DNA from: Anaerolineae bacterium
GTDB lineage: Bacteria; Chloroflexota; Anaerolineae; Aggregatilineales; Phototrophicaceae
Reading direction: 5' to 3'
Assembly: GCA_022841825.1 (NCBI GenBank)
Contig: JALHQT010000013.1
Span: 1-43,559, forward strand
DNA length: 43,559 nt
In this document: positions 1 to 43,559 of the stretch, piece after piece
Numbering within the stretch: the first letter of the stretch is position 1
How the letters are laid out: every line of letters begins with the position of its first letter
Translations under genes and position numbers: made by a program
The notes under the pieces: model-generated
Database searches by the model: none
What the model was told of the DNA's origin: nothing
What the model saw: only the letters and a program-made list of their open reading frames with translations

Positions 1-101
1 GTGAGGGTCCACCCGGCAACATCTCGAACCCGGTCGTTAAGCTCGCCAGCGCGGATGGTACTGCCTTGGTAACGAGGTGGGAGAGTACGTCGCTGCCAAC
101 G
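1..101 (+). rRNA. 5S ribosomal RNA, 3' part
   Basis: The window opens inside a 5S rRNA. The loop A/helix III region with CCACCCGG, CATCTCGAACCCGG and the downstream loop E/helix IV-V segment with GGTACTGC and GGGAGAGTA are recognisable. The 5' fifth lies outside the window. The 3' end near base 100 is an estimate because the 5' partner of helix I is missing. A strong intrinsic terminator follows about 60 bases later, so this is the end of an rRNA operon. Confidence 0.9.
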
Positions 102-161
102 TCCCTGCTTCCTCCTCTGTCCTCGAACGCTTCGCTCCATAATCTCATAACGTGCAACCAG

Positions 162-196
162 ACGAGCGCCCCGACAACCGGCGCTCGTTTTGTTTT
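162..196 (+). terminator. Intrinsic terminator of the rRNA operon
   Basis: A perfect 9-bp stem, ACGAGCGCC pairing with GGCGCTCGT, closes a 9-base loop. It is followed by the T-rich tail TTTTGTTTT. It sits directly after the 5S rRNA and before the promoter of the next gene. Confidence 0.85.
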
Positions 197-225
197 ACGA
201 CAAATGTGCCGACCCATGCTATAGT
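197..225 (+). promoter_or_regulatory. Sigma70-type promoter for the DUF2007-like gene
   Basis: ACGACA and TATAGT are separated by 17 bases, placing a start site near 232, about 24 bases ahead of the ATG at 256. The -35 is a partial match, so this rests mainly on the good -10 and on position. Confidence 0.5.
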
Positions 226-255
226 GTTGCCACACAGACAAAGTGAGGCAAGCGC

Positions 256-603
256 ATGTTCTCCTGGTTTCGCCGCAAGGTACAAAGCGACGAAGTGTCC
301 CCCCAATGGATGGTCGTCCATGCAACCGACAACCTGTCAGAGGCGCACATCATTGCTGGACGCCTGAAGAATGAAGGTATTCCAAGCTGGGTGCACCAAC
401 AACCTGGCGCGAGTGGCTTAGGGATAACTATTGGATTGTTCGGTGAAGTTCGAGTCTTGGTGAACACAGAGGACTATGAGCGGGCAGTGCAGATCCTCGA
501 GATTGACGTTGATCCCCCGCTGCTAGAAGATGACCTCAGCGATGTTCGTTATCTCTTTCCCGAAAATGACGGCGAGAGTGAAACTGATGAAAAATTCGCT
601 TAA
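256..603 (+). CDS. DUF2007-like putative signal-transducing protein
   Basis: This is a 115-residue soluble protein. The segment at about residues 20-82 (VVHATDNLSEAHIIAGRLKN followed by GIPSWVHQQ and VRVLVNTEDYERAVQIL) has the layout of the DUF2007 fold, a small alpha/beta domain of unknown role sometimes labelled a signal transducer. The C-terminal 30 residues are acidic. It starts at ATG 256 behind a recognisable promoter. The stop codon TAA at 601 is the first part of a repeat (CCCTT) that recurs ahead of the two-component system downstream. No enzymatic motif is visible. Family assignment is from pattern only. Confidence 0.7.
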   Translation: MFSWFRRKVQSDEVSPQWMVVHATDNLSEAHIIAGRLKNEGIPSWVHQQPGASGLGITIGLFGEVRVLVNTEDYERAVQILEIDVDPPLLEDDLSDVRYLFPENDGESETDEKFA

Positions 604-630
604 CCCTTGGCAACGTTAAGGGAAAGCTGG

Positions 631-674
631 TAACCCTTAATTAATCCTTAGCAATTACTTGTTAACATTTCGCC
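631..674 (+). promoter_or_regulatory. Tandem 11-bp direct repeats ahead of a PhoB-like regulator
   Basis: Successive 11-base blocks read TAACCCTTAAT, TAATCCTTAGC, AATTACTTGTT, a period typical of sites bound by PhoB/OmpR-type winged-helix dimers in tandem. They end 26-37 bases before the ATG of the regulator at 700. Another TAACCCTTGG copy lies at 601. An autoregulatory operator is an inference. Confidence 0.4.
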
Positions 675-699
675 AGATTTCCAGGTGAGGGTAATTGAC

Positions 700-1386
700 A
701 TGGCGAAAGTCCTGATCGTTGAAGATGAAGAAAATCTGGCGCGTAACCTGGCTGAAAAGCTGCGCGGTGAGGGCTTCACCGTTTTCACAGCAGGGGATGG
801 CGAAGAGGGACTTGAGCGGGTGCGAGATTCCCACCCGGATCTCATCATACTCGACATCATGCTCCCTAAGCTCGATGGTCTGAGCTTGTGTAGAATTGTG
901 CGGCGCGATCCATCCACCGCCCACATTCCGATCATCGTGCTCACAGCACGCGGAACCGAAGTGGACAAGATCGTAGGGTTAGAAAGCGGCGCGGACGACT
1001 ATGTTGTCAAGCCGTTTGGTCTGGGAGAACTGCTGGCGCGTGTGCGTGCAGTGATGCGCCGACCCCAGGGGCACAGCGCATTACAGGACGAACTGCTGTC
1101 GAATGATCTTCGCCTCAACCTGACGGGGCGGCGATTGTTCAAAGATGGCAAGGAAACGAAACTCAGCAACAAGGAGTTCGATCTGCTTGCGGAACTCATG
1201 CGCAATCGCGGCGTCGTGCTCTCCCGCGATTTGATCCTGACGAAAGTCTGGGGATATGATTATTTCGTCGATAAGCGGACAGTAGATGTGCATATCCGCT
1301 GGTTGCGCGAGAAGATTGAGGATGATGCGTCTGACCCAAAGCGGATTGTCACGGTGCGCGGGGTCGGCTATCGCTTTGAAGGGTAG
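700..1386 (+). CDS. OmpR/PhoB-family response regulator
   Basis: This is a two-domain regulator of 228 residues. The receiver (about 1-120) has the acidic pair E8/D9, phospho-acceptor D52 in LIILDIMLPKLDG, the conserved T in VLTARG and the K of VKPFG. The winged-helix DNA-binding domain (about 130-228) ends with the family signature VDVHIRWLREKIE and TVRGVGYRF. The ATG at 700 is preferred over an in-frame GTG at 685, because AGGTGAGG at 683-690 is a well-placed ribosome binding site for 700. It lies 9 bases ahead of its sensor kinase, so the two form an operon. It resembles PhoB, but no phosphate genes are nearby, so the signal is open. Confidence 0.92.
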   Translation: MAKVLIVEDEENLARNLAEKLRGEGFTVFTAGDGEEGLERVRDSHPDLIILDIMLPKLDGLSLCRIVRRDPSTAHIPIIVLTARGTEVDKIVGLESGADDYVVKPFGLGELLARVRAVMRRPQGHSALQDELLSNDLRLNLTGRRLFKDGKETKLSNKEFDLLAELMRNRGVVLSRDLILTKVWGYDYFVDKRTVDVHIRWLREKIEDDASDPKRIVTVRGVGYRFEG

Positions 1387-1395
1387 TAGAGTCGG

Positions 1396-2637
1396 ATGTC
1401 AAAACCATCGCCTGTCCGTTCAGAAGCGTTATCCAGTGATGTCGAGACGCTGCTGCAATTGATTGAAGATCAGAAACAGCAAATCCAATCGATACGCGCA
1501 GTGCTGGCTTTGAGCGAACAGGGACTGGGGTCACTCACCGAGCAGCTTGAAAAGCATCGGGCTTCGCTTGCTGCGCCTGGTGCCTTCGCTCCCAATCCGG
1601 AAGCGCACAAAGTTGCCTTAGCTTTGACATTGGCAAATTCCGCCTACGATGCTTTGCTGGTGGTTGACGAAAGCCTTCGTATCCTTGCCATCAACAACAG
1701 CGCCGAGGCATTGTTTGCGCGCAATCGTCCAATTGGTGAAAGCCTCATCGATTTGACGGGTGTTTCCGAACTTGAAATGATGATGACGGATGCACTGCGC
1801 TACGCCGAGGAAACCTTTGAGGAACAGATCGTTCTCAAGAATCGAACGTATCGCGTGCGCGTTAAAGTCATGGCGCGTGATGAGCACCGTTTCGTTGGGG
1901 TCGCGTTTCAGGACATCACGGAGTTAGTCCGGCTCAACCGCGCGCGCCGAGATATGGTCGCCAACATCTCACACGAGCTGCGCAATCCCATCGCCAATAT
2001 CCGTCTGAGTATCGACAGCTTGTTTCATGAGCAGGATAAGCCTAAGCGCAAGGCGAGCATCTCTGCTCTGAAGTCGATCGCGCGTGAAACCGACTCGTTG
2101 CTGTGGCTTGTGCAGGAACTCTATGATCTCTCCATGATCGAGTCGGGCGAGGCGATTCTGCGCGCTGTCGAAGTCTCCCTGTCGGCGGTTGCCCAGGAGG
2201 CGATAGAGCGGATGATCGAGATTGGTGAGGGCAAAGAGCTTCATCTTGTCCAAACGGTTCCCGAAGATCTTTCGGTGCTGGCAGATCGTGACCAGATACG
2301 GCGGGTGCTCATCAACCTCATTCACAATGCCATCAAGTTTTCCCCGGTCGGCGGCGCGATCATGGTTTCTGCCTCTGTATCGGGAGACGATGTCATCGTC
2401 AATGTGGTAGACGAGGGTCCGGGAGTCTCGCCAGAGCACGTTGATCGCATCTTTGAGCGCTTCTATCAGGTCGATAGCGCGCGATCGCGAGGGGACGGTA
2501 CAGGGCTGGGCTTGGCGATCTGCAAGCATATCGTCGAGGCGCATGATGGGCGTATCTGGGCGGAAAGCAATGCTGAACAAGCGGGTGGACGCTTCTACTT
2601 CACAGTGCCGCTGGTCGAGACTCACGCGCCGGCATGA
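1396..2637 (+). CDS. Cytoplasmic PAS sensor histidine kinase
   Basis: This 413-residue kinase has an N-terminal coiled coil (about 12-58), a PAS domain (about 75-178), a HisKA dimerisation helix with phospho-accepting H193 in ISHELRNP, and an HATPase_c domain with the N box (INLIHNAIKF), G1 box (VDEGPGV), F box (IFERFYQ) and G2 box (GTGLGLAI). No transmembrane segment is present, so it senses an internal signal, or a partner protein, through the PAS domain. It starts 9 bases after the regulator's stop. PhoR-like in domain order, but PhoR normally has membrane helices. Confidence 0.9.
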   Translation: MSKPSPVRSEALSSDVETLLQLIEDQKQQIQSIRAVLALSEQGLGSLTEQLEKHRASLAAPGAFAPNPEAHKVALALTLANSAYDALLVVDESLRILAINNSAEALFARNRPIGESLIDLTGVSELEMMMTDALRYAEETFEEQIVLKNRTYRVRVKVMARDEHRFVGVAFQDITELVRLNRARRDMVANISHELRNPIANIRLSIDSLFHEQDKPKRKASISALKSIARETDSLLWLVQELYDLSMIESGEAILRAVEVSLSAVAQEAIERMIEIGEGKELHLVQTVPEDLSVLADRDQIRRVLINLIHNAIKFSPVGGAIMVSASVSGDDVIVNVVDEGPGVSPEHVDRIFERFYQVDSARSRGDGTGLGLAICKHIVEAHDGRIWAESNAEQAGGRFYFTVPLVETHAPA

Positions 2638-2665
2638 TGCCTTTGTGAAGCCTGTCACATTTGCG

Positions 2666-2693
2666 TTGACATGCCTCTTGTTACTGTTATACT
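2666..2693 (+). promoter_or_regulatory. Strong promoter of the riboflavin-transport operon
   Basis: A consensus TTGACA is separated by 16 bases from TATACT, giving a start near 2700, 13 bases before the FMN aptamer. Confidence 0.8.
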
Positions 2694-2712
2694 GAAGTTA
2701 ATTCGATAGGCA

Positions 2713-2886
2713 GCCTTCGGGGCAGGGTGAAAGTCCCTACCGGCGGTAAAGCGCAAATGCGCCAAGCCCGCGACCCGCGTCATCCACTGTGCAAGTAATG
2801 GGTGCGTCGTATTGAGCAACGCTCAGTACGCCGGTGGATCTGGTGCAAGACCAGAGCCGACGGTTATAGTCCGGATGGGAGAAGGC
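2713..2886 (+). promoter_or_regulatory. FMN riboswitch aptamer (RFN element)
   Basis: The RFN consensus blocks occur in order: CAGGGTGAAAGTCCCTACCG, CGGTAAAGCGC, AAGCCCGCGA, GGATCTGGTG, CCAGAGCCGACGGT, TATAGTCCGGATGGGAGAAG. P1 closes with GCCTTC (2713-2718) against GAAGGC (2881-2886). The variable arm is expanded (about 2777-2830). This family binds FMN and turns off riboflavin synthesis or uptake genes. Here it precedes an ABC transporter, which indicates a riboflavin or flavin-precursor importer. Confidence 0.95.
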
Positions 2887-2939
2887 GAGACGGCGGAGCT
2901 TCATGGCTTGTTCCGCTGGTTTCGATTTGCCATGAGTAG

Positions 2940-2977
2940 CCTTTGGTGCATTCTTCCTCGCACCAATAGGTCTTTTT
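2940..2977 (+). terminator. Riboswitch-controlled intrinsic terminator
   Basis: CCTTTGGTGC pairs with GCACCAATAGG (one bulged T) around a 10-base loop and is followed by TCTTTTT. The 3' strand of aptamer P1, GAAGGC, can instead pair with GCCTTT at 2939-2944, the base of this terminator. FMN-bound P1 would therefore free the terminator to form, while without FMN the alternative pairing would block it. The switch mechanism is inferred from complementarity. Confidence 0.8.
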
Positions 2978-3036
2978 GGCATCCCCAGAATTCCCGTGGT
3001 GCTGTACGGTATCGCCGTTGGACGATAGGGCAGCGC

Positions 3037-3852
3037 ATGGTCAGCGAAGTTCGGAAAACCAGACTGGGCGGGCGGGAAGGTGCGGTCATCGCGCGCGTTC
3101 TCCCGTATGTTTCATGGCTCATCACGCCACTCCTGATATTGCTGGGGTGGCAACTGGTGGTCTCGCTCGGCGTGTATCCGGAATTCATCATCCCTTCGCC
3201 CGCGGCGGTTCTCGAACGGGGGGTGGAGGTCATCGTAAGCGGGCGCCTGTGGGAAAACACCCAGGTGACCCTGGTGCAAACCCTGTTAGGGTTGGGGATT
3301 GGGGCACTTTCCGGCGTCTTTTTGGGCTATTTCGCCGCAAAGAACCGCTGGGTCGATACGCTGCTTTCTCCGCTGGTCGTCACTTTCCAGTCCACACCGG
3401 TCGTTGCCTACGCGCCGCTGCTGGTGATCTGGTTTCGCGACGGTATCACCAGCAAGGTGATCACGAGCGCGCTGATCGTCTTTTTTCCCATGTTTCTCAA
3501 TACAGTCGTCGCGCTGCGCAATGTGCCGCCTTCACTGCGCGATCTTATGCTCTCGCTGCGGGCGTCGCGCTGGCAGATGTTTACCCTGCTCGAAGTGTCT
3601 TCCGGGCTGCCCATTATCCTGGGTGGACTCAAGGTGAGCGCAACCCTGGCAGTGATCGGCTCGGTGGTTGGCGAGTTCATCAACGCGGATGCAGGGTTGG
3701 GGTTTCTGATCGAGCAGGCGCGCAATGCTTATGACACGCCGCTGGTGATCGTCACGGTGCTGACGCTGGCACTGAGCGCGCGCCTGTTGTATGGCTTTGT
3801 CGAATTTCTGGAAGGGCGGCTGCTGCACTGGCAGCGGCGTGGTTCCCGTTAA
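3037..3852 (+). CDS. ribX: ABC transporter permease, riboflavin importer (RibX-like)
   Basis: This inner-membrane permease of the SsuC/ThiX (BPD_transp_1) type has 271 residues and about six hydrophobic segments, starting at LITPLLILLGWQLVVSLG. The cytoplasmic EAA-type loop is visible around ASRWQMFTLLEVSSGLP-(I)-LGG. ATG 3037 is chosen because the riboswitch terminator ends at 2977; an earlier start in the open frame at 2812 would lie inside the aptamer. FMN riboswitch control plus a following NMT1/THI5-like binding protein matches the RibXY system described in Chloroflexus relatives. Substrate could also be a flavin precursor. Confidence 0.85.
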   Translation: MVSEVRKTRLGGREGAVIARVLPYVSWLITPLLILLGWQLVVSLGVYPEFIIPSPAAVLERGVEVIVSGRLWENTQVTLVQTLLGLGIGALSGVFLGYFAAKNRWVDTLLSPLVVTFQSTPVVAYAPLLVIWFRDGITSKVITSALIVFFPMFLNTVVALRNVPPSLRDLMLSLRASRWQMFTLLEVSSGLPIILGGLKVSATLAVIGSVVGEFINADAGLGFLIEQARNAYDTPLVIVTVLTLALSARLLYGFVEFLEGRLLHWQRRGSR

Positions 3853-3872
3853 GTCACCGAGGAGTTTGAGAG

Positions 3873-5036
3873 ATGATGCGTAAGCTATTTGCGTTTCTGC
3901 TTGGAGCACTGCTGCTTGTGGGTATCCCGGCGGCGACTGCGCAGGAAACACGGGAATTGACGTTTTTCCTGACGTTCGTCCCCAACATCCAGTTCTCACC
4001 CGTGTACGTGGCGCTTGAGCGAGGCTATTTCGAGCAGCGCGGATATGTCGGGGATGCGCCGCTGAATGTCGTCATCGAACATGGCGATGAGCCGCTCGGA
4101 GTCGATCTGATCGCGGCGGGGGAACTGCAATTCGGCTTGGTTAGCGGCGAGCAGCTCCTCGCCGCGCGCGCCGCAGGACGTCCGGTTGTATTCGTCCATG
4201 AGTGGTTCCAGGAGTATCCGGTGGGCGTCGTCGTCCCGGACGGCAGCGATATCGAGTCCGTCTCTGACCTGGCAGGGCGGCGTGTGGGTATTCCGGGGCG
4301 GTTTGGCGCATCCTACAGCGGGCTCACGGCACTGCTGACATCGAACGGGATGACCGAAGCCGACATCGATCTGGAAGAAATCGGCTTTAACGCACCCGAA
4401 GTCGTCTGTGTTGGCGGCGTGGATGCGTCCGTGATTTACATCAACAACGAGCCGCTGCAAATCGCCAATCGTGCGGCAGCAGGCGATTGCGGCGATGTAA
4501 CAGGCGTGCGGGTCTTTCCCGTCGCGGCAGCGGTCGATATGGTGTCCAACGGCATCATCACGAACGAATCCACCATCGCCGAAGACCCGCGCCTCGTCAG
4601 CGATGTCGTCTACGCATTTGATGCCGGGCTGCGCGCCGTCATTAACAACCCTGCGGAGGCGTACCTCATCAGTGCCGACTATGTCGATGGACTGCCGCTG
4701 GATGAACCGCTGCGCGCGGCGTTGGAGACGGCTGCCGCTCGACAGGTGGAATGGCTTGCGGAAAACCCCACAGCCACCCGCGAGGCAATCGCCGAACGCC
4801 GCGTCGCACTGCTTACCGACTTGCAGGCGCAGTTCAGCAGCAATTCGCTGATTCAGCTAGAGGTGCTGCTGGCGTCCATCGAATTGTGGGATGCAGACAG
4901 GTTGGGCTTCAGTGAACTTGAGTCATGGGAACAAACGCAGGCAGTTCTGTTGGAGATGGGCTTTATGGAAGCTCCGCTGGACGATCTGAGCAGTGCGTTC
5001 ACCAACGATTTTCTTCCCGGTACTGCCCAAGGCTGA
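3873..5036 (+). CDS. ribY: Periplasmic-type riboflavin-binding protein (RibY-like)
   Basis: This 387-residue substrate-binding protein has a Sec signal peptide (MMRKLFAFLLGALLL, cleavage probably after TAAT-A near residue 23). The start of the mature protein (LTFFLTFVPNIQFSPVYVAL) is the NMT1/THI5-like opening, in which a short beta strand leads to the ligand pocket and the AxxxGYF motif. It sits 20 bases after the permease with GAGGAG as ribosome binding site. The protein would capture the flavin outside the membrane and deliver it to the permease. Riboflavin is inferred from the riboswitch, not from residues. Confidence 0.83.
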   Translation: MMRKLFAFLLGALLLVGIPAATAQETRELTFFLTFVPNIQFSPVYVALERGYFEQRGYVGDAPLNVVIEHGDEPLGVDLIAAGELQFGLVSGEQLLAARAAGRPVVFVHEWFQEYPVGVVVPDGSDIESVSDLAGRRVGIPGRFGASYSGLTALLTSNGMTEADIDLEEIGFNAPEVVCVGGVDASVIYINNEPLQIANRAAAGDCGDVTGVRVFPVAAAVDMVSNGIITNESTIAEDPRLVSDVVYAFDAGLRAVINNPAEAYLISADYVDGLPLDEPLRAALETAAARQVEWLAENPTATREAIAERRVALLTDLQAQFSSNSLIQLEVLLASIELWDADRLGFSELESWEQTQAVLLEMGFMEAPLDDLSSAFTNDFLPGTAQG

Positions 5037-5041
5037 TCTGC

Positions 5042-5803
5042 GTGTCCGCAAGTCTTTCTGCCAGGAACATCAGCCTGGAATACGCGCAGCCTGCGGGTAA
5101 GCGCCTACCCGTACTCGACCGTGTGACCGCGAGTGTCGGCAGCGGCGAGTTTGTCAGTCTGGTAGGTCCAAGCGGCTGCGGGAAGAGTTCCCTGCTGCGT
5201 ATTCTCGCAGGGTTGAAGTCGCCGACGCATGGCAGCGTGGCGATAGACTCGCAACCGATCACCGCACCGTCGCCGCGTATCGCCATCATGTTCCAGGATG
5301 CGAACCTGATGCCCTGGCGCACTGTTGTTCAGAATGTCGCGCTGCCGCTGGAAATCGCAGGAATAAGCCGCAATCAACGCGAAGCGCGGGCGCGGGCGCT
5401 GCTGCCGCGCCTGGGGCTGGCGGAATTCGGCGAATCGTTTCCTCGTGAGCTATCTGGCGGGATGGCACAGCGTGCGGCGCTCGGTCGTGTGCTCATTCAG
5501 GAGCCAGACGTGCTGCTGCTGGATGAGCCGTTTGGTGCCCTGGACGCACTGACCCGCGAACGTATCAGCTTAGACCTGCTGAATCTGTGGCATGGAACAA
5601 GACCAACCATCCTGATGGTGACCCATGACATTCACGAAGCCGTGCTGCTCTCTGACCGCGTGCTGGTGATGAGTCAGCGCCCAGGGCGGTTGATTGCGGA
5701 GGTTCGCGTTGAAATCGCCCGCCCGCGCGCCGTGGCGAACATGTACGATGCGACGTTTGTGGAGTATGTGCGCACCGTTCGGACGGCTATCGAGCACGCC
5801 TGA
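5042..5803 (+). CDS. ABC transporter ATP-binding protein of the flavin importer
   Basis: This 253-residue ATPase of the SsuB/TauB/ThiZ type has Walker A GPSGCGKSS, Q-loop (IMFQDANLMPW), signature LSGGMAQRAALG, Walker B VLLLDEPFGALD and switch histidine in VTHDIHEA. GTG 5042 is taken as start, 5 bases after the binding-protein stop; the frame is open further upstream but would overlap ribY by over 100 bases. No ATG follows before the nucleotide-binding core. It completes an importer of permease, binding protein and ATPase; the published RibXY pairs are often noted without a dedicated ATPase, so its presence here is useful. Confidence 0.85.
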   Translation: MSASLSARNISLEYAQPAGKRLPVLDRVTASVGSGEFVSLVGPSGCGKSSLLRILAGLKSPTHGSVAIDSQPITAPSPRIAIMFQDANLMPWRTVVQNVALPLEIAGISRNQREARARALLPRLGLAEFGESFPRELSGGMAQRAALGRVLIQEPDVLLLDEPFGALDALTRERISLDLLNLWHGTRPTILMVTHDIHEAVLLSDRVLVMSQRPGRLIAEVRVEIARPRAVANMYDATFVEYVRTVRTAIEHA

Positions 5804-5884
5804 ATGCCCATCTCGTTGCGGAGTTGGCAGGAATGCGGTTCAATCGACCGCCACTCTTTTTGACGCGACAGGCTGGTAAATACG

Positions 5885-7126
5885 ATGCGGACTCAATTGG
5901 ATGTGGGCGCTGTTCGCCAACAGTTTCCTTCGCTGAATACGCCGCTGCCGAGCGGCAGGCTGCCTATTTTCTTCGATAACCCTGCCGGGACACAGGTGCC
6001 ACAAAGCGTTATCGACGCAATAAGCCAATACTTTGTGACCATGAACGCGAACTCTGGCGGGGCGTTTGCCACCAGCAAGCGCAGCGACGCGATGGTCCGT
6101 GATGTGCGTCAGGCGGCTGCTGCCTTTCTGAATGCGCCGAGTGCGGATGAAATCGTGTTGGGTCCCAACATGACGACGCTCAATTTCGGGTTGAGCCGTG
6201 CGCTTGCCCGGACGCTGCGCGCAGGCGATGAGATCGTCCTGACACGGATGGATCATGACGCCAATGTCGCGCCCTGGCTGCGTGTCGCGCAGGATCTGGA
6301 TCTGACAGTGCGTTGGGTGGACATCCGCACGGACGATTGCACATTGGACATGGACAGCCTGGAAGCGGCGCTCAACGAACGTACACGCATTGTCGCCACC
6401 GTACACGCTTCGAACGCTGCAGGGACGGTGAATCCGGTGGCGCAGATTGCTGCGATGGCTCATGCTGCCGGGGCGCTTCATGTGGTGGATGCCGTGCAGA
6501 GTGCGCCGCATCTCCTAATCGACGTACAGGCGATAGGCTGTGATTTTCTCCTGTGCTCGGCGTACAAGTTCTTTGGTCCTCATGCGGGTATTCTGTGGGG
6601 TCGACACGATTTGCTAGAGACGCTGCCCGCCTACAAGGTGCGCCCTTCAAAAGATCACACCCCGTATCGGTGGGAGACTGGCACACCAGCCTTCGAGCTG
6701 ATCGCCGGGATTGGGGCTGCGCTGCGTTATATCGCTTCGCTGGGTGGCGGTGATCACGCTGACCGGGCGGCATTTGAGCGCGCTTTCGCGGTCATGGGGG
6801 AGTACGAGCGTGAGCTGGCGGTGCATCTGCTGGATGTCCTGAGGGTCATGCCTGGGGTCACGGTCGCCGGGATTGCTGATCCCGCGCGAGTGCATGAGCG
6901 TGTGCCGACCGTCATCTTCCAGCATGATCGTTTCTCGCCCCTCCAAATCGCCGAGCATCTGGCACAGGGCGACACTTACGTCTGGGATGGCAATTACTAT
7001 GCGGTCGAAATCATGGAACGCCTGGGGCGATCGCGGGAAGGCATGGTGCGCGTCGGTTTAGCGCACTACAACACGCATGATGAGATCGACCGCTTCGCGC
7101 TGTCGCTGCGACGCTTGCTGGGTTAG
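5885..7126 (+). CDS. Cysteine desulfurase-like class V aminotransferase
   Basis: This 413-residue PLP enzyme carries the PLP-lysine in SAYKFFGPHAGILWG and the cofactor-binding D/H pair in LHVVDAVQSAPH. The N terminus (RQQFPSL...IFFDNPAGTQVP) and length fit the VC1184-type subgroup of cysteine-desulfurase-like proteins (TIGR01976), rather than IscS or SufS proper. I see no clear mobile-loop cysteine (the RxxHHC-like motif), so transfer of sulfur is not certain. It follows the ATPase by 81 bases and may be cotranscribed. It overlaps the convergent gene at 7123 by 4 bases. Confidence 0.82.
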   Translation: MRTQLDVGAVRQQFPSLNTPLPSGRLPIFFDNPAGTQVPQSVIDAISQYFVTMNANSGGAFATSKRSDAMVRDVRQAAAAFLNAPSADEIVLGPNMTTLNFGLSRALARTLRAGDEIVLTRMDHDANVAPWLRVAQDLDLTVRWVDIRTDDCTLDMDSLEAALNERTRIVATVHASNAAGTVNPVAQIAAMAHAAGALHVVDAVQSAPHLLIDVQAIGCDFLLCSAYKFFGPHAGILWGRHDLLETLPAYKVRPSKDHTPYRWETGTPAFELIAGIGAALRYIASLGGGDHADRAAFERAFAVMGEYERELAVHLLDVLRVMPGVTVAGIADPARVHERVPTVIFQHDRFSPLQIAEHLAQGDTYVWDGNYYAVEIMERLGRSREGMVRVGLAHYNTHDEIDRFALSLRRLLG

Positions 7127-7965
7127 CCCGCATCCTTGTAGACGGATGCGGCGAACTGGGCGCTGATCAGCTCCATCACGAGAACTTGATCCTTCGTGAT
7201 GGCACCGCTCATCTTGCCCCCAACCAGAACCCCGTAGCGCGTTGTCATGCCGACCGGGACACACGCGACCGATCCCAGCTTCCCGCGCGCCACAAGGGGA
7301 TGCGTGATCGAGTCGTGTGCCCCGGTTGAACGGGTTTGACCGCTCTTGGCGACCGCGCCGATGATGTCGTCCGGGGCGGCTTCGAGCGGTGCAGCCATTT
7401 GCAGCGCGGTCTCACCCTGCTGCACTTTGAGCGTCACCGTCAGTGGGGTGAGCGTTTCGATGCGGTAGAAGGCGACATAGTCGAAGCCCAGCGCACGAAG
7501 GGCGCTGACCGCCGCGTCGGCTTTGCCATACTCGCCGACTGCGGACCGCAGATGCTTGGCAAATTCGCGGACTGCCGGCATTGTGTCTGCCCGCAGCGTT
7601 TCGAGCTGGCGGTCGCTCATGAGGCGGTTGATGCGTCGGACGAGATCGTCGTTGGTAAATGGCTCGGTCGTGATTTCGTCGGCTTGCCCAGGGAGCGCGA
7701 AATCCGCCTGTTCATCCACCATGATGATGAGGAGGCGCGGGTGTGTCTCGCGCACTTCTTCGACGAGGTCAAAGGCATTGCTTAAGGTCTGGCTTAGGAC
7801 GAGGACATCTATACGCGGCTCGCGATTGGCGAGCGCCTCCAGTGCGGAGGAGGTATCGGTGACGATTTGCACATGAAGATCTTTGTGAGCAGTGAGGTTC
7901 TTATAGTAGCGGCTCGCATCCTCGCGGGGAATGGTGACGAGGATATTGATGTGTTTCGGGTTCAT
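7123..7965 (-). CDS. Receiver-like plus GAF-like signalling protein
   Basis: This 280-residue protein has two parts. Residues 1-125 have receiver-like secondary structure (HINILVTIPRED, IDVLVLSQTLS, LLIIMVDEQ, EITTEPF), but the usual acidic pair, phospho-acceptor aspartate and KPF lysine are absent, so it is a pseudo-receiver. Residues about 130-278 look like a GAF domain (ADAAVSALRALGFDYVAFYR, then ITHPLVARGKLGSVACVPVG). There is no output domain, suggesting ligand sensing through protein contacts. It is transcribed convergently with the aminotransferase and in the same direction as the M20 gene. An 8-bp stem (CCGCATCC/GGATGCGG) covers the last codons. Confidence 0.65.
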   Translation of the reverse strand: MNPKHINILVTIPREDASRYYKNLTAHKDLHVQIVTDTSSALEALANREPRIDVLVLSQTLSNAFDLVEEVRETHPRLLIIMVDEQADFALPGQADEITTEPFTNDDLVRRINRLMSDRQLETLRADTMPAVREFAKHLRSAVGEYGKADAAVSALRALGFDYVAFYRIETLTPLTVTLKVQQGETALQMAAPLEAAPDDIIGAVAKSGQTRSTGAHDSITHPLVARGKLGSVACVPVGMTTRYGVLVGGKMSGAITKDQVLVMELISAQFAASVYKDAG

Positions 7966-8001
7966 AGACGACTCTGAAGAAATTGTAGGGACGACATACC
8001 T

Positions 8002-9165
8002 TTATGGTAACCCGGCAGTGTACTGCGCGTGGATTAACGTGAGTAAAATGAGCTGCCTCAAGCCCAGTTGAATTGGCTCGATCTCAATGAACTCATCAGT
8101 TCGATGGGCATTGCCACCGCGCGTTATGCCTATGGTGACTGCCGGACAACCGAGCGAGAGCGGGATGTTGGCATCGGTACTGCCGATGTCAATCGTGGGC
8201 GACAGCCCCATCAGGCGCAGCGTTTCGACTGCGTGTTCGACCAGCGGGTGCTGGATAGGGATTCTCCCTGCCGGTCGGTCACCCACGACTTCAACATTCA
8301 AAGTCAGCTCTGGGTTGGTGAATTCCGCGACCTTCTGGCGAACCTGCATTTCGAGCTGTTCGAGCTGACCTGAGGTTTCCGAACGCAGGTCGAGCCAGAA
8401 TTCTGCCTGCGTTGCAATCGAATTGATGGTCGTACCGCCGCTGATCATGCCGATGTTGAAGGTTGTGCGTGGGTTCTCAGGTGGGCGAATCGTGCAAATC
8501 CGCGCGGCTAACGCGACCAATTCATGAATGGCGCTCACCCGCCCAAAGTGAAGCCAACTGTGTCCACCTTCGGCGCGCGCGGCGATACGCAGACGCCGGA
8601 CAGCGATCCCACCATTGTAGACATGCCCAAGTGCCAGTCCTTCGATGTTGATGACTGCGCCGACCTGAGGCATCAGGCGCTGGAAGGCGGCTTTCATGCC
8701 CCCGAGGTCGCCCAGTCCTTCCTCACGCGAGGTGGCGATGAACCAGAGCGGGCAGGCTGGCGTGATGTTCTTTTCGTGCAGGAAGCGGGCTAAGGCAAGC
8801 AGGCTGGCGACGCCAATGCTGTTATCGCCGATGCCTGGCGCAGACACGACCCCACCATCCACGTTGGGTGTGAGGTCGGTGTCAGCCGAGAACACCGTAT
8901 CGGTATGCGCAGTGACGAGGATGTGCGGCGCATCGGGTGACTTTCCATTCATAAAGCCAAAGACGTTTGCTTTATCATCAATTTCGACCCTTTTTAATCC
9001 AATCTCTTGCATCTGCGCGCGGACGAACGCCGCGCGCGTGTGCTCGTCGAAGGTTGGCGCGGGGATTGCCTGGATTGACAGTGTCGTCGTGAACAGCCCG
9101 TGCGCATGGCGGGGAAGATCATGCCAGTCAAGGCGGTCGTGCAAACGTTCGAGGAGTTTGTGCAT
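8002..9165 (-). CDS. M20-family metallopeptidase
   Basis: This 387-residue dinuclear-zinc hydrolase contains the family's metal ligands in order: H and D of TAHTDTVF, D of GIGDNSIG, the catalytic Glu pair in TSREEGLGD, the acidic ligand in INIEGL and the last H in GNAHRTDE. The dimerisation lid is the segment around RLRIAARAEGGHSW to LDLRSE. The layout is like PepT/ArgE-type tri- or dipeptidases and acyl-amino-acid hydrolases; the substrate cannot be read from the sequence. It is cytoplasmic, without signal peptide. It starts at ATG 9165 with an AGAGAGA ribosome site. Confidence 0.88.
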   Translation of the reverse strand: MHKLLERLHDRLDWHDLPRHAHGLFTTTLSIQAIPAPTFDEHTRAAFVRAQMQEIGLKRVEIDDKANVFGFMNGKSPDAPHILVTAHTDTVFSADTDLTPNVDGGVVSAPGIGDNSIGVASLLALARFLHEKNITPACPLWFIATSREEGLGDLGGMKAAFQRLMPQVGAVINIEGLALGHVYNGGIAVRRLRIAARAEGGHSWLHFGRVSAIHELVALAARICTIRPPENPRTTFNIGMISGGTTINSIATQAEFWLDLRSETSGQLEQLEMQVRQKVAEFTNPELTLNVEVVGDRPAGRIPIQHPLVEHAVETLRLMGLSPTIDIGSTDANIPLSLGCPAVTIGITRGGNAHRTDEFIEIEPIQLGLRQLILLTLIHAQYTAGLP

Positions 9166-9243
9166 GGCGATCTCTCTGTGCTGGTTGGTCTGAAAGTTCG
9201 GTCACCGTACCATTATGGGGAGTTCAACAGAATGTAAAGACAT

Positions 9244-9271
9244 TTGATCCTGGGTTAAACATTGCTATAAT
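9244..9271 (+). promoter_or_regulatory. Promoter of the degenerate response regulator
   Basis: TTGATC and TATAAT are separated by 16 bases, giving a start near 9278. The AAGGAGG ribosome binding site (9322-9328) and ATG 9333 follow. Confidence 0.65.
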
Positions 9272-9332
9272 CTCTCATCCCTTCTTTGCAACCGAACTGG
9301 TGTATCATGCGCACTCCATTCAAGGAGGCTAC

Positions 9333-10058
9333 ATGGCAATTCGGGTTCTGATCGTAGAACGCGGGCACGCCCAACAACCCTCATATGCGGATGCGCTGAA
9401 GAAGCGCTATGAGGTCATTATGGCTTCGAGCGGCAAACAAGCCATCGAAATCGCCGCCGCCCAATCCCCGCGTGTGGTCATCCTCGATGCCATATCGATG
9501 CGCACGCCTGGGGCGCGCATCTGTCAGCAGCTTCGGGATCATATCGCGCATACGCCATTGATACACCTGCATCCTGGTCAGAAGATCGAAGTCGAGAGCT
9601 GCGCCGATGTCGTCTTCTTTCAGCCCTTTACCTCACGTAAACTCGTCAATGCGATAGAGCGCCTGCTGGGCGAGGCGGACACGCCTACGCCCAACGGAAT
9701 TCTCAGCGTTGGACCGTTTACGCTCAATGCCGAACGGAAAATACTGCTTTTTAATGGGCAGGAGCAGCCACTGACGCCGAAACTGGTGCAGCTTGTCGCC
9801 GTGTTTCTACAAAACCCTGGTGAAACGCTCGACCGGAAACGGCTGATGGAGCAGGTGTGGAATACCGACTATATGGGCGATACGCGCACGCTTGACGTGC
9901 ATGTCCGCTGGATACGCCGCGCCATCGAGGCGGACCCTGGCAAGCCAATGTTTCTCAAGACGGTGCGTGGGATTGGCTACCGCCTGGATCTGCCGTCACC
10001 ACGCGCGCATTTGCTCGTCGCAGAGCGCAAACCCGTACTTGAACTTCTCATCCCCTAA
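9333..10058 (+). CDS. OmpR-family regulator with degenerate receiver
   Basis: This 241-residue protein has a receiver (1-110) and a winged-helix domain (about 125-222; signature LDVHVRWIRRAIE and TVRGIGYRL). The receiver retains D52 (VVILDAIS), but the acidic pair is reduced to a single E9 (LIVERGH) and the invariant lysine of KPF is Q97 (FFQPF). Phospho-signalling in the usual way is therefore doubtful. ATG 9333 is picked on the strong AAGGAGG site 4 bases upstream; the frame is open back to 9300. No kinase gene is adjacent, so it is an orphan. The last 20 residues beyond the wing are unusual. Confidence 0.85.
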   Translation: MAIRVLIVERGHAQQPSYADALKKRYEVIMASSGKQAIEIAAAQSPRVVILDAISMRTPGARICQQLRDHIAHTPLIHLHPGQKIEVESCADVVFFQPFTSRKLVNAIERLLGEADTPTPNGILSVGPFTLNAERKILLFNGQEQPLTPKLVQLVAVFLQNPGETLDRKRLMEQVWNTDYMGDTRTLDVHVRWIRRAIEADPGKPMFLKTVRGIGYRLDLPSPRAHLLVAERKPVLELLIP

Positions 10059-10064
10059 ACGAAC

Positions 10065-10089
10065 AAAAACCGACCTCTTCAGGTCGGTT
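10065..10089 (-). terminator. Intrinsic terminator of rpsT
   Basis: AACCGACCT pairs perfectly with AGGTCGGTT around a CTTC loop. Read on the minus strand it is followed by TTTTTG. It serves the S20 gene and may also slow transcription from the convergent regulator. Confidence 0.8.
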
Positions 10090-10116
10090 CTGTCATTGGG
10101 CACGTCCTGCGGGGGA

Positions 10117-10392
10117 TTACTGCCCGCCGACGAGTTTGTTCAACTGAAGCATCAGGCGGCTCTTGCGCCGTGCCGCATTCCGCTTGTGAATGACACCTCT
10201 GCTCGCCGCCATATCCAAGTCACGCATTGCCGCCTTTGTCGCTGCAACGGCGTCATCGGGCGCCTTGCCCGTCTGGATCAGGGTGCGCGCTTTCTTGACG
10301 TAGGTACGCGCGCGACTGCGGTACATGCGATTGTAGAGACGACGCTTCTCGTTCTGGCGGATGCGCTTGAGCGCGGATTTGTGATTTGCCAT
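10117..10392 (-). CDS. rpsT: Small ribosomal subunit protein bS20
   Basis: This 91-residue, strongly basic protein begins MANHKSALKRIRQNEKRR, the S20 signature, and runs through the helical body with KAAMRDLDMAASRGVIHKRN and the final helix RKSRLMLQLNKL. Length is normal for the family. It binds 16S rRNA in the small subunit. ATG 10392 is used although the frame is open 15 codons further upstream, because the family starts exactly at MANHKSA. It is monocistronic, with its own promoter (10477-10504) and terminator. Confidence 0.97.
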   Translation of the reverse strand: MANHKSALKRIRQNEKRRLYNRMYRSRARTYVKKARTLIQTGKAPDDAVAATKAAMRDLDMAASRGVIHKRNAARRKSRLMLQLNKLVGGQ

Positions 10393-10476
10393 CGGTCTTC
10401 CACGCGGCGCAGGTCTCTGATGAGTGGCGCGCCGCACTCCCCTTTCTTATGTCATTTCAGGACTGAATAGAAAAGA

Positions 10477-10504
10477 ATTGTAGCATACACAGTCCGCCTG
10501 TCCA
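10477..10504 (-). promoter_or_regulatory. Promoter of rpsT
   Basis: On the minus strand, TGGACA is followed after 16 bases by TACAAT, giving a leader of about 80 bases before the S20 start codon. S20 is autoregulated in some bacteria, but no specific leader structure was recognised. Confidence 0.6.
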
Positions 10505-10511
10505 GCGTGAT

Positions 10512-11498
10512 TCATGCTGCCAGCAGGCTCTGTGCCAGCATAATCGCCAGTGCGACGTTTGCGCCGAGCACCAGCACGAACAGCAGAAGAACCAGCGGCG
10601 AGACTGGCTCATTGGTTCCTGGCATTCGTGTTGCCCGGATTTCCTCTGGGATTTCTTCAAAGATGATCTCGACCAGCTCGGGCTGCGGCTTTTCCGCTTT
10701 TTGGCGTTTGGGCATCGCGGGCAGCGCCATCTTCGGCATTCTGGGCAGTCGCATACCCGGTTTCTCGGTAGAAGGTTCTTCGCCGAATGGGTCCAGTTCA
10801 AAATCATCACCGAACTGCGGCACTGGTGCCTTGTTTTCGGCGGTTTTGGCGACACCCGTCGGCGCGGATTTCGTCGACTGTGGGCGCACATCAAGATCGA
10901 AGTCTGGTTCGTCGATGTCGCTGTCGTCAGTCACATCGTCGAGAAACGGGTATGGACTGGTGCTCGCGGTGTTGGAGTCGGTTGTGCCTGGCGGGATCAT
11001 TCCGGCAGATGCTTGCTTGGGACCCGTTGGGAGGTTGAGTGTGCTGACCCAGTTGTCGTAGTCCTCTTCGGACAGATCCGGCGCGCGCTGAGGTGCCGCT
11101 GGCGCAGACGGTTCATCACCAGGTGCACCCCATTCGACACTGGTCGATGTCGCAGGCGGGCGGTCACCGGTGGGCGATGGAGCGGAGTAGACGGGCGGTG
11201 GTGCAGGAGTCGCCGTTGGCATAGCATTGAGGACTGGCGCGCCGCCTCTGCGCTGCTGCTCCAGATACTTCAGACCCTGGCGCGCGCGCTCGTTGGATGG
11301 GTTGATCGCAAGAACGTTTTCGAGGCAGGTCTGTTGATCTTCCTCGGTTTCGACAACCGCACTCAGCCATAACCAGGCGTCTTCGTTCAGCTCGTCCAGT
11401 TCGACAGCTTTCATCAGGAGCGCGCGCGCTTCTTCCTTGCGCCCCGCCTTTAGCGCGTTTGTGCCTTCTCGCACCATTGCTTCGACATTCGCCGCCAT
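10512..11498 (-). CDS. TPR protein with disordered linker and C-terminal membrane anchor
   Basis: This 328-residue protein has three regions. Residues about 1-85 form two to three TPR-like helical repeats (EGTNALKAGRKEEARALLMK, then AVVETEEDQQTCLENVLAIN). A long linker (about 90-290) is rich in Pro, Ala, Thr, Asp and is probably disordered. The final helix (VSPLVLLLFVLVLGANVALA) anchors the protein in the membrane with the TPR in the cytoplasm. ATG 11498 is taken because AGGGA lies 8 bases upstream; a TTG two codons earlier is the alternative. TPR proteins of this kind scaffold complexes; no partner can be named. Possible promoter -10 at 11544-11549 (TATGAT, minus). Confidence 0.72.
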   Translation of the reverse strand: MAANVEAMVREGTNALKAGRKEEARALLMKAVELDELNEDAWLWLSAVVETEEDQQTCLENVLAINPSNERARQGLKYLEQQRRGGAPVLNAMPTATPAPPPVYSAPSPTGDRPPATSTSVEWGAPGDEPSAPAAPQRAPDLSEEDYDNWVSTLNLPTGPKQASAGMIPPGTTDSNTASTSPYPFLDDVTDDSDIDEPDFDLDVRPQSTKSAPTGVAKTAENKAPVPQFGDDFELDPFGEEPSTEKPGMRLPRMPKMALPAMPKRQKAEKPQPELVEIIFEEIPEEIRATRMPGTNEPVSPLVLLLFVLVLGANVALAIMLAQSLLAA

Positions 11499-11609
11499 CT
11501 GCAATCCCTGTCGTCTGCTTGCTTAAGCCCAAGACCTGCGCGGATCATAGCATGATTTGAGCGCGGCGAAACAAGAGAACTTCGTGGATCTCTTCGCACC
11601 ACGCACTCC

Positions 11610-12392
11610 TTATTCTGCATAACTGGCAATCATCAGCGCCGTCCCCACCGCTTCGAGGTGGTGTCGATACTCCGGCGGCGGCGGCGCATCCGTCACGATC
11701 ACATCGACATCCGCCAGGTGCGCCAGGAAAGCATGACTGATCGCGCCGAACTTACTATGATCGGCGACCACGATGCGGCGGTTGGCATTGCGCAGCATGA
11801 TGTCGATGCTGACGGCGTTCGCCTGGGACGACACGGTGAAGCCGCGCTCAATCGAGACGCCGCTGACGCCGATCACCGCCAGGTCGTAATAGTGCGTGCT
11901 CAGGGCACGCTCGGTGACGGGTCCCGTCAGCGTGTAATAGTCGCCGTGCACCTCGCCGCCCGCGCACGTCAGGCGGATCCCCGGCTCGCGCGAAAGCTCC
12001 TGCGCGATGTTGAGCGCGTTGGTCATGATGGCGATGTCCTCTCGCCCGCGCAGCGCCAGCGCCACCTGGGTCGTCGTCGCGCCCGCCGCCAGCGCCACAA
12101 ACTGCCCCGACCCGATCAGATGCGCGGTCGCCCTGCCGATGGCGGCTTTGGCGACGGCTTCCTTCTGCGCGTTGATCTCCAGCAGCGGCACAGGCTGTGC
12201 CGCCGATGCCAGCGCCACGCCGCCGTAATGCCGCCGCACCTGGTTTAACGCCTCCAGCGCGGCGAGGTCACGGCGGATTGTCCAGCCGGAAACGCCCAAA
12301 TGCACCTCAAGCTGCTCAATCGTCAGCTCGCCTTTCTGGCGCAGGAGTTGCAGGATTTTCTCCCGCCGCTGGAAAACGTGCGTGTGCTTCAT
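11610..12392 (-). CDS. DeoR-family transcriptional regulator
   Basis: This 260-residue regulator has an N-terminal HTH_DeoR domain (about 3-57, REKILQLLRQKGELTIEQLE, and the recognition helix SGWTIRRDLAALE) and a DeoRC sugar-phosphate sensor domain (about 75-235; the LAAGATTTQVALAL loop and VVADHSKFG are family hallmarks). It would repress the divergent sugar operon until a phosphorylated intermediate binds. The start at ATG 12392 follows the family N terminus; the open frame runs on to 13340, but that part is antisense to the SIS gene. TGCACA repeats in the 90-base divergent spacer are candidate operators. Confidence 0.92.
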   Translation of the reverse strand: MKHTHVFQRREKILQLLRQKGELTIEQLEVHLGVSGWTIRRDLAALEALNQVRRHYGGVALASAAQPVPLLEINAQKEAVAKAAIGRATAHLIGSGQFVALAAGATTTQVALALRGREDIAIMTNALNIAQELSREPGIRLTCAGGEVHGDYYTLTGPVTERALSTHYYDLAVIGVSGVSIERGFTVSSQANAVSIDIMLRNANRRIVVADHSKFGAISHAFLAHLADVDVIVTDAPPPPEYRHHLEAVGTALMIASYAE

Positions 12393-12400
12393 CTCTCTAT

Positions 12401-12480
12401 TTTTGCACAGTTGGGCAGAAAATCGCTTGTTTTGCACATCCACCCGCTCTAGACTGGGAGAAAAATCGGAAGGATTGTGC
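12401..12480 (+). promoter_or_regulatory. Divergent promoter and candidate DeoR operators
   Basis: Two copies of TTTTGCACA occur at 12401-12409 and 12430-12438, and an inverted TTGTGCA at 12475. A possible plus-strand promoter, TTGTTT-17-TAGACT, overlaps the second copy. GGAAGGA ahead of ATG 12483 is the ribosome binding site. DeoR proteins usually bind repeated short sites, so repression by occlusion is plausible. Confidence 0.5.
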
Positions 12481-12482
12481 AG

Positions 12483-13268
12483 ATGACTGATAAAGCCTCG
12501 TCTCGCTATATTAGCACCATTCAGGACATCATCAGCAAGATCATGACCACCCAGCTCGACGCCATTGACCAGGCGGCGGAGATTTGCAGCGACACCATCG
12601 TCAAGGATGGCTTGGTCTTCTGCTGGGGCGGGGGACACAGCCGCATGTCGGTCGAGGAGATGTTCCCGCGCATCGGCTCCTATCCCGGCTTCTACCCGAT
12701 GGTCGAGCTGGCGCTGACCTTCTACACCAACGTCGTCGGCGGCGATGGCTTGGAGCAGTCGTTCTTCATCGAGCGCGCGCCCGGCTACGCCGACTCGATC
12801 TGGCGCTCCTACGAGTTCGGACCGCACGACAGCATGATCTGCTTCTCCAGCACCGGCATCAACGGCGTCGTCATCGACATGGCGCTCAAGGCGAAGGCAC
12901 AGGGTATGCCCGTGATCGCCGTCACGTCGGTGCAGCATGGCGATGCGACCGCCTCGCGCCATCCATCGGGCAAGAAGCTCAAGGAGGTCGCCGACATCGT
13001 GATCGACAACTGCACGCCGCCGGGCGACGCAGTGGTCGATATTCCCGGTCTCAAGTACAAGGTCAGCCCGACCAGCACCATCGGCGCGGCGACCATCGTT
13101 AACGCGCTCAAGGCGCGCACCGCCGAATTGATGATGCAGAAGGGCATGGAACCCGTCGTTCTGACCAGCCCGCACTTCATGGATCGGCAGGAAGAGGCGC
13201 AGGAACAGCTCAACCGCGTTTACGCGGAGTTCAAGCGGCGCAAGAAGAAGATTTACGGACGGGACTAA
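12483..13268 (+). CDS. SIS-domain sugar-phosphate-binding protein
   Basis: This 261-residue protein has SIS (sugar isomerase) features: the N-terminal helix bundle, FCWGGGHSRMSVEEMF for the phosphate loop, ICFSSTGINGVVIDMALKAK and VIAVTSVQH for the second phosphate-binding segment. These domains bind or isomerise phosphosugars. The group is found beside sugar kinases; whether this one is an isomerase, an epimerase or an etherase is not clear. It is the first gene of the DeoR-linked operon. ATG 12483 is set 8 bases after GGAAGGA; a GTG two codons earlier is the alternative. A heptad-repeat hairpin separates it from the kinase. Confidence 0.8.
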   Translation: MTDKASSRYISTIQDIISKIMTTQLDAIDQAAEICSDTIVKDGLVFCWGGGHSRMSVEEMFPRIGSYPGFYPMVELALTFYTNVVGGDGLEQSFFIERAPGYADSIWRSYEFGPHDSMICFSSTGINGVVIDMALKAKAQGMPVIAVTSVQHGDATASRHPSGKKLKEVADIVIDNCTPPGDAVVDIPGLKYKVSPTSTIGAATIVNALKARTAELMMQKGMEPVVLTSPHFMDRQEEAQEQLNRVYAEFKRRKKKIYGRD

Positions 13269-13271
13269 ACA

Positions 13272-13340
13272 TTGTGCGTGGTGCGCTGTGCGTAGTGCGA
13301 AAGAACAAGACTGCTTTTCCGCACCACGCACGACGCACAA
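13272..13340. repeat. Hairpin built of degenerate GTGCG heptads
   Basis: Four 7-base units (TTGTGCG, TGGTGCG, CTGTGCG, TAGTGCG) are followed after 20 bases by three inverted units (CGCACCA, CGCACGA, CGCACAA). The result is a long imperfect stem between the SIS and kinase genes. A related piece, CGCACCACGCAC, lies at 11594-11605 beyond the DeoR gene. Confidence 0.6.
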
Positions 13341-13361
13341 CAGTCAGATGGCGCATCAGCA

Positions 13362-14855
13362 ATGAGTGAAGTAACGCTCGGCATTGACATCGGTACCTCC
13401 AACGTCAAGGCGGTCGTGGCGACGCCCGATGGGGTGGTGCTGGGCGAGGCGCAGAACGCCTACGAGACTAACTTCCCGTATCCCGGCTGGGCGGAGCAGA
13501 ACCCCGACGACTGGTGGCGCGGGACGGCGCAGGTCGTTCGCGAGGCGGTCGCGCGTGCGGGTATGACGCCGTCGCAGGTGGCAGGCATCGGCGTCAGCGG
13601 GCAGGGCTGCGCGGTCACGCTGATCGACGCAGCGGGCGATGTCATCCGCCCGGCGATCATCTGGATGGACGCGCGTTCCGAGCCGCAGTGCGAACGTCTG
13701 CGCAAGTGCTGCGCGGACGACATCCTGCGGCTGAATGGCAAAGCGCCCGCGCCCTACAATGCCGATCCAGTGCTGATGTGGCTGAACGAACATGAGCCAG
13801 AGTCGATCCGGCGCGCGCAAGCCAGCCTGACGACGACGGGCTACATCACCTTCCGGCTGACAGGCGAGCGAGTGCTGAATGTCTCGGATGCTAGCATTCT
13901 GTTCGCTTTCGACCTGGCGCGTGAAGATTGGTCAGAGGCACTCATCGACGCCTTCGGTCTGCCGCGCCGTCTGTATCCGCGCGTCGTCCCCTGCCAGCAG
14001 GTGATCGGCGGTTTGTCGCCCGACGCGGCAGACGCCCTGGGGCTGCGACAGGGGACTCCCGTCATCGCCGGGGGTGAGGACACTTCGTCGTCCGGGCTGG
14101 CGATTGGCGTCGCGCAGCCAGGGCAGGCACTCCTTTCGCTCGGCACGGCGGGAACGATGTATGTGGTGCAGGATCGCGCCAACGTCAGCCCCGCGCTGCT
14201 GGCGTTTGCCCATGTCCTTAGCGGGCAGGTGCTGCTCGGCGGCTCGATGATCGCGGTCGGCGGCGCGCTGCGCTGGTGGCGTGAGCTGATGGGCGGCGAC
14301 CTGAGCTATGACGAGATAACGGCGCTCGCGGCGCAGAGCGAACCCGGTGCAGGCAATCTGCTCTTCCTGCCTTATCTGAGCGGCGAGCTTCAGCCGATCA
14401 ACGACGGCAACGCTCGCGGCGTTTTCATCGGGCTGAACATGACGACGACCCGCGCGCAGATGGTGCGGGCGGTGATGGAAGGCACGGCGTTCGCCATCGC
14501 CCATAACGCGCGGGTCGCCGCGCAGGTCGGCACGCCGATCACCGAGATGCGCGCGGTCGGAGGGCCCACCCGCAGCCCGCTCTGGTGCCAGATGATCGCC
14601 GACATCAGCGGCTACCCGCTGTCAGCACTGCGCGAGAACGCGGGTGCGCCGCTCGGTGACGCGCTGCTGGCGGGCGCGGGCGTTGGGCTGATCACCGATC
14701 TTGCGAAGACGGCGATGGCTGCCGCCGGGACGCCGCAGATCTATACGCCGCGTGAGCAGTATCGCGCGCGTTACGCCGCGCTGTTCGAGGTTTATCGTGG
14801 CTTGCATGGGCGGCTGGCGAGCGCGTTCGCGGAGTTGAGTGGGATACGGTCATGA
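13362..14855 (+). CDS. FGGY-family carbohydrate kinase (xylulokinase-like)
   Basis: This 497-residue kinase has the actin-like ATPase fold: phosphate-1 loop LGIDIGTSNVKAVV at the start, the WAEQNPDDWW segment typical of xylulo- and gluconokinases, the catalytic D in the AGGEDTSSSG region, and the adenosine motif GGPTRSPLWCQMIAD. It phosphorylates a sugar or sugar acid as the committing step. The substrate cannot be assigned between ketopentose, erythritol and sugar acid. It overlaps the next gene by ATGA, so expression is coupled. No clear ribosome site was seen before ATG 13362, and the start could be slightly different. Confidence 0.88.
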   Translation: MSEVTLGIDIGTSNVKAVVATPDGVVLGEAQNAYETNFPYPGWAEQNPDDWWRGTAQVVREAVARAGMTPSQVAGIGVSGQGCAVTLIDAAGDVIRPAIIWMDARSEPQCERLRKCCADDILRLNGKAPAPYNADPVLMWLNEHEPESIRRAQASLTTTGYITFRLTGERVLNVSDASILFAFDLAREDWSEALIDAFGLPRRLYPRVVPCQQVIGGLSPDAADALGLRQGTPVIAGGEDTSSSGLAIGVAQPGQALLSLGTAGTMYVVQDRANVSPALLAFAHVLSGQVLLGGSMIAVGGALRWWRELMGGDLSYDEITALAAQSEPGAGNLLFLPYLSGELQPINDGNARGVFIGLNMTTTRAQMVRAVMEGTAFAIAHNARVAAQVGTPITEMRAVGGPTRSPLWCQMIADISGYPLSALRENAGAPLGDALLAGAGVGLITDLAKTAMAAAGTPQIYTPREQYRARYAALFEVYRGLHGRLASAFAELSGIRS

Positions 14856-15619
14856 TGCTACACAACAAAATCGCCCTGATCACGGGCGCGGCGGGCGGCA
14901 TCGGCAAACGCTGTGCCGAGGCGTTCATCCGCGAGGGCGCGCGCGTGGTCGTCGCCGACCGCGATGTCGCTAACGGCGAAGCGACCGCTGTGGCGCTGCG
15001 GTCGTCCGGCGGCGATGTACTGTTTGTCCCGGTCGATCTGGCACATCCGGAACAGGTCGAGTCCATGGTGGCGCAGGTTGTCGCGCATTATGGCGTGCTG
15101 GACATCCTCGTCAGTAACGCGGCGGTTGGCGGGCGCAGGTTGGGCGATGGACCCGTGCATGAGTGCACTGTCGAAGGCTGGGATACGGTGATGACGGTCA
15201 ATCTTCGTGGGGCATTCCTCGCCTGCAAGTACGCCATCCCCGAACTGCTCAAGACGCGCGGCAGCATCATCACGCTCTCGTCTGTGCTCGGCATGGTCGG
15301 CACGCAGGGTTTGTATGACACGCACGCCTATACCACCAGCAAGGCGGGCATCATCGGGCTGACGCGCAGCATCGCCGCCCATTATGCGCGCCAGGGCTTG
15401 CGCGCCAACGTCATCGCGCCCGGCTTGATCGACACGCGCATGGCGGAGCGCACCAAAGCCACGCCAGAGCTGCTGGCGCAGGTCGCCTTCTGGCAGCCGC
15501 TCGGTCCCATCGGTGGTGTCGAAGATGTGGCGGAGGCGGCGGTCTTCCTGGCGAGTGACCGCGCGAAATTCATCACTGGCGTCGTCCTGCCTGTCGATGG
15601 CGGGTGGACGGTGCAATGA
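14852..15619 (+). CDS. SDR-family NAD(P)-dependent dehydrogenase
   Basis: This 255-residue classical short-chain dehydrogenase has the nucleotide motif TGAAGGIGK (11-19), D36 at the end of strand 2 favouring NAD, NAA (89-91), the catalytic S143/S144, Y160 and K164 (YTTSK), and a C-terminal DGG ending. Its start overlaps the kinase stop (ATGA at 14852). It would oxidise a hydroxyl of the sugar or its phosphate. Given the lactonase downstream it may produce a sugar lactone, but this is inference. Confidence 0.9.
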   Translation: MMLHNKIALITGAAGGIGKRCAEAFIREGARVVVADRDVANGEATAVALRSSGGDVLFVPVDLAHPEQVESMVAQVVAHYGVLDILVSNAAVGGRRLGDGPVHECTVEGWDTVMTVNLRGAFLACKYAIPELLKTRGSIITLSSVLGMVGTQGLYDTHAYTTSKAGIIGLTRSIAAHYARQGLRANVIAPGLIDTRMAERTKATPELLAQVAFWQPLGPIGGVEDVAEAAVFLASDRAKFITGVVLPVDGGWTVQ

Positions 15620-15662
15620 AGGAGGTGATGAGGTGATGAGGCAAAAGGTGATGAGGACGTAG

Positions 15663-15684
15663 GGGACGACCCATGGGTCGTCCC
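15663..15684. repeat. 22-bp perfect palindrome
   Basis: GGGACGACCCA is followed directly by its reverse complement TGGGTCGTCCC, in the 89-base gap between the SDR and oxidoreductase genes. Just upstream GGTGATGAGG is repeated three times. It resembles short dispersed repeats seen between genes, or could be an mRNA stability hairpin. Confidence 0.65.
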
Positions 15685-15708
15685 GCCTAAGGGTGACAAG
15701 GACATAAC

Positions 15709-17049
15709 ATGGAAATCTACAGCAAACCGCTGATAACACTCTGGGACGCCGACGTGATCGTCGTCGGCTCCGGTTCGGCGGGGTCGAGCGCGGCAATCGC
15801 GGCGGCACGGGCGGGCGCGAAGACGATCCTGGTCGAGCGCTTCAGCTTCATGGGCGGCACCAGCACGCAGGTGCTCGACACCTTCTATGGCTTTTATACG
15901 CCTGGCTCGGTCGCCTATAAGGTGGTCGGCGGCGTGCCGGATGATGTCGTCGCCTCGCTCAAGACCTACAACGCCGCCTTTGAGCGCCCCAACACCTACG
16001 GCGCGGGCACGGGCATCACCTATGACCCCATGATCCTGCGCGTCGTCTGGGAGAACCTGGCTTTGCAGGCGGGCGTACAAATCCTCTACCACAGCTTCTG
16101 CACGGATGTCGTGCGCGAGGGCAGTCGCATCACGGGCGTGATTGTCGACGGCAAGCGCGGGTTGATGAAGCTGACGGCGCGCGTGGTGATCGATTGCAGC
16201 GGCGACGCCGATGTGACGCATCAGGCGGGCGCGCCGTATGAGAAGGCGGGCGATATCGACCCCGGTCAGACGCTGACCACGACCTTTCGCATGATCCACG
16301 TCGATACCGAGCGCGCCAAGGCGTTCGGCAAAAAGGCGATGTGGGATGCGATGGAGCAGGCGAACGCGACGGGCAAGTATCACCTGCCGCGCAAAGAGGG
16401 AAGCTGGCACATCACCACCCAGCAGGGCGTCATCCACACCATCATGACGCGCGTCGCCGATGTCGATGCGACCGACCCGGTCGCGCTGACGGCGGCGGAG
16501 ATCGAAGGGCGGCGGCAGACGATGGAGTACGCGCGCTTCCTGCGCGATTACGTGCCCGGCTACGAAAAAGCAGAGCTGTCGTGGTTCTGCTCGCCCATCG
16601 GCGTCCGCGAGACGCGCCGCATCTACGGGCGCTACCGTCTGACGCGCGAGGACTGCCTGAGCGCGCGCAAGTTCGAGGATGCCGTCGCCGCCTGTGGCGC
16701 GCCGCTCGAAGACCATCATGCGGGCGCAGATACCAAGTGGGAATACCTGCCCGACGGCATGACCTACGACATCCCGTATCGCGCGCTGCTGCCGCAGGAG
16801 ATCGACGGGCTGCTGGTCGCGGGGCGCTGCTTCAGCGCGACGCACGACGCGCACGCCTCGTGCCGCTCGATGGCGCAGATGATGGCGCTGGGGCAGGCGG
16901 CAGGCGTGGCAGCGGCGCTGAGTGTGCAGGGCGAAGTCCTGCCGCACGAGCTGAGTGTGTCGCTGCTGCAAGAGCGGCTGCGGGCGATGGGTGCGCGCTT
17001 TGGCGAAATCCGCGCCGACGATGTGTTCGTGGCGGAGGCGAAATCATGA
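15709..17049 (+). CDS. FAD-dependent oxidoreductase (FAD_oxidored type)
   Basis: This 446-residue flavoprotein has the Rossmann dinucleotide motif VVGSGSAGSSAAIAAARAG (19-37), the ribose-binding acid at LVERF, the FMGGTSTQ loop, a second FAD segment VVIDCSGDADVTHQAG and a C-terminal FAD motif LLVAGRCFSATHDAH with a GQAAGVAAAL helix. This matches the PF12831 group, soluble enzymes often found in sugar-acid or xenobiotic catabolic operons. It shares ATGA with the lactonase gene and would feed it. The substrate is unknown. Confidence 0.87.
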   Translation: MEIYSKPLITLWDADVIVVGSGSAGSSAAIAAARAGAKTILVERFSFMGGTSTQVLDTFYGFYTPGSVAYKVVGGVPDDVVASLKTYNAAFERPNTYGAGTGITYDPMILRVVWENLALQAGVQILYHSFCTDVVREGSRITGVIVDGKRGLMKLTARVVIDCSGDADVTHQAGAPYEKAGDIDPGQTLTTTFRMIHVDTERAKAFGKKAMWDAMEQANATGKYHLPRKEGSWHITTQQGVIHTIMTRVADVDATDPVALTAAEIEGRRQTMEYARFLRDYVPGYEKAELSWFCSPIGVRETRRIYGRYRLTREDCLSARKFEDAVAACGAPLEDHHAGADTKWEYLPDGMTYDIPYRALLPQEIDGLLVAGRCFSATHDAHASCRSMAQMMALGQAAGVAAALSVQGEVLPHELSVSLLQERLRAMGARFGEIRADDVFVAEAKS

Positions 17050-18005
17050 CGAAAACGGTCGAAACCACGCTCGGCGCGCTGCCCGTCGATCAACTCGGCT
17101 GGATCAACGCGCACGACCACATCATCATGGATGGCGGCTATACCGTCGTCAAGACGCCTGATTTCAAGCTCGACAGCGTCGAAAAAGCGATTGAGGAGAT
17201 GGGCTACTGGCAGCAGGCAGGCGGCGGCGTTGTCGTCGATGCACAGCCGTTCGGCGCGGGGCGCAACGTGCGCAAGCTGATCGAGATCAGCGAGAAGACC
17301 GGTCTGCCGATCATCGTGCCTACGGGCTTCCAGTCGAAAGAGCATTATCTGCCGGATCACTGGCAGTACAAATACGACGAGGACACCATCGCCGAGCTGA
17401 TCTACGCGGAAGTCGCCGAGGGAGTCGATCTCAACGGCTACGAAAGCCCGATCATCGCGCGCAGCACTGTCAAGGCGGGTTTCATCAAAGTGGCGGGCGA
17501 CTATCAGGTCGTCAGCATGCACACCCACAAGCACATCCGCATGGCGGGCAAAGTTCACGCGCGTACCGGCGTGCCGATGCTGGTGCATACCGAGCACGGC
17601 ACCATGGCGGAGGTCATCCTCGACGCCTTCGAGGCAGCGGGTGTGCCGCCGTCCAGCGTGATGATCTGCCATATCGACCGCAACTACGACCCCTACCTGC
17701 ATAAGCTGCTGGCGAAGCGCGGCGCATTTTTACAGTATGATACGCCCAGCCGTATCAAGTATCAGCCGGAGCACATCGTCGTCAACCTGATGCGCGAGCT
17801 GTTCGACGCAGGGCTGGGCGGGCAGATTTTGCTGGGCGGCGATATGGCGCGCCGCTCGTACTGGAAGGCGTATGGCGGCGGTCCCGGCTTCGACTACTTG
17901 CTGACAAAGTTCACGCCACGCCTGCGCGCCGAGGGTTTTACGGACGCCGAATTGCAGATGATCTGGCACGACAACCCCGCCCGCTGGCTGACAAGCGGGC
18001 GATGA
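17046..18005 (+). CDS. Phosphotriesterase-like metallohydrolase (probable lactonase)
   Basis: This 319-residue amidohydrolase-superfamily TIM barrel has the binuclear metal site of the PTE family: H23 and H25 (NAHDHI), carbamylated K148 (GFIKVAGD), H181 (LVHTEHG), H209 (MICHID) and D266 (LGGDMARR). Relatives in COG1735 hydrolyse sugar lactones, including phosphorylated aldono-lactones, more often than organophosphates. Start 17046 (ATGA overlap with the oxidoreductase) is chosen; the frame is open back to 16341, but that part is a shadow of the oxidoreductase. Together with kinase, SDR and a nearby KDPG-type aldolase it suggests an oxidative route for a sugar. Confidence 0.88.
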   Translation: MTKTVETTLGALPVDQLGWINAHDHIIMDGGYTVVKTPDFKLDSVEKAIEEMGYWQQAGGGVVVDAQPFGAGRNVRKLIEISEKTGLPIIVPTGFQSKEHYLPDHWQYKYDEDTIAELIYAEVAEGVDLNGYESPIIARSTVKAGFIKVAGDYQVVSMHTHKHIRMAGKVHARTGVPMLVHTEHGTMAEVILDAFEAAGVPPSSVMICHIDRNYDPYLHKLLAKRGAFLQYDTPSRIKYQPEHIVVNLMRELFDAGLGGQILLGGDMARRSYWKAYGGGPGFDYLLTKFTPRLRAEGFTDAELQMIWHDNPARWLTSGR

Positions 18006-18126
18006 GAAACAGAGCCGCGGGGGCGCAGAGGACGCACGGAAAAGAGAGAGTGAAACACGAAGGTTCACGAAGACAAGGAAAGAACGCATTAGAGGTTGTG
18101 TGGATGACACATAGTGGGTTAAATGC

Positions 18127-18642
18127 GTGATTTTCAGCAAGAGTCGAGACCTTCGGCTCATTACGGTTCGTCGCGGCGGCACGCTCCAGGATGCCGATCA
18201 TCGGCTACTTGCCGTGTGGGCTGCGGATTGCGCCCAGCATGTGCTGCATTTCTTCGAGCAGGTGCAGCCCAGTGACGAACGCCCACGCCAGGCGATAGAG
18301 CAGAGTCGTGCCTGGGTACGTGGCGAAATCACGATGATGCAAGCCCGTACCGCCGCCGGACACGCGATGGGCGCTGCCAGAGCATTACGTGGCGCGGCGA
18401 GAGAAGCAGCATACGCAGCCGGACAAGCTGCGGCGGTTGCCCATGTGACAGCTCACGAACTGGGGGCAGCCGCCTACGCGATCAGGGCTGCGCGCGCGGC
18501 GGCTCCCCATGAATTGCGGTTGGAGGCGGGGCACCTGGAGTGCCAGTGGCAGCGCGCCCAGCTTCCCGGCGAAATCCGAGAACTCGTGCTTGACGATCAG
18601 AGGTTGCGAAATGAGTATTGCTGGTTCGTATTCGACTGCTGA
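18127..18642 (+). CDS. Putative immunity protein (Imm-5-like)
   Basis: This 171-residue helical protein opens with LRLITVRRGGTLQDADHRLL and AVWAADCAQHVLHFFE, then has Ala-rich helices (AAREAAYAAGQAAAVAHVTA) with paired histidines, ending in a short basic and acidic tail. This is the pattern of proteins annotated as putative immunity proteins, proposed partners of polymorphic toxins. No toxin gene is visible beside it. GTG 18127 is used so as to keep the conserved ITVRRGGTL segment. The upstream 120 bases are non-coding, with degenerate CACGAAG/CGCAGAGG repeats. Confidence 0.65.
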   Translation: MIFSKSRDLRLITVRRGGTLQDADHRLLAVWAADCAQHVLHFFEQVQPSDERPRQAIEQSRAWVRGEITMMQARTAAGHAMGAARALRGAAREAAYAAGQAAAVAHVTAHELGAAAYAIRAARAAAPHELRLEAGHLECQWQRAQLPGEIRELVLDDQRLRNEYCWFVFDC

Positions 18643-18672
18643 TGTAATCCCGAGGAGCATGATACACTTGTT

Positions 18673-19077
18673 ATGAACATGAACCCTCATCCGCAAATCC
18701 GCCTCGCTCGTCTCTTGCTGGCGCGAAGCTACGCTACACCTCTGACCATCGAGGACATTGGGCGTGAGGTCGCGCTCTCGCCCTACTACCTGATTAGGGC
18801 ATTCAGACGCGTCTACAGGAAAACACCACATCAATATCTGATTGGGCTGCGTATTGCCAGGGCAAAGGAACTGCTGCGCAACTCTGACCTCAGCGTCACC
18901 GAGATTTGCTCAGCAGTTGGCTTTGAAAGTTTGGGGTCGTTCAGTGCGTTGTTTCGCAAAGTAGCTGGCATCTCTCCCAAAATGTATCGCATCAACAGTC
19001 GTCCGACCGAGACTCCTTCGTACATCCCCCTCTGCGCGCGTTTACTTCACGGGCTTGAGGACGGGACAGATCTTTGA
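18673..19077 (+). CDS. Short AraC-family transcriptional regulator
   Basis: This 134-residue protein consists of the AraC DNA-binding domain only: first HTH (TIEDIGREVALSPYYLIRAF), linking helix, then second HTH (SVTEICSAVGFESLGSFSAL) and the FRKVAGISPKMYR signature. It lacks a ligand domain, as in SoxS/MarA-like or truncated AraC regulators. Frequently such genes stand next to VOC and DUF1801 genes, as here. Two ATGs (18673, 18679) are possible; neither has a convincing ribosome site. Confidence 0.88.
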   Translation: MNMNPHPQIRLARLLLARSYATPLTIEDIGREVALSPYYLIRAFRRVYRKTPHQYLIGLRIARAKELLRNSDLSVTEICSAVGFESLGSFSALFRKVAGISPKMYRINSRPTETPSYIPLCARLLHGLEDGTDL

Positions 19078-19155
19078 GAACTGAGCAATTTTCGAGAAGT
19101 CAATTTAGCACAAATGTATTACGATGGTGGCTGTCACTGAATAAGGAGGCAGCGT

Positions 19156-19581
19156 ATGATCACCAGGCTTTCGGTCTCAACTATCTGGGCGAAAGATCAG
19201 AACGAAGCGTTACGTTTCTACACAGAAAAACTCGGTTTCGAAATCCGTGCCGACGTCACCAACGGCGATTATCGCTGGCTGACGGTTGGCTCGAAAAGCC
19301 AAGCTGATCTCGATTATCAACTGGCGGCGCTGAAGCCGGGTGGAGGATTTACACAAGAAGACGTGGATCACCTGACTCGGCTCGTGGACGAGGGCAAGAT
19401 GGGCAGCGGTCCCTGGAAAACTGATGACTGTCAGAAGACCTATGAGACACTCACATCGAGAGGTGTGGAATTCTTGCAGCCGCCGACAGATCGCCCGTAT
19501 GGGATTATCGAAGCCGTCTTCAAAGACAACAGCGGTAACATCATGGTGCTTGCGCAGGACAAGCCGAGGGCTAAAGGGTAA
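19156..19581 (+). CDS. VOC-family (glyoxalase-like) protein
   Basis: This 141-residue protein has the paired beta-alpha-beta-beta-beta vicinal oxygen chelate fold: first module at SVSTIWAKDQNEALRFYTEK and LGFEIRADV, second at DDCQKTYETLTSRGVEFLQ, PYGIIEAVFKDNSGNIMVLA. The expected metal Glu is in the EAVFKD strand, while the first-strand His is replaced. The function is therefore not glyoxalase itself but likely ring-cleaving, isomerase or resistance-like. AAGGAGG is 8 bases before ATG 19156. It is 4 bases from the DUF1801 gene, so the two form an operon. Confidence 0.85.
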   Translation: MITRLSVSTIWAKDQNEALRFYTEKLGFEIRADVTNGDYRWLTVGSKSQADLDYQLAALKPGGGFTQEDVDHLTRLVDEGKMGSGPWKTDDCQKTYETLTSRGVEFLQPPTDRPYGIIEAVFKDNSGNIMVLAQDKPRAKG

Positions 19582-19585
19582 GCAG

Positions 19586-20050
19586 ATGAGCGCAAAAAGC
19601 GACACCAAGAAATCAACCAAAAGCACCAACAAGCGCTTCACGGATGCGGAACAAGCCGCGATGAAGGAGCGCGCCAATGAGCTGAAGGCGGAAGCGCGCG
19701 CCAGCAAGAACAGGGAGGAAGGCGAAAAAGACGTGCGGGCGAAGATCGCCGAGATGTCTGAGGCGGATCAGGTGTTGGCAGCGCGACTGCATACCATCAT
19801 CACAGCCAACGCGCCTCAACTTATGCCGAGAACGTGGTACGGCATGCCCGCTTACGCCAACAACGACGGCAAGATCGTCTGCTTCTTCCAGTCCGCGCAA
19901 AAATTTGAGACACGCTACTGGACGCTGGGCTTCAACGACTCGGCACATCTCGACGACGGCAACCTGTGGCCCGTCTCGTTCGCGCTGATGGCGCTGACCC
20001 CCGACGTAGAGACACGCATTGGCGAACTGGTGAAGAAAGCAGCGAGTTGA
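19586..20050 (+). CDS. DUF1801 (YdhG-like) domain protein
   Basis: This 154-residue protein begins with a charged Lys-rich helix (1-65, KKSTKSTNKRFTDAEQAAMK) and has the DUF1801 core with PRTWYGMPAYANNDGKIVCF, FETRYWTLGFNDSAHLDDG and the final helix of small residues. The family's role is unknown; members are small soluble proteins that accompany AraC and VOC genes. The start at 19586 is 4 bases after the VOC stop. The frame is open upstream but overlaps the VOC gene. Confidence 0.85.
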   Translation: MSAKSDTKKSTKSTNKRFTDAEQAAMKERANELKAEARASKNREEGEKDVRAKIAEMSEADQVLAARLHTIITANAPQLMPRTWYGMPAYANNDGKIVCFFQSAQKFETRYWTLGFNDSAHLDDGNLWPVSFALMALTPDVETRIGELVKKAAS

Positions 20051-20060
20051 AGTCCCCTCA

Positions 20061-20134
20061 TTGAACCGCGAACGCGCGAAGAACGCGTAGTCAATGAAGA
20101 TTCTCTTGGCTTCCTTTGCGTCTTCGCGGTTCAA
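20061..20134. repeat. Inverted repeat with 12-bp perfect arms
   Basis: TTGAACCGCGAA (20061-20072) is matched by TTCGCGGTTCAA (20123-20134). The outer inner bases, CGCGCGAAGAACGCG and CTTTGCGTC, extend it imperfectly. It lies between DUF1801 and the aldolase. It looks like a dispersed intergenic repeat of the AACCGCGAAGACGCAAAG kind; a degenerate related piece is near 18014-18085. Confidence 0.55.
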
Positions 20135-20155
20135 AAGTTTGGAAAGGTACATGGA

Positions 20156-20809
20156 ATGCCGCGCAAGCTCGATACCCTCAATCGCATCTACCGTGAAGCC
20201 GTCGTCGCCATCATCCGCGCGGACAGCGCCGACGGGCTGCTGAAAGCTGCGGAGGCGTTACAGGCGGGCGGTCTGACGGTCATCGAAGTGACGATGACAA
20301 CGCCTGGCGCGCTGCGCGTCATCGAGGAGGCGAAGGCACACTTCGGCGATGCGGTGTGCTTCGGCGCAGGAAGCGTACTCGACAGCGAGACGGCGCGCCT
20401 GGCGATCCTCGCGGGCGCGAGCTTCCTCGTCACGCCCACCCTCGACATCCCGACCATCCGCATGGCGAACCGCTACAGCGTCCCCGTCATGATGGGCTGT
20501 TACACGCCGAGCGAGATCAAGACCGCCTGGGAGCAGGGCGCGGACTTTATCAAACTCTTTCCGGCGACGCAGGGCGGCATCGACTATCTGAAGGCGATCC
20601 GCGCGCCGCTGCCACAGGTCGAATTCGTGCCGACGGGCGGGATCGACGTGGACAACGCGGCGGACTTCCTGAAGGCAGGGGCGTTCGCGCTCGGCGTCGG
20701 CAGTTCGCTGATCAGCGACGCGCTTCTCAAGCGCGGTGACTATGACGAGATTACACGGCGGGCGAGCGCATTTCGGGTCAGAGTGGCGGAGACCAGACAA
20801 ACCCGCTAG
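20156..20809 (+). CDS. eda: KDPG/KHG-family aldolase
   Basis: This 217-residue class I aldolase has Schiff-base K133 in GADFIKLFPA, catalytic E44 in VIEVTMTTPGA, the phosphate-binding GGIDVDN loop and C-terminal GVGSSLIS. It cleaves 2-keto-3-deoxy-6-phosphogluconate (or a related 2-keto-3-deoxy acid) to pyruvate and an aldehyde. It is 2 kb beyond the sugar operon and could complete that pathway, though it has its own spacer and may be expressed separately. ATG 20156 is preceded by GGAAAGG. The symbol denotes family; substrate specificity is not shown. Confidence 0.88.
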   Translation: MPRKLDTLNRIYREAVVAIIRADSADGLLKAAEALQAGGLTVIEVTMTTPGALRVIEEAKAHFGDAVCFGAGSVLDSETARLAILAGASFLVTPTLDIPTIRMANRYSVPVMMGCYTPSEIKTAWEQGADFIKLFPATQGGIDYLKAIRAPLPQVEFVPTGGIDVDNAADFLKAGAFALGVGSSLISDALLKRGDYDEITRRASAFRVRVAETRQTR

Positions 20810-20836
20810 ACAGCCACCTGCGCAACGCACGCGCTG

Positions 20837-22183
20837 CTAAAGCGGCTGGATCACAAATGTCGGGACAACGCTTCCGCCACCCGCCGTCACGTTGAGCAAC
20901 GAACTGGTCGATAGCCGTGTCAGGCATCCTTTTGTCGTCTGCCCCGCGAAGACGAAGGGGTCGGCATCAACAAGCCGCGGACTGACATCCAGTTGACCCT
21001 CGATCATCGACGGGAAATCCTGATACGCGGCATGAACGCGCTCCTGGACGACATAGGGTGTCGTCAGACCGTGTTGAAGAGTCGCGCCCCATTCTTCTTC
21101 CGAGACTTCCCATCCAATGACTACTCCTTTACCGCCGTAATCATCGTTGGGCTTGAGGACGAAGTTTTCGCGGTGATGCGCGACGTAAGCCAGCAAATCC
21201 ACCTGCTGACCGTGATAGTCGGTACGCCTGTCCTGTACCCGCCGCGTCCAGGGAATGTGTGCTTCGATTGCCTTGCGTTCCTCCGCGTCAAATAGAAAGC
21301 CGTTGCGCTCATCACTTACGAAAGCAAAACTCGCTTTCTTTGCCATCAGTTTGGCACTGAAGGCATTCGACATGCACACCGCGCGATCTGCAACCGCCTT
21401 GACGACAGGGTTTTCCATCCCCATTCGCATGACAAGTTCGCTGCACAGTACACGCTTGTAAATGAGATCGATACGAAAATCTCCCGCCCACAGATGACCG
21501 CCGCGATAGACAAGCGCACGCGGGTCTGCGAGGAGCGTGGGATACCCGTTTGCCTCAAAGTATTCCTTGCACAGCTCATGTTCGTTCAGCGTCGGCACAT
21601 CCGCCCAATCGATGATCGCGATCTGCGGGGTGTTCTGCCCGCCATACTCTCGATATGCCATAAGTAATGAATCGAGCAAATGGTTGCGAACATGCAGTTG
21701 GGCAACGTGATAGCGCTCGGCAAAGCGGCGCATGAGCGCCAGTTCCAGAAATGCCTCGCTTAACTGGTCTTCGTACGCCATGCCCGCCGGGGTTTCGGCG
21801 TTGTACTCGACAAAACTCAGCCGCAGCGACTCCGCGTCAAAGAAAGAGTCGAGACGTGAGGTCGTCCAGGGCGCACGAAACCCGATGTCGAGATCAAACA
21901 ATGCCTCTTCATAGGGTTCAAGGTCGAGCTGTGCGCGCATATAGGAATCGCTCATACAGGCGGCGTGCGCCTTCCCAAAGGCGCGCAGTATGATGCTCGT
22001 CTCATGCTGCAAATAAGACCAGGCAACCGGCGAATAGAAGTTTGGGCGCAGCACAGTGCACAGCGGACGCGCACCAAAATAACATTTGCGCTCTCGCAAC
22101 ATGTCGTTGAGCGCGCCTTCTGTCTCTGCCGCAGCATCCGGAGTCAGCAGATCGTGGTAATCGTTGATCGCTTTGTCGATCAT
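20837..22183 (-). CDS. Circularly permuted ATP-grasp ligase (CP_ATPgrasp_2 / GSP-synthase-like)
   Basis: This 448-residue protein has the permuted ATP-grasp layout. The Mg/peptide-binding half comes first (VEYNAETPAGMAYEDQLS near 125-145, FRIDLIYKRVLCSEL) and the nucleotide half last: K344 in NFVLKPND, the Gly-rich DYGGKGVVIG loop, the hinge YVVQERV with E381, and an end-piece LTRLSTSSLLNVTAGGGSVV typical of glutathionylspermidine-synthase-like ligases. Such enzymes join an acid to an amine through an acyl phosphate. Its start overlaps the upstream ATP-grasp stop by one base, so the two are translated together and probably act in sequence. The substrate is unknown. Confidence 0.82.
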   Translation of the reverse strand: MIDKAINDYHDLLTPDAAAETEGALNDMLRERKCYFGARPLCTVLRPNFYSPVAWSYLQHETSIILRAFGKAHAACMSDSYMRAQLDLEPYEEALFDLDIGFRAPWTTSRLDSFFDAESLRLSFVEYNAETPAGMAYEDQLSEAFLELALMRRFAERYHVAQLHVRNHLLDSLLMAYREYGGQNTPQIAIIDWADVPTLNEHELCKEYFEANGYPTLLADPRALVYRGGHLWAGDFRIDLIYKRVLCSELVMRMGMENPVVKAVADRAVCMSNAFSAKLMAKKASFAFVSDERNGFLFDAEERKAIEAHIPWTRRVQDRRTDYHGQQVDLLAYVAHHRENFVLKPNDDYGGKGVVIGWEVSEEEWGATLQHGLTTPYVVQERVHAAYQDFPSMIEGQLDVSPRLVDADPFVFAGQTTKGCLTRLSTSSLLNVTAGGGSVVPTFVIQPL

Positions 22184-23247
22184 CAGCCGTCCGCTTTCTT
22201 TCGCGCAGCAGGTTTCTTGGCAGCAGGCTTGGCTTTCGCAGCGGGCTTGGTCGCACTCGCTTTGGTCTTGGCGGCGCTGCTCTTGCTTGCCGACGCCTTA
22301 CGCTTCGGCGCAGCTTTCGTGGCGGATGCCTTAGTCCAGTCGTAATGCGCCAGGGTGGAGTCGTTCGACTTTGCCAGGCGGATCGCCAGGTCTGCCATGT
22401 GCGTGACCATCCAGCGAAAGTGCGTCTCGCCCAGAGAGTTCACGTCCATGTCGGGCGCGGGATTCATGAAATCGATCGCGTAGGGAACGCCGTCGCGAAC
22501 CGCAAATTCGACCGTGTTCATGTCGTAGCCCAATGCCTGAACGAGTGTCCGCGCGTCCTTTTCGATTCGCGCGTACAGCTCTGGCGAAAAATCGTGATTC
22601 TCATGATAACGTCGCTCACGCGGGTCGTACTTCATCACATGGATTTCGTCTTGCCCCAGGCACATGCAGCGCGCATAGTTTTCCCAGGCGATGAATTCCT
22701 GCACAATCATCGTCAGCATACCGGAGTCGTTGTATTTCTCGATCAGCTCATCAATCGAGTAGACTGCGTACACATCTCGCCAACCGCCGCCGTGCGCGTC
22801 CTTCAGGATGCAAGGCATCCCAATCACCGACACGATCCAGTCCCAGTTCAGCGGATACATCAGATTGCGCAGGCTCTCATCGTGCTTGATGCCAGGGACA
22901 TAATCCTTGTTGGGCAGGACAATCGTCTTCGGCGAGGCGACGCCCAGTTGAGTCGCCAGCGAAGCTTCGAAAAACTTGTCGTCGGCAGTCCACATGAACG
23001 GGTCGTTGATGACTTTGACGCCCTGTAAGACGGCGTTTTTCAGGTAAGAGCGGTAGTAGGGGACTTCATGGGAGATGCGGTCGACAATGACGCGGTACGG
23101 ATTCGGCTCGTTCATCTGGGTGCCCCCAAGCTGAACATACTCGACGGTAACACCCACATTCCGCCGCGCAACCTCTTCTATGAATGCCGGTGGGAATGAC
23201 CATTCGCGCCCGACAAGGAGACCTATTTTCAATTCGTGAGCTGCCAT
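22183..23247 (-). CDS. RimK-like ATP-grasp ligase with histone-like tail
   Basis: This 354-residue protein has a pre-ATP-grasp domain (7-80, KIGLLVGREWSFPPAFIEEV), then ATP-grasp with K149 (CILKDAHGGGWRDV), hinge E184 (IVQEF), and metal ligands E247, D259 and N262 (TVEFAV, YAIDFMNPAPDMD). Residues about 306-354 are a low-complexity tail rich in Lys, Ala, Ser and Pro (AKTKASATKPAAKAK), like histone H1/AlgP C termini. The tail may bind nucleic acid, polyphosphate or be the substrate itself. AGGAGGGG lies 5 bases before ATG 23247. Translation-coupled to the permuted ligase. Reaction: amide bond formation, substrates unknown. Confidence 0.85.
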   Translation of the reverse strand: MAAHELKIGLLVGREWSFPPAFIEEVARRNVGVTVEYVQLGGTQMNEPNPYRVIVDRISHEVPYYRSYLKNAVLQGVKVINDPFMWTADDKFFEASLATQLGVASPKTIVLPNKDYVPGIKHDESLRNLMYPLNWDWIVSVIGMPCILKDAHGGGWRDVYAVYSIDELIEKYNDSGMLTMIVQEFIAWENYARCMCLGQDEIHVMKYDPRERRYHENHDFSPELYARIEKDARTLVQALGYDMNTVEFAVRDGVPYAIDFMNPAPDMDVNSLGETHFRWMVTHMADLAIRLAKSNDSTLAHYDWTKASATKAAPKRKASASKSSAAKTKASATKPAAKAKPAAKKPAARKKADG

Positions 23248-23274
23248 CGCATCCCCTCCTGACCCAGTAAGAGA

Positions 23275-23994
23275 TCAATCATGTCCGCCTGCATACTGGC
23301 GGAGCATCTGCTGCCAATACTGCCAATCGTGTGACCATCCATCCCATTCGCGCAGCGCATTGCCAATGCCCTTCGCCCACAGGATCCCAGACATCTGCCG
23401 AGCACTTCCGATGAGAGAATCGCCCCCGCCCGTCGCCATAATGATGTCAATACGGCGCAGCATCTCCAGCCTGCCGTGATCGTGTTCATTCGGAATGTAC
23501 TCAACGGGATTGTTCAGATAGATCGTCTCGTCGTGGTAGCCATCGGTGAAGCGGCGAATGTCGTATAAGCCGCTCATGGCGATGATGCGCGACACGCGAT
23601 CCGGATGCCGCAGCCCAAAGTTCATCGCATGATAAGCGCCGAAACTGGCACCCACCGTCATCAGGAATGGGTTGCTGTTCTTCTGCTGGCTGAGGGGCAG
23701 GACTTCGTGGTACAGGTAATCATCGTACTGCTGATGCCGCCATGCCCTGCCGCCGGGGTGCGCCCAATTGCAATACCAGCTCTCCGCATCGACACTGTCC
23801 ACGCAAACCATTTGCAGCCATCCGCGCTCGATGGATTCGCCGAGCGCGGCAGGCATCCCTCGATCTTCCCATTCGTGGAACTTGCCCATCGAGGTCGGGA
23901 AGACGAGCATTCGCGCCCCGCTGTGCCCAATGATGAGCAGTTCCATATCTCGTTGCAGCCTGGGGCTAAACCATCGATGATATTCGCGGTGCAT
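23275..23994 (-). CDS. Esterase of alpha/beta-hydrolase fold (putative esterase D type)
   Basis: This 239-residue protein has nucleophile S117 in TVGASFGAYHAMNFG, a tryptophan- and tyrosine-rich strand region (ESWYCNWAHPGGRAW) and catalytic His in GWSHDWQYWQQML. This is the PF00756 layout (S-formylglutathione hydrolase, trehalose mycolyltransferase-like). No signal peptide is seen, so it acts in the cytoplasm. It lies 27 bases before the ATP-grasp gene, in the same operon, with its own promoter at 24031-24058. Start: ATG 23994, or TTG 24000 which is better spaced from GAGGAAA. It could hydrolyse or transfer the ligase product. Confidence 0.82.
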   Translation of the reverse strand: MHREYHRWFSPRLQRDMELLIIGHSGARMLVFPTSMGKFHEWEDRGMPAALGESIERGWLQMVCVDSVDAESWYCNWAHPGGRAWRHQQYDDYLYHEVLPLSQQKNSNPFLMTVGASFGAYHAMNFGLRHPDRVSRIIAMSGLYDIRRFTDGYHDETIYLNNPVEYIPNEHDHGRLEMLRRIDIIMATGGGDSLIGSARQMSGILWAKGIGNALREWDGWSHDWQYWQQMLRQYAGGHD

Positions 23995-24030
23995 AAACAA
24001 ATGCCTATTTCCTCAGAGAAATAAGCGGCG

Positions 24031-24058
24031 ATTGTACTCAGTTAGGTTGGAGTTGCAA
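24031..24058 (-). promoter_or_regulatory. Promoter of the esterase/ATP-grasp genes
   Basis: On the minus strand, TTGCAA and TACAAT are 16 bases apart, in the 69-base gap after the subtilase. Start near 24024, about 30 bases before the esterase. Confidence 0.6.
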
Positions 24059-24069
24059 CAAATGCCGGA

Positions 24070-25200
24070 TTATGCGCGCTGGAGTATAGCCGCACAGTCA
24101 ATCATGCCCGCGCCTTGCGACTCCGTCGAGGCGTCAGGAAGCCGAAGGGCGGTCGCCATCAGCCGCGCTTTGACCTGTTCCGGGTTCAAAGCGGGCTGCG
24201 CCTCCAACAGCGCCGCCACGAGTGACGAAGCAACCGCCACCGCGACGGATGTCCCATCCACATGCTGGTGACGCGAATCGATCAGCTTATGGGCATGTAT
24301 CATCGACTGTACAATCTCGACCAGCGACAGCCCGTTGCCATTTCTCAGGCGCTTCTGGAGGCTCAGGTCGGCATTGGCAGAACGCGCCAATCGCTGAAAG
24401 TTGGCTGTATCGCCTGGGCGCAGCGCCATCATCTCTTGCAGCCAGACTGCTTCGCGTGCCATGTCGGTACCCGGCATAATCGGCGATGCGATCCACGCGG
24501 CAGGTGCGATCACATCCGGCTTGTGGCTGCTGTGGTCTGACTTGCCGAAGGAATTGCCAAAGACTCGCCAATGGCTGCGATCCGCCGTATTGCGGTCGTC
24601 ATAGCCGCCGACCGTGATCACACTGTCCGCACTTGCGGGCGGCAACACCGGATGTCCGGCATGGTTTCCCCCGGCGCAAAGCACCGTCAGCCCATCCGCC
24701 GCGAGGCGTCTGGCTGCCACATGCAGCGGGTGTTGGGGGTCACTGCTTGGGAAATCGCCGCCGACGGAAACGTTGACCACGCGAACCTGATGGCTGCGAC
24801 CATGTCGCACGAGCCAATCAAAGCCCCTCAGGATGTCCGCTTCTTTGATCTGCCCCTTGCGGTTGCTGACTTTGATCAGAATAAGCTGTGCCTCGCAGGC
24901 GATGCCGCGAAACTTCCCGCCGCTTGCCCGACCATCCCCAGCCGCGATGACGCTTGTCATCTGCCCGTGCCAGTTTAACGGATGCATGCTGGCGCGCAGC
25001 ACGCCTTCGCGCACCCGATTGGCGGTGGCATCGACGAACAAGCTTATGCGTTGGGCAATATCGGGATGAGGATAGAAGCCGGAATCAATAAACGCCATGA
25101 CGACGCCGCGCCCCGTGTACTGATGGGGCGCGGCTGTACGCTCATGGATCGAAAGCAGCTCAGTCGAGTGTGCCGGATGTGGATAGTTGCGCGTGAACAC
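24070..25200 (-). CDS. Intracellular subtilisin-family (S8) serine protease
   Basis: This 376-residue subtilase has an intact catalytic triad: D39 (MAFIDSGFYPHPD), H78 (NWHGQMTSVIAAG) and S318 (HVDGTSVAVAVASSL), with the oxyanion Asn in CAGGNHAGHP. There is no signal or prodomain, so it should stay inside the cell, like ISP or microbial RiPP and modifier proteases. GTG 25200 starts 4 bases after the stop of the amidotransferase-like gene. The pairing with ligases and hydrolases in one direction suggests a part in trimming or turnover of the ligase product or its carrier protein. The target is not known. Confidence 0.88.
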   Translation of the reverse strand: MFTRNYPHPAHSTELLSIHERTAAPHQYTGRGVVMAFIDSGFYPHPDIAQRISLFVDATANRVREGVLRASMHPLNWHGQMTSVIAAGDGRASGGKFRGIACEAQLILIKVSNRKGQIKEADILRGFDWLVRHGRSHQVRVVNVSVGGDFPSSDPQHPLHVAARRLAADGLTVLCAGGNHAGHPVLPPASADSVITVGGYDDRNTADRSHWRVFGNSFGKSDHSSHKPDVIAPAAWIASPIMPGTDMAREAVWLQEMMALRPGDTANFQRLARSANADLSLQKRLRNGNGLSLVEIVQSMIHAHKLIDSRHQHVDGTSVAVAVASSLVAALLEAQPALNPEQVKARLMATALRLPDASTESQGAGMIDCAAILQRA

Positions 25201-25204
25201 GCGG

Positions 25205-25930
25205 TCAGGCTGCCTGGATGAATGCCTTGAACAACCCCATCATGCCTGGGTCGGTCATAACCAGGCTCTCAGGATGCCACTGCACCGCTACGGTAAACGT
25301 GTCGCTCTCGCGTTCAATCGCTTCAACCACGCCATCGGGCGCATAGGCGGATACCTTAAACCCTGGCGCAATGCGATCGATTGCCTGATGGTGGAAACTG
25401 TTGATGCGCGCGCTGTCGCCCAGAATGTCTGAGAGACGTGTAGCAGTCACGGTGTCGATGGGATGCGCGACGTACTCGCGGGGGAAGTCCGGGTAATACT
25501 GGTGCCGCATCGCGTTGGGAATGAAATCCTCGATGTCCTGGAACAGTGTCCCGCCTGCTGCCACGTTAAGCGCCTGAGCACCCCGGCATACACCCAGAAG
25601 CGGCTTATTCTCATGCAGCGCCCATCGCGTGAGCACCATCTCCGCTTCATCGCGCAGCGGATCGACGCCTTCAGTCTTGATGTGAACGCCTTGTCGATAG
25701 CAGCTTGGGTCAAGGTCGCCGCCGCCCGCCAGAAACAATCCGTCAATGCGGTCGAACAAGGTGCGCAGGGTCTCTTGATCGAGGGCAAGCGGTATCAAGA
25801 GCGGTGCTGCGCCTGCCGCCGCCAGCGCGGTGATGTACGGGCGGCTCATCGCAAAACGCTGCGGGAGTTTGTCCGGCAGCGTTGTATCGTGGAAAGTCGG
25901 GATACCAATCAGAGGTTTATGTTGGCTCAT
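25205..25930 (-). CDS. Glutamine-amidotransferase-like (PuuD/C26) hydrolase
   Basis: This 241-residue class I GATase-fold protein has catalytic C115 (LLGVCRGAQALNVAAGG), H219 and E221 (VQWHPES), and the DGLFLAGGGDLDP loop. The nearest functional relatives are gamma-glutamyl-GABA hydrolase PuuD and other C26 gamma-glutamyl hydrolases that cut gamma-glutamyl amides. ATG 25930 is preferred, with AGGTGGGG upstream; a GTG at 25942 is the alternative. It is the first gene of the group, behind a promoter with a perfect -10. It would release an amine from a gamma-glutamyl-type compound made by the ligases, an inference from family and context. Confidence 0.86.
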   Translation of the reverse strand: MSQHKPLIGIPTFHDTTLPDKLPQRFAMSRPYITALAAAGAAPLLIPLALDQETLRTLFDRIDGLFLAGGGDLDPSCYRQGVHIKTEGVDPLRDEAEMVLTRWALHENKPLLGVCRGAQALNVAAGGTLFQDIEDFIPNAMRHQYYPDFPREYVAHPIDTVTATRLSDILGDSARINSFHHQAIDRIAPGFKVSAYAPDGVVEAIERESDTFTVAVQWHPESLVMTDPGMMGLFKAFIQAA

Positions 25931-25960
25931 TCCATTCCCCACCTACAAGTGTTAACAACC

Positions 25961-25989
25961 ATTATAGACGATGAACGCTTTCAAAATCC
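25961..25989 (-). promoter_or_regulatory. Promoter of the amidotransferase-like/subtilase genes
   Basis: On the minus strand, a perfect TATAAT (25961-25966) has GGATTT 17 bases upstream. The -35 is weak, so an activator may be needed. GTTAACAACC and GTGTTAAC lie just downstream. Confidence 0.6.
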
Positions 25990-26040
25990 ATACGGGTGTT
26001 GAGAGGGTAATGTGTTAGGCGCATTCGGTCTTGGCGTTCG

Positions 26041-26153
26041 CTGTTGATGCCCCAGGCAGTGGCTACATAAACGAAAAAGCCAGCAGCATAACTGCCACTG
26101 GCTTTTTCAACGCGGACGTTTTGTTTACCGTCCTAGGCTGCGGGGAGGACAGG
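26041..26153 (+). repeat. Left boundary repeat (hairpin plus 17-bp core)
   Basis: Order of parts: GGCAGTGGCTA, hairpin with CCAGCA (26073-26108), CGCGGAC, then the core GCTGCGGGGAGGACAGG at 26137-26153. The right copy at 43341-43454 has the same parts in the same order and an identical core. The TraG homology starts immediately after the core. Confidence 0.65.
26073..26108. terminator. Bidirectional intrinsic terminator
   Basis: GAAAAAGCCAG pairs perfectly with CTGGCTTTTTC, giving a T tail in both directions. It isolates the ligase/protease genes from the island. Confidence 0.75.
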
Positions 26154-27097
26154 CGTCCAACGTGGTGGCTACGTTGGCGACCGCGCTGACGGGTTGGGCT
26201 TCGACCGATGTGCGCGCCAATACCAGCGCGTCCGACTTCGATGCCGAACTGATCGTCGCACAGCCGACGGTGGTTGTGCTGACCTGTCCCGGCAGGATGC
26301 GCGCCGTGTATGCCTCTTACTTGGGCGCGACGCTGCGCAAGCTGATGCTCGACCTCGACACCATCGGCGAGCGCAACAAAGGTCCACTGCCCGTCCCCGT
26401 CGGTGTCATCCTCGACGAATTCCCGACGCTCGGCAAGCTGGACAGCCTGGTCGCAGATGTCAATCTCGTCCGCAAGCGACGAATCAGCATCATGGTCGGT
26501 GCTCAAACCAAGGGGCAGTTCCACATGATCTACGGCTCAGAAGGCACGCAAGCGTTGTTCACAGGGTTGGCGACGCAGGTCATTTACGGCGGCTGCGACG
26601 CGGATACGGCGGAGTTTTACAGCAAGGCGAGTGGCACGGCGACCACCGATGCCAACCAGGACGATCCGAACAGCCACCTGCGTCAACGTCCGCTGCTGAC
26701 GGTTGATGAGGTCATCACACCGCAGGTCGGCAACTGCACCATCTTCGCCCGCTATGTCGAAGCGGGTTTTGCAACACAGGTTGTCCTGAACGCGCGCCTC
26801 ACACGCTTCTATGAGCGGATCGACTGGCAGCGCCGTTTGTCCGCTGCTCAAACCGCGCAGCCACTGCTGTTGGAACGCGGGTTGTCGATGAGTCTGAGCA
26901 GTCTTACTCACAAAATATCAGAAGCAGCGGTATCCCTCGAACCTAAGCCGACGCTCGACCGGGCGGCAGCCGCAGTGATAGCGCGTATCGCCGAAGATGC
27001 TGCCCAACAGTCGGGAGGCAAAGTTCAGTTCGCCAGCCTTGAGGCCATGCGTAGCAAAAGCGCGGCAGCACCCATCATGCCGGAGGTAAAGCAATGA
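26138..27097 (+). pseudogene. TraG/VirD4-type coupling protein, C-terminal fragment
   Basis: An open frame of about 315 residues matches the C-terminal half of TraG/TraD/VirD4 ATPases: VATLATALTGW, Walker B region VPVGVILDEFPTLGKLDSL, the RRISIMVGAQTKGQF sensor strand and TAEFYSKASGTATT. Walker A and the membrane-bound N terminus are missing, and the homology begins right at the end of the 17-bp repeat core. A GTG at 26162 could restart translation but the product could not work as an ATPase. Full-length relatives pump DNA through type IV secretion channels. It overlaps the HU-like gene by ATGA, so this was a conjugative operon. Confidence 0.8.
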
Positions 27098-27418
27098 CAC
27101 TGACGAAGAACAAGATGGTGAGTGAGGTTGGACGGCGCACCCGGCTGAAGAACCGCGATGTGCAGGCGATGCTGGAAGCCCTTGATCGAGGTATGGACTG
27201 AGGAACTGGTCAATGGTGGGCGAATTGAGTTGGAGGGATTATTCGTGATTGAGACCCAAATGGTTGACCGCGGAGAGCGCAGTGGACAGCTGCGGTATGG
27301 CGAAGCTCCGCGTTACATTCGGCGTATTATTGTGCGCGTCAGTCGCGGCTTGAGGCGTCGGCTGACACTGTCGCCCGACGAATCCAATATACGCTCTTTT
27401 GGGGATCACGATAAATGA
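27094..27418 (+). pseudogene. Frameshifted HU/IHF-family DNA-binding protein
   Basis: The frame from ATG 27094 gives MTLTKNKMVSEVGRRTRL to VQAMLEAL, then leaves the family and stops at 27201. The +1 frame continues it precisely as LIEVWTEELVNGGRIELEG and LFVIETQMVDRGERSGQ to 27418. Joined at about 27181 they make a ~108-residue HU-like protein (usual length ~90). One base gained or lost is enough to explain it. It could be a sequencing error; the neighbouring decapitated traG favours decay. Confidence 0.78.
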
Positions 27419-27955
27419 CAATTTCAGGTATGTAGGCAAGGAATCTCAGGATGTTCTTGTAGGCTACCTGCGGCGTTTCGGCTTCAGTTTGGAGAAGCTC
27501 TCATAAAGATGCTGTGCCAGTCCGCTGACGTTCACCCCTTCTTCGCTCTCCGTTTGTAAGAATCTGTGCGCTGCTTATAACACACTCTTTGCAAAGTCCC
27601 TGTTCATTCAACAAGAAAAGCAAATTACAGGCAACACACCACCAATTCTTGCGATCGTTCTGATCCTTTTGATTGAGCGATTTCATGTCGCGTCACCTTC
27701 ATATCCATCAGGTTCATCTTGATAAGTTTTAGGTGTATGGCTTGCTGTCCGACCTAGACTCAGCGCTCCAGCCATCTGCACCGGGAGAATCCTTAGTGTG
27801 CTGTTCCGCGAGAACCACTACCACTTGGTTGCTTGCGATTTCTCGCCCAGTTCTGGCGAACAAATGTCAGGCGATAGCGTCGCGCAATTCCATAAGCACT
27901 ATGCTACCATCATAGTCAACTAATTCGATTTATGAGGAAGGTCGAGGGCAGTGCA
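27419..27955. other. 537-base spacer, mostly without genes
   Basis: Relatively AT-rich DNA between the HU remnant and the first LuxR-type gene. Only one small minus-strand frame (27501-27686) has a ribosome site. Nothing else convincing is seen. The GAGGG at 27944-27948 is the ribosome site of the LuxR gene. Confidence 0.6.
27501..27686 (-). CDS. Possible small zinc-ribbon protein
   Basis: This 61-residue frame has two CxxC pairs (C17/C20 and C32/C35: WWCVACNLLFLLNEQGLCKEC) 11 residues apart, and an Arg-rich C-terminal tail. AAGGTGA lies 6 bases before ATG 27686. The arrangement could form a zinc ribbon. No family was recognised, and a chance frame is possible in this spacer. Confidence 0.35.
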   Translation of the reverse strand: MKSLNQKDQNDRKNWWCVACNLLFLLNEQGLCKECVISSAQILTNGERRRGERQRTGTASL

Positions 27956-30637
27956 ATGTTGTTGCTCAATACAAAACTCAACATTCCACCTATCCGCCCA
28001 TCACATGTGCATCGCACAGAGTTAATTCAAAAGCTGGATAAACTCCGAGAATATAAACTTGCTTTGATTGTTGCGTCAGCAGGATATGGAAAAACATCAC
28101 TCGTAAGCGAGTGGGTCGCGCAGAGTCCATTGAAGGCGGCTTGGTTTTCGATCGATGCAGGGGATAATGATCCAGTACGGTTTTGGGATTATTTTATCGC
28201 GGTAATCCGGACCGCATTTCCTGAAATCGGAGAGCCAGCGCTTACACTCCTACACGAACCGCAACCGCTGCCGATTGAAATGATCTTATCCACACTCATC
28301 AATGAGCTTTCGGCACTTTCTGATCCACTTGCTGTAGTGCTAGATGATTATCACGTGATCGATTCGTCGGCAATCCATGACGGGCTAATCTTTCTAGTCG
28401 AGCATATGCCTTCCCAGATACGTCTGATCATGACCACCCGAACGGATCCCCCCTTACCACTTGCGCGAATGCGGGTTCGCAGCCAACTACTTGAAATACG
28501 CAGCGCTGATTTGCGCTTCTCGCCGCCGCAGATCGCAACTTTCTTCACAGATGTCATGGGGTTGGCACTCACTAATGAGGAGGTTACAGCACTGGATACG
28601 CGCGTCGAAGGCTGGATTGCAGGGCTGCAATTGGCAGGATTGGCATTGCAGGGGAAGCGTGACCCGGCTGAGTTTATCGCTTCGTTTGCGGGGGATCATC
28701 GCTACGTGTTGGATTATCTGGGGGATGAAATCCTTGATCGACAGCCGGAAGCGATACAGCAGTTTCTGCTGCAAACCAGCATCCTTGAACGTCTTAATAC
28801 GGATCTCTGTGATACGGTTGTGGGTGTAGAGAACAGTTATTCTGTGCTTGAACATCTGGAGCGCAATCACTTTTTCGTAGTCGCGCTCGATGATAGACGC
28901 CACTGGTATCGCTATCATCGCCTGTTTGCTGACTTTTTACAGCACCGACTGAAACTGAAGTACCCAGATCGCACGAAAGAGCTGCATCAACGGGCATCGC
29001 AATGGTTTGAACAGAACGGACTGCAAGCGGAAGCCATCAGCCATGCGCTGGAAGCCCAGGACAATGAAAGAGCGGCGGAATTAGTACAAGGCATTGCTGA
29101 ACTGCTCATCTGGCGGCGCGCCGAACACAATACGCTGCTCGGCTGGTTGACTGCTTTACCTGACAGTGTTTTTCAGGTATATCCGCGTCTCTATCTCTAT
29201 CACGCGTGGGTGTTACATCTGACAAACCAGATGAGCGCAGCCGAACAGCGCATCCGGGATGCCGAAATGACACCGAATCAGGCTGACGGGAGTCCTGATC
29301 CGCTGATGGCGGGAATGCTTGCTGCCGTTCACAGCACGCTGACCGGGTTACATCAGAAGTTTCCCGAAACACTCGAATTGTCCAGAAAAGCGTTGGAATT
29401 ACTACCCGAAGAAGCGGTAAGCTGGCGCTGTATGGCGTCTATCAATCTGGGCGTGACCTGTGCCTATATCGGCGAAGTTCAGGAGGCGGTAGAAGTCTTG
29501 TCCTATGCGATGGAGTTGAGTCAGGAAATCGGCAGCTCCTTCGCCATTTTATCCGCATTTTGGCACCTTTCTTCACTGCAAACAGCACAACTGTCTTTAC
29601 GCGCTGCTGAAAATACCTGTCAGCAACTGGAACACGCCGCGCACATGCCGGGTTTACAGCGTTTCCCGACCAGCGGTTATATTGCGCTGCTCTTAGGGGA
29701 GATTAGTATGGAACGCAATGATCTTGACGCGGCAGAGCGCAATTTACTGGAAAGCGCCGAGCAGATTAACCCAGAAAGCTTTCCCCTGGCACTGCTGCGA
29801 GCCTACATTGCTTTGTCACGCCTCAAAACCCTTCAGGGAGATACTGAAGGCGCTGAATATTATTGGCAGCTTGCCGAGCAGCTGGAACGAATGAGCAACC
29901 TACAAGGGCGCGCGACTTTGCTTTCGATCTCACGAGCACGCCGCTGGCTAGAACAGGGCAATCTTGAGGCTGTCGAACGCTGGGCGGCGGAGAATCAGTT
30001 GGGACCCGACGACGAGTTTAGTTATCACCGCGAAGCTCATTACCTTCTGTTGGCGCGGTTCTACATCGCGAAAGGGGACAGGGTGGATCAAGCGCTCTAT
30101 CTATTAGAGCGGATGGTCAAACGCGCCGAAGTCGGCCAACGTCATGGCAGCCTGCTCCGTGCGCTCCTATTGCAGGCTGTCGCATTCCACGCAGACAATG
30201 ACGGCCAGAAAGCGGCAGAATCGCTGGCGCGCGCAGTGTCGCTGGCTGAACCGGAACAGCCGCTGCGTGTTTTTGCTGATGAAGGACAGCCCATTGCCCT
30301 GCTGCTGGAAAAACTGCTTGACATGCAGCGCAAAGGACAGCTTGCGCTGCCGATCTCATCCGAATATGCAGCCCGGTTGCTCACCACCATGGGAAAGAAC
30401 GCCCCATCGCCGACACCTAAACACCGTACCGTAGGGCATTTAGCCGATATGCTCAGTCCTCGCGAATTGGAAGTGCTGCGCTTGCTGGCAGATGGTCTGG
30501 AAAGTAATGAAATCGCGGAGCGGCTGTTTATCGCTGTTGACACGGCGCGCACGCATATCAAGAACATTTACAGCAAGCTGGGTGTTCACAGCCGCTGGGA
30601 AGCCATTAAACACGCTGAAGAATACCATTTGCTTTAA
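27956..30637 (+). CDS. LuxR-family LAL/MalT-like ATP-binding regulator (1)
   Basis: This 893-residue STAND regulator has Walker A at 40-48 (ASAGYGKTS, K46), Walker B (VVLDDYHVID), the RTDPPLPLARMRVRSQL sensor arm and EGWIAGLQLAG, then a TPR-like superhelix (about 350-790) and a C-terminal LuxR HTH (LSPRELEVLRLLADGLESNE). By family, an inducer bound to the TPR part and ATP promote oligomerisation and activation. ATG 27956 follows GAGGG by 7 bases; an earlier ATG at 27932 is possible. It is a paralogue of the gene at 38141. Likely targets are the hydrolase genes downstream, which carry palindromes. Confidence 0.9.
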   Translation: MLLLNTKLNIPPIRPSHVHRTELIQKLDKLREYKLALIVASAGYGKTSLVSEWVAQSPLKAAWFSIDAGDNDPVRFWDYFIAVIRTAFPEIGEPALTLLHEPQPLPIEMILSTLINELSALSDPLAVVLDDYHVIDSSAIHDGLIFLVEHMPSQIRLIMTTRTDPPLPLARMRVRSQLLEIRSADLRFSPPQIATFFTDVMGLALTNEEVTALDTRVEGWIAGLQLAGLALQGKRDPAEFIASFAGDHRYVLDYLGDEILDRQPEAIQQFLLQTSILERLNTDLCDTVVGVENSYSVLEHLERNHFFVVALDDRRHWYRYHRLFADFLQHRLKLKYPDRTKELHQRASQWFEQNGLQAEAISHALEAQDNERAAELVQGIAELLIWRRAEHNTLLGWLTALPDSVFQVYPRLYLYHAWVLHLTNQMSAAEQRIRDAEMTPNQADGSPDPLMAGMLAAVHSTLTGLHQKFPETLELSRKALELLPEEAVSWRCMASINLGVTCAYIGEVQEAVEVLSYAMELSQEIGSSFAILSAFWHLSSLQTAQLSLRAAENTCQQLEHAAHMPGLQRFPTSGYIALLLGEISMERNDLDAAERNLLESAEQINPESFPLALLRAYIALSRLKTLQGDTEGAEYYWQLAEQLERMSNLQGRATLLSISRARRWLEQGNLEAVERWAAENQLGPDDEFSYHREAHYLLLARFYIAKGDRVDQALYLLERMVKRAEVGQRHGSLLRALLLQAVAFHADNDGQKAAESLARAVSLAEPEQPLRVFADEGQPIALLLEKLLDMQRKGQLALPISSEYAARLLTTMGKNAPSPTPKHRTVGHLADMLSPRELEVLRLLADGLESNEIAERLFIAVDTARTHIKNIYSKLGVHSRWEAIKHAEEYHLL

Positions 30638-30647
30638 ATACCTTATA

Positions 30648-30667
30648 TGGGGTATGACACTACCCCA
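30648..30667 (+). promoter_or_regulatory. Palindromic operator candidate 1
   Basis: TGGGGTA-TGACAC-TACCCCA, 7-bp arms, just after the LuxR-type gene and 67 bases before the lipase-like gene. The following TACCCCACGACAA is also repeated at the second site. See 32552. Confidence 0.55.
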
Positions 30668-30733
30668 CGACAACAGATACCCTGAAGTGAGATGGTTCAA
30701 CCCGTTTTGTTCTCATTATCAGGAGGTTCTGTT

Positions 30734-31789
30734 ATGTCGTTCGTTTCAAGCTCTTCCTCAAAAGTGAACTCTGCTCAGGACAGTGAAGTCCAGACCAGTG
30801 GCGATCTTACCGCTGTCGCAGAAGTCCCTCAATCGTCGCTCAACAGACGCCGCCGTTACCGCTGGCTAATCCGAGTTGTCCTTTTGGTAGTCGGCTTGAT
30901 CCTGGCAGGAACGATTTACGAGTCGGTGTCAGAAGCGTCTGACATCCAGGCGTATCCCCCCATCGGTCAAATGGTAGATGTGGGCGGCTATCGCCTGCAT
31001 ATCAACTGCGTGGGTACCGGCAGCCCCACCGTAATCATTGAGGCTGGATTAGGCGATTGGTCTCTCCCGTGGAATGCGGTTCAGGAAGAGGTAGCAAAGA
31101 CCACGCGAGTTTGCACCTATGATCGAGCCGGCATAGGATACAGCGAGGCTAGTCCCCTGCCGCGTACTGCCGAGCAATTCGCTTTTGAACTCCACACCTT
31201 GCTTGAGCGAGCCAATGTCGAGGGTTCTTATGTGCTGGTCGGACACTCGTTAGGCGGTTTAGCCGTGCGTATTTTTGTCCACGATTATCCGACGGAAATC
31301 GCCGGGGTTGTGCTTATCGATTCAATGAGTCCCAGACAGAGGGCACAGCCTGAGATGGAAATAGAGCCTCAGACTTCCTACCAGCCCAGCGCTTTCTCGC
31401 TCCCCTTCTTCTTGGGGCGCATCGGATTGGTGCGTTTGTTAGCCGAGCCATTAGGATTAATTCAACATCTGCCAGCCCAAACCCAGCCTGCTTATGCCGC
31501 TTTCGCAGTGACTCCGCAAACTGCCCAGACATTTGTGGACGAATTCCTCAGCATACAAGAGAGTCTGGCTCAAGCAGAAGCAGTCACGACCTTCGGCGAT
31601 TTGCCGCTGATCGTTCTGACCGGTGTCATAGATGAGCAGGCAGGCTGGCAGGATTGGCAGGTTGAACTCCTCCAATTGTCTTCAAATAGTCGGCAGATAA
31701 TCGTAGAGAACAGCGGACACAATATCCACCTTGACCAGCCAGAGGCCGCAGTTGCAGCAATCGTGACTATGGTCTCGCAGCTTCGCTAA
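30734..31789 (+). CDS. Membrane-anchored alpha/beta-hydrolase
   Basis: This 351-residue protein has a cytoplasmic Ser-rich N terminus (1-38), Arg-rich stop (RRRRYRW), one membrane helix (about 44-61) and an external alpha/beta-hydrolase domain: oxyanion strand IIEAGLGDWS, nucleophile S172 in LVGHSLGGLAVR, acid in the IVLTGVIDEQAG segment and His in SGHNIHLDQP. It would be an ester or amide hydrolase facing outside. AGGAGG precedes ATG 30734. The operator candidate is upstream and a terminator (31815) downstream, so it is a single-gene unit. Confidence 0.85.
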   Translation: MSFVSSSSSKVNSAQDSEVQTSGDLTAVAEVPQSSLNRRRRYRWLIRVVLLVVGLILAGTIYESVSEASDIQAYPPIGQMVDVGGYRLHINCVGTGSPTVIIEAGLGDWSLPWNAVQEEVAKTTRVCTYDRAGIGYSEASPLPRTAEQFAFELHTLLERANVEGSYVLVGHSLGGLAVRIFVHDYPTEIAGVVLIDSMSPRQRAQPEMEIEPQTSYQPSAFSLPFFLGRIGLVRLLAEPLGLIQHLPAQTQPAYAAFAVTPQTAQTFVDEFLSIQESLAQAEAVTTFGDLPLIVLTGVIDEQAGWQDWQVELLQLSSNSRQIIVENSGHNIHLDQPEAAVAAIVTMVSQLR

Positions 31790-31814
31790 GCGGCTGTAAA
31801 GCGTCGAATCAGGA

Positions 31815-31851
31815 GGCAAAGTACCGATTACTTTGCCTTAACTTCCTTTTT
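31815..31851 (+). terminator. Intrinsic terminator after the alpha/beta-hydrolase
   Basis: GGCAAAGTA pairs perfectly with TACTTTGCC around a 5-base loop, followed by TTAACTTCCTTTTTAA. Confidence 0.7.
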
Positions 31852-31895
31852 AACTCCCTGACAACCCAATACGATGACTTGCGTGAGGTATACAA

Positions 31896-32555
31896 ATGGC
31901 ACTGGCAACATGGTGGGCTTCTGATCCCTTGATGGATTTGACTCCTGTATCAGACTTTCAGGTTCGGCTGGCAGCAAATGACACACAACTGGCAGCAATC
32001 AATCACATTACTGTCGCGGACGTAGAACAACGACGGCGTGCTGGACATCGTCCGTATATGGGCTACATGGACGGAACGCCAGTGACGTATGGTTGGGTAG
32101 CGACGCGCGAAGCCTCTATTGGAGAGCTCAACCTTGTTTTTCCTATCGCCGCAGAGAGTCGTTATCTGTGGGATTTCGCAACTTCACCGGACTGGCAAGG
32201 AAGAGGGCTATATCCGCGTCTATTGCAGGCAATTGTGCAGGCGGAACGAGCTGAACGCTTCTGGATTATCCATGCCCCGGAGAATCTGCCATCAGGTGCA
32301 GGAATCCAAAAGGCAGGTTTCCAGGCAGTCGGGCAGCTTTCGTTCCAGCGTGATAACAGTCTGGGTTTGATTCCGTTCGACCTGGCAGAACGCGCTCGTA
32401 TTGGCGCAGCGCTGCTGGGTGTCCCATTGATTGTGGATGGACTGAGCCCGTGCTGGCGCTGTGTCGAGCAAGTCGTCTGCACCTGTCAGCGTGACCCCGA
32501 AAGCTGTTCCTGTGCGGTTGAAATTCGCTCTACCCTACGACAATACCCCACATAG
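31896..32555 (+). CDS. GNAT-family acetyltransferase with Cys-rich tail
   Basis: This 219-residue protein has GNAT motif A (WDFATSPDWQGRGLYPRLLQ, with QGRGLY as acetyl-CoA loop) and an AGIQKAGFQAVGQL motif B. The last 36 residues contain six cysteines (C186, C189, C195, C197, C204, C206), spaced like CxxC-x5-CxC-x6-CxC, a possible metal site not usual in GNAT proteins. Its stop codon TAG lies inside the second palindrome at 32552. The substrate is unknown. No strong ribosome site (GTGAGG 8 bases upstream of ATG 31896). Confidence 0.8.
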   Translation: MALATWWASDPLMDLTPVSDFQVRLAANDTQLAAINHITVADVEQRRRAGHRPYMGYMDGTPVTYGWVATREASIGELNLVFPIAAESRYLWDFATSPDWQGRGLYPRLLQAIVQAERAERFWIIHAPENLPSGAGIQKAGFQAVGQLSFQRDNSLGLIPFDLAERARIGAALLGVPLIVDGLSPCWRCVEQVVCTCQRDPESCSCAVEIRSTLRQYPT

Positions 32556-32573
32556 GGTATGACACTACCCTAT
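32552..32573 (+). promoter_or_regulatory. Palindromic operator candidate 2
   Basis: ATAGGGTA-TGACAC-TACCCTAT, 8-bp arms and the same 6-base centre as site 1. The arms differ from site 1 by paired changes, so symmetry is kept. TACCCTACGACAA at 32531 repeats the sequence next to site 1. It precedes the serine-hydrolase gene by about 80 bases. Confidence 0.6.
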
Positions 32574-32654
32574 CTCCCCCGCTACTCTGAGGATAGTCAC
32601 AAGTCAGCAGACTGCGACGACCCCATTGATCCCAGCGTGATTTATGAGGCAACA

Positions 32655-34199
32655 ATGTCCTACACGAAAAGTTACTTCGCGTTTCTATGCATCCTGATCC
32701 TCCTCGGCATACTGCCCGTGTTTTCGCCTGTCATGCTTGCGTCTGCACAGAGCTTTCCTCTGCCACAGGTCGATCAGGATCGAATCGATGCCTATATTCA
32801 GTCCAGAATGCAGATTGCCAACATTCCCGGTCTGGCACTGGGTGTGGTATACGGCGACGAGGTTGTCTATCTCAAGGGCTATGGCATCGCCGCGCCGGAT
32901 GGGCGAACTGTGACTCCTCAGACCCCTTTCATTCTTGGCTCAACCTCCAAGTCCTTCACCGCGCTGGCAGTGATGCAACTGGTTGAGGCGGGCAAGATAG
33001 AGCTGGATGCACCTGTCACCACGTATCTACCCTGGTTCCGCACGAATGATGCAGCAGCATCCGCCCAGATCACCGTGCGCAACTTGTTAAACCAGAACAG
33101 TGGGCTACCCACCGACGCAGGTCGACTGGGCTTCACAGATAACGACCAGAGTGATATGGCGCTTGAAATTGGCATTCGAGATTTGTCTGGCGTACCGCTG
33201 AGTCAACCAGCAGGTCAACACTACGAATACGCCAACGAAAATTACAGCCTACTGGGTTTGATCGTCCAGGCAGTATCAGGGAGTTCATACGAAGAATATG
33301 TCCGTTCCGCGATCTTTGCTCCACTCCAGATGAGCCACAGCGCGGCTGCACTTTCCGATCCCGCAGCAATCGACATCGCCACAGGCTATCGCTATTGGTT
33401 CTTTTGGCCGGTCGCGTTCGATGCGCCTTACCCTCGGCGCATGACTCCAGCGGGTTTTCTGATTTCATCAGCAGAAGACATGACCCATTATTTAATCGCC
33501 CAGTTGAACGAGGGCACTTATGGCGATAACCTGCTCTTGTCCCCACAGGGAATCGATACAATGCACACTCCCAATCCTTTAGGCACGTATGGCATGGGAT
33601 GGGTGATACAGGGCGAACCCGGATCAACCAGAATCTGGCACAACGGGGATGTTAGCAATTTCCACTCCAATCTGCTGCTGCTCCCTGACCAGCACATTGG
33701 GATCGGCATACTAGTCAATGTCAACGGCTTCTTTAACAGTGCCGGAGTCAATATTCCAATAGAAGGTGTCGCCGAAATCCTTCTTGGAAACAACCTGAGC
33801 GCAAGCATCAATCCACCAGTAACCGTCATCCCGCAGGTGGTGCTGCTGGTTGCGCTGCTCATTCCTGCCCTTTGGATCGTAGGGTCTTACCTTTCCATCA
33901 GGCGCTGGCAACATCGCGGTGAGCTTCCTCCACGCAGCATCCGTCGTTTATGGCGGTTCTACCTGCCTCTATCCATCGATATTCTTCCGGTGGGTATTGC
34001 CTGGATCTTCGTGCCCTCACAGTTTCATGCGCCCGTAGAAACAACTGCCCTTTTCGCTCCTGATGCGTTTATCGTGATTGCGACGCTAACAGCCCTGAGC
34101 ATTGGCTGGGCGATCGCGCGCGCCTTCTTGACTCTTCACCCTCTCCGTCTTGTGCATCACGCAGGTAGTTACCGAGTAAAACGCAGCCTCATTGGATGA
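32655..34199 (+). CDS. Serine hydrolase (beta-lactamase/AmpC fold) with C-terminal membrane domain
   Basis: This 514-residue protein has a signal segment (SYFAFLCILILLGILPVFSP), then a class-C-beta-lactamase-like domain with S96-T-S-K99 (nucleophile and base), Y192-A-N194 and the HNGD motif in RIWHNGDVSNFHSN. Three hydrophobic helices follow at about 400-510 (VVLLVALLIPALWIV; IDILPVGIAWIFV; FIVIATLTALSIGWAI). The domain faces outside; relatives are D-aminopeptidases, esterases and penicillin-binding-like enzymes. GAGG sits 5 bases before ATG 32655. The open frame starts at 32559, inside the palindrome, and is not used. Confidence 0.87.
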   Translation: MSYTKSYFAFLCILILLGILPVFSPVMLASAQSFPLPQVDQDRIDAYIQSRMQIANIPGLALGVVYGDEVVYLKGYGIAAPDGRTVTPQTPFILGSTSKSFTALAVMQLVEAGKIELDAPVTTYLPWFRTNDAAASAQITVRNLLNQNSGLPTDAGRLGFTDNDQSDMALEIGIRDLSGVPLSQPAGQHYEYANENYSLLGLIVQAVSGSSYEEYVRSAIFAPLQMSHSAAALSDPAAIDIATGYRYWFFWPVAFDAPYPRRMTPAGFLISSAEDMTHYLIAQLNEGTYGDNLLLSPQGIDTMHTPNPLGTYGMGWVIQGEPGSTRIWHNGDVSNFHSNLLLLPDQHIGIGILVNVNGFFNSAGVNIPIEGVAEILLGNNLSASINPPVTVIPQVVLLVALLIPALWIVGSYLSIRRWQHRGELPPRSIRRLWRFYLPLSIDILPVGIAWIFVPSQFHAPVETTALFAPDAFIVIATLTALSIGWAIARAFLTLHPLRLVHHAGSYRVKRSLIG

Positions 34200-34262
34200 C
34201 ACGTGAATACGTTGGGATAGTTCATTACAGAAAATGCACCATGTAGAAAGTGGACAATAAGC

Positions 34263-34487
34263 ATGTATGTGGAAATCAGAATCAAAGGGACTTTGAAGCC
34301 CGACTGGTCAGACTGGTTAGAAGGTTTAATCGTCTCTCATCAGGCAAATGGGGAAACCGTCTTAAATGGACAGATTTCCGATCAGTCCGCGCTGATCGGG
34401 CTGTTGAACCGTATTCATGGTCTAAATCTGGAGCTGCTTTCGTTTTCACAATCCGACACAGCAGACTCACCAAACTTCAAACCGTAA
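34263..34487 (+). CDS. Small conserved protein of unknown function (paralogue A)
   Basis: This 74-residue protein shares a core with the gene at 40915: (I/V)R(I/V)KG-L-P-W-W, then GET-L-G, DQSAL-GLL and a closing L-L-S. The predicted order is strand, helix, two strands, helix, strand, a ferredoxin-like fold as in small ligand-binding or antitoxin-like proteins. It sits between the serine hydrolase and an MDR oxidoreductase. No domain name is known to me. No clear ribosome site. Confidence 0.65.
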   Translation: MYVEIRIKGTLKPDWSDWLEGLIVSHQANGETVLNGQISDQSALIGLLNRIHGLNLELLSFSQSDTADSPNFKP

Positions 34488-34539
34488 ACAGTCATCTTCA
34501 ATCAAACGCCCACTAGCATTCACTATAAGGAGTGAAGAA

Positions 34540-35532
34540 ATGAACACCACCATGAAAGCAATCATCTACACACAGTATGGATCACCGGATGTCATTCAAT
34601 TCAAAGAGGTCGAAAAACCGACCCCGAAGGACGGTGAAGTACTCATCAAAGTTCATGCCGCATCCGTCAATGCCGGTGACTGGATTTACCTGAGAGGCAC
34701 ACCCTGGTTGTTCCGCCTGGCGGCTGGGCTGCTCAAACCCAAAAATATCTTCCTTGGGGCGGATGTGGCGGGGCGAGTACAGGCGGTAGGCAAAAATGTC
34801 AACCAGTTTCAGCCCGGTGATGAGGTATTCGGGGACTTAAGCGCCTGTGGCAGGGGTACTTTTGCCGAATATGTATGTGCGAGTGAAACGGCATTGGTGT
34901 TGAAACCCACCAATACACCGTTCGAGGAAGCCGCAGCCGTCCCCGTAGCGGCAGTTACCGCCTTGCAGGGTCTTCAAAGCAGGGGGCAGATTCAGCCGGG
35001 GCAAAAGGTAGTGATTAATGGCGCGTCGGGTGGTGTCGGTACATTTGCGGTGCAGATTGCCAAAGCGTTCGGAGCGGAAGTCACGGCTGTATGCAGCACC
35101 AGGAATGTGAGCCGGATGCGCTCGATTGGGGCAGATCATGTGATTGATTACACCCAAGAAGATTTTACTCAAAACGGGCAGCAGTATGACTTTATTCTTG
35201 CTGCGAATGGCTATCGTCCGATTTCAGATTACAAGCGAGCGCTAAGCCCTGAAGGAACCTATGTCATGACCGGCGGTGCTATGGCGCAAATGTTTGAGGC
35301 TATGCTGCTGGGGCCGCTGGTATCCATGACCGGGAATAAGAAAATGGGTAACATCATGGCGAAACCCGACAAAGAAAACCTGGCTTTTATGAAGGAACTC
35401 CTTGAAGCCGGAAAAGTAAAACCGGTAATCGACAGATGTTACCCCTTGAGCGAGGTTGCTGAAGCGATCCGGTATCTTGAAGCAGGACACGCTCAAGGAA
35501 AAGTCGTCATCACCGTGCAATCCGGTAATTGA
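34540..35532 (+). CDS. Zinc-less MDR oxidoreductase (quinone-oxidoreductase type), copy 1
   Basis: This 330-residue NAD(P)H-dependent medium-chain reductase has the GroES-like domain (SVNAGDW where zinc-dependent enzymes have the catalytic Cys), LGADVAGRVQAVGKN, PGDEVFGD and the Rossmann motif INGASGGVGTFAVQIAK. Structural-zinc cysteines are absent. The C terminus (YPLSEVAEAIRYLEAGHAQG) is typical. These enzymes reduce quinones or enones. AAGGAGTG is 7-8 bases before ATG 34540. It is one of three full copies plus one truncated copy within 8.5 kb. Confidence 0.9.
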   Translation: MNTTMKAIIYTQYGSPDVIQFKEVEKPTPKDGEVLIKVHAASVNAGDWIYLRGTPWLFRLAAGLLKPKNIFLGADVAGRVQAVGKNVNQFQPGDEVFGDLSACGRGTFAEYVCASETALVLKPTNTPFEEAAAVPVAAVTALQGLQSRGQIQPGQKVVINGASGGVGTFAVQIAKAFGAEVTAVCSTRNVSRMRSIGADHVIDYTQEDFTQNGQQYDFILAANGYRPISDYKRALSPEGTYVMTGGAMAQMFEAMLLGPLVSMTGNKKMGNIMAKPDKENLAFMKELLEAGKVKPVIDRCYPLSEVAEAIRYLEAGHAQGKVVITVQSGN

Positions 35533-35611
35533 AACTAGCGAAAAACTGCACCTGCCGCGATGAAGCCTAGTAGAATTGCGGCAGGCGACCGGGTGCTTAG
35601 GAGAAATACGT

Positions 35612-36532
35612 ATGAAAGCCATCGTATTGACAAAATACGGATCACCAGATGGACTTCAACTCCAAGAGGTCGAAAAACCTGTCCCGAGGGACAATGAAGT
35701 TCTGATACGAGTCTATGCGGCAACTGTAATCACAGGGGATGTCATACTTCGGCGGCTCCATCCCCTGATCTATATCCTCTTCCAACTGTTTGGTATAAGA
35801 CGAAAAAGAATACCAGGTCATGAGTTCGCGGGGGAAATTGAAGTGGTGGGCAGCCGGGTAACGCGCTTTAAGAAAGGTGACGAGGTTTTTGGGACGACCA
35901 CCGGATTGAGCGCTGGTGCGTATGCCGAGTACGTGTGTCTGCCTGAAGCATGGGCGAAAGGGGTGCTGGTAGTAAAACCGGCCAATATGACCTACGAGGA
36001 AGCCGCTGCCGTTCCTGTTGGAGGAATGACCGCCTTGTATCTGCTTAAAACCGCAAATATCGAGCGTGGACAAAAAGTGCTTATCTATGGCGCATCTGGA
36101 AGCGTAGGGACTTTCGCGGTACAGCTTGCGAAGTATTTTGGAGCAGAAGTGACCGGGGTATGCAGCACCGAGAATCTGGAATTGGTGAAATCGCTGGGAG
36201 CCGATAAAGTCATTGATTACACCCAGGAGGAATTTACGCAAAACGGCCAGACTTATGATGTGGTTTTTGACGCGGTACGCAAGCTTTCTCTTTCACAGAG
36301 TGAAAGCTCACTAAAGGAAAAAGGTATCTATCTTTCGGTCAAATCTTCAACAAGCGAAAAGGGCGAAAACCTACTTTTCATCAAAGAACTTATTGAGGCA
36401 GGCAAGATAAAGCCGGTCATTGACAGACGATATGCGTTGGAACAGACTGCCGAGGCGCACCGCTATGTCGAAACAGGACACAAAAAGGGAAATGTCGTCA
36501 TCACGGTGGTACACAGTGGCAATACCGAATAG
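35612..36532 (+). CDS. Zinc-less MDR oxidoreductase, copy 2 (shortened)
   Basis: This 306-residue homologue starts [17 protein letters not shown]. It has [23 protein letters not shown] and the dinucleotide motif [18 protein letters not shown]. It is shorter than copies 1 and 3 by about 20 residues between the FDAV strand and FIKELIEAG, where the others have the GG(A/N) strand and a hydrophobic patch. This could alter quinone or dimer contacts. Start at 35612 follows GGAGAAATACG, the same leader as copy 3, which argues for recent duplication. Confidence 0.87.
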
Positions 36533-36580
36533 CAAATTGGGGCTCATGATTATCTTAAAAACGATTAGCCGGGGGATACG

Positions 36581-37018
36581 ATGATAGGGGACACATTGCT
36601 GACTGGCCGCTGGAACAATCGGTTTACGGCGGGGCTTGGACTGATCTTTTTCTCCTTCATTGCTGTCACTTTGTTCACGGCGGTACTGTCGGCAGGAGAC
36701 GCCTTTAGGGGGCTTGTGCTGATCGGCTGCCTGTTCTGAATATTCACCGAGGGACACCTGACCATGCGGTTCGCATGGGAGAAGAGACAATCGGGGAACA
36801 GGAATACAGTCAAACCGGGATGCGCCATCCAACTTTTCAGGCTGGCTTATAATGCGGCCTGGCTGCTGCCAATCGTGCTGACCTTTAATGAAACGCTGGA
36901 CTACACTACGGGGTTTGCGGCCTTTACGACAATCTGTATTGTCAGGCTCATCGCTAATCTGTATGCGAATAACGTCCTCAACGCACAGCAGTTCGACACC
37001 TTTCTCTTCCGAGCGTGA
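36581..37018 (+). pseudogene. Membrane protein split by an in-frame TGA
   Basis: From ATG 36581 a 145-codon frame runs to 37018, broken only by TGA at 36737-36739 (codon 53). The first half has two hydrophobic helices (LIFFSFIAVTLFTAVL, GLVLIGCLF) and the second begins IFTEGHLTMRFAWEKRQSGN, with further helices at AYNAAWLLPIVLTF and AAFTTICIVRLIANLY. TGG to TGA would restore a four-helix protein. No family was recognised. A second start at ATG 36764 could yield an 84-residue piece. GGGGG at 36571 precedes the first ATG. Confidence 0.6.
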
Positions 37019-37053
37019 GAATGTCGGATGAAAGCCGTACAGGAGAAATACGC

Positions 37054-38034
37054 ATGAAAGCCATAGTATTGACGAAATACGGATCACCGGATGGGCTTCA
37101 GCTCACAGAAGTCGAAAAACCAACTCCAAAGGACAATGAAGTCCTGATACGAGTGCGTGCGACAACCGTAACAGCCGGGGATGCTGAGATTCGAACGCTC
37201 AATTTCCCAATCTGGCTGATGCTCCCTATCCGCATCTATGTAGGTTTCATTAAGCCAAGGAACTTCATTCTCGGACAGGAACTCGCCGGGGACGTTGAGG
37301 CCGTCGGCAAAGCTGTGACACGATTTAAGGAAGGCGACCCCGTTATCGGAACAACCGGTTTTCGGTTTGGTGCTCATGCTGAATACGCCTGTCTGCCGGA
37401 AGCGGGAGTATTGGCCATCAAACCGTCTAATATGCCCTACGAGGAAGCCACTGCCGTTTCTGTTGCTGGAATTGAAGCCCTGCATTTTATGAGAAAAGCG
37501 AATATCCAGAGTGGAGAAAAGGTATTGATCGTTGGTGCAGGTGGGAGTATCGGTACGATTGCAGTACAGCTTGCTCGATACTATGGGGCGGAAGTGACCG
37601 GTGTGGACAGCACCGGGAAGCTGGACATGCTGCGCTCAATTGGCGTGGATCACACCATTGACTACACCCGGGCGGATTTTACTCAAAGCGGTCAGACCTA
37701 TGACGTTATCTTTGATGTGATGGGCAAGAGTTCGTTTTCAGGAAGTATCCAATCGCTCAAGCCAAACGGGCGCTATCTTTTAGGAGGTAACTCCGGACCG
37801 TCACAGATACTTCGGGGGTGGTGGGTTTCGATGACAGGGAGCAAAAAAGTCATCGTTGGGGCAGCGAGTCAAAAGACTGAAGATCTGTTTTTCCTCAAAG
37901 AACTCATTGAGGCGGGAAAGCTGAAGACGGTGATTGATAGACGCTACCCCTTGGAACAGACTGCCGAGGCGCACCGCTACGTCGAAACAGGGCAAAAGAA
38001 AGGAAATGTCGTCATCACTGTAGCCCACGATTGA
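37054..38034 (+). CDS. Zinc-less MDR oxidoreductase, copy 3
   Basis: This 326-residue protein starts [20 protein letters not shown], nearly as copy 2, with GQELAGDVEAVGKAV, FKEGDPVIGT and IVGAGGSIGTIAVQLARYYG. The middle region (LGGNSGPSQILRGWWVSMTG) aligns with copy 1 where copy 2 is deleted. The final helix [20 protein letters not shown] is nearly identical to copy 2. The leader AGGAGAAATACGC is shared with copy 2. NAD(P)H-dependent reduction of an enone or quinone is expected by family; the substrate is unknown. Confidence 0.9.
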   Translation: MKAIVLTKYGSPDGLQLTEVEKPTPKDNEVLIRVRATTVTAGDAEIRTLNFPIWLMLPIRIYVGFIKPRNFILGQELAGDVEAVGKAVTRFKEGDPVIGTTGFRFGAHAEYACLPEAGVLAIKPSNMPYEEATAVSVAGIEALHFMRKANIQSGEKVLIVGAGGSIGTIAVQLARYYGAEVTGVDSTGKLDMLRSIGVDHTIDYTRADFTQSGQTYDVIFDVMGKSSFSGSIQSLKPNGRYLLGGNSGPSQILRGWWVSMTGSKKVIVGAASQKTEDLFFLKELIEAGKLKTVIDRRYPLEQTAEAHRYVETGQKKGNVVITVAHD

Positions 38035-38140
38035 ATCCTCGAAACGTGTGTAAAACAACAGCAGCGTCACTTCTGCGCCGCTCTGGTTTACCCACGTGCT
38101 CGGACGCTTCGCGAGTATGGACATACGATATACTTGCTCC

Positions 38141-40774
38141 ATGATTACGTCTATTCTATCTACTAAACTTCATATTCCTTCGTCTCAGAATAAGGTTGTC
38201 ATCCGCCGCCGTCTGATTGATCGGCTGAACGAGGGACTGCATGGTAAGCTGTCTCTCATCTCTGCTCCCGCCGGTTTTGGGAAGACCACACTGGTCAGTG
38301 AATGGATTACCGATTGCCGCCGTGCGACTGCCTGGCTTTCGCTGGACGAGGGGGATAACAACCTCACACGCTTTCTGATTTACTTCGTCGCTGCTGTGCA
38401 GACCATAGCACCGAATACGGGCGAAGAGGTTTTGGCGGTACTCCAATCGCCTCAGCCACCGCCAACCGAAGTGATGTTGACAGCGCTGCTCAATGAAATC
38501 GTCACCATCCCGGACGATTTTCTGCTTGTGCTTGACGATTACCATCTGACAGATGCCAGACCGATTGACCATGCGCTTACCTTTTTCCTCGAGCATCTGC
38601 CTCCCCGGATGCACCTGGTCATCACGACCCGCGAGGATCCGAATCTGCCGTTGGCGAGGTTGCGGGCACGGAGGCAGTTGACCGAACTGCGCGCCGCCGA
38701 CCTGCGCTTCACTCCGGATGAAGCGGCCCATTTCCTCAATCAGATGATGGGACTTCGTCTTTCGGCGGAAGAAATTGACGCGCTGGAAACCCGCACCGAA
38801 GGCTGGATTGCAGGTTTGCAACTCGCCGCGATTTCCATGCAGGGACATCAGGATGTGAGCAGTTTCATTCAATCCTTCAGTGGCAGTCACCATTTCGTGT
38901 TGGACTATCTGGTTGAAGAAGTCCTGCAACGGCAGTCGGAACATCTCCAGACGTTCTTGCTACACACGTCGATCTTGGATCGCCTCTGTGGTTCGCTGTG
39001 TGACGCGATTCTGCTTGACAAGTCTGCTTCCGGACAAGCCACGCTGGAATCTATCGAACACGCCAATCTGTTCCTCATCCCACTGGACAATGAGCGCCGC
39101 TGGTATCGCTATCACCATCTCTTTGCGGATTTGCTCCGGCAGCGGCTGCATCAGCGCATGAGTACGGAGGGAGTCGCTGAACTACACAGCCGCGCTAGCC
39201 TGTGGTATGAAGAGCATGGGCTGGAGCTGGATGCCTTTCATCATGCCGCCGCCGCCCACGATATTGAGCGTGTCGAGCGCCTGATTGAGGGCGATGGGAT
39301 GCCCCTACAATTTCGGAGCGCATGGGCACCTGTCCTCAACTGGCTGGAGTCGCTGCCGAGAGCGGTATTGGATGCCAGACCCTCGCTGTGGGTAACTTAC
39401 GCCTCAACATTGTTGTTTGGCGGGCAACAGCCGTCCGCCGTCGAACTGAAACTACAAGCGGCTGAACAGGCGCTGAAAACAGCCGAAACAAATGACAATA
39501 CCGACGACCTTATCGGACGTATTTCCGCTATCCGGGCGCTGTTGGGCGTTATTTCCCACGATGCCGAAACCATCATGATTCAGTCGCATCGCGCACTGGA
39601 GTATCTGCACCCCGGCAATATTCCTGTCCGCACCGCAGCAACCATGGCGCTCGGCCATGCCTATCAGCTACAGGGAAACCGTGCCGCCGCCCGGCAAGCC
39701 TTTCTGGATGTGATCGCCTTCAGTAACGCATCCCGAAATTCGGTCTATACGACATCGGCTGCCATGTATCTCGCTCATCTCGAGGAATCTGACAACCAAC
39801 TGGCATCCGCGACAGCGACTTACAAGCGTGCTGCACAATTGGCGGGTGATCCGCCGGAGGCGATGGTTGCGATAGCCTATCTTGGTTTAGCCCGCATCCA
39901 CTATCAATGGAACGATCTGGAGGCCGCCGAAGCGTATGGGCAGCAATGCGCCCACTTTTTGCGACAGATGTACAGCATTGACTCCACTGCTGCCTATGAT
40001 GTGTTTTTGGCCCGCCTCAAATTGACACAGGGCGATGCTGCGGGTGCTGTTGCTACATTGGCGGAAGCCGAGGCGTTCGTTCACCAACATCACTTTATGC
40101 ACCGGATGCCTGAAATCGCTGCCACACAGGTCATGGCCTTGCTGCAACAGGGCAATCTGGCGGCAGCTGCGCATATTGCCCGAACTCATGACCTCCCCAT
40201 CAGTCAGGCGCGGATCTATCTGGCTGAGGGAAACCCGTCCGCAGCACTGGCACTGTTGGTACCCTTACGCCAGCAGATGGAGGCAAAAGGCTGGGCAGAC
40301 GAGCAGCTCCGGGTGATGATACTGACAGCAATCGCGCTGCACGCGCTCGGTGAAAAAGATGACGCTGCGCAGGTGTTGGTTGAGGCGCTGGCGATGGCGA
40401 AGACGGGTGGATTCATACGTCTCTTTATCGATGAGGGCTTGCCGATGGCAGAGCTCTTGTCCGAAGCATCGGCCCGCGGGTTGATGCCGGACTATATACG
40501 CAACCTATTGACGGCATTTAAAGCGGAGCGTGAGAAGCGTAAAGAAACCGCTCAGCAGCCCTCGCCAGCCCAACCCCTTATCGAGCCATTGAGCCAGCGT
40601 GAGTTGGAAATACTCCGTCTGGTTGCTGACGGACTTTCGAATCGTGAGATCAGCGAGCGGCTTTTCATCGCTCTTGTCACGGTCAAGGTTCACAACGGGA
40701 AGATTTTCGAAAAACTACAGGTTCAGCGGCGCACCGAAGCGGTGGCCCGTGCCCGCGAGTTGGGTCTGTTGTAG
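38141..40774 (+). CDS. LuxR-family LAL/MalT-like ATP-binding regulator (2)
   Basis: This 877-residue STAND regulator has Walker A at 42-50 (APAGFGKTT, K49), Walker B (LLVLDDYHLTD), the TREDPNLPLARLRARRQL arm, EGWIAGLQLAA, a TPR-type sensor region (about 340-790) and a C-terminal LuxR HTH (LSQRELEILRLVADGLSNRE). ATG 38141 (MITSILSTKLHIP) agrees with the family N terminus. There is no ribosome site; TATACT lies 6 bases upstream, so the mRNA may be leaderless. It is a paralogue of the gene at 27956 and is followed by a promoter region with TACCCC half-sites. Confidence 0.9.
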   Translation: MITSILSTKLHIPSSQNKVVIRRRLIDRLNEGLHGKLSLISAPAGFGKTTLVSEWITDCRRATAWLSLDEGDNNLTRFLIYFVAAVQTIAPNTGEEVLAVLQSPQPPPTEVMLTALLNEIVTIPDDFLLVLDDYHLTDARPIDHALTFFLEHLPPRMHLVITTREDPNLPLARLRARRQLTELRAADLRFTPDEAAHFLNQMMGLRLSAEEIDALETRTEGWIAGLQLAAISMQGHQDVSSFIQSFSGSHHFVLDYLVEEVLQRQSEHLQTFLLHTSILDRLCGSLCDAILLDKSASGQATLESIEHANLFLIPLDNERRWYRYHHLFADLLRQRLHQRMSTEGVAELHSRASLWYEEHGLELDAFHHAAAAHDIERVERLIEGDGMPLQFRSAWAPVLNWLESLPRAVLDARPSLWVTYASTLLFGGQQPSAVELKLQAAEQALKTAETNDNTDDLIGRISAIRALLGVISHDAETIMIQSHRALEYLHPGNIPVRTAATMALGHAYQLQGNRAAARQAFLDVIAFSNASRNSVYTTSAAMYLAHLEESDNQLASATATYKRAAQLAGDPPEAMVAIAYLGLARIHYQWNDLEAAEAYGQQCAHFLRQMYSIDSTAAYDVFLARLKLTQGDAAGAVATLAEAEAFVHQHHFMHRMPEIAATQVMALLQQGNLAAAAHIARTHDLPISQARIYLAEGNPSAALALLVPLRQQMEAKGWADEQLRVMILTAIALHALGEKDDAAQVLVEALAMAKTGGFIRLFIDEGLPMAELLSEASARGLMPDYIRNLLTAFKAEREKRKETAQQPSPAQPLIEPLSQRELEILRLVADGLSNREISERLFIALVTVKVHNGKIFEKLQVQRRTEAVARARELGLL

Positions 40775-40798
40775 CACCCCGTCACAATCTCACAGAAC

Positions 40799-40838
40799 TA
40801 TACCCCCAAACTATACTTTAGTATCTATACCCCTATAC
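40799..40838 (+). promoter_or_regulatory. Promoter region with TACCCC half-sites and a palindrome
   Basis: CTATACCCCC, ATACT-TT-AGTAT (40813-40824) and CTATACCCC-TATACC lie in a pyrimidine- and A/T-rich stretch ahead of the small gene at 40915. The half-site TACCCC is the same as in the operators at 30648 and 32552. Confidence 0.45.
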
Positions 40839-40914
40839 CTAATCCCCACTATGCTGCCTATAGATTGAGTAAGCGGCGCAGATAGCTTTGAACGGCCACC
40901 TCAGTTAGAAGCTC

Positions 40915-41187
40915 ATGTCGAACAAAATCAACCCGGAAACCGATCCTGATCAACCAGCAGTCTATCAAATCAGGGTCAAAGGACATCTCGATCCTCAATG
41001 GGCAAGCTGGTTTGACGAGATGACCATCACGCTGGACGAGGACGGCGAAACGCTATTAAGCGGCATGGTGGCTGATCAGTCCGCGTTGCATGGTTTGCTG
41101 AGGAAAGTGCGTGATTTAGGAATGCCCTTAATCTCGGTCAAGCGTATTGACCCCCGCTCGCCAGATGTGTCGGATATCGAATCTTGA
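40915..41187 (+). CDS. Small conserved protein of unknown function (paralogue B)
   Basis: This 90-residue protein has a 15-residue acidic/polar lead, then YQIRVKGHLDPQWASWFDEM, a Gly-Glu-Thr turn (EDGETLLSGMVADQSALHG) and LISVKRIDP. It is homologous to the 74-residue protein at 34263 over about 62 positions. Both accompany a LuxR-type ATPase and a membrane or oxidoreductase gene, so a job in that regulatory circuit (ligand binding, or an adaptor) is possible, but unproven. The next gene starts 36 bases later. Confidence 0.68.
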   Translation: MSNKINPETDPDQPAVYQIRVKGHLDPQWASWFDEMTITLDEDGETLLSGMVADQSALHGLLRKVRDLGMPLISVKRIDPRSPDVSDIES

Positions 41188-41222
41188 GATTTATCATCAT
41201 CGTTCAAACAGGAGAGAAGTAC

Positions 41223-41951
41223 ATGAACACCAACAAGCAGACCGCGATTAAGGAGAGTAAAGGGAGCATAACACCCTCGACTCTCATCCGTTGGGCAGGC
41301 TTAGCTGCTGTGGCGGCAGGGATCATTTACACGGTCATTCAACCCATCCACCCACCTGACGTTCGCGCGTCAGTCACCACCAGCGCATGGGCTATCATCA
41401 CCCCCGTGAAGACGGTTATGGCGATGTTCTTCCTGCTCGGCATTACGGGGATCTACGCCAGGCAAGTGAGAGAGACCGGGTGGCTCGGTCTGGTCGGGTT
41501 TCTCCTGCTCATCGTCAGTTGGATGCTCAACCTGTCCTATATCTTTGCCGAAACCTTCATCATTCCGCTGTTGACGACGACCTCACCGACGTTGATCGAT
41601 GGCTTCTTCGGGATCGTCAATGGGCATCCTGTCGATGTTAACCTCGGCGCACTTCCCGGTGTATTTGGGATTGTGGGCATCACGTACATGCTCGGCGGAC
41701 TGCTATTTGGCATCGCGACGTTCCGCGCTGGCATCCTGCCACGCTGGGCTGCCGGTCTGCTCGCCGTCACCTCCGCACTGACCCCTTTGGCTGCACTGGT
41801 CCCGCACGAATATCAGCGGTTAGCAGGGATGCCAGTGGGGATCGCGCTGGCATGGCTGGGATATGCACTCTGGTCACAACGTCAAGCCAATATCGCGGCG
41901 ACCTCAACCGACGTGGGCAGCCCTCAACTTCGCCAAAACGTTGCCAAGTAA
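41223..41951 (+). CDS. Six-helix membrane protein of unknown function
   Basis: This 242-residue protein has about six hydrophobic helices: AGLAAVAAGIIYTVI, VMAMFFLLGITGIYA, GLVGFLLLIVSWMLNLSYIF, FGIVGITYMLGGLLFGIA, GLLAVTSALTPLAALV and GIALAWLGYALW. The shape resembles DUF4386-like or other small integral proteins that follow LAL regulators. AGGAGAG precedes ATG 41223. No catalytic motif was noticed. It is probably cotranscribed with the small gene upstream; a terminator-like hairpin follows. Confidence 0.7.
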   Translation: MNTNKQTAIKESKGSITPSTLIRWAGLAAVAAGIIYTVIQPIHPPDVRASVTTSAWAIITPVKTVMAMFFLLGITGIYARQVRETGWLGLVGFLLLIVSWMLNLSYIFAETFIIPLLTTTSPTLIDGFFGIVNGHPVDVNLGALPGVFGIVGITYMLGGLLFGIATFRAGILPRWAAGLLAVTSALTPLAALVPHEYQRLAGMPVGIALAWLGYALWSQRQANIAATSTDVGSPQLRQNVAK

Positions 41952-41975
41952 GGTCGCTGTCAACTGAACGGAATG

Positions 41976-42001
41976 AACAAGCGGCTAGACCGCCGCTTGT
42001 T
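41976..42001 (+). terminator. Hairpin after the membrane protein gene
   Basis: AACAAGCGGC pairs perfectly with GCCGCTTGTT around a 6-base loop. The T tail is short (TTTC), so termination may be weak. Confidence 0.5.
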
Positions 42002-42102
42002 TCAGGGTGTAGACGATCAGCAGCCTGTCTGAATGCGCTGTGAAACGAATCCACGACTGCCCAACACTGTCCAAGGATCTGAAAAGAAAGCGAATATCTA
42101 AA

Positions 42103-42834
42103 ATGAAAACCATGCCCCTTGATGGGCTAAAGCAACCCACATTTCAGAAAACCAAAGCACCTGCAAGAGGAGCAGAATGGCTGGTCACAGCGGGGCTAAT
42201 CCTCCTCGCTGTGATACCGGTTCTGGCAGGGATTGTCCGCGTCGGACAACTGACCGTTGGCGCGGAGACGACACCCGTTACACCCGAAAATGCGCGCTTC
42301 TTCGCCATGCCGTTACCGGTCATCCTGCACGTCTTCAGCGTGACTGTGTATGCGCTGGTCGGCGCGTTCCAGTTTGCGCCGGGCATTCGCCTGCGTTATC
42401 CACGCTGGCACAGGCGTGCAGGCTGGTTGCTCGTCCCGTCCGGACTTGCCGCTGCGTTTAGCGGGATGTGGATGGCGCATTTCTACCCCTCACCCGCCGG
42501 AGACGGCGTCGTTGTGTACGCAATGCGGCTCCTGTTCGGGTTCCTGATGACACTTGCGCTCATCCTGGCAGTGCTGGCGGTTCGTCAGCGAAATTTCACC
42601 CAGCATGGTGCGTGGATGGTTCGCGCTTATGCCATTGGTATGGGCGCGGGGACACAGGTACTCACAGGCATAGTGTGGGCGCTTCTGGTCGGCACGTCTG
42701 GCGAGTTGGCGAGGAATATCGTGCTGGGCAGCGGTTGGATTATCAACCTCGTTGTTGCCGAGTGGGTCATCCAGTGGCGTTTGACGCGCCCGCAGCGCAA
42801 AGCAGCACTTGCCGCATCCACCCGCCAATCATAA
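42103..42834 (+). CDS. DUF2306 membrane protein
   Basis: This 243-residue protein has about six helices. The DUF2306 pattern is visible: a helix with His (VILHVFSVTVYALVGAFQF), RLRYPRWHRRAGWLLVPSG with adjacent His, GMWMAHFYP, FTQHGAWMVRAYAIGMG, and a last helix. The conserved histidines suggest haem or metal ligation, but the family's role is unknown. ATG 42103 is used; GTG 42040 is in frame but lacks a better signal. The truncated MDR gene starts 26 bases after its stop. Confidence 0.78.
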   Translation: MKTMPLDGLKQPTFQKTKAPARGAEWLVTAGLILLAVIPVLAGIVRVGQLTVGAETTPVTPENARFFAMPLPVILHVFSVTVYALVGAFQFAPGIRLRYPRWHRRAGWLLVPSGLAAAFSGMWMAHFYPSPAGDGVVVYAMRLLFGFLMTLALILAVLAVRQRNFTQHGAWMVRAYAIGMGAGTQVLTGIVWALLVGTSGELARNIVLGSGWIINLVVAEWVIQWRLTRPQRKAALAASTRQS

Positions 42835-42859
42835 ACCCGAATAGGAAAGGAACAACCCC

Positions 42860-42898
42860 ATGAACGCCATTATCTACACACAATACGGATCACCCGAT
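42860..42898 (+). pseudogene. MDR oxidoreductase, first 13 codons only (copy 4)
   Basis: ATG 42860, behind AGGAAAGG, encodes MNAIIYTQYGSPD, which matches the N terminus of copy 1 (MKAIIYTQYGSPD). After codon 13 the sequence changes frame and homology to a serine recombinase. It marks a recombination junction at about 42898. Confidence 0.75.
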
Positions 42899-43293
42899 TT
42901 CACAACTGGGCATATGCTGGATGGTTGACGAGCCAAGTAGGTAATCTGCCGCCAAAGACCATTCGCGGAGATTGGGAGCCGATTGTCACGACAGAAGAGT
43001 TTGAACGCTGCCAATCGATCCTGGCACGACGAAACCAATTTCGCATAGCACGGCGTAAGCACGACTATCTTTTGAAGGGAATGGTCTATCTGGATCGAGG
43101 TCACACTCAGGGGCTGGTTAAGCTGACCGGATCAAGATCAAATTCGGGACGTGCAGGTGGTGGGACGCCCTACTATTGTGTTCCGGGAAGCAACCTGAAC
43201 TTTCTTTGTGATGAGATTGACGCCCAAATTCCTTATACGACTAACTCTGCACGGATTGCAGCAGAAACACCAGACACACATCACAAATCTTGA
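42899..43293 (+). pseudogene. Large serine recombinase, internal fragment
   Basis: A frame from about 42898 encodes the recombinase and zinc-ribbon region of large serine recombinases: WAYAGWLTSQVGNLPPKTIR, GDWEPIVTTEEFERCQSILA, RRKHDYLLKGMVYL and YYCVPGSNLNFLCDEID. The catalytic N-terminal domain with the nucleophilic serine is absent, and the CxxC knuckle of the ribbon is reduced to single Cys residues. After about 43240 the frame departs from the family. Full proteins of ~500 residues integrate mobile elements at att sites. It is not functional here. Confidence 0.72.
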
Positions 43294-43340
43294 TTTTGCA
43301 CTTCAGATCATCTCACAAGTTGGAGTTGTGTCAGGTAGAA

Positions 43341-43454
43341 GGATTAACGGCACGCAGCAGTGGGCTAGAAAGCACGAAGACCAGCAAATTGGCTTCTGCT
43401 GGTCTTCGCGGACCCTCACGTTCGGATTGGGTCTTTAGCTGCGGGGAGGACAGG
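43341..43454 (+). repeat. Right boundary repeat (hairpin plus 17-bp core)
   Basis: The copy contains GCAGTGGGCTA, hairpin GAAGACCAGCA/TGCTGGTCTTC (43376-43407), CGCGGAC and the core GCTGCGGGGAGGACAGG at 43438-43454. The parts and order equal those at 26041-26153. The tract after the core differs (AGTCAACCTC versus CGTCCAACGTGG). Confidence 0.65.
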
Positions 43455-43557
43455 AGTCAACCTCGCATTTCCGATCATCGCAGCAGGAACCACCATCGAC
43501 GACGCGCGCCGGTTGGCGGCTTAGTGTCTTTATGTTTCTTCTTCTCTTCAGCAGCAT
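43435..43557 (-). CDS. Short Cys-rich frame entering from the right edge
   Basis: A 40-residue frame begins MLLKRRRNIK with a basic lead and ends with SCCDDRKCEVDSCPPRS (5 Cys, then Pro-Pro). It may continue upstream beyond the window. Stop TAA at 43435 is followed by the hairpin at 43376-43407 in the same direction, which would serve as a terminator. Whether this is a real gene end, a precursor-like peptide or chance is undecided. The last codons lie in the 17-bp repeat core. Confidence 0.25.
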   Translation of the reverse strand: MLLKRRRNIKTLSRQPARVVDGGSCCDDRKCEVDSCPPRS

Positions 43558-43559
43558 TG

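Follow-up and report, generated by a model that had tools for sequence, protein, structure and literature searches.

The window, a 43,559-nucleotide stretch of DNA that constitutes contig C13 in the draft genome (21 contigs) of an Anaerolineae (Chloroflexota) bacterium, carries two exact copies of a 17-bp core, both on the + strand, at the ends of a decayed 17.3-kb stretch referred to here as remnant A (Table 1). When the window was searched with up to three mismatches, the core gave three matches against 0.18 expected, and none of 100 shuffles reached three; the third match (39623–39639, − strand, two mismatches) lies inside the island. The repeat pair described in an earlier note on this DNA is thus real. 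The same note had placed TraG homology at the left core and a serine-recombinase remnant near the right copy, and both are borne out by a fragment of a traG/virD4-type coupling gene and a broken large serine recombinase of family A (LSR_A), respectively. Across the whole 5.9-Mb genome, the core was found at up to one mismatch solely at the two window places, with no hit for a reversed-pattern control; the many unrelated copies that the note had named as telling against its reading did not appear.

Table 1. Features at the two core copies, in remnant A and at the right end of the window.
Feature	Position	Strand	Remarks
Left flank of core 1	26041..26136		tRNA-Ser 3' flank; terminator-like hairpin at ~26073-26108; resembles the natural flank in G010
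Core 1	26137..26153	-	tRNA-Ser(GCT) 3' end; rest of the tRNA absent
traG/virD4-type coupling gene, 3' fragment	26153..27097	+	Pfam T4SS-DNA_transf, TraG-D_C
Remnant A cargo	27932..42834	+	Two MalT-like LuxR regulators, alpha/beta hydrolase, acetyltransferase, PF00144-family protein, zinc-type dehydrogenase genes, DUF2306 membrane protein
Broken LSR_A (large serine recombinase, family A)	42892..43330	+	tblastn/HMM matches
Right-copy terminator-like hairpin	43380..43409		From sequence
LSR_A P half-site	43420..43440	+	GTTCG starting 21 bp before the tRNA sequence; same place in relatives
Core 2	43438..43454	-	tRNA-Ser(GCT) 3' end
15-bp direct repeat GCGGGGAGGACAGGA	43441..43455		Bounds element B, identical at both C14 ends; attR side of B
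Overlap with start of contig C14	43441..43559		119 bp; window runs on into element B
Orphan C-terminal tail of LSR_B	43456..43524	+	VNLAFPIIAAGTTIDDARRLAA and stop, in frame with LSR_B across the 15-bp repeat
P' arm of attP_B	43468..43479		TTTCCGATCATC, inverted to GGTGATCGGAAA at the end of C14

The traG gene is cut by core 1 at an inner codon. Among the 19 other loci compared, 18 span the position of the junction, where they read [ST]DG[KR]VA[AS]N. Because the cut falls inside a coding region, the left end is not a canonical att junction. At the opposite end, LSR_A is in pieces, with residues 259–372 at 42892–43233 and a C-terminal piece at 43235–43330; the catalytic domain is missing, there is no Pfam match and the family was assigned by similarity alone. 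The upstream flanks of the two cores (core excluded) are alike above chance, their mutual score being reached in 1 of 500 shuffles. Each, however, aligns better with a relative than with the other, the left flank with that of genome G010 and the right flank with those of G012 and G013, and 0 of 500 shuffles reach the score in each case. Both are diverged tRNA 3' flanks with terminator-like hairpins and, since it resembles the tRNA flank in G010, the left one is probably the older chromosome side. Left of core 1 the window also contains a subtilase gene, homologs of which (42–51% identical) are present in 11 other genomes of the genus, or 12 of 15 with its own.

The tRNA-Ser(GCT) gene and the order of the contigs

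Read on the − strand, the core is the 3' end of tRNA-Ser(GCT). It was found at up to one mismatch in 7 of the 15 genus genomes, with none for the reversed control. The identification comes from the seven core places in the genus outside the window, six of which are the 3' ends of complete tRNA-Ser(GCT) genes, the seventh being a partial copy in G010. No complete tRNA gene is present in the window. The host's own intact tRNA-Ser(GCT) lies on contig C1 (C1:104–196), where it adjoins tRNA-Ser(TGA), and has 14–15 bp in common with the core. The protein gene beyond tRNA-Ser(TGA) encodes NusB, which was matched at seven other loci (L014–L018, L079 and L081). When repeats of tRNA 3' ends were searched for in ten loci sets with 33–35-bp queries, the host's own tRNA-Ser retrieved both window cores (15 and 14 bp); the other nine sets yielded no convincing second copy of a tRNA end, the best being 14/16 bp in G003:C155. 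Such scarcity fits a family A crossover near the tRNA end, which would leave short repeats.

Relatives were also compared for an empty site, a check that the earlier note had proposed, and two of them have the chromosomal flank at the tRNA without the island. In G009 the genes directly after the tRNA are orthologous to those of the window, running from 11.5 kb back to 0.2 kb; in G010 the same gene order (within the 12 kb compared) stands behind a 1.5-kb insert that ends in the partial tRNA copy. The window from 11.6 kb up to the tRNA is therefore extra relative to these two genomes. No tRNA remnant was seen by eye near 11.6 kb or within 11.6–26.0 kb, which counts against the full accretion picture, and the 11.6–26.0 kb part thus need not be a mobile element.

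Contig C14 begins with the same 119 bp with which the window ends, and C1 in turn begins with the final 119 bp of C14. The first overlap starts on the first base of GCGGGGAGGACAGGA and the second finishes on its last base. Read in this way, the contig ends give the order window (C13), C14 (25.4 kb), C1 and tRNA, and make the right copy the junction between remnant A and a second element, element B, which is C14 itself (25,386 bp). Left of core 2 are the P half-site and the broken family A recombinase; to the right begins the left end of element B. Breaks of this pattern would be expected of a de Bruijn assembly if reads also join the end of C14 to its own start, and reads from an empty site would be expected to break the contigs at other bases. 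The overlaps thus suggest that element B circularises.

Element B encodes an FtsK/SpoIIIE translocase, a DnaG-type primase, adenine and cytosine methylases and a serine recombinase, LSR_B, in which a Resolvase N-terminal domain is followed by a Recombinase domain. As in tRNA islands, the intact tRNA-Ser(GCT) on C1 stands at one end of the element and a repeat of the tRNA 3' end (core 2) at the other. When the LSR_B frame is read from the end of C14 into its start, it continues as VNLAFPIIAAGTTIDDARRLAA to a stop at 43524, giving 543 residues; read into C1, it ends within the tRNA instead, giving 534 residues. The arms GGTGATCGGAAA and TTTCCGATCATC are separated by 28 bp in the circular form. 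A search of 98 genomes yielded six relatives of LSR_B, spread over five other genomes. Three end at tRNA-Asp or tRNA-Ser, with the stop 49–53 nt inside. The other three lack a tRNA call, and the tail of one of these looks similar by eye (YPIVPYGISADYVLRIIA); for this clade, tail conservation comes from comparing two tails by eye. A decayed tRNA-Ser had also been considered for the stretch behind core 2, with an anchored alignment score that is reached at 2–71 of 1000 random window places and by 5–135 of 1000 shuffles, depending on the tRNA used. This candidate was dropped, since the sequence is the P' arm and tail of LSR_B and Rfam gave no tRNA there at E up to 10.

These results bear on the earlier view of the locus as an island between att-like repeats. 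Accretion at a repeated att-like site holds, the att site being the 3' end of tRNA-Ser(GCT), and the repeats themselves stand. What does not stand is one intact element bounded by ends of its own: the 17 kb are what is left of a decayed element, its right copy is the junction with the 25.4-kb element on C14, and its left copy lacks a canonical att structure.

Family A recombinases, their att sites and the C-terminal tail

Family A is widespread in the genus, with 52 matches in 12 of the 15 genomes. The genus has 24 distinct junctions with a tRNA, and in these the recombinase gene points towards the tRNA 3' end; a stop at or past the first tRNA base is present in 23 of the genes, and the remaining one is cut off by its contig end. 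A single scan of named genome contigs yielded 65 family A loci. Several of their contigs also belong to the genus set, so the two sets are not independent, and the loci are related by descent. By record title these loci belong to Anaerolineae, Aggregatilineales or Chloroflexi, the exceptions being Bacteroidetes (2) and Pleurocapsa (1). Forty-five end at a tRNA in antisense and cover 13 anticodons. In 42 of these the stop coincides with the first tRNA base or follows it, two continue past the end of their contigs, and L101, which counts against the pattern, stops 4 nt before the tRNA. Also counting against it are 11 loci that reach the C-terminus without a tRNA call; some of them are attP-like and one has a tRNA cut by the contig end, and L154, L155 and L160 fit neither description. 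The remaining nine were set aside (five contig ends and four partial matches). The relatives L040 and L063 contain a Resolvase N-terminal domain followed by a Recombinase domain. Ser-25 (S25), which we take to be the catalytic serine, is invariant across 13 aligned family A members and lies in a region that the window remnant is without. Searches for LSR relatives gave three weak partial matches in plasmid records and none in phage records.

The site has a fixed geometry. From GTTn to the nGAAC of the T-loop the span is 43 bp in 45 of 45 tRNA loci, the pair nearest 43 being taken where several were possible. In 44 of the 45 the position of GTTn is −20, −21 or −22, and one fixed place carries GTTn in 1.1% of random draws. 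Where the recombinase gene is followed by parA and there is no tRNA, GTTn to nGAAC measures 48 bp. Distances taken from the centre of this 48-bp site put the end of the motif at 24 in attP and at 19 in the tRNA. For the Listeria integrase, published work places the ZD motif at 16–24 in attP and at 11–19 in attB (Rutherford et al., 2013; PMC3783163). The 5-bp difference between the two spans (48 versus 43) is the published attP/attB shift of a serine integrase; taken together with the 43-bp span, the published positions put the T-loop where an attB half-site motif belongs. The enzyme may thus recognise the T-loop, which would explain how one family uses many different tRNAs.

A short segment upstream of the ParA genes ends in a motif such as FLQQIAFPQR. 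In a frame-free search, GAAC ends 47, 50, 56 or 59 nt before the P codon of this motif in 19 of 24 rows, all 19 in one frame, two of the rows being duplicates. A finder that demands the frame was applied to the 69 of 72 loci with enough sequence (three were dropped) and detected a tail in 53 but not in the other 16; L218 and L221, both among the 53, were afterwards discarded as false. For 50 unique tail segments, pN/pS was 0.44 in the LSR frame versus 1.00 and 1.42 in the other two, as calculated from 53 pairs at 70–98.5% identity, which share ancestry so that the counts are not independent; with more distant pairs added the value was 0.56–0.63. The differences are distributed over the three codon positions as 139/122/236. 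Among 28 representatives there were no stops in the LSR frame and 17 and 13 in the other frames, and F and Q surround the invariant P in 26 of 28, the P itself being a requirement of the finder. Judged by this pattern of substitutions and stops, the family A tail is conserved as protein, and its conservation suggests that the tail matters.

The tail also stands in frame with the recombinase where attP is present. After identical rows had been merged, 50 tail-bearing stretches upstream of ParA remained; 10 of them have GTTn at 48, and the frame is open through attP in 10 of 10. In another 26 the frame is open although GTTn is missing at 48, which means that an open frame is not by itself a mark of attP; 13 have no GTTn and a stop in between, and one is too short. 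An AlphaFold model of the attP-form enzyme was of moderate quality (mean pLDDT 73.3, pTM 0.34, 15 sequences); residues 541–608, the tail, have pLDDT below 50, and all confident folds come before residue 541. The recognisable domains likewise lie before att, leaving the enzyme body whole up to the att site, so integration would not necessarily remove activity, in contrast to the way archaeal suicidal integrases are split (PMC8371274). Exchange of the tail might alter the activity of the enzyme or its direction.

ParA relatives occur in 36 of the 98 family genomes, with E up to 1e-60, and whole elements can be followed in two of the relatives. In G058, a single-contig genome, 67.5 kb extend from an LSR at tRNA-Ala(CGC) to a ParA with tail, and the ends share a 17-bp run. 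One contig of G023 shows three alternations of ParA and LSR, all in the same orientation; of the LSRs, the first is broken and the last is located at tRNA-Gln(TTG). By its gene order this array is tandem accretion of the kind proposed for the window.

Proposed mechanism, rival explanations and known systems

We propose, with a probability of about 0.85, that LSR elements integrated in tandem at the 3' end of tRNA-Ser(GCT), and that the recombinase frame runs through attP and is split by integration. The order at the hotspot would be tRNA, element B (25.4 kb), core 2, remnant A (17.3 kb), core 1 and older chromosome. The LSR frame meets no stop before attP and continues across it. Integration would then leave the enzyme body beside the tRNA (attL), with antisense tRNA as its last codons. 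The conserved C-terminal tail would be left at the opposite end (attR). For family A, the tRNA T-loop occupies the place of one attB half-site motif. The genetics of the recombinase split are well supported; a function as a switch is what they suggest. One feature of the window speaks against this proposal: traG follows core 1, and the parA/tail end expected for family A is absent there.

The alternative that deserves most weight is an ordinary tRNA hotspot, at which recombinases happen to end at att and the tail is dispensable and unstructured, its exchange having no effect. We consider this possible but somewhat doubtful. The low pLDDT of the tail in the model, with every confident fold before it, and the presence of Resolvase and Recombinase as the sole recognisable domains are what one would expect of a dispensable tail; a protein-level constraint on 50 unique segments (0.44 versus 1.00 and 1.42), the lack of an in-frame stop in 28 of 28, F and Q around the P in 26, and a frame kept through attP in all 10 attP-like forms are not. 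It is improbable that the tail is instead a separate small gene or a DNA signal before parA rather than part of the recombinase. It does stand alone upstream of parA in attR forms, and in 26 of the 50 stretches an open frame leads further upstream without the GTTn motif, but in the 10 attP-like forms it shares one frame with the recombinase, the distance to the P' motif keeps the frame in 19 of 24 rows of the frame-free search, and substitutions follow codon positions.

If C13, C14 and C1 were not neighbours, their apparent order would be an artefact of assembly or binning, as might happen in a draft genome whose overlaps fall in repeats. Yet each of the two overlaps measures exactly 119 bp and has an edge on a boundary of the 15-bp repeat, the LSR frame and the inverted arms fit across both joins, and the C1 side has the nusB–tRNA-Ser neighbourhood seen in relatives, making an artefact very unlikely. 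An origin of the copies by segmental duplication or homologous recombination is hardly credible: the left copy is joined to inner traG rather than to a canonical element end and the recombinase of remnant A is broken, as this would have it, but the right copy combines family A half-site geometry with the inverted arms and split frame of LSR_B, and the same type of junction recurs in relatives at 13 anticodons.

Tandem integration with a frame split at attP calls to mind the suicidal (SSV-type) integrases, which carry attP inside the integrase gene, have tRNA genes among their targets and are split by integration; a review describes them as exclusive to archaea (PMC8371274). The systems at the window and in its relatives are like them in the position of attP within the gene (10 of 10 attP-like forms, and LSR_B) and in the lone tails at attR. 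They differ in being bacterial and of serine type, with Resolvase and Recombinase domains instead of an archaeal tyrosine recombinase. The SSV-type split also parts the catalytic domain from the N-terminal part, whereas here the C-terminal tail alone is exchanged. Tentatively, and at somewhat less than even odds, the present recombinases may be a serine-type bacterial counterpart, full-length only in the circle or in tandem, in which the swap of the tail for antisense tRNA acts as a sensor of state that determines direction or stability, and the universal tRNA T-loop serves as an attB half-site. If so, they would form a parallel to a class described as archaea-exclusive (PMC8371274), and one family A enzyme type could reach nearly any tRNA gene. 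For serine integrases, the direction of integration has been explained by the geometry of the att sites together with a separate directionality factor (PMC3783163). A recombinase gene that its own reaction splits would provide a second, self-contained way of sensing the free versus the integrated form. In the literature searched, which included few subscription papers, no serine recombinase was recognised that has attP inside its gene, is split by integration or is aimed at tRNA genes.

The domain composition, Resolvase plus Recombinase, and the 5-bp attP/attB shift are those of the large serine integrases, including phiC31, Bxb1 and the Listeria A118 integrase. To our knowledge, attP lies outside the coding frame in all three; here, in contrast, the frame passes through attP and the T-loop replaces a half-site. 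Islander/TIGER-type tRNA islands provide a second likeness, in that the tRNA remains whole, a repeat of its 3' end marks the far end and several elements can follow one another in series, although the users of the site are serine recombinases here and one family covers 13 anticodons. Judged from gene content alone, and in a host of a different phylum, element B presumably resembles the integrative conjugative elements of the actinomycete type (AICE), with its FtsK/SpoIIIE-type translocase, primase and integrase.

Features within and flanking the window

The window opens with a 5S rRNA gene, cut by the contig start, and it also holds an FMN riboswitch at 2709-2890. The stretch joining the syntenic chromosome to core 1 carries sugar-kinase, SIS-domain, ATP-grasp and subtilase genes, and no tRNA remnant is visible within it. 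Beyond core 1, three consecutive dehydrogenase genes share common repeats; at ~42,900, the opening part of the first gene of this row occurs a second time, fused to the recombinase remnant.

Coordinates of features in the window and in relative genomes
Feature	Location	Coordinates
5S rRNA gene	window	1-101
FMN riboswitch	window	2709-2890
Syntenic chromosome to core 1	window	11600-26000
Three dehydrogenase genes	window	34540-38034
Copy of first dehydrogenase gene's start	window	42845-42902
1.5-kb insert between tRNA-Ser(GCT) and partial tRNA copy	G010, L014	3889-5463
Tandem recombinase pair	G013, C44	62626-65150
Tandem recombinase pair	G008, C16	246585-249130

Integration sites in relatives and at contig ends

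In the relative genome G010, tRNA-Ser(GCT) is followed by a 1.5-kb insert and then by a partial tRNA copy. The insert contains one membrane-protein-like ORF, and no recombinase was recognised within it. The att site lies at or close to the end of many draft contigs (for example L042, L089, L092 and C230 of genome G003), as expected if integrated and free forms were both present in the sample.

Variants and distribution of family A recombinases

Tandem recombinase gene pairs, each composed of one short and one long gene, were found at several loci, including those in G013 and G008. The short gene matches approximately residues 1-305, with open frames of 313-321 aa. Family A members also occur in three records titled as Bacteroidetes and Pleurocapsa (L103, L152 and L143); the contig of L143 has the same length as C16 of genome G008, a member of this genus, so that its title is probably wrong. 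Three more distant members (L154, L155 and L160) have a GGGCCCAC-type sequence as their end, and in two of them a stop follows shortly past it. None of the three lies at a tRNA, and they perhaps represent a subfamily with a different target.
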